Translations under genes and position numbers: made by a program
The notes under the pieces: model-generated
Told to the model about the DNA's origin: nothing
Databases searched by the model: none
The model's input: the letters and a program-made list of their open reading frames with translations, nothing else
NCBI RefSeq assembly: GCF_020520425.1
Contig: NC_079487.1
Location: forward strand, 133,694,385 to 133,758,384
Length of the DNA: 64,000 nucleotides
From: Spinacia oleracea
Lineage: Eukaryota; Streptophyta; Magnoliopsida; Caryophyllales; Amaranthaceae
Direction of reading: 5' to 3'
Shown here: piece after piece, positions 1 through 64,000 of the stretch
How the letters are laid out: each line of letters starts with the position of its first letter
Numbering within the stretch: position 1 is the stretch's first letter

Positions 1-171
1 GAAAGAAACAAATTAAAATATTAAGATTTTCCTATCTTTTTTTGTAACATGTATAATATGTTATATAAATTAAATATTTTAGTTTTCAATTTAAATCATG
101 ACACATAAGCATGCCATGTCATCATTGTGACACAGCGTAAAGGTCGTATGTTGCGACCTTTATCATTTTCG
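1..171 (-). mobile_element. MITE family A copy, cut by window edge
   Basis: Reading from 171 down to 1, this matches the first 170 or so bases of the full element at 2239-2592: an end with ATGATAAAGGTCGCAA, a short GGTCGCAA palindrome, then CACAATGATGACATG and an AT-rich body. It lies in the opposite orientation to that copy. The rest lies outside the window, so its target duplication cannot be checked. It is probably a non-autonomous Mutator-like element, judged from the 9-bp duplication of the sibling copy. Confidence 0.75.
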
Positions 172-1139
172 TTTAAAATTAATTTAAGACATATCTTACA
201 CAAGTCATTAATATAGGAAGACTTTTCAATGACTACAATAAAAGTGTAGCCATTATATTTTTTTCAATTCCAGCCCTTAAGTTTTTGGAGACTAATCTTG
301 TCAGTTCGATTGTTTAACTTAATAATTTTCAAAAAGATATTTCAATCACAATTACAAAAAAAAATTAAAAAATATCTGCATTCGTATTTATATGTTGAAG
401 AAACTACTTTTATACTTCCAGAATCTTGCATTTCCATTTATGGCATTTCCTAAATATCTCCAATAACCTTCTTCATTTTTTCTACCACTATTTATCTTTT
501 CTCCTCCTCATTCTACCTTATTTGTGAAATCGTCAATTTTTTCACGTTATTGTGAAATCATACCAGCTCATATAATTATCAATTGATTTTAATATGGAAC
601 CTCATTTGAACTTATATAAGTGGATATATTGAACTCTCATTGCCTTAGGAAGTTTGAGCTCAGAAAATGGATGTCTCCTCCAATGTAATAGGGGCCTATT
701 TGGGAATAAGTCAGCTCAAATTGCTATCATATTGATGATATTGATGATATTGATGCACCTTTGCTTATTCACCTCGAATAAAGATTTGCTATATATGAAA
801 TCTCAATACTTAGAATATATAAATCTCATTCATCTCAACAAGTTACAAGTAGGCATGTAGAAAAAGGAAAAAAATATACATGATGTTCAAAAAACAAGTA
901 CCTTTAGAGATACCCTATATTATATTGCTAGCTTAATTAGCTTGATAATAATACTAGCATTACCACTTATATTACACGCAATTGCAAAAGAATATAACTC
1001 AAATACATATATTCTATGCCACAATCGAGCATATAATGATGAGTCAGGTTAGTCCTCCGGTCCCTGAAAGTCTAACCTGATTTTCTTTCCTTATAAAAAT
1101 AAAATAAAATAAAAAAAAAAAAAAAAACAAAAATGCATG
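172..1139. other. AT-rich intergenic, no gene seen
   Basis: The stretch is strongly AT-rich with stop codons in all frames apart from short chance frames such as 654-860, which has no recognisable motif. The last 100 bases (about 1040-1139) are the 3' flank of the minus-strand small gene and include an A-rich run near 1100-1127. I see no RNA gene or repeat. Confidence 0.6.
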
Positions 1140-1391
1140 TTATTCGATAATCATGGACATAGTCCTGCTAAGCTCTAGCCTCCTATGCTTCTGTCGAATA
1201 AAAACCTCGGCTTCACAATCAACATCCCCTTCACATTTCTTTTTATCGCCATTCTTGATCGCGCTCTCCACCTTATCGTGGTTGTTCGTGTAAGGAGACA
1301 ACATGTAGGAGAAGTAACTCTCACTTTCATCTATGCTATGAATGTTATTATTGTTGTTGTTGAGGTTGGATTTCGGGTGCTTCATTTCCAC
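1140..1391 (-). CDS. Small DUF761-like protein, paralogue a
   Basis: An intronless frame of 83 aa whose function is unknown. It has an Asn run (about residues 11-16), an acidic block DESESYFSYMLSPY (about 21-34), a basic middle, and the C-terminal block DVDCEAEVFIRQKHRRLELS (about 56-75). The terminal block resembles the DUF761 (cotton fibre expressed protein) C-terminus, a plant family of unclear function. No signal peptide or membrane segment is visible, so a cytosolic or nuclear location is likely. The closest relative in the window is the gene at 7869-8141, sharing the K-H/Q-P-K-S-N start, the Asn run and D-C-E-A-E-V-F-I-R-Q-K. A TATA-like run lies about 85 bases upstream. Conservation across six paralogues, despite differing linkers, argues that the frame is real. 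The overlapping plus-strand frame 1185-1403 is a shadow. Confidence 0.8.
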   Translation of the reverse strand: MEMKHPKSNLNNNNNNIHSIDESESYFSYMLSPYTNNHDKVESAIKNGDKKKCEGDVDCEAEVFIRQKHRRLELSRTMSMIIE

Positions 1392-1470
1392 TCGCTCTTT
1401 TAGCTTCTTCTTTTTAATTTGATCGATTTTATATAAGTCGAATGAATGAATTTATATACAAACTAAGTCC

Positions 1471-1480
1471 TATATATATA
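1471..1480 (-). promoter_or_regulatory. TATA-box candidate for small gene a
   Basis: An alternating TA run about 80 bases upstream of the ATG at 1391 on the minus strand. The corresponding site of the sister gene (8194-8203) is a better TATA match, and the sequence between TATA and ATG is related in the two genes (both contain ACTTAGTTTGTAT-like or CTAGTTTGTAT-like sequence). Confidence 0.5.
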
Positions 1481-1588
1481 GAGAATATGCAAGCTAAGCT
1501 AAGATAAGAAATTATTAATGATTGTATGGTTGCTATTAAAAGTATGATTTATTGAAGGGAATCTAATGCCCTTTGAATTTGCTTTTAT

Positions 1589-1602
1589 AGATTTTACGTG
1601 GG
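1589..1602 (-). promoter_or_regulatory. ACGTG element shared with small gene d
   Basis: The bases GATTTTACGTGG (plus-strand reading) lie about 200 bases upstream of gene a. The same 12 bases occur at 8215-8226, about 75 bases upstream of sister gene d. ACGTG is the core of G-box/ABRE sites bound by bZIP and bHLH factors. Retention of the block in both promoters is seen directly; regulation by light or ABA is inference. Confidence 0.45.
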
Positions 1603-2238
1603 CATAACGTATAACACTTCCCGTCAAAAAGGGGAATAATAGATTGAATAACAGTTGATTTTCAAGTTAAGATGGCTAGTTGAATATATAGATATAATGA
1701 GGAAAAAGAATATATTAGGTTTTGCTTTATTCCTTGATTGAATTTCCCCCATGTTACCAACTAGTGGATACCAATGCAAGTTGTAACTAATTTCAAAACC
1801 TTGAGGTAGAGGAATATGCATGAACGCCTTTCTAGCCTGTCCAAAACGAAAACTAGCTGCGCTGTACAAAATAATTCACATGTGAGTTGGGACTAGTTGT
1901 CTTACATTGAAGAAATTGATGAAGGATAACTAACTTAATTATAAGTCTAGCTAGTGGGTTACAGGTTACTCCTATATCAGCAATTTAAGTGTTCGGATGG
2001 AACCCTACTAGACTGCCCTGTAGGCTGTAGGTGGTCGTGAGGGCTTATATTTAGCCCCTTTTTAATATTTATCAAGATACAACTATATATATTTCTAGTG
2101 AATTTCAAGCACAATGAATTATGCATGCACGGATGCACCACTAGTGAATAATATAAATGTCAATAACCTAAAATTCACATTTATCTAGTGATAATTTTTC
2201 TAATTATATATACATCCATAATTCCATATTACTTCGTA

Positions 2239-2592
2239 CGAAAATGATAAAGGTCGCAACATGCGACCTTTAAGCCGTGTTACAATGATGACATGACAGA
2301 TTTATGTGTCATGATTTAAACTGGAAACTAAAATATTTAATTTATATATCCTATTTTAAATGTTTCAAAAAAAAGCTAGGAAAATCTTAATATTCTAATT
2401 TGTTTCCTTATTTATACCGACTACCTTATTTACATACTTCGTATTTTCATAGTAAAAATATTGCATTGATAGTAAAAATATTATGATGACTTTTAGCTTA
2501 CGTGTCGCCTATATGTACCATTTAAACTGCGACACGTACGTAAGATTGCGACAACTAAATGTTGTCGCAACTTGCGACCTTTATCATCATCC
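2239..2592 (+). mobile_element. MITE family A, full copy with 9-bp target duplication
   Basis: A 354-bp element. The left end reads CGAAAATGATAAAGGTCGCA and the right end, reverse-complemented, reads GGATGATGATAAAGGTCGCA. It is flanked on both sides by TACTTCGTA (2230-2238 and 2593-2601). Each end carries its own small palindrome around GGTCGCAA/TTGCGACC. No coding capacity. The 9-bp duplication is typical of Mutator-like elements, so this is a probable MULE-derived MITE. Relatives lie at 1-171, 7009-7204 and 35428-35612. Confidence 0.85.
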
Positions 2593-2938
2593 TACTTCGT
2601 ATATCCTCTTATTGAAATTTTAGAAGCTTCAATGTTTGTTTTAATTCAATTTCCCTAACCTTTATGAAGTAATCACGCGCGTCACAACCAAAAAAGTGTA
2701 ACTATTACTCTATTAGGCACATCTTATTAAAACACTATTATAGAAATCTAACAAAGCATTTTCTAAAACCAATTAACATTCAGAATAGACGACGCCTATT
2801 GCTTTTTTTTAATTATCTAGAAAATTTATAGAAATTGGTAAATGTCAAAAAAGGGAGGGAGTTATTTATAGATTTAATTTCGAATAAATTTTAATATAGA
2901 AAAATAAAACTAAAGTTGAACCAAAACACATGCACACC

Positions 2939-2946
2939 TATAAATT
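2939..2946 (+). promoter_or_regulatory. TATA box of small gene b
   Basis: TATAAATT lies 106 bases upstream of the ATG at 3045. The spacing (108 bases) and surrounding sequence, including a downstream CATCxTTCACAA block, match the promoter of paralogue c at 6247-6254, so the two promoters are homologous. Confidence 0.6.
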
Positions 2947-3044
2947 AACCGTCGAAGGTCCCTTATTTTCTCATCTTTCACAATCCCGAAATATCCAAGT
3001 ATTATAAATTAAATTTATTTACATTAAACTCAAATTAAGAGAAA

Positions 3045-3344
3045 ATGTCGTGGTACACGAAATCAAGTAAGGTGGTAAGGACAGAGAGTATGTTAGATGA
3101 ATATAACATATATTTCTCTCATGTCTTGTCCCCTTTACAAAAGAAGCAGCAACGTATCAATGCTGAGCGTACAACCGCAGCGGCGAAGGCGCACCACCAC
3201 AACCACCACCACCACCACCAGGATGGAGGTAAGAGGGTGGCAGAAAAAGGGTGTGAAAATGTGGATGATGAAGCTGAGAAGTTTATTAGGAAGAAGCATC
3301 AGAAGTTTGAGCTCAGCATTTGGAACTCTACCCATACTAAATGA
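3045..3344 (+). CDS. Small DUF761-like protein, paralogue b
   Basis: An intronless 99-aa frame; function unknown. Residues 9-14 (KVVRTE) and 15-30 (SMLDEYNIYFSHVLSP) form the conserved N-terminal block. The linker contains a histidine-rich tract (about residues 50-59) encoded by CAC/CAT repeats. The C-terminal block, from NVDDEAEKFIRKKHQKFELS (about 72-91), resembles DUF761. It is closest to paralogue c at 6355-6645: the N- and C-terminal blocks are nearly identical but the linkers differ. The ATG is the first in frame after the TATA box and aligns with that of paralogue c. Two overlapping frames (3097-3357 plus, 3135-3353 minus) are shadows. The His tract could bind metal or could be a neutral repeat expansion. 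Confidence 0.82.
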   Translation: MSWYTKSSKVVRTESMLDEYNIYFSHVLSPLQKKQQRINAERTTAAAKAHHHNHHHHHQDGGKRVAEKGCENVDDEAEKFIRKKHQKFELSIWNSTHTK

Positions 3345-6246
3345 TGCATGCATGTGAAACTATGTCCAAAAAAATGATGTGAAACATTTTTTATTTTTAA
3401 TTTGTATATTTTGGATAAGAAGGATGTGAATTTGCTTTTTTTTTTTATATATATAAAATTTGTTTTTTTCTTTAAAATACGTATTGGATGTATTTGGACA
3501 ATGATTTAAGTTTAATCAATCTGTTTAGGCTTACAAATACAGTGTACAAGTGTGAAGTGTATAGTTGTTCCCCTCGTGATACCGGCCTTAATTCTTATGT
3601 TTTTTTTTCTTCTTATATCTCTTAAAAAATAATGTACAAGTACGGATTACGTGCTTATTCTGATTAATAAAAATATCAGTGTTTTTCCTTCAATTAAATG
3701 TGAACTTTAACTAATTAGATCAATGATGTTTACAATGGTCCTATTCTTTTGAATTTTATATATTTCAGTTCAGTTTAACTTCTTTCGGTTCATTTCAGTT
3801 CCAAAGAAATCGCTCATCTTTCTTTGAATTAGTTAATTTTATTCTTAATATTTGTAATTATTATAGTTATTATTACTTAATCTTATACATTATTATCATT
3901 ATATATTACTACTATTGTTATTATAATAGTGTCAATATTAAATATTATTATTTTATTTTATTTTGAATTAAATATTAAATATTATTTATTGCTCGTTTAT
4001 TTCAGTTAGTTAAATAAAGCTCATAAAAAAAGGGCTATGTCTATATATTGTTTTTCCATAAAATAATTATGTGACGTATAAGGTGGACAATTCAAAATTT
4101 CAGTTGACTGAGTTTCACAACCTAAAGTCGACAAGAGTCAATGCTCATCTGCATGTTATGAACCGGATTGAAAATTGTTTATGTACATGCAACATGCTTG
4201 CTTGTTTCTGGAAGCTACTGTTCAACTTAGCACGTCTGCACCTAGTTCATGCCACTCTTCTATAAATGAGACTTATGCACATATCGTCTCATCATCTCTT
4301 ATGTGCCAAGCTCGTGTCTTTTTTCTATAAATGAGGTTCATACTGCCTCCGTTTCAAAAAGATCTTTATAACTACTATTTGCACGGACTCCAATGCAATA
4401 TTTAACTACTAATATATCCAATTTCGTATATGAAAAAATTATAAAAATTTCCGAGACCAATCTAACAAGATCTTACATGTAACGTTTGGATGTATATAAT
4501 GGTTAAAATTTACGGTCAAAGTTTTTATACTTTGGACACGTTTTCCAATATGTAAAGAACTTTGTGAAACGGATGTAGTATATAGTTCTTCTCAATTCTC
4601 GTGTGTTGAACTCGTGCCTCTTTTGTATTAATGAGGCACGTGTACGACCCGTCTCATGGGTCAGGCTCGATCATGTCTCTCTTTATTGAGGCTCATACAC
4701 TGCACAACTCATTTCATGTGCCACATCGGGCTAGTTTGTGCCATGTTAAGAAGCCGGCCAATTGTGTTCTTCAAATTTCTAAAATGATGCCCATGCATGC
4801 ACACTAGTACACTACCATGGCCAATTGACGTGCATGTCGTGTCGGGCTTATAGCATGCAGGTCCGGCCATGTTATGTCGGACCAATTTATGATCGGGCCG
4901 TGGCAGCCTGACCATGCCCAAGTGCCCAACTCAATTTTTATTTATTGAGGGTCATGCCCAACTCTCTACTTAATTGATTCCTTTGTATCATTAGTTAAAT
5001 ACTTAACAATTTTAATTTCCAATTAAGAATGACATTTGAGATTGCCTGATCCTTACTGAATACTGATTCATGCATGCAAAAGATACGCCGTTATGATGAT
5101 TTATTAAGCGAGTGCATCTACAAAAAGATATTCACATTTTATTCCAAAGCGACAACACCAAAAATGTCGTTAAAATTAGGCAAATCTACACCATAACATC
5201 AAATTTCTACCAAATATAGTAAAAATAAATTGACAATTGCACCTTCTTTTTAATTTTGTATTTCTAAATGAAAAAAGTATTTTTAAAAAATCGACACTTT
5301 GCGGGCGTGACGCGGTATAGTTAACTAGATGTTAATGGATTATCTTGAATCTATGGAGTTATTCTTTAAACAAATGAAGCAATTTAATTAGCAAAAACAT
5401 ACTGGAATTGCTAATTAGGCGGCAGCCTAGAACACTAAATTAAAATTCTAACCAAACTTTTTTTTTAAAGCAAGATTCCCTAGAACACGGGCGGTGCCTC
5501 CTTTTCGTTATAATTTTCTCAAATTATTTCAATGATATGACTGGATTCATTCCATGGCTCGGCTAATATGCCACATAAAGCTAATTAAATTAAAGAAGGA
5601 ATGTCTCAAGCTAATTAATCTAAGTTCGAACTAAAAATAAAAAAAAAAAATATTAAGTATGCTTTTGAAATTCTCTAGAGTATATACTAGCCTAATTATT
5701 ATAATTACTATATTAGATCCCGTGCACGCACGGATTTTAATCATTTTTTAACAAAATATTTAACTGAATATCCCCCAAACTACTGTATAGTAATAACATT
5801 TTTAACATATTCATTTAAATTTATTCATCTAATATGCATATTTAAAATACTAATATGGTAATTTGACCAAAATATTGAGTGATATATTTTCTATTATTAA
5901 TATAGCGATTTGACTAAAATATTACCAATTTAGAATAATTATTTCTACGTCGTATCTATTATTTCCATAATTTATAAACTAAATTTTGTTTACATACATA
6001 AATAGTTTAATTTATAAAAAAGGTAAAGAATAAAAATAAAACAAAACAGATACACTTTTTGGGAAAATGATTTTTGACAGGAAAAAATCGCACCAGGAAT
6101 TGACACATATCATTTCTGATGTATCTTTTATTATATAGTAATAGATTTGGATGGATTTAGAAATCAAATAAATTAAATAATCTAGAAAGAGCGCAAAAAC
6201 GTGTGTAGCCAATTAACTTGAACAAAAATTGAGCTAAAATCTCACG
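3345..6246. other. Intergenic stretch with one MITE, no gene seen
   Basis: This holds AT-rich 3' flank of gene b, low-complexity TTATTA sequence around 3840-3980, the Stowaway-like element at 4343-4578, and around 4250-4930 several degenerate copies of a TATAAATGAGGCTCAT-like phrase plus the syllable TGTGCCA. Frames at 4071-4265, 4709-4921 and 6012-6212 show no known motif. No RNA gene found. Confidence 0.55.
4343..4578. mobile_element. Stowaway-like MITE
   Basis: A 236-bp element with inverted ends CTGCCTCCGTTTCA / TGAAACGGATGTAG, flanked by TA on both sides (4341-4342, 4579-4580). Terminal CTCCxTCCGT and a TA target duplication are typical of Stowaway elements of the Tc1/mariner group. No coding capacity. 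Confidence 0.75.
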
Positions 6247-6254
6247 TATAAATA
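6247..6254 (+). promoter_or_regulatory. TATA box of small gene c
   Basis: TATAAATA lies 108 bases upstream of the ATG at 6355, preceded directly by CACG (a CACGTA motif spans 6243-6248). The position and flanks match the promoter of gene b. Confidence 0.65.
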
Positions 6255-6354
6255 TGGCTATTTAGGTCTCTTAATTTATCATCCTTCACAAAACTACAAT
6301 AATTAATCACATTTAACTCAAATTAAGCTAGATAGTCGAGAAATTAAATCGAGA

Positions 6355-6645
6355 ATGTCATCATCAAAGTGGAGTACAAGTAAGGTTGTTCGTACAGAGA
6401 GTATATTAGATGAATATAAAATATATTTCTCGCATGTATTGTCGCCATGGAAGAAGAATAAGAAGCAGCCCATCCATGGTGAACGTTACAAGAACGCGAC
6501 GAAACAGCAACATCAACAGCAGCAGCAGCATCACATTGGTTATAGTAGAGTTGCAGAAAAAAGGTATGAAAGTGTGGATGATGAAGCTGACAAGTTTATT
6601 AGAAAGAAGCATCAGAAATTTGAGCTAAGCCTTTGGAAGTATTAA
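6355..6645 (+). CDS. Small DUF761-like protein, paralogue c
   Basis: An intronless 96-aa frame; function unknown. The N-terminal block SILDEYKIYFSHVLSP (about residues 15-30) is nearly identical to that of gene b. The linker is glutamine-rich (about residues 51-61, CAG/CAA repeats) where gene b is histidine-rich, which fits different expansion of a CA-rich triplet tract. The C-terminal block SVDDEADKFIRKKHQKFELS (about 72-91) is DUF761-like and is followed by four or five variable residues before the stop. The start aligns with that of gene b. No signal peptide or membrane segment. The minus-strand frame 6406-6612 and plus-strand frame 6410-6628 are shadows. Confidence 0.82.
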   Translation: MSSSKWSTSKVVRTESILDEYKIYFSHVLSPWKKNKKQPIHGERYKNATKQQHQQQQQHHIGYSRVAEKRYESVDDEADKFIRKKHQKFELSLWKY

Positions 6646-7008
6646 TTAAATAGCGTGGAATACGTATGTATAAATGTACGCAGTACATGCGTAATCACGT
6701 ATTTGAATACCAAGTATAATTTTCACTTGTGTGATCGAAAGTTTAATTGTTGTAAATTATCAATAAAACTACGTAACTTTCAGTAAATTGAACGTGATAT
6801 ATTGATTAGATTAACCATGTTCGTGAGATCGATCATGGTGTGTTAATACTAATTAAAAACTCTTCGATATTATCCAGTTTCGAAAATAAAATATAAGTTT
6901 AGTTTAGCGAATCACTTATAAGAATAAGTTTCATAAAATAAGAATAAGTTCAAATAAAATAAGCTAGAGATAACTTAAAGTCTAGCATATGTTCATCGAA
7001 TATCTTAA

Positions 7009-7204
7009 TATTCTAAGTTGTTTCCTTCCTTATATCAAATATCTTATTTACATATTTTCATAGTAAAAATATTGTATTCATAGAAAAAATATCATGATGA
7101 CGCATAACCTACGTGGCACTTATATGTATGTACCAATTAAACTCCGACACGTAAAATTGCGACAATTAAATGTTGTCGCAACTTGCGACCTTTATCATTT
7201 CACC
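7009..7204 (+). mobile_element. MITE family A, right-half fragment
   Basis: Matches the right half of the element at 2239-2592, from TCTTAATATTCTAA through CATAGTAAAAATATTG, GACACGTAA and TTGTCGCAACTTGCGACC to the terminal TTTATCAT. The left half is missing, so no target duplication can be scored. It lies between small genes c and d. Confidence 0.75.
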
Positions 7205-7520
7205 TGGTTTTCACTAACCTTTAACCACATACGTGGTATTATATTTATTAAGGACTCATCTTGATGGAAATCCAGCGAAGAGCAGCTTCAAGTCATCCAA
7301 GTAAACAACGCAATTTTAAGTTTTGCGGACCGAAAACATACATCTTTAACCTCAAAATGAAATTGAATTTAATCAATCTTGATGGTAATTCAAGAGTTTG
7401 AACTCATCGTGATGTTTGTGAATTAAATTTGATTCAATTGACGCAACGGGATTCAAGAACCCACGTACTACTATAATTTGATTCAAATATTGATGAAAAT
7501 GAGATTGAATCTCAAAATCC

Positions 7521-7755
7521 ATAAGTAAAAGCTTTCAACAAAACATTTGCAATGAAATTCATTCATAGTTCAAAATTCGAATATATTTCAAGAACAAGTC
7601 ACAATTCTTACAAAACAATAGCATAAAATAAAAAATCAATATATAAGTAAAAGCTTTCAACAAAACATTTGCAATGAAATTCAAAAATTCGAATATATTT
7701 CAAGAACAAGTCACAATTCTTACAAAACAATAGCATAAAATAAAAAATCAATATA
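7521..7755. repeat. Two-copy tandem repeat, about 122 and 113 bp
   Basis: The unit beginning ATAAGTAAAAGCTTTCAAC at 7521 is repeated from 7643, with near-identical sequence through ACAAGTCACAATTCTTAC and AATCAATAT. The second unit lacks about 10 bases around ATTCATAG. High similarity suggests a recent duplication. It lies downstream of gene d and encodes nothing. Confidence 0.85.
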
Positions 7756-7868
7756 AGGTAGTACAACTTATTGGCTACTAACTTGCATTTCACATGCATT
7801 ACAACTTACAAGTAACTAAAAATTAGGATGAATATCATTATTGAAACAACATGCATAATACAATAGTC

Positions 7869-8141
7869 TTATTCGATAATTATAAACGTAGAACTACTAA
7901 GCTCAAACTTCTTGCGCTTCTGTCGAATAAAAACCTCGGCCTCACAATCAATATCCCCTTGACATTTCTTATAATCACCATGCCTGATCGCGTTCTCCAC
8001 CTTGAAACGACTATCTAGTGGTTTCTTTTGGTGGATTTTCGAATCCCTATAAGGCGACAATATGTAAGGGAAGTAACTATCGCGTTCATCTAGGCTATAA
8101 ATGCTATTGTTGTTGTTAACATTAGATTTTGGCTGCTTCAT
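7869..8141 (-). CDS. Small DUF761-like protein, paralogue d
   Basis: An intronless frame, 90 aa from the ATG at 8141; function unknown. An upstream in-frame ATG at 8180 would add 13 residues but lies only 14 bases from the TATA box. The start at 8141 aligns with paralogue a (M-K-Q/H-P-K-S-N), so it is preferred. Features are an Asn run (about residues 9-12), the block DERDSYFPYILSPY (about 17-30), a basic middle with KVENAIRHGD, and DIDCEAEVFIRQKRKKFELS near the C-terminus, followed by a short hydrophobic tail T-F-I-I-I-E shared in form with gene a (M-S-M-I-I-E). The gene is convergent with gene c. Confidence 0.8.
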   Translation of the reverse strand: MKQPKSNVNNNNSIYSLDERDSYFPYILSPYRDSKIHQKKPLDSRFKVENAIRHGDYKKCQGDIDCEAEVFIRQKRKKFELSSSTFIIIE

Positions 8142-8193
8142 TTTCACTCGAGTTTTTATGATACAAATATATAAATACAAACTAGGACGAAGG

Positions 8194-8203
8194 CCTATTT
8201 ATA
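8194..8203 (-). promoter_or_regulatory. TATA box of small gene d
   Basis: TATAAATAGG on the minus strand, about 55 bases upstream of the preferred ATG at 8141. It is a strong plant TATA match and is the main reason for rejecting the ATG at 8180. Confidence 0.65.
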
Positions 8204-8214
8204 TGCAAGCAATC

Positions 8215-8226
8215 GATTTTACGTGG
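8215..8226 (-). promoter_or_regulatory. ACGTG element shared with small gene a
   Basis: GATTTTACGTGG, identical to 12 bases in the promoter of gene a. Further upstream the promoters also share TTCCTTGxTTGAATTTCCCC and CTAGC/CTAGT motifs (1729-1770 against 8380-8420), so the paralogous genes were copied together with regulatory sequence. Confidence 0.45.
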
Positions 8227-8478
8227 TAGTGTGTGTGGTACATGCAAATTGATTAATGATATGAGGGAATCCGATACCCTTTGCCCGTTTGAAAAATAGT
8301 TGCCGCCCAAAAGTAGCGTTGATTGTTGAATGAGTTTTTTCTTAAAGTAGAAAGTGTACACCATTTTAGGTATACCCTTTATTCCTTGTTTGAATTTCCC
8401 CTTGCTACCAGCTAGCCTACCATAAGATCTCTGGATATCCAAAGTAAGCTACGTATTACTTATTACTAATTCGAATAC

Positions 8479-8655
8479 CCGACCAATTGCGTGTTAGTTC
8501 AGTGGTGATATATTGTGGCTAAACTTGGTTGAGAGAACCCGTGTTCGATCCCCCGCAACAACAATTGGGAGTGGACTGGAACCTATCCACCTATAACTCG
8601 TCCCGAATCCGAATTAGCCATAAGGGTGAACCGGGTACTAACACAAAAAAATAAA
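8479..8655 (+). mobile_element. tRNA-derived SINE with target duplication
   Basis: A 177-bp element with a pol III A-box-like TTAGTTCAGTGGTGATA near 8494 and a B-box GTGTTCGATCCCC near 8541. A tRNA-unrelated body follows (AACCTATCCACC, CCGAATCCGAATTAGCC), ending in ACACAAAAAAATAAA. It is flanked by ACTAATTCGAATAC (8465-8478) and ACTAATTCAAATAC (8656-8669), a 14-bp target duplication with one mismatch. The structure is that of a plant SINE mobilised by LINE machinery. The family name is not assigned. Confidence 0.85.
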
Positions 8656-8669
8656 ACTAATTCAAATAC

Positions 8670-9825
8670 TTATGAAGGAGAGAATATCCCAAGTTACTCT
8701 GGAATTCTCAAAGTTGAATGTAGGTAGCAGCCTTTCAATTTCAACATCCTTCAGTCAATATTTCTTCGGTTTCTTGTATCATGCCCGATACCATCAACGA
8801 TCATCTGCACACTGGATAGCTTACCAAACGCAAACAATAATGGATGTCACTTAGATTAGTAAACAATGACTGCTCTAAGACTTTGTTCTCTTCATCTGGC
8901 CTGGTCTAGTCTGATTTTTCTAATTCTTGATCTGGTGTGGTATGGACTAGACGAATGTTTTATGTTAGTATTTTTTGCTTTATCTGGTATGATAATAATT
9001 TTTAGTCTTGTCAGAATTTTTCTGATGTGGTCTAATAAACAACACAATAAGAATAAGGTAAAGAAAACAGAGCTTAACTTCGGCACTAGTTACATACAGT
9101 ACTCTAAAACAAAATTACAATTCGCATTATACCCTTCTAGTTTTGTGGGAATCATCTTAGATCCACAAGGCCATGAGCCCATGACTAACAATAAGGCTCT
9201 TAACCCCTAACTAAAATTTAGTAACGAGGCGTGAGCCGCGTGAGGGGAGGGAGCAATAGCACGGATCGATCATACAATAATCCCCGAGTGGTTCTTAATC
9301 AATAACGAATATTAATTAATAGTACAAATCGACATAATCGTAAATAAATAGACTTTCAAGATATGCATTTATCAATTTTTATTCATTTAACCTCACATTT
9401 TTTGTTTCTTTTTTTATTTCCCTTTTTTTTAAAAGTTTTCCTACCGATTTAATTGCGAAATATTGGTGAATAGTGAAAGATCCACAAGCGAATTCAAATA
9501 AATCAGCTAATGCACAAAAGTTTATCAGTTGATGAACAAGGGGAAAGGTAATAATAATGTTCCTAAAACAAAAGAACATAAAACAAAAGTCTTGCATCAA
9601 AGAATCTTCAGATAATAAACCAATTCTTAAACAAGATCTGCATCGATCACAGCTGCCATCAGCAATAGAAACTCAGTTGCACATGCAAAAAAAGTCAGAA
9701 AGGAATACGATTCTGTTCAAAGGGAGCACAGTCAGTCATCTAAAAATTACTTCATATAATTAGATTTAGAAGTCTGTGACTCAAAAACAAAATCATCATC
9801 TACAACAAAATCATCAGCTACCAAA
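8670..9825. other. Intergenic stretch upstream of small gene e
   Basis: No gene recognised. Frames at 8672-8854, 8866-9210, 9379-9600 and 9557-9763 have no recognisable domain. A GC-richer patch around 9222-9275 (GAGGCGTGAGCCGCGTGAGG) stands out but matches nothing I know. The last 100 bases are the A-rich 5' flank of gene e, with repeated CAAAATCATCA. Confidence 0.5.
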
Positions 9826-10098
9826 ATGAATAACTTGAATGAAAGTGATTCTTATTTCGCGCACCTATTCTCAATGCCGAAGAAGAAGCACAAAGATGAA
9901 CCTCCAAAGGATCAAAGTGGGTATATCAAATATGCAGACAATATTGATTCTGATGCTGAAAAGTTCATACAGAGAAACCATAAGAATGGTGCTCAAAAGA
10001 AGCAAAAAGAAGAAGATGTTGATGCTGAAGCTGAGGAATTCATCCACCACGAGCACCTCAAGTTTGAACATAGCAAACGGATTGTCCACAAGTATTGA
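9826..10098 (+). CDS. Small DUF761-like protein e with doubled C-terminal motif
   Basis: An intronless 90-aa frame; function unknown. The N-terminal block is NESDSYFAHLFSMPKKK (about residues 5-21). The acidic motif occurs twice: NIDSDAEKFIQRNHK (about 39-53) and DVDAEAEEFIHHEHLKFEHS (about 64-83), separated by a short Lys/Gln-rich spacer. Only the second has the full K-F-E-H-S ending, so the first looks like a partial duplication. The gene at 23440 has the same doubled architecture, which makes these two a subgroup. Very charged; no signal peptide or membrane segment. The start is the only in-frame ATG before the conserved block. Overlapping frames 9839-10111 and 9871-10122 are shadows. Confidence 0.8.
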   Translation: MNNLNESDSYFAHLFSMPKKKHKDEPPKDQSGYIKYADNIDSDAEKFIQRNHKNGAQKKQKEEDVDAEAEEFIHHEHLKFEHSKRIVHKY

Positions 10099-10898
10099 TG
10101 ATGGAGATTGAATACTCAACATTCAACTACATAATAATGCCTGTCATTTTACTTGTCACTTTCAATCTTTTGAGAGATTCATCTTTTGCCAACTAAGCAC
10201 ACTCGTTTGTTTCACTAACGTTGTTTGCGGTCATCTGAAGTTATTTACTTTTCTTGTCTAATTCTGTTATTCATTAGACATCCTTCATCAGAGCCTCAAG
10301 GAGATCTCCAAAAGCATAACCTATATATGTTCTTGCATATTATCACCATATACTCGATTACTATCCGTAAAATATAGGTAAAACCATGATCGAATTTAAA
10401 AGCAAGGCAAGAACATATTTATTTCCTCCTTTTAAGAGTTACAGCCTAGACCTGTCAAAAATCGACCCGACCGGAAACCCGACCCTAAAACCGTTTGACA
10501 GGTCTAGACTTACAGCCTTACAGGTCATAGTCATAAGTAACAGAAACTTTGATGTGTGACCGGGGAGAACAAATGTTACAGAGAGAAGAAGTTTTTCATT
10601 GAAACATTAGAATACAATTCACTTAATTGAAAGATCAAAATGTGTATACTAACCTTCATTCAACAGTAAAATGATAGGTTTTCCGTTTGCTCTATACAAT
10701 GAAATATTCTTTCTTTCGGAAAGTTCACCTCAAAGTTAACTGAAGCAGCAAGAAGACATGTCCCGGTATTTCTGTAAAATCTAAAAAAATACAAAGATAC
10801 AAAATTAATCGAAACAGAGAAAAAGTTGACTGTCAACTACGAAAGGATTTGACAACAAATATGGTGCAAATGAAATCGTTCGGAAAATACCATCACGT
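10099..10898. other. Intergenic between small gene e and ispE 3' end
   Basis: Convergent 3' flanks of a plus-strand and a minus-strand gene. It contains the 63-bp mini-element at 10447-10509. The stretch from about 10620 is probably the ispE 3' UTR. No other gene seen. Confidence 0.5.
10447..10509. mobile_element. 63-bp hAT-like mini-element
   Basis: Ends TAGACCTGTCAAA and TTTGACAGGTCTAGA form a near-perfect inverted repeat around a core rich in CCCGACC. The same 8 bases TTACAGCC flank both sides (10439-10446, 10510-10517), as expected for a hAT-type insertion. Two similar mini-elements lie at 41116-41247 and 46458-46540. Confidence 0.7.
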
Positions 10899-13800
10899 TT
10901 ACTGTGTAATTCCATCACTAAGTGGACGGGAAAACTCAGCGACTGAGTCGGCAGAACTACTTGAAGAAGGTTCTGAATACCATTGGTTCTCTTCTCGGGT
11001 GATGAAGGTAGCCTCTGCATGAACAATGCATGAACTCCATATGTTAGCTTGGAGGGAAAAATGATATAGCACAAAGATACATGAGAGGTACAGAATAAGG
11101 TAATTTGACAGTGCAAATTCATCATTTTATTTCAGGTTCTTAATACAGAAAAGGAAAATCTTCATCTGAGATTGCGTAAACTATACCAGATAAGAAGACA
11201 TCCTTGTATGCTTCATCATCGTAGATAAACTGTGGTGGATCAGGAGAACCAATCCCAACAATAGTGCTTCCACTGCATTGAACATAATGCAAAAGAATAA
11301 TTACGGTTGCACCACACATTAATGCATATTATAGAAGATCCTTTCAGTCATTGCAGTCTATACAGTATCAAGAGCTATAATAATGAGTAGCTGATCCTTT
11401 CACTAAATAAATTCTGTGACCCAAATTCCATTATCCTTGCGGAAATGTATAGTCTTTTTTCTTTTAGGCTCCGTTTGGTAGGGTGTAAAACGTTTTCATG
11501 GAGAACGATTTTCCCCCTTTCAATCATTTTACGTTGTTTGGTTTGGCAAGAGATAAAACAATTTTCCATAACTCCGTCAAAGATGGAAAAACCTTTTCCA
11601 TTTGAAAGGGATGAAAACCACTTTTCCACCTTTCCTCCTTCCCCCTTCTTCCCCTCAATTTTCACCATCTTCTCCCATTTTCTTTTAAGGAACCAAATAA
11701 AGGAAAAATAATTTGGAATTGTGTTTTCACTTGGAATTGTGTTTTTACTTGGAAATTGTTTTCCATGGAAAATCATTTTACACTGAAAACATTTTACACC
11801 AAACCAAACGGAGCCTTAATCTTCACTCCAAATATCATTTCACATTTTCACTACATAAATTAAAATGTAAAATTTGAACTTAAGAGCTGTAGTATACTGC
11901 AAATAGGAGTTTATGTTCATAACTTCATAACTACATGTAGTCTGCGAGAAACCTACTGTCTGGAAAGACATTGCAATTGTAGGGAACTAATGAATGCATT
12001 ATACATTTATATGACGTTATTGAATAAGCAAGCATGTTCCATCCACTTAAACTGCAGAAACAAGGGTTTTGAGGGTAATGGCTCAGCACAGTATTCATTT
12101 AGATCTGAAATATTCTACGAAGTATGACATAAGCTTGTTCAAATTCATTTAAGAACATTAGCATGTACAGGGAGCTTTAACATACAAACAGAATCTCACC
12201 TTCCAGACATAAAAACAGCATCATACTGTCCACGGCTGGCTGCAATTATGCGCTGTTTTAATCTTCGCAGACCTGGAAGCACTTCAAATGCAGGGGACTC
12301 TGGAGATGTTGTAATTAGAGATTCAGCCAAGGGATATATTGAGATTTCTTATACTAAATTTTTGTAATATTCTGTATAGGTTCCATGCAGAAACAGAATA
12401 TGAGTGATAATAATAGAATTACAGTTAACTTTATGAATTTCACGGAAAGGATAACTACACTATATATGAAACATCATCCAAATCTAGTCTGACTCTGATC
12501 TGTTTAGTGTATCACCAACCCAATCCATAATTACAAAGTTGTATTCATTTCCTAGGATAAAAGCTTCTGATATAACCATCCCAAAGGTTAGCTTGAAATT
12601 AACTGAAATAAGAGGCAGAGAAAATCCAGTTGAAATTCCTATGTAATACCTACCCAAATCATTGATACAGACATCTTGAGAGATTCCTTCTTTCGAAATT
12701 TTCTCCAGCAAAGATAACGGATCAACCTCGCGAGTTTGATCCAAACGAAAGGTCTGTGGAAATGGTAAATACTCTTATAAATACATGCTATTCAGAAGTC
12801 GAAGATTTCACTACACATATACTTCGTAACATTCTGCAAGAGCTACCCCAGTACTGCGTACCTTGTAAACATGAGCAGTGGAGCATGCTTCTTGAGGCTT
12901 TATTAGGACCATTGGAGTGTCCAAAGGTATAGGTGGTGGAATATCTTTAACTACCTAGAAAATAGAAGCAGATTAGAGGAAGCAGAAAAAAACTACGGAT
13001 TAAATCCATAACTGTTCAGAATGGAACTAAAAAGTAAAGCGAGTGAAAGAGTAAATTGCTTGAAATTTGGTTTGTATCTCTCTTAAGGCCCTGTTTTGTT
13101 CACCTTATTTTCACTTACTTCAGGAAAAATAAGTTCATATAAGATAAGTTCAGTAAAAATAAGGGTTCACCAAGTATAATTTATAAGTAAAATAAGTTCA
13201 GATAAGTTCAGACAAGATAAATTCAAGAAAAATAAGTGAAAATCAGGTGAATAGAGCGCACCCTTAATAATTTGGTTTATTTCTCTCTTAATAACATACC
13301 TCACCCCTGCCAGTACAATATGCTGCTCCCCGAGAGAAGAAAAAAGGAATATCAGAACCTATTTCACTTGACCATTCTTGAAGTTCCTTCTCTGTCGCAA
13401 TCCCACCACTGAATTGATTCGCTGCCCAAAGTGCAGTAGCAGCATTGCTACTTCCTCCACCAAGCCCGGCTCCTGTAGGAACCTTCTTATCAAGATGAAT
13501 CTGTTCATCAACATTCACATTTACTAAGGTTAATACCTTATCTGCATTCTGAAGTAAATGTCAGAATTCACTTCTAAGGGCTTTGAGTATCTGAATACAT
13601 TCAATTACCCAAAAATACTTGTTGCTGCCAGTCTTTTGCCGATACAACTTTAGGGCTTTGATTATCTGAAGATGAAAGTTTAAACTTCAGGCCATCAAAA
13701 ACATAATTTGTAGCACAATTCAACATGTAGACTACATACTGCAGCATTTACCAGATTTCTATCATCAAGAGGAACTCCACCCACATTTGTTGATAGACTA

Positions 13801-14695
13801 TCCTTGATCTTTGAAGGTGACAAAGAGAACTTAATTTTATCCCCCAAACTTATTACCTAAAAAACAAAGATAAAACAACAAATATTATGATATTATCCTT
13901 CATAAAATGCTCAATTTGCATACCTAATCCCAAGTCCTAATAGTGGTAACCAAAAGACATGGGATCAAAACTCGTCTCCGTTATGGTTCGTTAATGAGCT
14001 CAAATTCATATGATATGTACAAACTATATTTAAGTAATTGAAATTTGAAATTAATACGAAAAATCCATAATTGAAAGAACATACATGAAATAGAGATGCT
14101 AAATCATGGTATCCATCGTCTCTTTTTCCAGTTATTCTCAAAAACACATTCACCTGTAATTCAAACAACACCAAAAACACCAAGAAAGCATGCAATTAAG
14201 CACCAACAAATCAAAACAATTGAAAACACCAAGAACTCATGCAATTAAACACCAACAAATTGAAATAAAATGACAATTAAATGAATTTAGCAAGAAAAGT
14301 TTGACAATTTCAGACCTTACAAGGTGAAAAAAGAGTGAGCCTTGAAAGACCAGCTTCCTTATCCACTTTATCAGCTAATTTGTTAAATCTTTCTTCTGGG
14401 TCAAATACTATCTAAACAAAAATAATAATAAATTGAGAAATGAGAACAAATATTATACATAAATTCCAAAATAATTTTTACAAAAATTAGGGATTACCTC
14501 TACTTGTTTTTTTCTTTCAGATTGTGGGTCAATAGAACACATGGTTTTGAAAGATGGGTGCTTTCGAAGATTGAACTTTTGGGTAATTGAAGGAGACCCA
14601 TGTATCCGAAATGCAGAAAAATTACTTCTTTTGGTTGAATTGTTGAAAGAATTGTAGAGAATTGAACTCTGAGGAAGAAGATGGGTTGAAGCCAT
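10899..14695 (-). CDS. ispE (CMK): 4-diphosphocytidyl-2-C-methyl-D-erythritol kinase, chloroplastic
   Basis: Phosphorylates CDP-methylerythritol with ATP in the plastid MEP pathway leading to IPP/DMAPP (carotenoids, chlorophyll phytyl chain, plastoquinone). Eleven coding exons by GT-AG sites: 14498-14695, 14316-14411, 14085-14153, 13752-13856, 13609-13665, 13300-13500, 12862-12954, 12654-12753, 12200-12299, 11187-11272, 10899-11014. These total 1221 nt, 406 aa, the usual plant length. Residues 1 to about 60 form a Ser/Asn-rich transit peptide. The GHMP-kinase fold follows: S-P-C-K98, with the Lys expected near the substrate; D-G-Y-H114, matching the E. coli active-site His; the glycine-rich ATP loop VPTGAGLGGGSSNA (182-195); and G-S-D225-I-P-F, the catalytic Asp. 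The C-terminal M-S-G-S-G-S-T-I-V-G loop is split by intron 9. All key residues are present, so it looks functional. MITEs sit in introns 6 and 9. Exon edges are by eye. Confidence 0.93.
11467..11815. mobile_element. Tourist-like (PIF/Harbinger) MITE in ispE intron 9
   Basis: A 349-bp element with inverted ends GGCTCCGTTTGG / CCAAACGGAGCC, extended by TGTAAAACGTTTTC-like sequence on both sides, and a TTA target duplication (11464-11466, 11816-11818). The overlapping frames 11375-11776 and 11445-11711 arise from its inverted-repeat sequence and are not genes. A second family member is at 59556-59896 in the PP2C gene. Confidence 0.85.
13087..13263. mobile_element. Small PIF/Harbinger-like MITE in ispE intron 6
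   Basis: About 177 bp with ends GGCCCTGTTTTGTTCACC and, reverse-complemented, GGGTGCGCTCTATTCACC, flanked by overlapping TTAA/TTAA. The interior repeats AATAAGTTCAGATAAGTTCAG-like phrases. The same phrases occur at about 27200-27300 and in the element at 55525-56030. Confidence 0.65.
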
Positions 14696-17380
14696 TTTTG
14701 CTCACTGGTATCAGAGGCAAAGGGGCTTCAGTTCAGTTCATGCCAATTTTTGCAAAAGAAGACGTTTCTTTTCTTGTTTTTTTCTCCCACCGGTGCAAAC
14801 TTACCGCAGCCCGGCCCCCACCAATAGTTAGTGGGGTTGAGCCGGCGAGGTTAAGGTCGGTGCAGGTAAAAAATTGACTAGACATAAAATGTTTATTTTT
14901 TCAAATGGTTAAAATAGGTCAGATAAAATAGTTGGGGGGGCAATAACGAGAAAGAAATAAGAAAGGGAAAATATATAAAGGACCACAAATAAAAATAGGA
15001 AATGGCAGTTGAGAGTTGAGACGAGTAAAATGACACAGAATTAGATTTTGGGGTCCTTGAGGAAAGAAATGCCCATGCATTTCAAAAATGTAAACTTAAC
15101 TTGCTTAGACTCGTATTCTCCTTTGACACTATATATGTACTCTGTAATAAATTTTATACAAGGTCAATATGTAGGTGCCATGTTGTGTCGAAGATTGGGA
15201 AAGCTGACACTCGACACTCTCTGTCAACCAAAGTGTCGAAGTAACATTTGTAAACAAGTGAGGGCATTTTATGGTTAATTGAGGTTAGTAACTATTATAA
15301 AACATGATTGTCTAAGCTTTAAACCACAAAAATGATAGACATTTTTGTGTGTTAGAGTATGCATTTAACAAGTTAGTCCCTTATGATTTCTGGTAAGTCG
15401 GGTTATAGGCATTTTCAAAAGTTATTTCGCAATTTTTTCTGATCATTGTAACGGAAAATAAACTCTTTAGATCATAACTTAACTTATAGTTGTAAATGTT
15501 TTTCATCTACTTCAATAAAACCTCATATCCTCTATACGTAGACCTAATTTACAAATAGTTGTTGAACCACATAATATTTGTTTTCTTTGTTTATTTTTAT
15601 TGCTCTCGCTACAACACATTTATTAGTACTCCGCAATTATTTGAATTAGAGTCAGGATGAAGCCCAACATAATGGCCTGTATAGCGAAATTCGATAACGA
15701 ACTTTCTAATGGGTACTTGTGGATAGTATTGGTCCCACTTCCGAGGATATGTAGGATTGAAAACAAATTGAGTCGAGTACTATCATGTTCATCTTATTTT
15801 TGCGAGCTCGAGTGCGAGTCCAAGCCCGAGCTTTCAACCGAGCTCAAAAAGTACGTTCAAGCTTTGTTCGTTCAAAGGGTTTTGTGTTCGTAAACGGCTC
15901 GCTTATTAATCGGCGCGAGTTTATAAACAAACATTTTCCCCTCAAATGAGATTTGCGCTTTAGAGTTTAACCATTTGAAAACATAAATTGAAATGTACAC
16001 TAATTTAGCAATATAAATTCAACTTTAAAAATACTTTTTTCTGTGATAAAATAATTATGTTGCTAATTTGATTATGAAAATAAATAGATGAGCTTGTTCA
16101 TACACTTAAATGAACAAGCATATATATGTTCATGTTCAAGCTTGTGTATTAACGGAGGAGCTTCAAAAGTTGTTCAAGTTCGGCTCATTTTTATTAGACC
16201 GAGCCCGAGCCCGAGCCCAATTTGCACCTAAGGATATAGCGGGTCTGGCGGCTAACTTTCCCGGCGTTCCATCTTCCCCGTTTCATTTCTAAGGTTTTCA
16301 GCAATGAAACGCCACCCGTTTCGCAGTCGACGACTCACAGCACAAGCCGAAGCGCAGGATATGAAGCGAAATATTTGATTGTGAGCATCTTAAACCCTAA
16401 TTTCATGCTGTTTTTCAATTTAATTTTTTCTCAATTTCTTGATAAATCATAGTAATTGCAAAAATTAGCAAAGTTCATTGAATTTATCGATTCCTGAATT
16501 CAATTTTCCTTATCTCTTTCGGAACTGGATTGTTTGTATTATGATTCACTTACTGATTTTAGACTTCATTAATGATTCACTTACTGATCTAAGACTTCAT
16601 TAATTCGGGTTTCTGCGACTGATTTTTGGTGGATAGAGAGGATTTTGGCAATTATTAGCTTAGCTTTAGAGTTTTAACAAATTAGTTGTTTGCAATTCTA
16701 ATCACAACCAGTAAATGGTTAGTATTATGCTGACGCCTCATGCATATTTTGTGGATATGAAATGGTCACATTAAACGACCTTTTACTAGTGTGACGGCCT
16801 TTTCGAGACGTCCTAGAATAGAATCAGGGTGTTTGTATTGTATAGGAGTTTTCTCTGTATTATTTTCGGGTGGGAGCAAACCGTCTTTCGGGCTTGTATA
16901 GATGAAGTCATGTATGTTGTAGACCTTATCGGTAGGACGTTATCATCAAAACAAGGACAATGTTCGTACATAGGGAAATAGCAAATTGATTATATTAGCT
17001 ATTGTGTACAAAGTACAAACCGTAGAGTACTGGTTTTACCTAGCACTAGAAGAGTAATACGACTTTTTCAGTTAGATAAAAGACGAGAATACATTGGCAT
17101 TACTGATTGAAGTTAAAATCATGTGGGCGAGTTGGTAGAATGTGGTATGGCTGTCTTGGTGGGGTAAATAATCAGCTGAGAGCCTGGGTAATGGGAAAGA
17201 ATTTGATGATGAATTGCATAATCTAGGATATTATGAAAGGGTTCATATAGAACAACATTAGTATCCTACAGTTGAAGAAGGTTGTTTGACCCATGAACAT
17301 CATTCGATTGATATTGGGTGCAAAAGTTATGCTCAAATAAATGACATGTGATGAAAAGAATGAAGCTGATAACCTATTGT
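14696..17380. other. Intergenic stretch, ispE promoter side
   Basis: About 14700-14900 is the ispE 5' flank. From about 15750 to 16210 there are phrases rich in CGAGCTCGAGC and CGAGCCCGAGCC (a tandem run near 16199-16218) typical of decayed short elements. Around 16270-16400 a GC-richer patch ends at a possible donor. Frames at 14662-14877, 15048-15278, 15657-15893 and 16110-16292 lack recognisable domains. From 16400 to 17380 I see nothing definite. Confidence 0.45.
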
Positions 17381-19620
17381 TGCTCGTACACCAATGGTAC
17401 TACCATGGCCGGAAGTACTGTTCCCTTCAGTTCATTGTCTAGAAGAACATTGTTTGGCTTAAGATCACAATGAATCAAAGGAGTTATGCCAGCATAGAAG
17501 CAAAATCAAGTGCATATCTGAAGATTACCTTTTTTTGACCCTTTTTGAGCCTCATCTCCATTGGCAACTGGATGTAACCACTCTTATAAGCTACTGGTAG
17601 GCTTGAACTCATAAAATGGAGGTTTAAAACCATTACCTTGATAGTTAGCGCTAGAGCATGTTGTGACATCTTCACAAGGTTCTGATATCTAACATTTCCT
17701 AATGCTTCACACTCTATTTTTGGGTGCTCGTTGGAGGTTGAGCACCTTCACAGCAATAGGGGATCATTTATGGAGGATCCTTTTGCAAACAGATGCAGCT
17801 ACCCACACCAAACCAGAATTTCCGGAGAGAATCAATTTGTGGCTCTGACCCCTCTGTGGAGTTCCAAGTAGGTTATTTGTAAAAGCGAGTGCATGGCATA
17901 GACTTGATGCTTGTTTCTGTATTTCAGCAGATGTAGGAAGACATAACAGTGAAATTACTTCCAGAAACCTTATAGAATAGCAATGGCCAATTTTGCTTTG
18001 CTAGACAATCTTTCTTGTTGCTTCTCTTAAGGCCACATGGAGGAATATGAAGCCCATGTATCCCTCAACAGATTTTACTGTTTCCCATAATTAAAATTGT
18101 GCTCCTTTAAAATCTTTATCAACTGGAACTTTGCCTTCAATGCCATAGTTAGACAGGTCTAAATAAAACAAGAGTTCTCAGAAATTCTAGGCTTTCCCAA
18201 GGTAACTTGTTGCGGGAAATTTCTAGGATCCAAAGACCTTTTAATGTACTCAAAGTTGAAGGGACAGGCGGGGATAGGCCCTTGGATGAAGTTTCCCTTC
18301 ATGTATATGTAATTTAGACTTGTACAGCTCGTTAGTCTGCTCAGTATCTCACCCAATAACTTTTTTATCAGAAATATCCAGTATGCCTAAGTCTTTCAAC
18401 TGACCAACTATTGTTGCCTTGTTGGGAGGGGGCCAGTTAGTTGATTCTGAGAGAAATCCAGATATATTGACAAGGATGTAAGGTTGATTACCTCTGGGGG
18501 CAAGAGACTGACCAACTTCTGTTAGGGACTTGGGAGGGTGCCAATTAGTTGATTCTGAGATAAACCCAGATATATTGACAAGGATCTAAGGCTGATGTCG
18601 AAGGAAAGATCAAAAGCTGCAAATATAGGATTTTATCTTCCGTTGAAGTCTGTTTAACCTGGCAACGTTCTTAGAGGTGCTGGAATCTCCCCGGAGAGGC
18701 AAAGAGCTTGTTTTGGTAAAAGGTCATCACTACCAGATTTTGCAGGTTTCCTAAGGTCCCTGGAATAGTTCCTGAGAGTTTATTATTATCTAAATGTAAA
18801 TTGTTAAGCTGTCAAGATTCTGAATACAGGTCGTAATTCTGCCAGAGATATGATTCTTCTCCAACATCAATTTTTTGAGTTTGAGAGACAAATGCTTAAT
18901 GCATTTAGGTAAAACACCTTCAAGATAGTTGTCATTTGTTTTCACGATTAGAAAATCTGTGGCATTACTCAATGAGAAAACAAAGTTTTAACCAAATTTC
19001 TCCCCTGCAATTAGAGATACTGTAGATTTAAAGCATAAGACAGAGAAGAGGGATTTATGAAAAAGTCTGTTGGAAGATGCCCCTGGAGTTGATTATCCCC
19101 TATATCATAATAGAGAAGGGACTGAAAGTTCAGGGAAGGACAGTTCCAGACAAGTGCTTTGCACCAAGTCCCCAAAAATGTAAGTTGTTTAAGTTGGCTA
19201 AATTGGCTTAGAGAATCAGGGATATTACCTATCAACTTGTTTACTTCTGCTGAGAGAGTGCGCAGCGAAGATAAATTTCAGAAAGAGGGATTTCTCCTGT
19301 TAGGTGGTTCTTGCTCAGTGACAAAAAAATGAAGTTTTGACTAGGAGCCCAACTCCTTGTGGATCTGTCCTACAAGGTTATTATTGATTAAACGTTTTAA
19401 GCTTAGAGCACCTAGATAGATTTGGTGGAATTTCATCACTTGGTGAATTATTGTACTGGTATAGGATTTGCAGCCTCTGCAAATAGCTGTTACCTGGGAC
19501 CTGGGGGGCTTCGATGGCTGCAATTATTGTTTTCAACTGGTATCTTTGAAGAGCTTAATTTTCAATGTGTGGATATGGAGCCTGCCAATTGCAAGGAATT
19601 GAGTTTCAATTTGGAGACTC
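17381..19620 (-). pseudogene. Decayed LRR receptor-like kinase (LRR-XII type)
   Basis: On the minus strand the pieces follow receptor-kinase order. Leucine-rich repeats lie at about 18159-19620, with segments such as IGNIPDSLSQFSQLKQL, VLPKCIKHLSLKLKKL and SCTSLNYIYMKGNFIQGPIP. A juxtamembrane DLSNYGIEGKVPVDKDFKGA is near 18100-18150. A kinase N-lobe remnant (NSGLVWVAAS, AVKVLNLQ) is near 17720-17830, and a catalytic-loop remnant (PLIHCDLKPNNVLLDNE) near 17430-17470. Frames change repeatedly, stops interrupt the LRRs, and the transmembrane and most of the kinase domain are missing or unreadable, so no full receptor can be made. A 60-bp LRR segment is duplicated (18429-18490, 18535-18597). Function would have been surface pattern or peptide recognition. 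A hydrophobic frame at 21357-21563 could be unrelated. Confidence 0.8.
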
Positions 19621-20397
19621 TTTGATGGCGATAGTCACCAGTAATAACTTAACACTTGCGGGTATGGACTGTATTATTCCATGAGCTTATAACCCCTGAC
19701 GGGTCAGCTGTTATCTTATCCTTGAATTCAAGCAAGGCCAGCCGATTGGTCCTGTTTAATCCCATTTAACCTGATGTTAAGTAGATGAGGATGTGCTGGT
19801 GATAAAATATGCCAGGATTCTCAGAAAGGATGTCCACAGGCATGGAGCACCCGTACGCAAAGTTTTAGAATGCCACATGTAACCTGAGTGACTAGACTGT
19901 AATAAGAGATAAATACTGTTCCACTGTGGGACTCTTGGTTCCTGGAACTTTGGAAGTGGGAGATAATGGAGGAAACACCCTTCTTTTCAAAATGGAGGTA
20001 TTGGTGTATTACAAGGAGGAACTAGCTCAATTATTTTGAAAGCAAAACATCTTTTTCTCTGACATGATCCAGGTGTCTTCTTACGCGGCGTCGCTGAGAT
20101 GCTTTCGGAAAAGTTTGTAGGTTGGATTGTGGAAATGAAGACTAGAAGTAGGTTTGAACTTTGTCTAAAGATACTCCATGTGTTGATTTTCCTGTCTGTG
20201 AAAGTCCTTTGCCTTATATATCTCCCAAATTTACGGGCAATGTAATTTTCCTTCTGGACTGATACGTGAACTCGTGAAGGCATGTGATGTGACATTGCAG
20301 GCAACTTACAAGGTTAGATCACTGTAATACCACTTGTGGAGAGGTTGACCCTGGTAAATCATTTTCGGTGCCATGGAGCTAGACCAGTGAGCTTACC
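19621..20397. other. Intergenic, flank of the LRR pseudogene
   Basis: Noncoding by inspection. The minus-strand frame 19987-20304 has no recognisable domain. It may include unreadable remains of the pseudogene's 5' end. Confidence 0.4.
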
Positions 20398-20530
20398 ATT
20401 GAAATTTTGGGGTCATTGGCATGAAAGCATCTGAATTACCATAACCATGTTTTGGGGTCATTGGCATGAAATTTTGGGGTCATTGGCATGAAATTTTGGG
20501 GTCATTGGCATGAAATTTTGGGGTCATTCT
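20398..20530. repeat. 22-bp minisatellite, about five units
   Basis: The unit GAAATTTTGGGGTCATTGGCAT occurs in head-to-tail copies at about 20460-20527 and once at about 20398-20425. The first copy is separated by a 35-bp spacer. Near-identical units suggest recent slippage. Confidence 0.85.
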
Positions 20531-23439
20531 TAATCAAAATACGCTATATGACATAAAATAGGCACATAGCAGTGAAACTTTTGGATAGTCAAGATGTATC
20601 AACCTTACACTAACCACATGGAGACTACCATAGAGTTTTCTGTTCCTGAAATAATTGCTGCATAGTAATTCCTCGAAAGTTGGAAAGGAGATGATAACTG
20701 ATTAGGGTTATTTGCTGATAGGAGATTTTGTGATCTGTTTTAGATTTCTAGGAAATAATATTATTGCTGTATAGATTTTCATTATGGTGAATTTGTTTAT
20801 TGTTCTTTAGGCTGGCTTAAAAGAGTTAGCATGGATTGGTAGTCTCTCTAGTTATGTAGACCGATCATTATGCTGGTTTCTGCTGCCTGAGATGCCTCTT
20901 CTGCCTGATTGTTGCAATCAATTACTGCAGTTTCCTTATATCTCTTTTGCTTTTATAGAAGAGCTTGCCCTGCACAGATTACATCTTTTCTTTTCCCGGT
21001 GCTATGCAGACTTGCAGTCAACTGAGTTCCAGAGTCCCGCGCGCAACCTTGTGGAATTTCATAGTAGTATCAACTGTCTTGGGTTCAGGGAGTGAATGTA
21101 TTTAGGAAACCCTTTTTCCTTCTTTTTTCTTTTTTGGTTTCTTGTGGATGAAATGGAGCATACACGTGCACGGAGAGGTATGTTCAAGTGTTCAACTAAT
21201 CTGGAACAAAAATATGATAGGCACTAGATTTTTCTCTGACTTGGTCCATGACTGAAAAGTTTGTGGCTTAGAAGTATCAAACTAATATACTGAAAGAAGT
21301 TTTGGACTTATCAAAGATGATCTGGCCAGAATAAGTCTTTTCATTATATAAATCACTTAATTACCTTCTTGGCTAAACTGCCGACACAGATATCTTAAGA
21401 TAAATCTGCAAGGTCCTTTGACTTCCAATTCCCAAGTTTTGCAGGCACCGCAACTTTCTATCTGAGTTGTTAGATTAATGGAAATGATGTAGCGGGCTGG
21501 AAAACTGTAGACTGCGATAATGGAAATGATGGCCCAACTAAGAAACAAGGCCAGCTGAGCCATCTTTTCTAACTGCGTGTGTTTTGGAGTAATTAGGCTT
21601 TTGTGATGTACAAAATCAATGATAAGTTACTTTGTATACTATAATCTTAATGTAGGACTCTGAAGTTCAGTTCTGGGGGGCAAGACACACTAGTGAGTAG
21701 TGAATACACAGATTGCGAATAGATGCTCAGCATGTTCTATTAGCAAATACACTGATTTTGATGTGTTGATATCACCAGATTTCTCACTTTGGCTACAGAA
21801 AAGTCTGCATAGCAAGTTCATCACTTGTAGCCTCTGAACTATTGCACTATCATTGGATGAATTCTGGTGTCTTTACCCCCCCCCCCCTTATGTTTTAGCT
21901 CTTATACGCTAGCAGCTTCCGTGTTTTGCCATTGATTTTCCAGTTTTTAATACCTATATTTGGTTTACATTATCCTAATTGATTAATCTCCTATTCTTAA
22001 TGTTTGGTTTATGTATCAGATACAGATGACCCACATTATTCATAAGATATAAGATATGGTAGTTCGGACCGGCTTTAGAATACCTAAGAACTATATCTTG
22101 TATCAGTTCTTTAGTTTTTATATTTATCTGATAAGCCACTTGTGATTTAATAGTTCAGTCAATTTTAGATTATGTTGCTATCTCTATTGAATTTTGGAAA
22201 TAGTCACTATTGATTGGTCATCATGAATCTTTAATGACAGTACGAGAAGCATAAGTGTGTAACATTCATTGGATATTTCAATCCAATATTAACTTTCAAA
22301 GTATACCCAAAACGTCCTTAGAAGAACCCCTAACATGACCAAAGTGCCCCCGATATCGGACTGACAGTCCAAAACTTTAACTTATGTTAGAGTTTTGTTA
22401 TTCTTTACTACGAGTATGTCTTAACGTCCCTTTTGCTTTCATTTCATCAAGAAAGATAGTATTATGAAATATTTCTTTGATGTAATATTTTTAATGTTCG
22501 TTTTTTTATTTGGTCTGACAGGCCACATTTGAAGCGTTGCTACTCATGGCTTCTGGTTTGATCCATTTAATGTAGAACTTTGCAACAATCTTCCTCGGGA
22601 TAACGTTTCTTCCAGAGTTCCAGGCCAGATCTGCAGCATTTAGGTACTGATTAGTTGGGATTCCTTATTGTTTTTAGGGAAATAGAATATTGATATAGTG
22701 TAGATTTTTCCCTTTTTTTAATAATAAAGGACGGTCCCCTACTGATTTGAATTGATAAGAACGTTACTTAAGAGTTCTTAATCTCCCTGTTTTGCAACAA
22801 AATTCCATACCTAAAAGTCCTTGCATACCTACAAAAGTAAAAGCAAACCCTTATTGATGCTTATTGACCCATACATATCTTAACTTTGCTCTGGTAAAAA
22901 AAAAACAATACTTTTATAGGTATGCGAAAGTGACTAAAATTGTTTTTAATTAGGAATCTTAACAAAAGTTGTGTGCAGCTCAGCTTCTAGTATGATCTTT
23001 AAACACTTTCGTATTGGATGAAGTTAACCAACAATCTGTGATTGATCGGAATATATCTAACTTGATAATGACAGTGCAATATTGATTAGTGTATTACCTA
23101 ATATTGCTGCTAGGTACTTTTTCAAGATTTATCTGAACATTCTTGTGTATGCGAAAGAGTTATCGTGTTGTACAGAGTTAAATCTCCTACACTTGGATTT
23201 ATTCTTTAGAGAATCATATACGAAAAGTAAAGTTATATTCCTTGCCTTTCCTGTTTAAGGAAGCATAATCTAGGTCTCATTAATGGAAACTATGATTTTA
23301 GTGTACATGAAGTTTCAACATAACTGCCCAATATTGTTTTCAGGAATATCATGCTAAACTGCTAAAATTAAAATTCTATGCATGTAAACTTATACGTGAA
23401 TGACTGTGTATCAGTGTATACAATATATATATGTGAGAC
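20531..23439. other. Long intergenic stretch before small gene f
   Basis: No gene recognised. Frames at 20892-21095 and 21357-21563 have no known motif. A homopolymer of about 11 C lies near 21877-21887. A segment at 22522-22643 is bounded by TTTGGTCTGACAG and AG/GTACTG and could be an untranslated exon. TTGTTTTCAG at about 23333-23342 could be the acceptor of the exon holding gene f. Confidence 0.4.
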
Positions 23440-23769
23440 ATGACTGTATTAAACGAGTATGACATATACTTCTCTCATTTGTTGTCTCCTCGCAGGAAAC
23501 TCAATGTCTCTAAATCTTCGAGCAATAGCAATACCAGCAAGTATGTGAAGAGAAATACTTGTCCTGGAAAATTTGAAGAAGATTTCGATATTGAGGCTGA
23601 GGAATATATCAAACAAAAGCTTAAGCGCATTATTATGGATGGCGATGTTGAACAAAAGGATAATGCTAGCAAGCAAGAAGAAGAAGAAGTCTATGTAGAT
23701 GCCAAAGCAGAGGAATTCATCAAGCAAAAGAAGTCAGAACTCAGCAAGGTCTACATGAATGTTGGGTAA
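23440..23769 (+). CDS. Small DUF761-like protein f with doubled C-terminal motif
   Basis: A 109-aa frame, intronless within the CDS; function unknown. The N-terminal block LNEYDIYFSHLLSPRRK (about residues 4-20) matches genes b and c. A Ser/Asn-rich linker follows. The acidic motif is present twice: DFDIEAEEYIKQKLKRI (about 48-64) and YVDAKAEEFIKQKKSELS (about 84-101). The doubled form links it to gene e, 13 kb away across ispE and the LRR pseudogene. The ATG at 23440 aligns with the paralogues. Unlike the others it may have a spliced 5' UTR, since a good acceptor lies about 98 bases upstream. Minus-strand frames 23449-23727 and 23475-23672 are shadows. Confidence 0.78.
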   Translation: MTVLNEYDIYFSHLLSPRRKLNVSKSSSNSNTSKYVKRNTCPGKFEEDFDIEAEEYIKQKLKRIIMDGDVEQKDNASKQEEEEVYVDAKAEEFIKQKKSELSKVYMNVG

Positions 23770-24479
23770 ATACTAAATACCTGCACATTTTTAAGCTTTC
23801 ACCTGCTTTTTCTGTTCATAACTGGAGAGGAATGTGCCTGGTTGCAAATATATGATTTCCGTATTATTATATGTTCCCCCTTTGAACCAAATTATAAAGG
23901 AGAAATAATACTACATTACTACTTATATTGCTATATGTATGAGTGCCTAATTGTTACTTTCCTATGTCTAGATATTATCAATTGTTCGTCTACTGTACTT
24001 TGAGGTTACATGTTCGACTCCTTACTAGGTCTTGAGAAAAAAGAAATCTTGTCTGTATTTGTTTGGAGATAGTATACCATTTTGGCTTGTTAAAAGAAAG
24101 ATTGGCCATTGTATTAGTAGTCACTTGTTAAAAATAATGTTATTGGTGCATGTAATATTTAAGTGGATTATTTTCATGAATTTTTGCCTACAGTTGAATA
24201 TGGTTTAGTATTAGTTAAAATCCTATAAGAGAGACTAAATATCAGCACATGGAAAGAATTACTCCGTACATATTTGCTGCCCTTTCTATGCTCAGTCATG
24301 TACTTATCATTGCTATTTTCAAGGCTTGTAAAGTGTAAACTGTAAAGAGTTCGAAAATTCAGTATATAGAGATTTTACCATGATAATTACAACTTCTTAT
24401 GAAGTTGAAATGACAAAAATAAATAGTAATACATTTAAGTTGAAATGAACTAAACAGGACTGAAATATTGATCCATGGC

Positions 24480-24640
24480 CGTGACTCGAACCTAGCTCAG
24501 AGATCATATTTTAGAGTCTACAACTCACAACTCACATCTGGTGTGATCTCAAACCTAGTTGATCTGGTGTGACTCGAACCTAGTTGATCTGGTTGATCTG
24601 TCTACAACTCACAACTCACATCTCACAACTCATAGTTAGG
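24480..24640. repeat. Short direct repeats with B-box-like sequence
   Basis: GTGACTCGAACCTAG and CTACAACTCACAACTCACATCT recur two or three times. Read on the minus strand, GGTTCGAGTCAC resembles a pol III B box, so decayed SINE copies are possible. No A box or target duplication could be seen. Confidence 0.4.
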
Positions 24641-25424
24641 AGACCATGACCAGGGCACCCACCAAGGCCACCAGCAGTATTACTTTCAAGTTACCAAAAT
24701 ACAGGATATTAAAGTATGTAATGTAATGTAACACAACAAAAGTGTCATTTTAGCACACTTTATAAGACCCAGGAAATGTTATTCTGGATACACATTACAC
24801 ATTCACCAAGTAAAAGTGCAGGACCACAACATAAAGAAAGAAAGAAAGAACACATTTTAACATAAATATTTTAGGAGGGGCAGTCAATCAATAGCTATAA
24901 AATTAAGAAAATGAAACAGGTCCACTCAATTTGAGAGATGCCACCAATGATTGATAGTGCCAAGAATAGGAAGTTTTCCCATGTGTTTAGCCAATTAAAA
25001 CTGTCACATAATAATACTACTCTGTAGAAAGAAAATATCCTTCCAACCCTTGTTGTTTAGAATTGACGGGGCCAAATTATGCAAGTAAGAGTAAGATTAT
25101 GATTTCTTTTATCATTTTATTTTTATAGGGCAATCTTTTGAAAAATGGTCTAAAATGTTAAATAAGGCAACTAAAAAAAGACAGAGAAAGTATTACAGAA
25201 ATAAGAAGGGTGTTAAAAACTTAAAATGCCCCAAAAATAAAACTGCCTAAATTTTTTGTGATGGACCATTTCTAGTACCATTACTGCCCTCCTCTGCATG
25301 TTGCAAATTCAGACAAAACCCTCATTTTCCTCATTAAAAAAAAATTTAAAAGATTTCCTGATATCATTTGTTGCAAACCTAAAAACCAAGCTACAACTAA
25401 CTGCCCTTTGGCCTTTGCCTGTTG

Positions 25425-25770
25425 TGAAATCACACTATGGAATTTGTTTGTATGGATGTGTACTAGCTTAGTTAGTTTTAGCGGTGACACTAAGCAACAA
25501 CTAGCATCCAAACCCCTTTGATGTTATGAAATCACAATACTGATACCCCTTGACGTCAACTAACTTAGTTGGTTGAAGTGCTGATAATATTAAGCAACAA
25601 CTGAACAACTCTTTGCATGTTATGAAGTCACACTACTTATTTTAGCCTCGATGTGAACTAACTTAGTTGGTACTAACAATTTCATGTTATGAAATCAATC
25701 AAAATTCCGGATGTGAACTAGCTTAGTTGGTTTAAGACGTGATACTCTTAAAGACTTTGAGATAATGAGA
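25425..25770. repeat. Degenerate tandem repeat, four units with tRNA-like A-box phrase
   Basis: Four diverged units of about 80-100 bp each carry GTTATGAAATCACAC-like sequence followed by GTGAACTAACTTAGTTGGT and, in the first two, AAGCAACAACT. The phrase TAGCTTAGTTGGTTTAAG in the last unit resembles a tRNA A-box region, and GAGATCGAATAAT 40 bases later resembles a weak B box. Whether this is a SINE-derived satellite is uncertain. Confidence 0.5.
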
Positions 25771-26176
25771 TCGAATAATTGATATAGCATTACTTGAAAA
25801 GAGATAGTAGCAAAGATCAATAATAATAATATACAACAAAATTTCATGAACCCTTCATTTGTTCTTTTTTTTTTTGATGTTATTGGTGTTTTGGGCAAAC
25901 ACTCAAGAACACAACTACAAGTCTACAGCAGCAAAGTTTCATTATGTTTTTTTCTACTTTGCTGGAAAATAAAAGAAAATAAAAATGAAGGGTTCCAAGA
26001 AACCAAAGGAACCCTCTTCCTAAAAAAAAATAAAAAATAAAAAAAAGAGAAATTTCAAAGAAAAAGGCTCCTCAAAAAGTCTCCTAAAAAAAAAGTGCTC
26101 AACCTCAATCACCCCATAACCTAAATTATCCCCACAAAAAAAAAAGAAAAAGAAAAAAAAGATTAGAGCTTGAATT

Positions 26177-26632
26177 TTAGTGGATGGATCTGCAAAGTGG
26201 GCAAGTAGTGTGATGATTATCAAACCATTTTTCCAAGCAATTTCTGTGGAAGAAATGCTTACATGACAATTCACTCACCTCTTCTTCATCCTCAAATTTA
26301 CACAAACAAACACAGCACTCTCCTTCAAGGGCAATTTTGGAATTTCCATCTCTGTGAATTTTACTGTTACTGTCACTTTTCTTGCTCTTGTCTGCACACA
26401 AATACTTGAACTGTGTAATTGAAATACCCCTCAATCTCCTCATTCTGTTTGGTTCGTTTGTTGGTGATGATTGATTTTCTTCCAAATTACTCGAAAAACC
26501 CCAGTTTATCGCCCCTGTCAATTGAAGAATTGACCGCAGTAAGTTCTTCAGAATCGCAACTGACATTACTGTGTTCATCACTAACACTGGTAGAACCCCT
26601 TCTGATGGACTTGGGAAATTTGATAATCCCAT
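26177..26632 (-). CDS. RING-H2 E3 ubiquitin ligase, XERICO-like
   Basis: An intronless 151-aa protein predicted to transfer ubiquitin from an E2 to substrates. Residues 1 to about 42 (MGLSNFPSPSEGVLP then a hydrophobic LVMNTVMSVAILKNLLRSIL segment) match the N-terminal signature of XERICO and related short RING-H2 proteins, where the segment is a membrane anchor. The C-terminal RING-H2 (about 106-148) has all eight ligands: C-x2-C in ECCVC, C in ELSC, H-x2-H in KHFFH, C in RNC, and C-x2-C in TCPLC. A conserved W (EKWF) follows the sixth ligand. XERICO raises ABA levels and drought tolerance in Arabidopsis; that role here is inference. The Arabidopsis gene beside DUF707 (At1g67856, from memory) is also RING-type. 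The upstream minus strand is CT-rich, as in many plant 5' UTRs. Confidence 0.9.
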   Translation of the reverse strand: MGLSNFPSPSEGVLPVLVMNTVMSVAILKNLLRSILQLTGAINWGFSSNLEENQSSPTNEPNRMRRLRGISITQFKYLCADKSKKSDSNSKIHRDGNSKIALEGECCVCLCKFEDEEEVSELSCKHFFHRNCLEKWFDNHHTTCPLCRSIH

Positions 26633-27339
26633 CTTTCTAAAATGTTAAATTTTGTCGTTTAAAGCTCAATTCTGAAGTAGAGAGATTTTAGAGAGAGAAA
26701 AAGAGGGAATTTTTTTTTTCTAGAGAGAGAAAATTTTAGAATTTTTGAAGGGCCTAGGAGTAGGAAGGAAGGGGAGGGACAATAATAAATAAGGGTAAGG
26801 ATTAAAGGAAGGGAAAGGGGTTTTGTTGGTTAAACTTAACTAGATGTATCGGTTAAATGAGTAAACCATGGTTAAGTTTTTTTTGTTGAAGGGGTTGAGG
26901 TGGGGGATTGTTGACACGTGTTGATACGTGTAAGGTGTTTATTAGATGAAAAAAATAAGTGATTTAAATAAGGCTTTAATCAAATTGAGTAAAAACTAAG
27001 GGCGTGTTTGGGTTTTTTATTTTTAGCGGTATGAGAATAAAAAGGGAAAGTTTCACTTAACCACGTGTCCACTTGATTCTAGACTAGCCAATAGGAGAAG
27101 CAAATGTGGCAAGGTAGATGAATGTGGACCCTTTTTTGTCACCAACTAAGAGAGAAAGAAAGAACTTTCTTGATTTTAGTGAATGTTTTAATATCAGTCG
27201 ACATATTTTGTCTGAACTTATTTTATCTTATCGTAATTGTTTTTATCTGTCTTATTTCATCTGAAAAAACTTATTTATTTTGAGTTAAATCAATTTATTT
27301 TAACATAAATCTGTTTTTGTACAAAATTATTTTAAAATA
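26633..27339. other. RING gene promoter and flank
   Basis: A GA/CT-rich tract at about 26680-26740 is probably the 5' UTR. CACGTG-related sites lie near 26925 (ACACGTGTTGATACGTGT) and 27062 (CCACGTGTCC) and could serve as ABRE/G-boxes. AAGTTCAG-type MITE remnants lie at about 27200-27320. Confidence 0.45.
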
Positions 27340-27893
27340 GGCCAATTTGTTAAAAAAGACCTTTTATAACCCAAATTTTGCGAGAAAGGACCTTATATAA
27401 TTTTTTTTGTGAAATCACACCTTAACGTAAATTTTTTTGCGAGAAAGGACCTTATATAATTTTTTTTTTGTGAAATCACACCTTAATGTAATTTTTTTTG
27501 CGAAAGACAACCAAAAGTAAATTTCCGGCATTGACTGAGCTTTTTCGGCCATTGACTTGCACGTGAGAAGCACGTGTGACTTTATTTTGCTAATCACACC
27601 CAATTTTCCTCCAAAATTCTAAGCTTTAAAACATAAAGTTGAAAAAAAAATCGAAATAAAGTCAAGTTTGAAAATTCAAGACTCGGGAAAATCTATGTCT
27701 TTAGCCAACGTAAGCCACACGTGCTGCTCACGTGCAAGTCAATGACCGGAAAAGCTCAATCAATGCCGGAAACTTCCCTTAGGTCCTTTCTCGCAAAAAA
27801 TAATAATTTAAGGTGTGTTATCACAAAAAAAATTATATAAGGTCCTTTCTCGCAAAATTTGAGTTATAAAAGGTCCTTTTTGGCAAATTTGCC
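27340..27893. mobile_element. Mutator-like MITE with long inverted repeats and 9-bp duplication
   Basis: A 554-bp element. The outer ends GGCCAATTTGTTAAAAAAGA and, reverse-complemented, GGCAAATTTGCCAAAAAGGA extend into inverted arms of over 150 bp that share AAATTTTGCGAGAAAGGACC, GTGTGATTTCAC-like and CACGTG-containing blocks. The target duplication TTTAAAATA is perfect on both sides (27331-27339, 27894-27902). The left arm contains a direct duplication of a 65-bp segment (GCGAGAAAGGACCTTATATA). No protein is encoded. Good arm similarity suggests a fairly young insertion. Confidence 0.9.
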
Positions 27894-27902
27894 TTTAAAA
27901 TA

Positions 27903-29581
27903 CCTTATTTTATTTAACTTGTCTCATCATATGAACAAGATCTTAAATGATTTTGTTGATTGTATGTAAATGTAAATAAAAAAAAGCCCAAGATTTACGC
28001 GTATGCTTAGGTTGCTTACGTGTGGGCCGTCGTTGTAGTAGGCAACAAGGAAGTTTCAATGGTACACAAAGCCCATATAATTGTTTTTCATTGTGGGTGC
28101 CCATTTTGATCAATATAACAAGTAATTTGCTTTTGATGTGTTTAAATTGAATTAATTGCTTAAGAAAATGACCCATTTTATAAAATTTCTTTTTAACTTT
28201 TGTAAAATTCAAAAAGTTTTTTTTGCATTAAACTTTTATAGAGATAATTTTTATTTTTAAAAGTTGTTCTAGAACAAAAAAATGTGAAAGTTTATCTTCA
28301 ATGTGTGGTTATGAAATTGTAGAAATCATGAAATTATACAATATAACTATTTGTTTTATTTTGTTGTATTTTAATAAAAGATAAATTGTAGGTTTTCATA
28401 GACTTTTTTGACAAACTTTATTTGTTGGTGGTGGTGGTGGGGATGCTCTCTTTTCAATCGGCATCATTTTGATGGGTTTAGTGTTTAAGTCGGTTGTTTT
28501 AAGCCAACCCTTGATTCAGCTCGTTGATTTTGCAACTTGGCTTTCAATAGACTCGTGAGTTGTGTATTTGTGTATTTCCTTTTTATCGGACGAAATCTGA
28601 ATTTATCTGAACTGAGTTTATTGAAAATGTCTAATCAATCTGATTGGAACTTATTGATTCATATTAGACCTAATTACAAGATACTAAATCCGTTTATTAA
28701 TGGTTTTTACAGTTACTATTTGAGCAAATATTAAGATAAAAAAGGAAGAGTGTGTAAAAAGGTGAGTGAATATAATAAACTATGGATAAAGTAAGATAGA
28801 TATGTAAAAGGGAGCGTGGGCGTAAGAAAAAAATGAATAAAGTAAGATAAATGAGTGAAAATTTGTGTAAATGGTTTTGGGGTAAGAGGAATAGGATAGA
28901 AAATTTTTATGTCCAAAAAACAAAATATAAAGAACATTATAAAAACAGATTAAAACGGAAAGTGTAAAGATAAGCGAAGGTAGTAGTAAATTTGGGAGAT
29001 TAAACTTATAAGACCTAATTGAGACTTATTGACATTATAACACCTAATTGTAATTTATCAGAACTTATTAGACTTTGATTTGTTTTTGTTTTTTCTCTTT
29101 TCTTTAAAGGTTAAGAGAACATACCCTTCCTTAACACAATTAGATTGACATGGAGTTTTAAGTAAATTAATTAGCCTCTTGTTAATTGATTGTGGACTTA
29201 TGACATCTTGTTTTTAATGGAGCTCTTGTATTACGTCAACCCCTATAAGTTGGCAAAATATCAAAAATTATAGATAATGTTAAAACTTATTAAGGTGGTG
29301 ACATTTTTCTATTCAACGGATCATTTTTCGCCTTTTTGGCTTGCTTTGTAGTGTCTCACCTAAAAATTGTTCTCCTAAAGAGAAAGAGATAAAGGAAACA
29401 AATCGTTCAATTTAGATTATTTACAAATTACTTACTATTTTGTTTTATTTAGAATATTTTTGGAGCCTGATCGATCTAATTGTGTAAAATCGTAAATTAT
29501 TAAATTATATCACCTTAACTCGATGATAATTTATTCAAAATTAAATTCTATGGAGTATTTTTCTTAAGTTAGCTTAGACTA
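27903..29581. other. Intergenic; start of the DUF707 duplication unit
   Basis: AT-rich, no gene. A GGT run (GGTGGTGGTGGTGGGG) lies near 28426-28441. From about 28980 the sequence becomes recognisably similar to 35620-35975 and marks the distal flank of the tandem duplication. Confidence 0.5.
28980..29360. repeat. Distal flank of tandem duplication, copy 1
   Basis: Shares long stretches with 35620-35975, including ATTGACATGGAGTTTTA, CCTCTTGTTAATTGATTGTG and CATTTTTCGCCTTTTTGGCT. It lies downstream of DUF707 gene A just as the other copy lies downstream of gene B, so the duplicated unit runs from about 28980 to about 35420. Confidence 0.8.
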
Positions 29582-29962
29582 GGGGCGTGTTCGGCGGTAG
29601 CTTTTGAGGTAGCGGGTAGCGTTTTGGCCGAGTCAAGACGCTACTTGTAAAATTTGTAAGTGTTTGGCGAGGTAGCGATTTAGGTAGCGGTTAGCGGTAG
29701 AGGTAGCGGTTGAGTAGCTTTTATCAAACGTTAAAATTAGTAGCGTTTAAGGTAGCGGGTAGTGTTTGACAAATTTATAATAAAGTTTTAAATAATATTT
29801 CACCTTTTATTTTATTTTATAATATCAACCGCTACTTTTACCGAACACTCATATCAGTTACCCGCTACCTTTGACAGCTAACCGTTACCCGCTACTATTG
29901 ACCGCTACCCGCTACTGAACCGCTACCTGCTACCCGCTACCGCTACTTTTGCCGAACAGGGC
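29582..29962. mobile_element. MITE with GGTAGCGG-rich arms
   Basis: A 381-bp element with inverted ends GGGGCGTGTTCGGC / GCCGAACAGGGC, flanked by CTA on both sides (29579-29581, 29963-29965). The arms are built of GGTAGCGG / CCGCTACC iterations. The 3-bp duplication suggests the PIF/Harbinger group. It is absent from the other duplication copy. Confidence 0.75.
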
Positions 29963-29965
29963 CTA

Positions 29966-31146
29966 GAGCTAAGAAAACAACAATGACATTTTATAAAACC
30001 GTGTAAATGTGAGCAAGATGGGAAATATGCCAACATGTCATCCTTTTAAAATATGAAATGCTCAATTTCTGGAATAAAAAGTTACACCCCAGATATCAAA
30101 TCGATCAAAAAGTTCAAAAAGTGAAAAGAAACAAAGAAATAGTGAAAGATAAGTGCTAAGATATTTGTGATCCTATGTAGAGAGAGTAGAGATGGGATGC
30201 ACCTAGAGACGGCGGATGTGGCGGGTTGGGTGGATCATGGGTGGGTCGTGGGTCGGAGATACTTCACACACAATCCGCCTCAGTTAACTTAGGATGGGTC
30301 GAGTTTCGGGTTGTGTCGGGAAAAATGGACACAAACATGATGGGTCCTGGTGGGTTTTGCGGGTTGAGTGGGTCCGATGTGTTTGGTGGATTACGCGCAC
30401 ATTTTATTTCTCATATACTTTGTATTTCGTATGTAAGAAATTTAAGGTGTACGCCTCATACAATCAGCGTTGCCAAATGATTTCTTATCTTACTAAAATG
30501 AAAGAGAACATAGCAAATATATGACACTTAAACTATCAAGGTCGCTAATAGTAAAACACAAAAAGATGCAATCATACAAATAATGAATCAGGGAATATCT
30601 CTCACATGGTCGTCAAGATCGGATAAAAATCAAAATAAAGCCGAGCGAAATCAGAACTCACCAAAATATGGTACAACAAATGAGAATGACCAACCCAAAT
30701 CCGTCACAATTAACCAATTTAACATAATCCCACATGATAAGTCTATTTACCTCTTTCTCTGTCTCGATCTCCACTCTTGAACTCTTGATGTATTCTTATT
30801 CAAATGTGATTTTCTTTGTAATTTTGAATAATTTCTCCAAAGTGCAAAGAGTGCCACATAGGTTTTAAACCAATCCTTAAAGAATGTCATGTAAATGTAT
30901 AACTATGCAAGTAAAAATTACATATCTCCCCTTAAAAATTGTTTAATTATACACATTTGACAAAGAACATTGTCAACCCCTCAAAAATACCAGAGCCCTA
31001 TGGACAAAATTGTTGCCTGTTATCACCAATATAGACCTACAATTTGGTACAACCGTACAACTATATCTTATGTTTCAATCATTTGCCCTATAAATTTCCT
31101 TTGCTTAATAGCAACTCCTCCACAAAATTTCGCCATTTACCGGGAC
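29966..31146. other. 3' flank of DUF707 gene A
   Basis: Contains a GGGT-rich segment (about 30190-30370) absent from the paralogous flank. A region from about 30740 onward (CTTGATGTATTCTTATTCA) is shared with 36160 onward. Frames at 30226-30480, 30294-30524, 30583-30780 and the first part of 30970-31395 are not genes. The last segment is the gene's 3' UTR. Confidence 0.5.
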
Positions 31147-34100
31147 TTATGTGGAGCTTCCGATTTCCTTCTGATGTGCCTTCTCGGCATTGTGAATCCG
31201 GCTCTTAAACATCTTCAATTCTGTTTCACATCTTTTCTTCACCTGCAACCGGTAAATAAGGACTTAAATCACTATATACAGATTAAAAACTTAGGGTTCA
31301 TATTTAACAGAATTTACAAAGGACAAACAGTTTACATACCCCTTGCCAAGGAGAAACCCCGTCTGCTGATTCGCCCTGATATAAACCACATTTGACAGTA
31401 TCAGTAACTTTTATTCAAAGGAAATGAAACAGAAAAGGAAGAAAATTTACCTGGTTACCGAGTGATGGAACACGTTTATGAAAAATCCATTGAGAATCTA
31501 CAACTCCTATTTTCTCGTATGCAGGCTGTTTTTTAAGCGTAAGCAAAACAACAAAGACATTGTAAATCAGTAAAATCACACAAAACAATATGAAGTATAC
31601 ATTTGGTGTATTGAAAGATTGAGCCAATAACCTCTACACAATTTCGAAGGGCAAAGTCGATGCCCCATCCATGGACCAAGTCATTCTGCAATGTTTTTAA
31701 GAAGAATTATGTCCATGTACTTAAACACATAGCGAAAATTAATGCACCTAGTTATGCAGTAGTTGTTTTTCAGTAATACAGACATGATTTGATCCTAAAT
31801 CTTGGGAATCACCCCTAAAGTCTTTACTAACTAAGTTAATTAGCCTCCACAATTATGAATACCTGAAGCATATGCCAAACGCAACGCCATGCTTCTCGAG
31901 AAAACACTGGTGCCATAATCTCTACAAATCTGTATTTATTAAGATCAGTATTCAGTTACCCCTATTGTGCAAATGTATTTTCAAAACAAAATCGGGTTTT
32001 GAAGAAATAGAAATTGTTCCTTAACAATACTAATCAGTTTACTTACGCGGCACAAGGGGGTAGATGTGGGTCTTTGCACCATTCTGGTTTCTCCTCTGTT
32101 TCCCTGTAAAGTGCACCCGAAAAACAACCAGAGAGTCAATCTTTGGTAAATTGTCATAGAAAGACCGAATTTTGTGGCCAAAAAAGATTGCTGTGAGTAC
32201 TTGTGAACTTCACTGTCATTTTTTTTCCTTGTTATCGGCCATGTAAATGGACTCTTAGGATCAACACCAGGTTGCGAAATCTCCAAACCGTGTTTCTTAA
32301 CCAATTCAACGTATCTGGAAATTTAACCAAGTTTAAATGATGAAAGCTACACACACAGTAAACAGCTCAAGACATTATAGTATATTATGATACATAAAGA
32401 GTGCTAACTTTTCAGAATCAAAATTCTCAACTCCCAAATCTTCATCCCAGATAAAGATGTAATCATATGGTGCTACAATGTCAGGATGTAGAAACCGTTT
32501 TGCATACCACCTTTTACCACACAATGAAAAAGGATTAGTATGATATGATACATAATCTGAATCAGTAAACCACAGCCTTGTAAAAAAATACAGAACTACT
32601 GACCATTTCGCCTGTTTTCGGGCACTAACATGGATGGCGCGTTTTGACCACTCAAATTGATCCCACTCAGTTGTCTTACCATCGTAATGGAAGAGCAGAA
32701 TAGTGAAGTTTTCTGAGAACTGTGCAACCATAGAAAAAAGAACATAAAAATCACTACAACGATGAAGTTAAAAGGGCTAGAAAGTGGTAGAAGAAAACCT
32801 TTTTAACGGCTTTGTCAATGTTTTCCCTCATATCTATACCAACTGTGAAGGTTACAAGATACTTAGGTTTGCTTTTCAGATCCTGCAAAGCCATTTTGAA
32901 CCAGCATTTTTAAACAAAATTCAAATGTCCAGGAAAATACACATAAATCTTTGCAATTTTTATAAGTTGTTTAAGCATGTTCACACATACCTCACTAGGA
33001 AGACCCCATAGTCTACGGAGATAGAGGTCAGATGTAGATGCAACTATCCCTGGCGGTAGTCTCTCTGCTCCTCTGGGATGTGATTGGATCCATTTTGGTA
33101 TCTGATACTCAATGAAAATTCATAACAAAAATGTTTTAGTTAATTATCTCAAGTAATAAGACCTTTAAAAGACCATTTTCATATACCAGAACGAAAATGC
33201 CTAAAAGCAATAAACAGAAAGCAAATTATACAGAAGAATTTGTCAGTATCAGTATGAAGAATTTGTCCGCAATGTATGGCACGAATGAATTTTGTTTCTG
33301 TAAAACGCTGTGTAACAGGAAATATTACTTGTACAATAGAAAATTGTGATTATTGGACAAACAAAGTAGATTAATGGAGATAAAACAGAATTCTTCACTA
33401 ATATAGAAGTTCAAGGAGATGATAAGTGTTCCTCCGGCACCAAAATATATGCTTGAATATGAATTTTTCTTATCAGACATAAAACTTTAACGGGGTGTTT
33501 GGTTTGGGGATTTTAGGTATGAAGTATGGGTTTAGAATAATCTAAACCCATACCATGTGTTTGGTTGGAAATTCTAAGAGTTTTAAACCTATACCTCAAA
33601 CCCAAAAGGTATGGGGTTTAGAAATCTAGAGGGGGAGGTGGGTATCGCTCATACCTTTACTCCACGTATCAAACAAAAAGAAAAAACTCATCCCCAATTT
33701 GAACCAAACATATGGTATTAAGAATCAAGTTCCAAAACCATACCACCTTGATATCATTCCTGATTCCAACCCATACCAGTTTGTGAACCAAACGTACCTA
33801 AGGAATTATATCCAACCAAAATCATCAATCACAAGAGAGCAAGAACACAATTACAAACTATTAAAGCAAACTCCTATCCTCATCTCTGATTTTCTTAGAA
33901 CTTAACATGTACAACAACAACAAAATCTTAGTTCCAAAATGATTTGGGGTCGGCTAACATGAATCGTCTTAAGAGATCGTCATTGTGACAAATCAAATCA
34001 GAAAGGAGTGGGAAATATTATAGGGGATAATAAAATAAATAAAGTTTAAAATAAATATAAGTAAAATAAGCACATTTCATACTAGCATTTTAATAAATAA

Positions 34101-35143
34101 ACTAAAATAATTTATTTTTTAAAAAACACGCAAGTGAAAGTAAGAGAGTCAAAAAGGAAGATGTATAAGTCAAATGAAGTCATCAACGTATATTGTCTCC
34201 CTCTACTTTGTCATATCCAACGCCATATTCTCTTCAATCCCATATAGGCTCATATCGTGCTCAATCACCTTCCTCCAAGTTTTCTTAGGTCTTCCCCTAC
34301 CCCTTGCAATTCTATCACTTTGCCACCCTTCTAGCCTCCTAACTGGGACATCACTTGATCTTCTGCTTACATACCCAAACCATCTTAAACGATTTCCCGT
34401 CATCTTAAACTCAATCGGTACAATCCCTACTTTCTTCCTAAAAATCTAATTCCTCAAACGATCCTTTCTTGTATGCCCACACATCCAACGTAACATGCGC
34501 ATCTCTGCCACATTCATCTTATGCACGTGGCATTGTTTCACTGCCCAACATTCCGTGCCGTATAACAACGTCGGTCAAATTGCCGTGCGGTAGAATTTTC
34601 CCTTTAATCTTTGGGGCATGCCTGGATCACATAGTAATCCCGTTGCGCTTTTCCACTTTAACCAACCTCCTTTGATTCTAAAACTTAACATGTAAAATAA
34701 TAAAATTCTATCAAATTATAAGCAATGAAAAATATGCTTTGGAGTCAGAAACTTCATGTTAATAATATAATTTTATCAAATTATAATTACAGCTTTCAAA
34801 CATGTAATGATAAAGAACAGAAAAAGTTACCTTTGTTGTATCATTTAACACTTGATTTTGTTTAACACCATCGCTCAGTTGTTGTACAGAAAAGGGCCGA
34901 ATTGCCAAAGGAAGGCAGTTCATGACTGGATTTATCTGTATTTTTGAGATGGATTGGAATGAATAATACTGAAATCAAACCAGAAAATGTAAAATATATT
35001 TTATGATTGGGAAATTAAATAGAATTGCATACCTTAGAAACTGAAAAGAGTGAAATACAAACACCAACTATAAATCCAATAATAATTCCAATGAAAGTTG
35101 TCAAAATAAGTCGCAAAGAATCATTCGGTTTTCTGCTCCTCAT
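31147..35143 (-). CDS. DUF707 family protein, tandem copy A
   Basis: A 375-aa protein of the plant DUF707 family, often labelled lysine-ketoglutarate reductase trans-splicing related, a legacy name that does not describe a reaction. Coding exons: 35033-35143, 34831-34935, 32991-33101, 32799-32882, 32604-32719, 32409-32510, 32201-32314, 32047-32103, 31863-31929, 31632-31685, 31451-31525, 31340-31375, 31147-31242 (1128 nt). Residues about 10-31 are one hydrophobic helix, so a type II Golgi or ER membrane protein is likely. Lumenal landmarks are PRGAERLPPGIV, LLFHYDGKTTEWDQFEWS, YDYIFIWDED (D198-E-D200, resembling a glycosyltransferase D-x-D) and HMLQNDLVHGWGIDFAL. The ATG at 35143 follows a TGCAG acceptor, implying a 5' UTR intron. 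No frame break is seen. Glycosyltransferase activity is inference. Copy B has the same exon lengths throughout. Confidence 0.88.
33491..33798. mobile_element. PIF/Harbinger-like MITE in gene A intron 2
   Basis: A 308-bp element with ends CGGGGTGTTTGGTTTGG / CCAAACGTACC and a TAA duplication on both sides (33488-33490, 33799-33801). The matching place in gene B intron 2 (about 40540-40600) lacks it, so it arrived after the duplication. Confidence 0.7.
33912..34682 (-). mobile_element. 5'-truncated RTE-type LINE in gene A intron 2
   Basis: On the minus strand the element ends in GATTTTGTTGTTGTTGTAC after GACCCCAAATCATTTTGGAA, the characteristic tail of plant RTE LINEs. The frame 34203-34403 reads NRLRWFGYVSRRSSDVPVRR then RGRGRPKKTWRKVI, the C-terminal end of the LINE reverse-transcriptase protein. 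Most of the element is absent (5' truncation). A target duplication ACTTAACATGTA flanks it (33900-33911, 34683-34694). Gene B retains the empty site near 41458. Confidence 0.88.
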
Positions 35144-35427
35144 TCTGCACCACCCAGCAAGGTTCAAAATTAAACAACAATTTTTTTTGAAAGTTTGAGG
35201 TCTTTTACCAAGGTTTCTCATTTTTCTAATTCTATTTACTATCCTGATTAATTGTGTATTAATCCAAGCAAAGACAGAGAAGGCCTTTTTAATTACAGTT
35301 CAAGGAAGAATCTTCAGTGATATGTTACCATAAAGAAAAGATCAGAAAATCATACATTTAGACAGACAAAAGGAAACATTAGAAATATTGATTCTATTAA
35401 GAACATAAGCTTTAAAAATTTCCATAA
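35144..35427. other. 5' flank of DUF707 gene A up to the duplication junction
   Basis: Closely similar to the region upstream of gene B until about 35417 (AAGAACATAAGCTTT), where similarity to 42137 stops. No promoter as clear as that of gene B is visible. Confidence 0.55.
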
Positions 35428-35612
35428 CGAAAATGATAAAGGTCGCAACCTTTAAGCCATGTCACAATGATGACCTGACATGCTTATGTGTCATGATTTA
35501 AACTGGAAACTAAAATATTTAACTTATATAAACTATTATACATGTTTCCAAAAAAAGGTAGGAAATCTTCATATTTTCATAGTAAAAATATTGCATTGAT
35601 AGTAAAAATATT
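35428..35612 (+). mobile_element. MITE family A, left-part fragment at the duplication junction
   Basis: Starts CGAAAATGATAAAGGTCGCA like the complete copy and follows it to GATAGTAAAAATATT, then diverges. The right end is missing. It fills the gap between the 5' end of duplication unit 1 and the 3' flank of unit 2. Confidence 0.8.
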
Positions 35613-35619
35613 CCGATTG

Positions 35620-35975
35620 AAACTTATTGAAATTATAATTACTAAGTGATTTATCATAACTTATTAGACTTGGATTTTTTTTTCTTTTCTTTTAAGGTGA
35701 GGTGAACAGACCCTTACTTAACCCAATTTGATTGACATGGAGTTTTACTTAACACAAATTTGATTGGCATGGAGTTTTAAGTAAACTAAGCCTCTTGTTA
35801 ATTGATTGTGGACTTATGACATCTTGTTTTTGCGATCATGGAGTTCTTGTATTACGTTAACCCCTACTAGTTGGCAAACTATAAAAAATTATAGATAATG
35901 TTAAAACTTATTAAGTGACATTTTTGTATTCAACCGATCATTTTTCGCCTTTTTGGCTAGCTTTGTAATGTCTCA
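35620..35975. repeat. Distal flank of tandem duplication, copy 2
   Basis: Matches 28980-29360 (see there), with a local 44-bp direct repeat of CAATTTGATTGACATGGAGT around 35723-35780 that the other copy lacks. Confidence 0.8.
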
Positions 35976-36540
35976 CTGATTTACTGTATTATTACATTAT
36001 CAAATTGTTCTACCTCCGTTCCTTAAAATAACTTTTGGAAACGGAGATAGTATGTAAAAAGTTAAGTTGAACTGAAATCAGTAGTGGTTTATACAAAATT
36101 AAACTCTACGGAGTATTTTTTTTTTCTTAAATTATCTATCTCGGTCTCCACTCTCGAACTCTTGATGTATTCTTATTCAGATGTGATTTTCTTTGTAATT
36201 TGAATAATTTCTCCAAAGAGAAAAGAGTGCAAAGACAGTCCTAGCCACATAGGTTTTACACCAATCTTTTAAAAAATGTCATGTAAATTTATAACTATGC
36301 AAGTATAAATTACATATCTCCCCCTTAAAAATTGTTTATTTATACACATTTGACAAAGAACATTGTCAACCCCTCAAAAATACCAGAGCCCTATGGACAA
36401 AATTGTTGCCTGTTATCACCAGTATAGACCTACAATTTGGTACAACTATATCTTATGTTTCTATCATTTTCCCTACAAATTTCCTTTTGCTTAATAGCAA
36501 CTCCTGCACAAAATTTCGCCATTTACCGGTGTACCGGGAC

Positions 36541-39500
36541 TTATGTGGAGCTTTCGATTTCCTTCTGTTGTGCCTTTTCGGCATTGTTAAGCCGGCTCTC
36601 GAACATCTTCCATTCCCTTTCACATCTTTTCCGAACCTGCGATAATAAGGATCAGCAACACTTCAACACCAATAAGAAATCACTAGATAAAGATTAAAAA
36701 CTTAGGGTTCCGTGCATATTTGGGCAAATTGTTTTTTACCACCTAAAATAATTGAAAATTTGTTTTTTACCACCTGAAAAAACTAAAACTTGCATTTACC
36801 ACCTAAAAAAATTAAAACTTGTTTTTTACCACATGAGAATGGATAAATAGATGAAACTGTTATGTAAGAGGCCATAATAACGGTAATGTGTCTGATATTT
36901 TCTCATCTTCCACAATTTCATGTACTTCGTATATAACTATTTTCTCTTCCCCTGCTTCTTTCTTTTCCATGAATTCACATAATCTTTCCTCCCATTAATT
37001 CACGAAATTGAAAATTCAATGGCACTAAAGAAAGGAAGGTAAAAGGAGAAAAGAAAATCGGGAGAGAGTGTGTAAAAATTTGGAGGGAAATCAAATTAGT
37101 GGGCCCCACATAACCTTTTCATCTACTTTTCCGTTTTTAGGTGGTAAAAAATAACTTTTAATTCCTTTAAGGTAGTAAAATACAAGTTTTAGTTTTTAGG
37201 TGGTAAAAAGTAATTATTCGGTTTTAATAGGTGGTAAAAAAACAATTTATCCTTCATATTTAACAGAATTCACGAAGAACAAACAATTTACATACCCCTT
37301 GCCAAGGAGAAACCCCGTCTGCTGATTCGCCCTGACATAAACCACATTTGACAGTATCAGTAACTTTTATTCAGAGGAAATGAAACAGAAAATGCAACAG
37401 CAAAAGGAAGAGAGAATTCTTATACTTGAAGAAAATTTACCTGGTTACCGAGTGATGGAACACGTTTATGAACAATCCATTGAGCATCTACAACTCCTAT
37501 TTTCTCGTATGCAGGCTGTTTTTATTGCATTAGCAAAACAAAGAATTTTAGTAAACACAAATATTAAGTGTTTTCTGAAGACACATTTGGTGTATTCAAA
37601 GATTGAGCCACAAACCTCTACACATTTTCTGAGGGCAAAGTCGATGCCCCATCCATGAACCAAGTCATTCTGCAATTTTATTGATCAAACATAGTCTAGA
37701 ATTAGAGCATGCAGTTAAGAATAAGAAGAATTATGCCCATATTCCTAAGAGCATCTACAATGGTAAGCTAATTTGACAATTAGCTTGTTATGCCACATAA
37801 GATTTCAAGCTATTTCATTGTCTAGCTAATTTGTGCTCCAATGGCTAGCAACTAGCTTGTTGTTTAAATTGGTCCCACTTGTTCCACTTGTCAATTTATT
37901 ATTTGGAAATTTTGGAAGCTAGTTGCCAAGCAAATTAGCTTGTTTAAGCTAATTTGCTTAGCCAAGCTAATTTATTATTTTCACTCCAATGGTCTAGCTA
38001 TTAGCTTGAAACTTTTATAAATTTCAAGCTAGTCCCTAGCTAAAACCATTGGGGATGCTCTAACATGGCGAAAATTAATGCACCTAGTTATGCAAATATG
38101 AATCGATCCTAAATCTTTTTATTTACCCCTACACACTTAGGCAAGCTAAATTTAGTAAAATTAGGCTTAGGCACGACAACCTGTGGGTTTGGGCCCTGTT
38201 TTGAACTTTTCAGCCTGGTCCAGCCCGACACGATGTAGAGTGGGCCTGGCTCGGCCCACGGAGGGAAATGAGAATGACCAACCCAAATCTGTCACAATCA
38301 ACATTTTAACATAATCGCACATGAAAATCTGCGATTATGTTAAACATTGTTGGGATTTACCCTTAAAAACTTTATCAACTAAGTTAGTTTTCCTCCACAA
38401 CCATGAATTTAGACAGTATTGTATACCTGAAGCATATGCCAAACACAACGCCATGCTTCTCGAGAGAACACTGGTGCCATAATCTCTACAAATCTGTATA
38501 TATTAAGATCAGTTACCCCTATTGTGCAAATGTATTTTCAAAACAAAATCGGGTTTAGAAATAGAAATTGCTCCTAAACCATACTAATCAGTTTACTTAC
38601 GCGGCACAAGGGGGTAGATGTGGGTCTTTGCACCAGCCTGGTTTCTCTTCTGTTTCCCTGCAAAAGTGCACCCAAGAAACAACCAAGAACTCAATTTTCG
38701 GTTAATTATCAAAGAAAGACCGAATTTTGGTAAACTATCTCATATAGTTATTACTTGTGAACTTCACTGTCATGTCTTTTCCTTGTCATCTGCCATGTAA
38801 ATGGACTCTTAGGATCTACACCAGGTTGCGAAATCTCCAAACCGTGTTTCTTAACCAATTCAACGTATCTGCACATTAACCAAATTTAAATGATGGAAAT
38901 TTAACCAAGTAAATAGCTCAAGACATTTGAATACAGAAAGAGTGCTAACTTTTCAGAATCAAAATTCTCGACACCCAAATCTTCATCCCAGATAAAGATG
39001 TAATCATATGGTGCTACAATGTCAGGATGTAGAAACCGTTTCGCATACCACCTTTTACCATACAATGAAAAAGGATTAGGATATGAAACATAATCTGAAT
39101 CAGTAAACCACAGCCTTGTGAAAAAAGTAAAGAACTACTAACCATTTCGTCTGTTTTCGAGCACTAACATGGATAGCGCGTTTTGACCACTCAAATTGAT
39201 CCCACTCAGTTGTCTTACCATCGTAATGGAAGAGCAGAATGGTGAAGTTGTCTGAGAACTGTGCAACCATAAAAAAAAAAGAACATAAAATCACTACAAC
39301 GATGAAGTTAATGATATGCTAGGAAAGGTGAAGGACTTGAAGGTTAGAAGGAAACCTTTTTAACTGCTTTGTCAATATTTTCTCTCATATCTATACCAAC
39401 TGTGAAGGTTACAAGATACTTAGGTTTGCTTTTCAAATCCTGCAAAGCCAATTTGAACCAACATTAGAATCAAAATTCAACTGTCTAGGAAAAAACACAT

Positions 39501-41827
39501 CAATCTTTGTGCTGATTACGTGATATATCAGGAGGGATTATTCTTGCGTGGACCCTGGTCCACAATAATATTAGTGTGGACCAAAACCAACCAATATTTT
39601 TTCTCTAATACCCATTTTACGTACATAGTGACATTTATTGTTCATATAGTGACTATAACACCAAATGTTTTAGATATAGTAACCATTTTTTAATCATGGT
39701 AGCTCTATGTTTTAAAATTGAATTGTGACTTAAAATCACATTATTCAAGCACAATATATATCAACTACACCAATTTGATGTTTTCTTCATAATAATCATA
39801 ATAAACATGCCAAAATAAATGAGAAACAAGTTGTTAACTTTGTTTTAGGCATGGACCAGGTGAATTGAAGAATTATATTATCAGGAGATCTTTGAAGTTG
39901 AAAATACACTCATGTTTCTTACTTTGCCTTCAGAACATCACTCAGAATCCATTAATCAAAAAGTGTATGTGAGAAGCAAATTAAACATCATTTGTCAAGC
40001 AAGTAGTAAGCATGTTGACATACCTCACTAGGAAGACCCCATAGTCTACGGAGATAGAGGTCAGATGTAGACGCAACTATCCCTGGCGGTAGTCTCTCTG
40101 CTCCTCTGGGATTTGTTTGGATCCATTTTGGTATCTGATGATCAATAACAAAAATCTTTCAGTTAATTATCTCAAGTAATAACAACTGTAAAAGACCAGT
40201 TTCATACACCAGAATGAAAATGCCTAAAAGCAATAAACACAAGTAAATTATACGGAAGAATTTGTCAGTATCAATATGAAGAATTCATCCGTGTCATACT
40301 GCCTAAATAGCAGTTTAACACGGATGAATTTGGTTTCTGTAAAACACCGTGTAACAGGAAATATTACTTGTACAATAGACAATTGTGATTATTGGACAAA
40401 CAAAGTAGATTAATGGAGATAAAACAGCATCATTCACTAATTTAGAGGTTCAAGCAGATGATAAGTGTAATATATGCTTGAACACAAATTTTTCTTGCAG
40501 AAAGTAAGCAGGAAAAATTGAATTGCTTATCAGAAATAAAACTTACAATCATCAACCATCTAAAACACGGGATAATGGGAATGGCAACCTTTAAGGAATT
40601 AAATCAAACCAAAATCATCAATCACAAGAAAGCAAGAACACAATGATAAATGGTTCTTCTTAGCATCCAAGTATATTGGGCTCAAGAACACAATGATAAA
40701 TGGTTCTTCCCAAAACAGTTTTAAAATCTACGAATGTTATTTGTAGAGCCTACTTGTGGCATGGAAAAGCAGCTTGCAATGTCCCTGGTTCTGTAGCCTG
40801 GGATATCATTTGTCAGTATCAAAGGTTTAATCAGAGGCTTGAGAAATGGAAACTGCTCCAAATTCAGAAAAGGGGTTTATAGAACATGTTTTGTAGCTCT
40901 GATTTACCAACTGTGGCAGGCCAGAAATGAAGTTTACTGCCACCAAAAATTAGTGTGCATAGACAGTTTCATAAAGAAACTAAAAGGAGATGTCAAGTAT
41001 AGATAATATAGTGCTAATCCTAGGATTAGCTCTCAAGATAGAATTTGGTTTAATAACATTTTTAAATGATGTATTCTTTTGATGTAATTAGGTCTTTTTT
41101 AGGCTAGTATGCCTAGAGCTGTCAAAACGGTTACTCGAGTCGGGTCTGGTCATCTCGGGTCTCGGGTCAGGTCGGGTCATTTTATCATCCGGGTGCAGGT
41201 CGGGTTCGATCAGGTTGATTATTTGTCGGGTCAGTTTTTTACAGCTCTATGCCTAGGTTTTGGTTTTGTGGTTTGGGTTTTTGTACCAGGGTCCATCCTA
41301 GATGGTTCATGGACTCATGGTGCCCTCTCCCCTTTGAGTTGTAAAAAGATGTTTGGGAATTGAAATATATATCTAAACTTGCTTACCCAAAAAAAAAGAG
41401 AACACAATGATAAACTATCAAAGCAACTCTCCTATCCTCATCCCTGATTTCTCAGGCTTAACATGTAAAATAATAAAATTTGTATCAAATTATAAGCAAT
41501 GACATAAAAGTTACCTTTGTTGTATCATTTAACACTTGGTTTTGTTGAACACCATCGCTCAGTTGTTGTACAGAAAAGGGCCGAATTGCCAAAGGAAGGC
41601 AGTTCATGACTGGATTTATCTGTATTTTTCAGATGGATTGGAATGAATAATACTGAAATCAAACCAAAAAATGTAAAATATATTTTATGATTGGGAAATT
41701 AAATAGAATTGCATACCTTAGAAACTGAAAAGAGTGAAATATAAACACCAACTATAAATCCAATAATAATTCCAATGGAAGTTGTCAAAATAAGCCGCAA
41801 AGAGTCATTCGGTTTTCTGCTCCCCAT
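36541..41827 (-). CDS. DUF707 family protein, tandem copy B
   Basis: A 375-aa protein, the tandem partner of copy A and apparently intact. Coding exons: 41717-41827, 41515-41619, 40024-40134, 39356-39439, 39143-39258, 38950-39051, 38755-38868, 38601-38657, 38427-38493, 37616-37669, 37441-37515, 37296-37331, 36541-36636. Every exon has the same length as in copy A. It starts MGSRKPNDSLRLIL, with the same hydrophobic anchor at about residues 10-31 and the same YDYIFIWDED block. Differences from copy A are mostly conservative, with the last exon the most diverged (start VRKRCEREW here, VKKRCETEL there). The ATG follows a TGCAG acceptor, so the 5' UTR is spliced. This copy retains more than 1 kb of upstream sequence with a promoter-like end near 43480, so it may be the ancestral copy. 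Introns 2, 3, 9 and 12 carry insertions that copy A lacks. Confidence 0.88.
36722..37254. mobile_element. MITE in gene B intron 12, GGTGGTAAAAA arms
   Basis: About 533 bp with arms made of repeated TTTTTTACCACCT and, inverted, AGGTGGTAAAAAA. Outer ends are GGGCAAATTG / CAATTTATCC. CATATTT stands on both sides (36715-36721, 37255-37261). Gene A has the uninterrupted GGGTTCATATTTAACAG at about 31297, so the empty site is known. Probably Mutator-like; the exact duplication is blurred by mutation at the left edge. Confidence 0.75.
37749..38060. mobile_element. PIF/Harbinger-like MITE in gene B intron 9
   Basis: A 312-bp element with ends GAGCATCTACAATGG / CCATTGGGGATGCTC and TAA on both sides (37746-37748, 38061-38063). 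The interior is rich in AAGCTAATTTG-like iterations. The corresponding intron of gene A lacks it. Confidence 0.85.
39535..39878. mobile_element. Insertion in gene B intron 3 with 9-bp duplication
   Basis: About 344 bp absent from gene A intron 3, flanked by TATCAGGAG (39526-39534, 39879-39887). The ends carry GTGGACCCTGGTCCAC and an inverted GGACCAGG, but terminal repeats are weak. Mutator-like origin is the best guess. Confidence 0.6.
40701..41397 (+). mobile_element. 5'-truncated L1-type LINE in gene B intron 2
   Basis: Ends in an A run (41389-41397) and is flanked by GAACACAATGATAAA (40686-40700, 41400-41414), a 15-bp target duplication. Its frame near 40700-40960 contains CRAYLWHGKAACNVPGSVAW and YQLWQARNEVYCHQ-like pieces, typical of the zinc-finger-like tail after plant L1 reverse transcriptase. 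It is heavily truncated at the 5' end. A 50-bp stretch at its left edge is duplicated (40634-40683, 40684-40710). A small hAT element is nested at 41116-41247. Confidence 0.8.
41116..41247. mobile_element. hAT-like mini-element nested in the LINE
   Basis: A 132-bp element with ends GAGCTGTCAAAA / TTTTTTACAGCTC and a perfect 8-bp duplication TATGCCTA (41108-41115, 41248-41255). The core is rich in CGGGTC. It inserted after the LINE. Confidence 0.85.
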
Positions 41828-43781
41828 TCTGCACCACCCAACAAGGTTCAAAATTAAAAAACATATTTTTTTGAAAGTTTGAGATTTTTTACCAAGGTTT
41901 CTCATCTTTCTAATTCTTTTTTACGATCCTGTAATTGAGTATTAGTAATCCAAGCAAAGACAAATAAGGCCTTTTTAATCACAGTTCAAGGAAGAATGTT
42001 CAGTGATATGTTACCATAAAGAAAAGATCAGAAGATCAAAGACAAAAGGAAACATTAATTAGAAAGATATGATTCTATTAAGAAACGAAATATTAATTAG
42101 AAAGATTGATTCTAATTAAGAACATAAGCTTTGAAAATACCCATAAAAGCAACAAAAGAAAGGCAAATATACAGATTGAAGTATGAACAAAGAACAAAGA
42201 ACAAAGAACACAAAGCAAAAGTGTTATATATGTAAAAGAAAAAGAGCATAAGAAAGTACATAACAAATTAACAACTAATAAGCATCAATTCATGCATTCT
42301 ACCTTGGAAGCCAAAAATCGCGGCCACTATGTGACATACAAACAACAATTTCAGGTACTAAATCACCAAAGTAATCTCAACAATCTTCTACCCTTCAATA
42401 CTCAATTTCAATGGAGCCAAACGAACGAAAAACGGACCATGAAATATTGCAAAAAACGCACTACCTATGAAGCAAAGGACCAAACAAAACTATGAGCATG
42501 GAGTACAAGACCTATCAATTTATACAAGTAGAAGCAAATCAATCTTATGAAAGATAAAGACAAATTTTTTTAGCCATGTGCTTTTTAAAGCTTTAATTTT
42601 TCTACCAAGTATTAAACAAGCAACACCATTAACAAGCTATCGTGTGATCATGAATCTGAAATTTTGGCAAGTAACCCAGAAACTAAGTTAACCATTACCC
42701 TTTTGACCAAAAACCCTTGTTACTAAATTAAAAATATGAATAAATTTCCCATATCCCAAAAATTAATATAAGTAAACTGTAACAACAACTATATATTAGC
42801 AGAAAAACATACCAAAATATCAAAATAAAATCAGGAAAACGTATAAAATAAGTTACCCGACAATCAGTCTTCTCTTCATTGAAGCACTATTTAATTTTCA
42901 CTAATTAATGCAAATTTATACTCAGACAACCTAGAACGAAAGTTTTGTTTTCCAGAAAACAAAGAAATATTGGAGTTTCCGTGATTAATTAGAGTTCTAA
43001 ACTGTAACAACAACTAATACTATATATTACCATAAAAAAGTAACTTCAATTATTTATCATGAAAAACGCACCTCAAAATAATTTGAATTCACAAACTGAA
43101 ATCTTTTTCTTTTTTTCCAGGGAAAATGCGGGAGATTAATTATGTGGGTAGTGATAAAATCACGAGAAAACAACACCCACTTCGGAAATAAATCGAATTA
43201 AACAAGATTTAGCACCCTTCTCAACAGAAGATTTCTGTTGAGAAAGGGCTTTAATTTTTTTTAATTTTTTTTTTCTGGGGATTTCTTTTCTCACAATGTT
43301 AATTTGATTTGAGGTGTTTAATTCTCTCGTGATTTGAAGGCAACAATTTCGTGGAATTTCTCTCTATTCTTGGAGAGATATAGAAAGAGAGAACTTTCTT
43401 TTTTGGGTTTTGATTATTCTTTGTTGTGTTTTCAAATTCTATTTGCAAGTTTGGAAATTTCATAAGGGACACAGCGCGCAAATATATGGTACCAACTTTT
43501 GTTTTTTTAAAAGAGGTTTTACTAAACAGTAAACACTAACTCTAATAAGTCAAGATTTAAAAATATGTCATTTACATTTCAAATCGGTTAGTTACCTTTG
43601 TGGATGTAGGTTGTTAACTATTTTAGTTGGTGAAGTTTGAGAAACGGAAGTCTTTGAATTTTATGTTGTCATTATTCTTTTATTGCTTTTCAAACGTCAA
43701 ATTAAAGATAAATTTATCTCGGGATATTATGTATATTTGCATATTTTTGATTTTTTTTTTTAACTAAAGGAGAAAATAATA
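41828..43781 (-). promoter_or_regulatory. Spliced 5' UTR and promoter region of DUF707 gene B
   Basis: On the minus strand, 43480 down to about 43250 looks like a plant 5' UTR: a TATATTT run at about 43480-43490, then A- and CT-rich sequence (AAAGTTCTCTCTTTCTATATCTCTCC). One possible donor lies near 43070 (GAG/GTGCGT) and another near 42856 (GG/GTAACT). The acceptor is at 41829-41830, one base before the ATG. Plus-strand frames here (42292-42495) and the minus frame 43299-43481 lack domains. Confidence 0.45.
43215..43248. other. Tight 15-bp hairpin
   Basis: CCCTTCTCAACAGAA (43215-43229), a 3-base loop, then TTCTGTTGAGAAAGGG (43233-43248). The stem pairs fully apart from one bulged A. It lies in the presumed 5' UTR or intron of DUF707 gene B. 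It is too short for a microRNA precursor. Confidence 0.7.
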
Positions 43782-44321
43782 CTCCGTCCCTTAATACTCG
43801 ACCTGTTTTGATTGGACATGATTGCCAATGCACAACTTTGACCACCAATTTCTTTAATTACATATTATAAAAACTTACTCCCTCCGTATTTATTTAAGAG
43901 ATACACTTGGTCGGACACGGGTATTAAGAAAAAGAATTGAATGAAATAAAGTAATAAAACAAGTGGGGTTGAGTAAGTATTTTAATAAGAAAAACAAGTG
44001 GGGACCATGTCATTTTAGAGAGTAAGGGGTGGGAGTGGGGTGTAAATATATTATTTAATTAGATGGTGAGGTTGATAAGTTACTAAAAATGGCAAGTGTA
44101 TTTCTTAAATAAATACGGCCGGAAAAGGCAAGTGTATCCCTTAAATAAATACGGAGGGAGTATAAAATATGAATATTTTGAAAATATATATTAAGATGAA
44201 TCCAACAATATATTATATACTAACATTTGTTTTCATATACTAGAAATAAAATAGGGTCAAAGTAAATTATGTGAATAGTGTAAAAAGTCAAAATGGGTCG
44301 AGTATTAAGGGACGGAGGGAG
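43782..44321. mobile_element. Stowaway MITE, outer element of a nest
   Basis: Ends CTCCGTCCCTTAATACTCGA / TCGAGTATTAAGGGACGGAG are inverted repeats, flanked by TA (43780-43781, 44322-44323). The span is 540 bp, including the inner element at 43878-44160, so the outer element itself is about 255 bp. Confidence 0.88.
43878..44160. mobile_element. Stowaway MITE, inner element
   Basis: Ends CTCCCTCCGTATTTATTTAA / TTAAATAAATACGGAGGGAG, flanked by TA (43876-43877, 44161-44162), 283 bp. The right end carries a second incomplete copy of the terminal phrase (CAAGTGTATTTCTTAAATAA at 44094-44113), an internal terminal duplication. Confidence 0.88.
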
Positions 44322-44472
44322 TACTTATGTGGACTTACTTTTTTTTTTAAAAACCTAATATGGACAATGAACAAAAAGTGAAAAATATTAAGTGAACAAA
44401 AAACTTCATATTAAGGTTAAAGACAATGAACAAAAAACTTCATGATTGTATAGTTTGAATGGTATAACATTT

Positions 44473-44725
44473 TTTTTATTTTTTTTTTTGGACAAAGAGG
44501 ACAAGGAAACAAAACAAAACCAAACAAAATTAAAACGTAAGCGAAATAAAACGCCGACGCCTAGCTTGACCTGCCAAAATATGAGCCTTCTCAACCAGAG
44601 GACGAGCCACCTTGCGAACCGCAAAAGCCGACAGAGAGTCCAACAAACTCCGAATCTCAGCAAGGGACCAGGAAACGGAGACAGGACAAATGATAATACG
44701 TTGCAACAGACGAACCAGAATAGCA
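44473..44725 (-). mobile_element. 5'-truncated LINE tail, minus strand
   Basis: Flanked by the 16-bp target duplication GAATGGTATAACATTT (44457-44472, 44726-44741). A T run at the left edge represents the poly-A tail of a minus-strand insertion. The minus frame contains EIRSLLDSLSAFAVRKV and EKAHILAGQA, like the C-terminal end of the RNase H domain in plant L1 LINEs. Only about 250 bp remain. Confidence 0.75.
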
Positions 44726-44950
44726 GAATGGTATAACATTTGGTATGGAGACTAATTGGATTAGACTCCTTTTAACGTGAATTCACCGATTTTAATTTCG
44801 ATTTTGTTAATTTATACCATCAAATGAGTACGTCAGCAAATACAAGTGGTGCAAATAGGAATCGATTCATGGAACTTTTGAATTTTGAGTAACAACCTTA
44901 TGACTTCACCAATTGAAACATGTTAACACTAACTAAAATAAAAAGATATA

Positions 44951-45075
44951 TTAAACTACACTAAACATAAATCTCGTAAGAAATAAGTACACGTTAATAA
45001 ATACAAGTACTATTAAACTACACTAAACATAAATCTCGTAAGAAATAAGTACACATTAATAAATACAACAAGTAC
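44951..45075. repeat. 62-bp tandem duplication
   Basis: TTAAACTACACTAAACATAA through AAGTACACGTTAATAAATACA is repeated from 45013 with one or two changes (ACACG becomes ACACA). Noncoding. Confidence 0.85.
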
Positions 45076-46827
45076 TACGTAATTAACCTCAACAAGACAC
45101 GTATATACTCATTTTGCTTAGAACAAGGGCCGTACTTTTCTTATACGCATGTTGCATGGACTTGCATCCATTACTACGGTCTACGGAGTAGCAGTCACAC
45201 AAACCAACAACATAGTATTTTACGGAGTACTCAACTAAGCAATTCAATAACTAGAACAAACGTTAACCCCTTGCAATTTATATTTACAAGTATTATAGAA
45301 ATAATTGAGAAATAGATAGAATAATAATTATACAGATCTAACAAATGTTTTTTTTAAAAATAGTATTGATTTTTGGGAAAACTTCGACCTTTTCTTTCTT
45401 TTCTTTTTTTGACAAACGCTAATTTCAACATATTAATACAGAAATAAAATACACATTAAAACTAGAACATTACAAATTACAAATATAATTGAAGCTCTGC
45501 TTGTTGGCCTTTGATCTTCTCCTCCACCTTGCACATTCACATTTCTTTTTTCACTTGGGATGAAGTTTGGGCAATAAACAGTAAGGAGAACCCCGGGATT
45601 GTAAAACCTGAAAGACGACAAAAGAAACAGAAAGATGGCAATTTCACGAAATGGTTGCAACGATCTTGTAAGCAGGGGGAAATGCTCACGAACAAACAAG
45701 ACACCCTCAAGAACGGTTACACGAAGTCCTCTTGTTGACCAAGAGAGACTAGACTTAATTAACATGCTATGAACCCCCTACCTTTTCATTCGGGGAGCAG
45801 TATTCGGATAAAATTTTATGAAGGTAATGAGATTACACCTCATCAACAACCTGAACCGACCAAACCTTTTCTTTAAGGTATAATGTAGAGTGGACAAAAG
45901 AGCCTGATCTGATTGTGGCCCGAAAATTTCACGTACGGAGAATTTTTGGACTTTCAACCTTTCGATGCAAAGCCTGAGCCAAAAGGAATGCCACGTTGAC
46001 CCGAAGCCCTGCCCAGCCTGATCATTATACCCGAATGGGCTGCATATTTTTTGCCCAATTGCCCTATGGGTCACGTTAGTCGCCTTTATGATAAGTCAAT
46101 AGTTGTAGAAAGTAGAAACCAAGATTGAATGGTGGATTTGAACCGAGATAAGTAAAACAATACAGTATTGACTAGTTGGAATTGGCCTAATTCTATATGC
46201 AGATCTACCTAAATTTGCGTAATGTACACTATGTATCATACATTCCTGGTTCTAGAATTGAAGGTTGAACATTGACATTGAAATGTCAAAGACTAAATAA
46301 CTCAAAAATAAAGCATTACTCCGTATATGCCTGTTATGCTATGTTTGCACGTTACAGGAGGAAGTTTGAGCAGCTGAATGTTGGCTAACCCGTCTTACAG
46401 GGTCTAGACGCTACAGCGGGACTCTGTCCTCCTGCACTGAACCAGGTTACTTGAGAGTAGACCTCTTCAATGGGCTGGGGCCCAGTAAAAGCCCGATCTG
46501 ACAAAAATTTAGGATATGCCCGGCCCGTTGAACAGGTCTACTTGCTTAGAGGTTTCCTTCCGATTTCTCAAACTTTCATTTATAGAGTAATAATAATGCC
46601 TGAAACTAATTTATAACTGTCAATAATTTATAGTTACAATGTTATCTAGATTTATAACACACCAACATACAAGAGATTTCCTGATACTGCAAGGAGGGGT
46701 TATTTACAGGTCGCAGATGCTCTGCTTTGTAATGAGAACATATTACTACAAGAGGACTATACATCAGAGAAGGGTTTCTTGAATAACCAAACCTTCTTAT
46801 GCCCTGTCAGCTGGAGAGCACTGTGAT
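45076..46827. other. Intergenic between DUF707 cluster and CSK
   Basis: No host gene recognised. At about 45400-45770 the minus strand has a frame followed by an A-rich end (GTCAAAAAAAGAAAAG) and could be another LINE tail. At 45850-46080 the GCCCGAA / CCCAGCC phrases suggest a decayed element. A mini-element lies at 46458-46540. From about 46600 to 46827 is the probable CSK 3' UTR. Confidence 0.45.
46458..46540. mobile_element. 83-bp hAT-like mini-element
   Basis: Ends TAGACCTCTTCAATGGGC / GCCCGTTGAACAGGTCTA form an inverted repeat around a GCCCGATCTGA core. Flanks CTTGAGAG and CTTGCTTA are only partly alike, so the target duplication is doubtful. Related in form to 10447-10509. Confidence 0.6.
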
Positions 46828-49800
46828 TTATGAAGTCGAAGAAGGAAGCCAAATCTCCACTCGGGTCCCACCTGACCCGAGGGCAGCATCTGTGTTCCGA
46901 GGAGAGATGACACGGAGGACACAACCGTAGCTTTCAAGTATCTCTCGTGCTACTGTGAGTCCAGCAATAAAGTTCCATGTCATGTTATCTTCCATCATCT
47001 GCTCTGAGAATAGTTCTTCCCCAAATGGTGTTAGCGCACGCATCTGTGTCTGCAGATTTACAGGAAGCAAGTGAGTGCTCAGACTTGTCACCGGGAATTA
47101 AACAGCAATAGTAATTGTTATCCATGTTAACTTAATGCATGTAAATCTACAACGTAGCAGGGAGACTAAGGCCCTGTTCTTTAGAGCTGAACGCTCCTGA
47201 ACTGTACTGAACTGAAATGTACTGAACTGAACTGTCAAATAAGTCTTGAAACTAAAAAGAACAGGGCCTAAGACTCCCTTAAGATTACACAATTGAGTCC
47301 GGAAAATGTCCAGCTATAAGAAAATCGTCTTTCAGCAAATATATGCTTGATTTTAAGAGGTTACGACATTGAGACAATTAATTATCTTTAGACGGAGGGG
47401 GTAGTTCAAAAAAATACAGAGATGATGTTACCATGTAGTGCATATCTGGGCCATCATCATCAATGACAACAAGAGCACCACCTGCAGGTGCTGAAACAGA
47501 GACAATTTCAACTCTTCCTCCAACATTTGTGCGCAAAAGTGCACCCTCTAATAGATTGCTGAGGGCCTGACGCAGAGCAGGTTCTTCAACAGCAACTGGC
47601 AGGAATTGGGAGAATTCACTTAATTTCAAATTACGCTTCTGGTTTTGAGCAAGTGGTTGTGCAGCTCCAACCAAATCCACCACTATATCAGAAACATTGC
47701 ACGGTCTTCCTGACAAGAGCAAAGAACATAAGAAAACGGGAAATTTTCTATAAAAAAAAAGAGAACAATAGCAAATCCAGATTGCTCATCAAGGAAGAAC
47801 ACCGTTCGGTATTGTTTTTTGTTTCCAGTTCTCTGTTTTTCACAAAACTAAAAACCAAATTATGAAACCACAAAAAGTAGTTTCCAGTTTTTTGTTGTCA
47901 GATTTCAAAATCAACATGATTAATTTTTAGTTCATGATTCAATCTCAATCATATGACTTCCAAAACCAAAAACTGGAAACTTACAGTGATACCGAACGTG
48001 CCCTAATCTATTCCTCTTCTATCCAAAAGCAAGTGCTAATGAACTCCACATAATCTCCCGTATAGAAAGGACCTTAATTAATCGAATGCCACAACTCAAA
48101 GAAAAAACTTCACAACAACATGGCCTAGTGGTCATGGAAAAAAGCTAGAGGCCTAGGCCAAGGGGGGTTGGAAAAAAGAAATAAGAATCGGTGCTACATG
48201 TACCTGATGCTATGCTGTCGTAAAGGTGCTAGTGCCAATGGTGGCATGGGCATCTCTGAATCTTTGATAGACAAACTTAGAGAACGTTGTTGATCAGACT
48301 CGTTAGAGTATCTGGTCTTATCAGCAGATGTGTGAGACGGCATATCCTTTGGTAACTCAAACGTTCTCATTTCAGGTTGAACATAAGTCAAGCCATCCAT
48401 CTTTTTTAATGATTCTTCATTGAACCTCATTATGTTAGCCTGGAAATATATGAATGATGCAGTGAAATGTTGCTTCTCAAAAGCATAAACATAGTTTAAG
48501 TATAACAAGAAATTGCTTAAACCACTCTGCTTTTCACGCTATGGAAAAATGAATGGTGAGTAATTATGCAACCAAAACAGGACACCATAGCGATCCCAAG
48601 AAAATGGCAGAGCATGGTGTCAAAAAATACACAAGAAGCAGAAATCTGGTTACCAAGAATACAACTTCTGCATTAAGTACTGCACATTTATAAATATGGG
48701 AAATAAATGGTTCCTAACATGAATTAAAAGTATCCTCCAACCTAAAATCGAAATCTAACCAAGAACATGCATCACCAAGTAAGCCGACAAAAAGAAAGAG
48801 CTCTGCACATAAATTGTAGAAAATTCCTTGTTGAGGATATTATTGACTTATACTCCGTAATATATTAGAAATATAGGAAAATATGTTGTAACACTTACAG
48901 GCTAATAAAACACCTTATTCAACAAGGATATAAATAAGAATCATATTAACAAAGTTTTCATGCAGACGATCTGGCCCTTTTAGGAATAAGGCTTTGGCTT
49001 TGTTGTTTGTTTTAGACAGAAGTTCTGCACAAGACTGAAGTGGGAAACAAAATAAAAGCCTTTCTAATTTCTAATCCCGAAAAAACTCAAAGGCCTGTAT
49101 ATAAGATAGATAGAACAGCCTGATCCATCAGTGGGTCAGAACTGAGTCATTAAAAGAACAGCCTCAAACCCCATAAAAAGGTTTCTTCTTCTTCTTCTTC
49201 TTCTTCTTCTTCTTCTTCTTCTTCTTTCCATAACATCATGTTAGCTAAACTTTTTTTTTTAAATCCAACAAATCAACCCTGCCCTAAAGCTGCCCGGCCC
49301 TCATGCGAACAGGCTAATCCTAGTAGCCACTGTACAGGCCATTGAACCCAATTATGGGAAAACATTAAAATAAACACATGATAATCAAACAATTCTTAAC
49401 AAAGCTGCACATCTGAAATCCATATACCAGCGGATTGCATGTATGTAGCAAAGATTCCTTAGCAATGGAGGCTCTGAAGGGGGATGGAAGAGAGAGAAAG
49501 ATAATAGAGTCAAATCAGATTCACCGATGCTTCAGCTTCTCTTCCCTAACTTCTTTAGGTAAGGAAACCAGCAAAAGAACTAGCTTGTAATACTTGAGAA
49601 ATCCCAAATGTCTAGTCTTTTTCCTACCTCCAAGGAAGAGAATGATAAAGGAACTAAGTCAAGTCACATATTTGCAGGCTATGCACCCGGGTGTACCATC
49701 CAATTTGCGACATTTTTGTTAAAACTCTAAATACGCAAGTACACAAGTCAGTCAAACATAGAAAAACGGGAGAGAAATTTCTCACCTTATAAGCCTAAAA

Positions 49801-52800
49801 TTTTCTCCTTGGATTGGCAATAGTTTTGAGATTTGGACTTATGAGTGTTCTTACTTTCCTTCTTCAAGGGCGCAGCCAAAAACATTTACAATATTGGAGG
49901 CACACATGGCGATAAACCCGAGTTGGCTTCTTCAAAATTTTGAGCCTTTCATCATGGGGAGTTAGAACTTAAAAGTCGTGTAGCTCAAAATTAAATGGGG
50001 CTTATTAGTTATTATGTCTGAGGCATACGGTAGAAACCCCATGTATACTGCATGTGTGAGTCCCACTCCTAGAATCCTCCCTTTGCTAACTGGTTTTGGG
50101 TTGAGCTAGCTTGAACTTGTACATGACCTAAATGGCTACAACCCTGACAGCCTAGGTCACTATACAATTGAAAAGCTCGCAAGTCGCAACATTTAATAAT
50201 CCTTACCAAGCATTCTCGTTGCCTAACAAAGAGAGATAAAGACATCACTCTGAAATAACATGCCAATCAAGTACAAACACACAAATTATTGTCATTTAAT
50301 TCTTTGAATGAAATATTCAGCCTCACAATTTCCCAACTTCACCTACATATAATGTTAGGTTCTCCACCTACAGATTTCCTCATCCATTCAATCCATCAGC
50401 AGTAGGATATATTAGACCGACACTACTTGCTGCAGCATATTTCTGCATTCATTCTGACTTATTTGACAACCAAACACCCCATTCTCCAAATTTTCAGAAC
50501 CATCAATAAAATATCTCTACTAGAAGAGAGCTAGATCACATGATGTTATATTCAATAAGATAACCGGAAACCTTATCAATTCGGCATAATTCCAGTCATC
50601 TATTTTAAGCTATGTTCAATAACAATGTTCTCTAAATGGGGATCACTCCCTTCATATTTAAGGAAACTGGAAAGAGCCCAGCAAAGCCAAACCTTAACAA
50701 CTACAGATTAGCAGATTAATGACTTTCCATTCTCAAATTCATGTTCTTCTTCCCCCGAGGAAGACCAATGAGTTACATAAAATCAGTGATGGATTTATTG
50801 ACATGAAATTGTAAAGCACGAAGATTGGAAAAAAGCTAAATCAAAAGTCAAATTAATATAACAGAGAGAGGGTACACCTTGGTCAAGAGAACAGCATCCT
50901 GCAGCTGTTCCAAAGTGTCACGTATACGATCACCTTGGACCACTATGTTTTCAACAATGTCATGAGCAATCTGCAAGAGCAAAGTCATCAGTTTACACTG
51001 GCAACTAAAAAAAGGAACAAGACAAGGTAAAAAAACATAAATCAGGCCTTAGGAGAAGAGAATATGCACCTCACTTCTTTTAATTTGAACTGACAACAGT
51101 TTAGATAGAGTCTGTAAGCTGGACAATGGCCCACGAATCTGATGATAATTGGACAAAACATTACACATAATGAGTTCACGTGGGGTCATCAAAGAGCAAG
51201 GTTTTGAAAAATGAAAAAGGGAGAAAAAAGATATCATACTTGTTCAACAAGATTACTCATCCGGATGTTATTTTGCCAAGATGTTTGTTGAAGCAACATT
51301 GCTTTCTAGAACAAAGAAAAAACAAGTTAAAGACAGATCCTGCAAATAAACTAAAAGCTAGATTTCTTTAACCAAAATGAAGGCATAATTTTAGAAGAAA
51401 AACACCTGCAGTCTCACCAACCATCTAGTTACAGAGTTTAAATTGCAGGTGTGACTGTGAATTGTGATTGTAGTAACGATCACAAATCAAAGAAGCGTAA
51501 TATAATGTGCTGTCGCAAAACGGAAATTAGCAGCTTATAATCAAATCCATGCCATCAATGTAATATTATCTTTGAATAGAAAACCTCCCTACACAGGCCG
51601 CTGCTCTATTGGCTCATTTGCTTCTCTTTCTTTTTATTGAGCAGAAAAGGGATTTTTCAGTGCAGCGACTTAATCCGTACAAAAAAAACAACCCAAATTG
51701 CATCGAGGTCCTATGTCTACAGAACGGAACTGAAGAAGCGATGCAGAATTGGAAGGACCAAGCAAGCCCCGACAAAAGTAAGTCATCAACCCTCCTAATA
51801 TCCTAAGACTCCTAACACAACCCTCCAGATTTTGAACAAATATAACCTATACAGAAAATTCCAAACAAAAGACCATAACATGCATAGAAACAATTGACAA
51901 GATCCACACTCTTTTGCCGAATTTCCAGCTACTGGACTTCATTAACTGATGGTGTGAAGTATTCGGTATTCCACAGCTAGCAGCCTTATAGTAGCTTCAT
52001 CACTGAAACTATATATGAAACCATTTTTTTCATGGTCACAATCACTCGAACTGAACTGTGTGGAAAGGTTAATGTAATGTTCTATGATCATTAAGAAAGT
52101 GCATTTGGTTCTATTATCATGCAATTTTCTTGCGCACACTTTTTAACTTCATAATCCCAGTGTCATAGTCATTGGGATAAAGGGTCCAATCAACTGCCTG
52201 AAACATGTCATTAATGATACCTACCCCTCACTGGTCCCTCTTAAACAATAATTGACTCAAAACTTTTTCTCTTAAAGGGTTCAATCAGCTGTCTGAATCA
52301 ATGCTACTACTCACACCACATGCCCCCTCATTGGTCCTTCCCAAAGAATTTAGCTACATATTTGTGCTTTATTCCCACTTTATTTATTTATTTTTTTAAA
52401 AAGTCTCACCGAGTTCTTCTTAACCCACCCCCCTCTCCTTAGGATTCCATGGTTCTTACTCTGCACCAACGAAACCACCAACCACTTATCAAGGTACTGA
52501 TCTTCAACTAAACCACCTTAGGTTTAAAAAGAACTCCAATGAGTACATCGATGTCATGTTTTAACAGGGAACAAAAAATTGAGGTGATAGTGGTCTTTGG
52601 ACCGTAGCCATAAGGCAAACAGAAAAATGCATAAGCCTAAGACAGACCAATATTTTATTTTATTTTTAGTAATGCTTCCCAAATCCTAATAGCAATTCAT
52701 ATTGAAAAAAAAAAAAACACGAGGATTGATAAAAAAAAAAAATTGCCCAAATATAAGAAAAGGATATTTGCACCTGAAGTCTCTCAAAATGGCCTAGAGG

Positions 52801-55343
52801 CTAGAGGGAGATCACCTTACAAGCCTTAACCCTCAGGTACCCTTTGAAGTTTTCTATTCAACAACTTCACAACTAAAGTTGAATCAAACACAATAAACTC
52901 CTATCCCCGTGAACTTTTGAACTCCAATATATTATTACAATCTCCTACCTCTGTTTTCCTGAGTGAATACTATTCTGAATTTCTGAGCATTCAGGAGAGG
53001 GACTACCCATGCGGGTTTCAGTTTTAGTAGGAGAAAGAAAAGTAAAAGCGAGTAGATCTTCCAAAATAAAATGGATGAAAATGGCAAGTGGAAGTGAGTG
53101 GATCAGAATCAAGATATTAGTGATTTCTTTCAGGACAGATAGATTACTATAGCATATTTTTACTTCCCCCTCCTTTTACACTCATCATAGTAGTTCCTAG
53201 CTAGTACGTGTCAAATCATAAACTATCAGAGATTCCAGTGACAATTAAACCCAATTGGATATGAAATGAATTAACAAACATTCAACATAGATGGAGAAGG
53301 AAAAGAGGATGTACACGGAGACGATTACCTGATCCATAACATAAGCCATAGCCAGGGAGCGAGAAATGTTTATGGCATTTAATATCTGATCAGCTGATAG
53401 GTTGAAGAACGTCAGCGGATTTCCACTGCATAGTGGGATATCTGTCGCCTTCAAATCAAATGTAGGGGGCAATTTATAGCACTCTTCTGGGAATGGTGAT
53501 TGTGAAGCATCATGAGACCCCTTTCCAGGCTCCACACCGGGAAGCTCAACAATCAAAAACCCAACAACAAATGGGTGTTTGACCATTGGGAAGACAACAG
53601 CTTTACACTCAGGGATTGCCTTGGCCTACAACTCATAAGACAATCAAATCAAAGATAAGTCAATGAAAGATCCCATGTGGAACAAATCAGAAGGCACCTT
53701 CAATTTGCACTTTGAATTAAGAAGCGTACTTGCAGGTTAGAAAGAGCAGCTTCAGCACCACGCAGGCCAGCTGGAACACTGAAATCACCAACTAATATGA
53801 CAATATCAGCCCCATCCACGGATGGATAAAAGGTAACACGTCGGAGTTCTAACCGATCCATAACATAGCTACCAGCAGGCCTCACATAAATCTGCACTAA
53901 CATAAGGATCATGTAAAAGGATATCAAACAACTATCATATCATAATCCGAAATCAAGAAGAAATCCCAAACATCAAGTGCTCAGCAACCTCACTTAAGTC
54001 AATAACAGAACCAGCAGGAAACAAGAGAAACAATATTACAAGGGGGAAGATTGAAGTTAAAGAATATCGCAGTACTTAATCAATCATCTCATTTGCTAGA
54101 ATAGGGTTTTTCTCTTACCTTAACTCTGAAATTTCTGGTCAGTTTGAAGGTGAATGCAGAAAGAAAACCGCATACATTACTGGAAAATTATAAGGTATTT
54201 TAGAAGAAATACAACCATGTGATGAGATATCGGCTGTAATTGTTATCGCAGAGATGAAATTTGGGAGCTAAATGTTCTGAGGATGAATTTATTTCTTTTT
54301 TCCTTCCTTTTTTCATTGTTTTATAAATCTTCATTGAAGACCAAACTAATATAACCATATTAGCCCTTTTATTTTCATCTTTGTTGTTTAAAATATCATG
54401 ATTAACAATAAGCTAAAGGCATTTACCTTAAATCAACAAAACAATAAAACTGAGAAAGCATAAAAAGGCATGGAAATTTAATACTATAGACTTATAGAGT
54501 TATCTGGTTGCCAAAAACCTGAATTTTCAACCTCCCACAAAATCGAGGAAGTACTTTACCTAGTCCTTGAATAAGTAGAACACACTATTTACTTCCCAGA
54601 TCAACCAAACAACTATTTGCACTTCCTCAAACAATTAAATTACAGGGGGAAAACAACTTCTACTATGAGGCATAACTTCCTACTTTCAACCAAACAACCA
54701 CTTAACCCTCCCCCAAAAAAAACCCCAAACAACATCTTTAACCTAAAAACATTTAATCTTAGCTTATCTACCAGAAATCAAATCACAAACTCAACTATTC
54801 TTTCCTATTATGAAACGGGTATCCTATAAAATCAATTTTTTCCAGAAGTTTCAATGAAATAGCTTTAACTAAAAGGAAAGAAGCTGGAAAATTAAGACTT
54901 ACAGAGAGAAGGGCATTGGGGTCCACAATGCGTCGAAAAAGGGCCAATTGATCAAGGCAAAGCCTTTGAAAATCAGGGCTAGGAAGAACAATCCCTTGAG
55001 ATTTAGAGTCCCTTACAATTTTCTGGGTAAATTCAATGGGAGAAGAGGAAGCCTTGCGAATGGCAGCAGCCAATGCCGAGGCAGAAGGGACCCACTCCCC
55101 TCCTTCTTCCTCCTCTAAAATGGGGTCATTTACATACCGCAAAGTAGCTGTAGAACAAGACGAAGATGAGGAATTAGCTGAAAATGGTGGTTTTGAATGA
55201 ATTGGGGAAAAGGAGTAGCATTTGAAGCAACAATTTTGGGGTTTTTGGGAATGAAAATGGTTAAAGGGGTTGGAATTAGGGCAAAAGAGAGATGGGTTTG
55301 AGAGAATTGAGTGTTGTGGAGTGAATGAAGAAAGTAGAAGCAT
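46828..55343 (-). CDS. CSK: Chloroplast sensor kinase (CSK), modified histidine kinase
   Basis: A plastid sensor that in Arabidopsis couples plastoquinone redox state to chloroplast transcription. Nine exons: 54903-55343, 53730-53891, 53329-53625, 51240-51305, 51070-51138, 50878-50970, 48204-48439, 47432-47705, 46828-47049 (1860 nt, 619 aa). Residues 1 to about 70 are a Ser/Phe-rich transit peptide; the ATG at 55343 matches the Arabidopsis start, while an in-frame ATG 23 codons earlier is less likely. A GAF-type sensor spans about 140-300 (YVRPAGSYVMDRLELRRVT, FPMVKHPFVVGFL). The dimerisation segment has E321-Q-I-R-G-P-L where bacterial kinases have H-E-x-R-x-P-L, so the phospho-acceptor His is absent, as in other plant CSKs I recall. 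The ATPase part has EEPALRQALSNLLEG (495-509) for the N box, DDDGPDM (537-543) and GSGGTRVEIWLP near the C-terminus. Introns 3 and 6 exceed 2 kb. Confidence 0.93.
47170..47268. mobile_element. 99-bp MITE in CSK intron 8
   Basis: Ends GGCCCTGTTCTTT / AAAGAACAGGGCC are a perfect 13-bp inverted repeat, with TAA on both sides (47167-47169, 47269-47271). The interior is made of CTGAACTGTACTGAACTGAA iterations. PIF/Harbinger type by its duplication. Confidence 0.88.
47799..48003. mobile_element. MITE in CSK intron 7
   Basis: Ends ACACCGTTCGGTATTG and, reverse-complemented, GGCACGTTCGGTATCAC extend to TTTCCAGTT on both sides. About 205 bp, noncoding. No clear target duplication was read. Confidence 0.6.
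49183..49226. repeat. (TTC)n microsatellite in CSK intron 6
   Basis: About 14 uninterrupted TTC units. On the gene's strand this is (GAA)n, a class often polymorphic in length between individuals. Confidence 0.95.
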
Positions 55344-55524
55344 CCTCACACTCTCTCTATCCTGTTTGTTTGAATGATTGTGTTGGTGTTCGTGAGAAAA
55401 TAGGCCTCTCAAATCTCAATCACTTGGAGGGAGAGTGGCGATAAGAAATGGTGGTTGGTAACGACTAACGAGTGTAACTAATTTCTCATTTCCCCTCATT
55501 TCTTTCTTTTTTTTCCCTTTCTTT
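55344..55524. promoter_or_regulatory. CSK 5' UTR and proximal promoter
   Basis: The minus-strand 5' side of the CSK ATG is CT-rich in places (CTCTCCCTCCAAGTG) and contains the in-frame ATG at 55412 that could start a longer form. No TATA box is evident. Confidence 0.4.
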
Positions 55525-56030
55525 TATCATGTTCTGTTTTGTTCGACTTATTTTGACTTATTTCAGATAAAATAAGTTCAGATCAGTTCAGATAATATAA
55601 GTTCAACAAAAATAAGTTTTTTCAGATATTTTTACATACAAATAGGTTTATTTCATATTGCCAGGCACGGATCTCTCGTTTAACAAAGGGCACGATGTAT
55701 TTTTCTGATTTAGATAGCGTACTAGGTGATATTTTTTCTTGTAGCACCTATTTTGAAAGTATTAAGTGGTCGCATGTCAAAAGGGATGGTAATTTCGTTG
55801 CCCATCACCTTGCGAAGCTTGTTCCTTTTGGTGTAGAACAAGTGTGGGAAAATTATTGTCCTTCGGAGATTTCTCCGTATGTTTTGACGGACACTTTGTC
55901 CCTTGATTAATGAACTAGCTTATCTCTCCTCTCAAAAAAAAAATTAGACAAAATAAATTTTTTAATATAAGATAAGTTCAGATAATATAAGTTCAGTTAA
56001 AATAAGTCTAATAAAACGGAGCATAAAGGG
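55525..56030. mobile_element. MITE interrupted by a LINE tail
   Basis: The left part (to about 55656) and right part (from about 55946) carry inverted ends: CTGTTTTGTTCGACTTATTT on the left and, reverse-complemented, CTCCGTTTTATTAGACTTAT on the right. Interior AAGTTCAGATAATATAAGTT repeats are on both sides. It is a relative of the element at 13087-13263. Confidence 0.65.
55657..55945 (+). mobile_element. 5'-truncated L1-type LINE tail
   Basis: The frame 55695-55910 reads ESIKWSHVKRDGNFVAHHLA followed by VWENYCPSEISPYVLTD, the C-terminal end of the RNase H domain of plant L1 LINEs. It ends with a stop, about 25 bases and an A run (55936-55945). It sits inside the MITE at 55525-56030. No reliable target duplication was found. 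Confidence 0.8.
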
Positions 56031-57625
56031 TTTTTTTAGCACAAACTACTAAAATACTTCAGCACAAAAGCATAAAGGTGGCACTAGGCTAGGCCTTTTA
56101 ACCACAATCACATAAGCTGAGGGTTATACTCGGTTGTATTATAATGTGGCTTGTGCGAAACTTGTAAGATTTGGATTTAGTTATACCTTGTTCACGATTC
56201 ATCGGTCTGTTGAGATCAATTGAAAAGAATTGTGGCTCATGCATGCATTAATCCACTTACCACTTACCACTTACCACTTACTATTGTATTGTGCTTACAT
56301 GTCCAAACTCAAAAAGATACATTTACTGATTTTGGTGTATTTTGTCGTCCCGTGTCTTGTCATGTTTTATATAAAAACAATGTGGTCTAAGTCCGCACAT
56401 CTCGTATATCTCTTATGGTGTGTCGTAGGTTGGCTCGACCTAGTATTATATTTAGCATAAGATAGATCCCATACATTTTAGTTAGTCGGTTTTTGCTCAT
56501 AGTGTCGTGTTTAGGCTAAATTTTAATAAATTAATTGTAATTTGCTTTTCCAAAATAAACGTGGCGTATCTAGTAAGCACCCAATGACGTGTGATATTGT
56601 ATCTGCTTCGTATCCAGATTGCGGTGTGCCTAATGTGAGCCCTATTAATGTAGTTTTTATAGAGGAAACTCTAAAGGCCTAGTTTTTGTTAAGTTCAAAT
56701 GTGCAATTATATATATTTTCGTCTTTTTATACATGAATATTAGTCCATGTTCAATTTTGTCAATCGAATTCAGTTGCGTCATGTTTTGTCCAGTAACATC
56801 ACGCACCCTGTGAATATAAAGATACTAAGTGTGCTTATATTTTTGTTCTTGTATTCTTTTTCATAACAATATAGTGTGATTAGAGTGACAACATAATGTT
56901 CAAATCAAGTTAGGTCAATTAAAGTCCCCTACCTTTAACCTGGGTACAAGTCGGGTCGGTTTAGTAGGATTAAAGTTTAGTTTCGATAATATGGAAATCG
57001 ACCCGTTCGAAACAATATAATATCGAGTTCAACTTTTTTTGATTTTCAAGTTTGACCTCTATTAAACGGCTCATCGTCTTCATTTATAGTTTGTCTACCT
57101 ACTTTTTACAAACCGCGACAGTCTGAGATTGCTAGAACATAAACTTCATCTTATTTTTCAATTTTTCCCCCTCAAAATCTATATATTTCATATGAAAGAA
57201 TGACTTATATTGTCCACCTAATTTTATGGTATATGTACCACCGATAGAACTACTTTTGTACTTCATTTTCAACAAAGAAGTCATCTTACAATCCTTAAAA
57301 ACCATAACTCTCTATCGCCTAATCATAGTCAATCTATATATTTTATGAAATTTTAGTGTGAGCACATTAATTATTAAGCCATGGAAGACTAAGTTTGATA
57401 AATTCCCACCATGCTAAATTCAAAACATTTGACCATTCAATTTCTTAAAACACTCATCCTTAGACCAATAGGCAATAGACCCTAACTCCTAAAGTTGCGT
57501 CTCTTAATGGCTCGAGACGCAATAGTAGCCCTACGATCATCTTGCTTTGACCCACTCTCCATTTTTTAACCCCCCTTTTCTTCTAGCCGTTAGAATTTTA
57601 GAACTTTTGAGTCTTCTTCCTCAAA
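56031..57625. other. Intergenic between CSK and PP2C (divergent promoters)
   Basis: AT-rich, no gene recognised. The frame 56230-56460 has no domain. A CCACTTACCACTTACCACTT triplication lies near 56258-56280. The PP2C promoter lies within the last few hundred bases; a CT-rich 5' UTR is visible at about 57540-57625. Confidence 0.5.
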
Positions 57626-60600
57626 ATGCCCTGCATTTCAGTAAGTCCCCAAATCACAATTCTCTCTCCTAATTCACCTCTTTCAATTGAAATGGGTACT
57701 TCAGTTGCAGATTTACAACCCTGTCTTTCAGTTCCTTCGTCAGAATCTTTAAACCCCAGTTTTGCTTGTTCTTTGAAGCGCAAAAGACCCCCGAAAATTC
57801 AGATCCCTAAGGTATTACAGGAAATTGCAGTTGATACCCAGATCAAATTTGGGTGTTCTCCTGTTAAAAATGACGGAAGTTGTTCTTTTGAGGATTTGGG
57901 TGTTGGGGTTTGTTCGATTAAGGGTAAGAAGAAGTTTATGGAGGATACCCACAAGATTGTTTCTTGCATTAATGGGAATACCAAGAAGGTGAAATACTGC
58001 ACACCAACTGTTTGTTAAAATGCCGCTTTGTTTTTTGATTTTTTTTTCTGCTGCTAAACTAGTGAAATTTGTTTGGTTTTGCAGGGGTTTTTTGGGGTTT
58101 ATGATGGGCATGGAGGAAGAAAAGCGGCAGAGTTTGTAGCAGAGAGTTTACACAAGAATGTGATTGAGATGCTTGGTAATTCTGTTGGAAATATGGCTAA
58201 GGAGGAAGCAGTAAAAGCTGCTTATCTTAAAACAGATAGAGAATTCTTGAATCAGGTAACTTTTTGGCACAACTTTGAAAATTGATCTTTTATATGCTAA
58301 AGTTTACCATAAATTTCTGAACTTTAAGCTTTTCTTGTAGTATTCGTTCAAAAGATTATGCAAAAAGATATGTTTCTTTTTCTTTCTTGTTCTGTTTGCA
58401 TTAGTTTATTTGGTCAAATGCCTGTTCTTTGGTATAAGAACTATTCCTCTGAATGATCTATGGACACATTTTTGCAAGTTCTGTGCAAATCTCTTTTCGT
58501 GTTGAAATATGAACTGATTTGGAGGAATTAGGATAATGTTGCAGTTTTCATTCTGCAATGAAGATATTCCATGTAAAAAGCTGTAGTTTTGAATATCATT
58601 ACAATGTAACATTCTCTTGTAGTCTTGTAGAGTTGTAGTCCATGTACACACAGTATTGTTGAAATACCGATCATTAGTAGTACTTTTCATCATTTGTAGA
58701 AAGTTAAACAGGATGGTGATTGTAGGACAGAAGAAGTATTTGATTAATTTCCTTTCAAGCTGGATGTTTGCTTTGCTGCATGTGAATCATTATTATTGAT
58801 GTGTTCCCTTTTCCCCTTTTTCTTCTATTCAGGAAGTAGGCAGTGGTTCCTGTTGCGTGACTGTTCTGATTGAAGGGACGGAAATGGTTGTCTCGAATTT
58901 GGGAGACTGCAGGGCTGTTCTATGTAGAGGTGGGGTGGCTGAGGCTCTCACAAAGGACCATAGAGCCGAGATGGTGGAAGAACGAAAAAGAATTGAGGAT
59001 AAGGTATCTGTTATTACTGCTATTTTGTCATGGTCATATGTTAAATTATGTAGTGCCAAATTAAAGAAATGAAATATTTGTGCTTTAATGGGGTTATTCA
59101 CATATATGTATAGGGAGGATATGTAGAGTTCCACAAGGGAGCTTGGAGAGTTCACGGGATATTATCGGTTTCGAGAAGTATTGGAGATGCTCATCTCAAA
59201 AATTGGGTGGTGTCACAGCCTGATACAACAATTTTGGATCTGACTCCTGATATGGATTTTCTTGTCTTAGCTTCTGATGGACTGTGGGAAGAGGTACGAG
59301 TAATAACTTATCACACTTCATATATTTTGCTCGTTGACAATGTGCATTCGCTTATAAATTTAGTCCTATATATATAGTCATGTAATTATCATAAAAGCCT
59401 AGAAAGGTTCTCATTTCTTATGCATCTTGTGCTTATCAGTTTGCCTGAATGGAAAGTGGCTCTGTGTTTGTTCCTCTATAATGCATGAGTTGCAGACTAT
59501 CTGTTTGAACTCCCTTAGCTTAGTTATTTTACTAAGAGAGAACTGCCGAAACTAAGGCTCCGTTTGTTTTGACAGAAAACACCTTTCCAGAAAATGATTT
59601 TCCCATTTTCCTTTGTTTGTTTTGGTAAGGGTGGAAAACAATTCCTATAGGTGGAAAACAACTTTCTCTGGAGGAAAACCAACTTTCCTTTTGAAAAGAA
59701 GGAATGCCACATTTTCTACTCTAATCCCTTATATTTCATTATTTCCTTTTCTCTCCTCTCATTTCCACTTCCACGTTCTTTTTCTTTATAATTTTTCTCG
59801 TAAGAAAACAAACAAATGAAAAACTAATTTCCCTTGAAAATTGTTTTGCACGAATCATTTTCCTTGAAAATATTTTTCGTTGAAACAAACGGAGCCTAAG
59901 CTAACGAAAAGTAACTTAGCCATTCAGCTGAAAGAGTGTAAGGTAGTTAGGTAACTTCCAACTGTTGTGAATGTGACAGTGCTCTTAACTTTTGAGCACC
60001 AATCACATAACTTATTCCTTACGCCTTACAATCATGCTATTTGAATTAGAATTGGAGTCATAATTTGAGTGTGAAAACAGTCATTAAATCAGTTTGTCAA
60101 TATAACAGGTTGGAAACCAAGAGGCCATCGACATTGTGCAGCAATCCTGTGTAATTGAGAAGAAACCTGAAGTTTCATTGGATGATTTAGATAATAAAAA
60201 CCAGAGAACTCTAAAGGAGAATGATGATGATGGATATGTCTTTGTCAGCACAAGCTCTTCTCCCAAAGTGAAACGAGTTTCCTTAATCAAACAGAAAAAG
60301 AAGACAACTCTCTCTCTATCTCCACGCTGCAGGATTACAGAAAATTCTAGCTCGATACAGGAAAATGAAAATCAGAGTCCTCCTTCAAAAAAGTTAAGAA
60401 AAACATCAATTTTTTCGCATGAAAACATGAAAACTCTTTCTTCATCTCCAAGTTACAGGAATACAGAAAGAACTATTACAGTAAAGGAAGGTCTTTCTGA
60501 CTTCTGCAACGAAAATGAGAGTCCTGCTTCAAAGTTAAGAAAAACATCTGTTTTTTCGCATGAAAACATGAAAATTCTCTCCCCTTCTCCAAGTTACAGG

Positions 60601-60870
60601 AAAACAGAAAGTACTAGTACAGTTAAAAATGGTTTTTCTGACTTCTGCAACGAAAATGAGAGTCCTCCTTCAAAGATGAGAAGAACTTCAGTGTTTTCGC
60701 ACAAGAGCATGAACACTCAATCTCCGAGTAGGGAGAATAAGAGACCTGTTTCTGATGGACTTGTAGCTGCTTGTAAAAAGCTTGTGAATCTGGCTGTAAG
60801 TAGGGGTAGTATGGATGATATTACTGTAATGGTAGTTGATCTGAAGCATTTCAGATTAGGAAAACCTTAA
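57626..60870 (+). CDS. Clade-B protein phosphatase 2C (AP2C-like) with MAPK-docking motif
   Basis: A Mg/Mn-dependent Ser/Thr phosphatase; the Arabidopsis relatives (AP2C1-4) inactivate MAP kinases. Exons: 57626-57988, 58085-58255, 58833-59003, 59114-59293, 60109-60870 (1647 nt, 548 aa). Residues 49-61 (SLKRKRPPKIQIP) match the kinase-interaction motif of clade B. The catalytic fold shows KKFMED (D107), VYDGHGG (D128, G129), NLGDCRAVLCRGGVAEALT, VSRSIGD, LASDGLW (D290) and RGSMDDIT (D531/D532), so metal-binding residues are complete. Between NQEAIDIVQQS and LVAACKKLVNLAV is an insert of over 200 residues, with about 2.9 copies of a 47-residue repeat. Arabidopsis relatives have a shorter insert here. 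A MITE lies in intron 4. The gene neighbours CSK head-to-head, as At1g67820 neighbours At1g67840. Confidence 0.92.
59556..59896. mobile_element. Tourist-like MITE in PP2C intron 4
   Basis: A 341-bp element with ends GGCTCCGTTTGTTTTGACAG / AACAAACGGAGCC and TAA on both sides (59553-59555, 59897-59899). Same family as 11467-11815, with similar internal GGAAAACAATTTTC-like palindromic sequence. Frames 59524-59712 and 59613-59819 come from it. Confidence 0.88.
60328..60735 (+). repeat. In-frame 141-bp tandem repeat in PP2C exon 5
   Basis: Three head-to-tail units: residues 369-410 (shorter, 42 aa), 411-457 (47 aa) and 458 to about 504 (with a diverged end). Each contains N-E-N-x-S-P-x-S-K-x-R-K/R-T-S-x-F-S-H, and each ends S-P-S or similar. 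Units 2 and 3 are nearly identical in DNA (CTTCTGCAACGAAAATGAGA in both), so that duplication is recent. Confidence 0.92.
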
Positions 60871-62640
60871 AAATGCTCTGTTTTTCACATTGTAATATTT
60901 GATCAAGTTAGTTAATAATAGATATAGTAAATCTGATTTCTGAACATAATTCAAACATAGTTTGAGCTGAAAATCTTCATTGTTAATCAGGAACAACAAT
61001 TAACTAACCATGAACATGACTTTTAACTAACATTTAGGGTTGGCTCTTTGCCAATTCCAACTTGGGGGGGGGGTCCTATTTTTGGTATAACTCACAATCA
61101 TGTTTAACTCCTTAGAATTGTCCTAACAAATGTCTTAATGCAGAATTAAAACACTTCGGATTATTATGAGAATACAAATCAAAGTTGTGTTTATTCCGAT
61201 TTATTATAAAATATCTTGATTTTTCGCGAAGGTCTTGGTGTGAGTGTGACCCTTGGAAACAAGAAACTACATTCACACTTAAGTGGCGGAGACAGGGGGT
61301 GTCAAGGGTGGGCAGCCGACCACCCAATTTTGTAGAAAAAAAAATATTTATACTTTATATTTATTAGAAAAAGTAATTAATATAGACTAAATAACTGTTT
61401 TAATAACATGTCTACACTCCGATTTAAAAATCCTGCTTCTAGTTCGTTCAATCATCGAAAATGACACGTTGGACTAAACCTTGAACCCATGTCTTCAAGG
61501 ATTTATTGAACACATCAGTCAAGGAGTTTGAAAGTTACTAGAATGGATCTTGTTATGCCCATATCTAATCCCCATTAATTCTTTACTATATTATCAAAGA
61601 ATAATTGTTTGGAATACATGAAAATTTGGACAAAATCCCACATTTAAATGAACAAAACTCTCCTTTACATTATTTTATTTTATTTTTTAAAAAATGAAGA
61701 TAATATCATGGAAATCCAAACTTGTTAGTCCAAACATGACCTTATAATCTTATACTGAATTATTAAATTATACCTTGGTCTACTAGTCCCACATCACATG
61801 TTCTCTTGCCTAAAACATCTCCCACCTCTACTTTCTTTCCCTTGCTTTTTGGTGTTTGTTCATAGGAATTGCAAACTTTACATCTTGGTGAATAAAGGGA
61901 TGTGTTTCCTCTCCTCCAAAAAGTTGATGAAATCATGAATCATTCCTACTTTTTATCCGTTTAAAATATTATTCGCGTAATTAGTTAGACAACTACTATA
62001 GAGCATGATGAACCTTAAATAAGGAAAAAATCACATACAATATCATGACGGCTCGCCATTTTTTTACAAATCTATCTTGATATATTAAAAGTACAAAAAT
62101 CGCCGTCAAATCATATTAAAAAGTTGATGAAATCATGATTCTAATATTACCCATTAAAAAAATATTCTCTTAATTAGTTAGACAACTAACACAGAGTGAG
62201 AAACATCATACAAGGACATATAATATCGTGACAGTTTACCTTTCAATACGTACCTACCTGTCTTGAGATATTAAAAATCCGAAAATCCCCATCGAACCAT
62301 GCAAAAAGGGGAAGGTTTGTTATAATTACTCACTTCAACTCCGAATATTACTGTTAATTAACAACTTTATATTACATTTGCCAGTTGGAAAATTGGTTAA
62401 ATACCAATTCATCTAACAATGAGGCCAGGATCATATCCTCTTGGCAGCATACAGGACAACATCTTCCTGGTAAGATTGATTAGCCTTGTCTATATTTATT
62501 TTATAATAATATAATATAAAATCCTTATATTATTTTCTTGAATCATATATATAAATCCTTATATAATTTATTATCATTCTGTTTTGTTATACAAAAATGA
62601 TGACTTAGGTTATTTTTTTTGTATATTTGTGTGACACAAA
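60871..62640. other. Intergenic between PP2C and DUF868 gene
   Basis: AT-rich; a G run of 9 or 10 lies near 61064-61073. It holds a 200-bp tandem duplication (61921-62310). Short frames at 61112-61327 and 61185-61367 have no domain. The last 200 bases hold the DUF868 promoter, without a clear TATA assignment. Confidence 0.5.
61921..62310. repeat. Two-copy tandem duplication, 200-bp period
   Basis: AAGTTGATGAAATCATGA begins unit 1 at 61921 and unit 2 at 62121. Shared blocks in order are TTAGTTAGACAACTA, CATACAATATCATGAC / CATATAATATCGTGAC, TCTTGAtATATTAAAA and AATCGCCGTCAAATCAT / AATCCCCATCGAACCAT. Divergence of the order of a quarter of positions, judged by eye, indicates an old duplication. 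Confidence 0.75.
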
Positions 62641-63699
62641 ATGATGCATGACCCTATAGGTATACCTATTGAGCATGATCTTTCCCCTGTACACGCCTAC
62701 ATGACACCAAAACCACCACCAGCACCACCAACAACAACCACCACCACCGCCGCCGCTACCAACGCCGCCACCCGCACGTTAACCCGATCACGATCCGGGT
62801 CAGGGTCAGGGTCTCCACAAAGCCTGATAATGTCGGTATATAGCACCAAAATCGCAAGCCAACCTCGATTAGTCACCATCACATGGTGCAAGAACCTCCT
62901 CCTCCACGGCCTCTCGGTGTCCGTCGACGGCCCTCGCGACACCGATCACTACCACAGCAAGGTGGAGCTTAAGCCGTGGTATTTCTGGAGGAAACAAGGA
63001 AGCAAACAGCTTGTCGTTGACGGGAAAGTCATCGGCATTGTTTGGGATCTCAAGGCGGCCAAGTTTAACGGCGAGGTTGAGCCTCAATCGGACTACTACG
63101 TCGCCATTGTTTCCGACGAGGAGGTGGTTCTCGTAGTCGGAGACATGAAGAAGGACGCTTTCCGGCGAACCCGGTGTAGGCCCGCTCTTATTGACCCTGT
63201 TTTAGTCTCTAGGAAAGAGCATATTTTTGGTAAGAAAAGGTTTTCTACTAAGGTTAAATTTCATGAAAGAGGGAAATGTCATGAGATTTCAGTTGAGTGT
63301 AATAATAATAATTATAATCATAATAATAATAATATTATTAATAATAATAAGGGGGGTGTTGATTGTGAAGGGATTAGTAGTAGTCCTGAAATGGATATTA
63401 AGATAGATGGGAAATTAGCAACACAAGTTAAACATCTACAATGGAAGTTTAGAGGGAATGAATCGATTGATGTTAAGGAGACTAAGATTGAAGTGTATTG
63501 GGATGTTCATGATTGGATATTCGGGTCTGGTCCTCGACACGCTATGTTCTTGTTCAAGTCGTCGTCACCACCGTCGTCGTCGTCATCGACATCGTCGTCG
63601 TTATCATTTCATGCAGATGATCCTGCATGTAGGGAGTATGGTTGGAGTAGTGGCTCACCGGAGTTTAGGTTGTTTCTTTATGCTTGGAAAGTTGAATGA
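62641..63699 (+). CDS. DUF868 family protein
   Basis: An intronless 352-aa protein of plant family DUF868, whose function is not established. The start MMHDPIGIP is like the family's usual opening, so the first ATG was chosen. Residues about 24-60 are low-complexity (Pro, Thr, Ala, then R-S-G-S-G-S). The conserved domain runs from about SVYSTKIASQPRLVTITWCK (65-84) through LELKPWYFWRKQGSKQL-like sequence (about 110-125), WDLKAAKFNGEVEPQSDYYV, KKDAFRRTRCRPALIDPVLV and KEHIFGKKRFSTKVKFHE, to YWDVHDWIFGSGPRHAMFLF and the C-terminal EFRLFLYAWKVE. An Asn tract (about 220-236, AAT repeats at 63299-63352) and a Ser tract (about 309-322, TCG repeats) interrupt it. The domain is rich in beta-strand-like alternation, and no membrane segment is seen. 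Overlapping frames 62697-62942, 62869-63087 and 63458-63856 are shadows. Confidence 0.92.
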   Translation: MMHDPIGIPIEHDLSPVHAYMTPKPPPAPPTTTTTTAAATNAATRTLTRSRSGSGSGSPQSLIMSVYSTKIASQPRLVTITWCKNLLLHGLSVSVDGPRDTDHYHSKVELKPWYFWRKQGSKQLVVDGKVIGIVWDLKAAKFNGEVEPQSDYYVAIVSDEEVVLVVGDMKKDAFRRTRCRPALIDPVLVSRKEHIFGKKRFSTKVKFHERGKCHEISVECNNNNYNHNNNNIINNNKGGVDCEGISSSPEMDIKIDGKLATQVKHLQWKFRGNESIDVKETKIEVYWDVHDWIFGSGPRHAMFLFKSSSPPSSSSSTSSSLSFHADDPACREYGWSSGSPEFRLFLYAWKVE

Positions 63700-64000
63700 T
63701 AACGACGACGATGATAAGACTGAAAGCTTGTGCACGATTGTTGTTATCATAATTTGGAAGCATTTTCATGGAATTGAAGAGAAGGGGAACAAAGGTTGGT
63801 CATGTCACATGGGATTATTGGAAGAGCCCACAACAATAAGGGAGCTTAGGTTGTGACAATATGGGACTCAATAAATTTGAGGATGGGACATAATTAAATG
63901 ATGGGCATGTAATTTAAAGAGCTTTTTTGTGTACTTGATAATTATTTATACATTTATATCATAAGAAAATATTAAAATTTCTGCAAAATTAATTATATTC
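63700..64000. other. 3' UTR and flank of DUF868 gene
   Basis: Contains a CGACGACGATGATAAG run just after the stop, then AT-rich sequence. AATAAATT-like polyadenylation signals are seen near 63869 and 63945. No further gene. Confidence 0.5.

What the first reader, a model, noticed from the sequence alone, without database searches (positions are those of the whole stretch)
1140..23769. Cluster of six small-protein genes with two conserved ends and unconstrained linkers
Six intronless genes (1140, 3045, 6355, 7869, 9826, 23440) encode 83-109 aa proteins with the same plan: an N-terminal acidic Y-F-S-H-x-L-S-P block, a linker that differs in length and composition (Asn, His, Gln or Ser rich), and a C-terminal acidic D-x-E-A-E-x-F-I-x-x-K-H-x-K-F-E-L-S block. 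The C-terminus resembles DUF761; I know of no described role for the N-terminal block. Two conserved ends on a free linker suggest two binding surfaces. Such local amplification fits a lineage-specific regulator or signalling family. The sequence pattern is seen; the role is inference.
Basis: partly seen in the sequence, partly recalled or inferred. Interest (0 to 1): 0.75.

Follow-up and report, generated by a model that had tools for sequence, protein, structure and literature searches.

The report
Array of small two-ended plant proteins
A plant genome, probably spinach, carries one row of fourteen related small genes whose proteins keep two short conserved pieces and vary much more between them; the C-terminal piece is a diverged relative of a known plant motif of unknown function, so this is a real but only moderately unusual gene family.

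Summary
The six ORFs are real and look coding (81-109 aa). They are the right-hand part of a 14-member array over about 67 kb. In six own-genome protein searches every match with E below 0.01 lay in this array, except one 178-bp fragment on contig C5.

A TATA motif lies within 150 nt of the ATG in 13 of 14 genes, against 392 of 2000 random windows. The C-block is a diverged DUF761 core: 0 of 14 reach Pfam's cut-off, 12 of 14 score 12.4-21.1 bits; hhalign probability 93.8%. No Pfam model over its cut-off covers the N-block.

Best explanation: mostly disordered adaptors with two docking segments, one repeatable. Helices are weakly predicted; binding is untested. Neighbouring genes suggest a link to Arabidopsis AT1G24575, active in florigen-making companion cells (PMC12575000): a lead, not shown homology. 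New variant of a known kind; moderate interest.

The parts
1140..1385 (-). Gene A5 (A type), 81 aa, single open frame
1293..1334 (-). N-block of 1140 (IDESESYFSYMLSP)
   Evidence: coordinates by arithmetic
1167..1226 (-). C-block of 1140 (DVDCEAEVFIRQKHRRLELS); DUF761 17.1 bits, cut-off 22
   Evidence: coordinates by arithmetic
3045..3344 (+). Gene B5 (B type), 99 aa, single open frame
3093..3134 (+). N-block of 3045 (LDEYNIYFSHVLSP)
   Evidence: coordinates by arithmetic
3258..3317 (+). C-block of 3045 (NVDDEAEKFIRKKHQKFELS); DUF761 15.5 bits, cut-off 22
   Evidence: coordinates by arithmetic
6355..6645 (+). Gene B6 (B type), 96 aa, single open frame
6406..6447 (+). N-block of 6355; weak AlphaFold2 helix at residues 15-24
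   Evidence: coordinates by arithmetic
6571..6630 (+). C-block of 6355; weak AlphaFold2 helix at residues 76-90; DUF761 16.6 bits, cut-off 22
   Evidence: coordinates by arithmetic
7869..8141 (-). Gene A6 (A type), 90 aa, single open frame
8052..8093 (-). N-block of 7869 (LDERDSYFPYILSP)
   Evidence: coordinates by arithmetic
7896..7955 (-). C-block of 7869; no Pfam match at E <= 10
   Evidence: coordinates by arithmetic
9826..10098 (+). Gene C1d (C type), 90 aa, doubled C-block
9835..9879 (+). N-block of 9826 (LNESDSYFAHLFSMP)
   Evidence: coordinates by arithmetic
9940..9984 (+). First C-block of 9826 (NIDSDAEKFIQRNHK)
   Evidence: coordinates by arithmetic
10015..10074 (+). Second C-block of 9826 (DVDAEAEEFIHHEHLKFEHS)
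   Evidence: coordinates by arithmetic
23440..23769 (+). Gene C2d (C type), 109 aa, doubled C-block
23449..23490 (+). N-block of 23440 (LNEYDIYFSHLLSP)
   Evidence: coordinates by arithmetic
23581..23631 (+). First C-block of 23440
   Evidence: coordinates by arithmetic
23692..23745 (+). Second C-block of 23440
   Evidence: coordinates by arithmetic

Best explanation
The six genes belong to one 14-gene array that makes small proteins related to the DUF761 family. Each protein is mostly disordered and carries two short docking segments: a family-specific N-block (L-D/N-E-x-x-x-Y-F-S-x-x-L-S-P, in many members followed by basic residues) and a C-block that is a shortened, diverged DUF761 core. 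I think they act as intracellular adaptors: the N-block binds one partner, the C-block another, and the linker is a spacer whose exact length and make-up matter little. Two C-blocks instead of one, as in 4 of 14, would raise the avidity for the second partner. Shown: the array, coding-type selection, the distant DUF761 relationship, the doubling. Weakly supported: helical nature of the blocks and disorder of the rest. Inferred: binding, avidity, intracellular location (N-termini are polar to the eye; no signal-peptide program was run). A lead only: that the array corresponds to Arabidopsis AT1G24575, which would put the function in phloem companion cells.
For: Array of 14. Omega below 1 in the six pairs bootstrapped: 0.36, 0.34, 0.17, 0.20, 0.50, 0.34; bootstraps at or above 1: at most 12 of 1000. 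Pooled pN/pS lower in both blocks than in the linker for A and B types. TATA motif in 13 of 14 upstream stretches versus 392 of 2000 random windows of the same 254 kb (windows not matched for composition). DUF761 relationship: hhalign probability 93.8, E 1.7e-7. Doubled C-block in 4 of 14. AlphaFold2 helices at the blocks, coil between N- and C-block. N-block queries matched only this locus at E < 0.01. Neighbours: DUF707, RING and PP2C over Pfam cut-off, which fits Arabidopsis loci named in papers together with recalled gene order.
Against: No transcript, protein or partner data could be consulted. AlphaFold2 confidence is low (mean pLDDT 57.4 and 64.4, pTM 0.21 and 0.22), with six rows only. 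Hydrophobic moments: 1 of 32 blocks above shuffles at p < 0.05. None of 14 members reaches the DUF761 cut-off, and 5 of 14 score no better than the best of 1400 shuffles against the own-genome DUF761 profile. In single pairs the blocks are not always slower: B2/B4 blocks 0.40 against rest 0.25, A1/A6 0.23 against 0.23. C1d has no TATA motif and C2d only one at -16, too close to the ATG. The AT1G24575 link rests on recalled gene order and on a hexamer resemblance found after the fact (16 of 5000 random hexamers score as well).
Confidence: 0.5

Rival explanations
1. Transcription-related small regulators: the basic stretch after the N-block is a nuclear localisation signal, and the blocks recruit or block transcription factors.
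For: Basic runs follow the N-block in many members, such as FRRNKNKNKKRK and LRKMKKSKKPK.
Against: No Pfam model of a DNA-binding or repression domain over its cut-off; basic runs are weak evidence and 1140 has none directly after its N-block. No localisation program was run.
Confidence: 0.15
2. The array supplies decoys or guarded targets in immunity: DUF761-like proteins are touched by pathogen effectors, and the array diversifies.
For: DUF761 is the integrated domain of the rice receptor Pias-2 (PMC11496149, passages); the family is locally amplified.
Against: The same passage says that no direct binding of AVR-Pias to that domain was observed. Whole-protein selection is purifying in the pairs tested.
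Confidence: 0.08
3. The proteins are precursors of peptide signals, with the C-block as the released peptide; doubled members would release two.
For: Short precursors, conserved end, variable middle and a repeated unit are also seen in peptide-precursor families (recalled).
Against: N-termini are polar to the eye (no signal-peptide program was run); the N-block is at least as conserved as the C-block (pooled pN/pS 0.34 against 0.39 and 0.13 against 0.24), which a mere leader would not need.
Confidence: 0.06
4. By-products of tandem duplication without a needed function.
For: Large linker changes; two fragments exist.
Against: Omega well below 1; TATA motifs enriched. 14 full open frames against one extra 19-residue fragment in the 254 kb, though members were found as open frames in the first place.
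Confidence: 0.05

Closest known systems
DUF761 family (Pfam PF05553, 'Cotton fibre expressed protein')
   Same: The C-block aligns over 25 columns with the D-x-x-A-D/E-x-F-I core of eight DUF761 segments of the same genome.
   Different: Below the Pfam cut-off in 14 of 14; best stretches end at profile position 27 of 36 or earlier; the Q-R pair present in 7 of the 8 segments compared is lacking; proteins are 74-124 aa; the C-block can be doubled. I saw no N-block, by eye, in the ORFs printed for five DUF761 loci.
Arabidopsis AT1G24575 (small-protein gene active in florigen-producing companion cells, PMC12575000)
   Same: Its locus number adjoins AT1G24580, called RING in PMC9706435; a RING and a DUF707 gene also lie beside the array. 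Its C-terminal WMTKSA, read from a printed primer, resembles WISRSS of member B1.
   Different: Full sequence not seen; its first 13 residues (MVLGNSSSHKSHH) show no clear match. AT1G67865, expressed in the same cells, starts MLDKLIIGVAGG (hand translation of primers shown), unlike this family.
Small adaptor proteins built of short motifs on a disordered chain (general kind, recalled)
   Same: Two conserved short segments and a variable spacer.
   Different: No partner is known here.

Membership tests
DUF761 (PF05553) | Score at or above the Pfam gathering cut-off of 22 bits | tested here: not met
   0 of 14; 12 of 14 score 12.4-21.1 bits, 2 of 14 (7869 and the leftmost member) have no match at E <= 10
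DUF761 (PF05553) | Profile relationship to DUF761 segments of the same genome | tested here: met
   hhalign of 14 C-blocks against 8 segments: probability 93.8, E 1.7e-7, 25 columns. By hmmsearch the 14 proteins score 7.6-19.9 bits; 9 of 14 exceed the best of 1400 shuffles (10.9 bits), 5 of 14 do not
DUF761 (PF05553) | Full 36-position domain | tested here: not met
   Best stretches end at profile position 27 or earlier in 12 of 12 matching members
Orthology with AT1G24575 | Shared neighbours | tested here: inconclusive
   Window: RING, DUF707, PP2C over Pfam cut-off; the sensor-kinase match is below cut-off (HATPase_c E 0.026). Arabidopsis side from passages in papers and recalled gene order; no paper held two of five neighbour locus names
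Orthology with AT1G24575 | Full-length similarity with N- and C-block | not testable with these tools
   Only the ends can be read, from printed primers
Secreted peptide precursor | N-terminal signal peptide | not tested
   Polar N-termini by eye only

The most novel reading that the evidence does not exclude
The array is a local expansion of an uncharacterised companion-cell small-protein family made beside florigen: two-ended, possibly phloem-mobile adaptors whose valency evolves by repeating the DUF761-like segment, giving one plant lineage fourteen tunable versions of what Arabidopsis keeps in one or few copies.
Probability: 0.12. Interest if true: 0.65.

Novelty: new variant of a known kind. 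Interest (0 to 1): 0.38.

Why it matters
DUF761 proteins are widespread in plants and, as far as I recall, have no accepted biochemical role. This family cuts the motif to a short core, pairs it with a second conserved block and repeats it in some members, so it is a natural series for asking what the motif binds. If the link to AT1G24575 holds, it would also place a DUF761-like protein in the cells that make florigen.

Tried and rejected
By-products without function: disfavoured by omega and TATA motifs. Amphipathic helices as an argument: 1 of 32 block tests under p 0.05, so not used. Fold search of the 6355 model in the PDB: 0 matches with E <= 10; the 23440 model was not searched. Sequence search of the PDB with the 14-row profile: one chain at E 0.34, taken as chance. 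Viral contigs: 35 pattern matches, none confirmed. The prokaryote genome collection was not scanned. Weak Pfam matches that overlap the N-block in one member each (XRN1_D2_D3 E 0.012, DUF7721 0.033, ArlX 0.054, Iwr1 0.064, MBTP1_N 0.08) are all below their cut-offs and taken as chance. Transposon capture of gene 1140: the inverted repeats around it look like parts of separate copies of a roughly 350-bp element that also occurs elsewhere in the array region, so capture is not needed. AT1G67865 as counterpart: its start does not fit. AT1G67860: sequence not seen; PMC7039010 calls it an Arabidopsis-specific gene (passages). Lists that merely name these loci: PMC4382300, PMC4094393. Five sequence strings of these proteins: 0 papers. 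DUF761: 34 papers hold the word, 22 hold PF05553 or the other names; no title or abstract start in these listings is about a small two-ended family, but I read passages of only two of them. The listing added nothing. The search for AT1G24575 with phloem and companion gave the two papers already known.
Full report
What was checked. The six ORFs exist at the stated coordinates, each with ATG and stop. Lengths are 81, 99, 96, 90, 90 and 109 aa. The window is C1:133694385-133758384 of an 894-Mb genome in 242 contigs; the 24 DUF761 places found lie on contigs C1-C6. Size and six large contigs fit spinach; that is recall, not a result (the taxonomy call, 75, only gives the lineage of that name).

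The array is larger than the window showed. I fetched 190 kb around the window and searched the joined 254 kb with a profile of the six proteins. Fourteen ORFs matched at E 9.8e-19 or better: the six themselves and eight new ones, all to the left; the next ORF had E 0.49. The 14 genes run from C1:133651444 to C1:133718153; the 97 kb to the left and 90 kb to the right that I had hold no more. Six own-genome protein searches (the last two with hybrid N-block peptides) placed every match with E below 0.01 in this array, except a piece on C5 that is 84% identical over 178 bp to the 9826 coding region and lacks both ends. Three further places elsewhere had E 2.1, 6.7 and 6.7. One 19-residue fragment lies inside the array. 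The genome tool scores only its best candidates, so distant copies could be missed.

Anatomy. I label three types: A (6 genes, with 1140 and 7869), B (6 genes, with 3045 and 6355) and C (9826, 23440). The tree separates the six A genes from the other eight (96/96), but only 3 of 11 inner branches are well supported and 23440 is a long branch among the B genes, so type C is a label, not a clade. Only Y, F (N-block) and A, I (C-block) are invariant in all 14 rows. Plan: variable start, N-block, linker of 18-43 residues before the first C-block, C-block, short tail. In 4 of 14 (two A genes, 9826, 23440) the C-block occurs twice. In the two A genes the first repeats agree at 0.80 and the second repeats at 0.80 over 15 columns; within one gene the two repeats agree at 0.60, within the other at 0.80. 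One doubling before the two genes split fits, but is not proven, and whether the doublings in 9826 and 23440 were separate events cannot be told from such short stretches.

Selection and expression signals. Nei-Gojobori omega with bootstrap: 1140/7869 0.36 (0.19-0.68), 3045/6355 0.34 (0.17-0.62), and 0.17, 0.20, 0.50, 0.34 for four more pairs chosen as close relatives. In the nine pairs all whole-protein values were 0.17-0.50; the one part-value above 1 that could be computed for a pair was that outside the blocks of 9826/23440 (1.13), a pair with overall dS 2.9. In B2/B4 the blocks were not slower than the rest (0.40 against 0.25) and in A1/A6 they were equal; pooled values are lower in the blocks than in the linker for both types. 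The pooled C-terminal tail of type B has pN/pS 2.06 on 67 codon comparisons, too little data to read. A TATA motif lies within 150 nt of the ATG in 13 of 14 genes (12 of 14 with one at -45 to -124), against 392 of 2000 random stretches of the same region, which were not matched for composition.

Relation to DUF761. Pfam finds DUF761 in 12 of 14 members, always under the cut-off of 22 bits. Against eight DUF761 segments of the same genome the 14 C-blocks align at hhalign probability 93.8, E 1.7e-7, over 25 columns ending at column 30 of 45. With hmmsearch, 9 of 14 members score above the best of 1400 shuffled proteins (10.9 bits) and 5 do not. The own-genome DUF761 search at E <= 0.001 listed 24 places, none in this array. 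I conclude: a diverged relative of DUF761, not a member by Pfam's rule.

Structure. AlphaFold2 on 6355 (six rows) gives helices 15-24 and 76-90 and coil elsewhere, mean pLDDT 57.4, pTM 0.21. On 23440 it gives helices 6-15 and 47-108, mean pLDDT 64.4, pTM 0.22, with residues 51-60 and 91-100, inside the two C-blocks, at 87. The long helix of the second model joins both C-blocks; with so shallow an alignment I do not lean on it.

Neighbours and the Arabidopsis lead. To the right of the array lie a RING protein (26177-26632, -), a DUF707 gene (stretches between 31981 and 33119, -), a stretch with a sub-cut-off histidine-kinase ATPase match (47378-47785, -), a PP2C gene (stretches between 58058 and 59377, +) and a DUF868 gene (62641-63699, +). 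That the kinase-like gene is the chloroplast sensor kinase is my recall of its sequence. In Arabidopsis, AT1G67820 is listed as PP2C (PMC3917222, passage), At1g67840 is the chloroplast sensor kinase (PMC6949291, passage), At1g67850 is 'GT27R' or 'unknown protein' (PMC3675317 and PMC5134223, passages; that it is DUF707 is recalled), and AT1G24580 is called RING (PMC9706435, passage) or '1-C3H' (PMC2774341, passage). A second Arabidopsis block DUF707-small gene-RING at AT1G24570-24580 is recalled. AT1G24575 is one of eight genes whose promoter patterns overlap high FT signals in companion cells; over-expression gave no noticeable change of flowering time, though leaf number fell slightly (PMC12575000, passages and section 7). 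It is also among the genes in the reporter-validation figure of a stem atlas (PMC8136906, section 11 and passages; the text I read does not give its own tissue). Primers printed in PMC12575000 give its ends as MVLGNSSSHKSHH and, in the frame whose stop lies two bases before the primer end as in two sister primers checked, WMTKSA. The latter scores 20 against WISRSS of member B1; 16 of 5000 random hexamers, or 120 of 5000 that begin with W, do as well. This comparison was made after the fact and is a lead only.

How it most likely works. Two short conserved segments on a variable spacer, one of them repeatable and related to a motif of longer plant proteins, are best read as an adaptor with two docking segments. 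I put 0.5 on this. Partners, cells and process are unknown.

Verdict. The family is a new variant of a known kind.

Noticed in passing
C1:133687455-133687748 (L009:3071-3364) and window 3045-3344: These two genes share about 90.6% of their coding DNA in a match of 308 columns that ends at the coding borders. Upstream, the left gene resembles 6355 (z 8.8) rather than 3045 (z 0.9); downstream there is a weak local likeness to 3045 (z 5.7). Gene conversion limited to the coding region is one possible cause.
   Followed up: partly
window 2238-2608, -186 to 172, 6998-7198, and -36654 to -36292: Full or partial copies of a roughly 350-bp element whose ends read ATGATAAAGGTCGCA inverted, MITE-like.
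   Followed up: partly
window 8482-8664: Repeat 84.7% identical to window -1335 to -1158; looks like a tRNA-derived SINE by eye.
   Followed up: no
C5:47064127-47064288 (L050): Dispersed fragment of the 9826 coding region, 84% over 178 bp, both ends missing.
   Followed up: partly
window 23300-23440: Gene 23440 has no well-placed TATA motif; a TTTTCAG|G stretch ending at 23343 could be the end of an intron in the 5' untranslated region (by eye).
   Followed up: no
window -27109 to -26444: Block of overlapping direct repeats in the left part of the array region.
   Followed up: no
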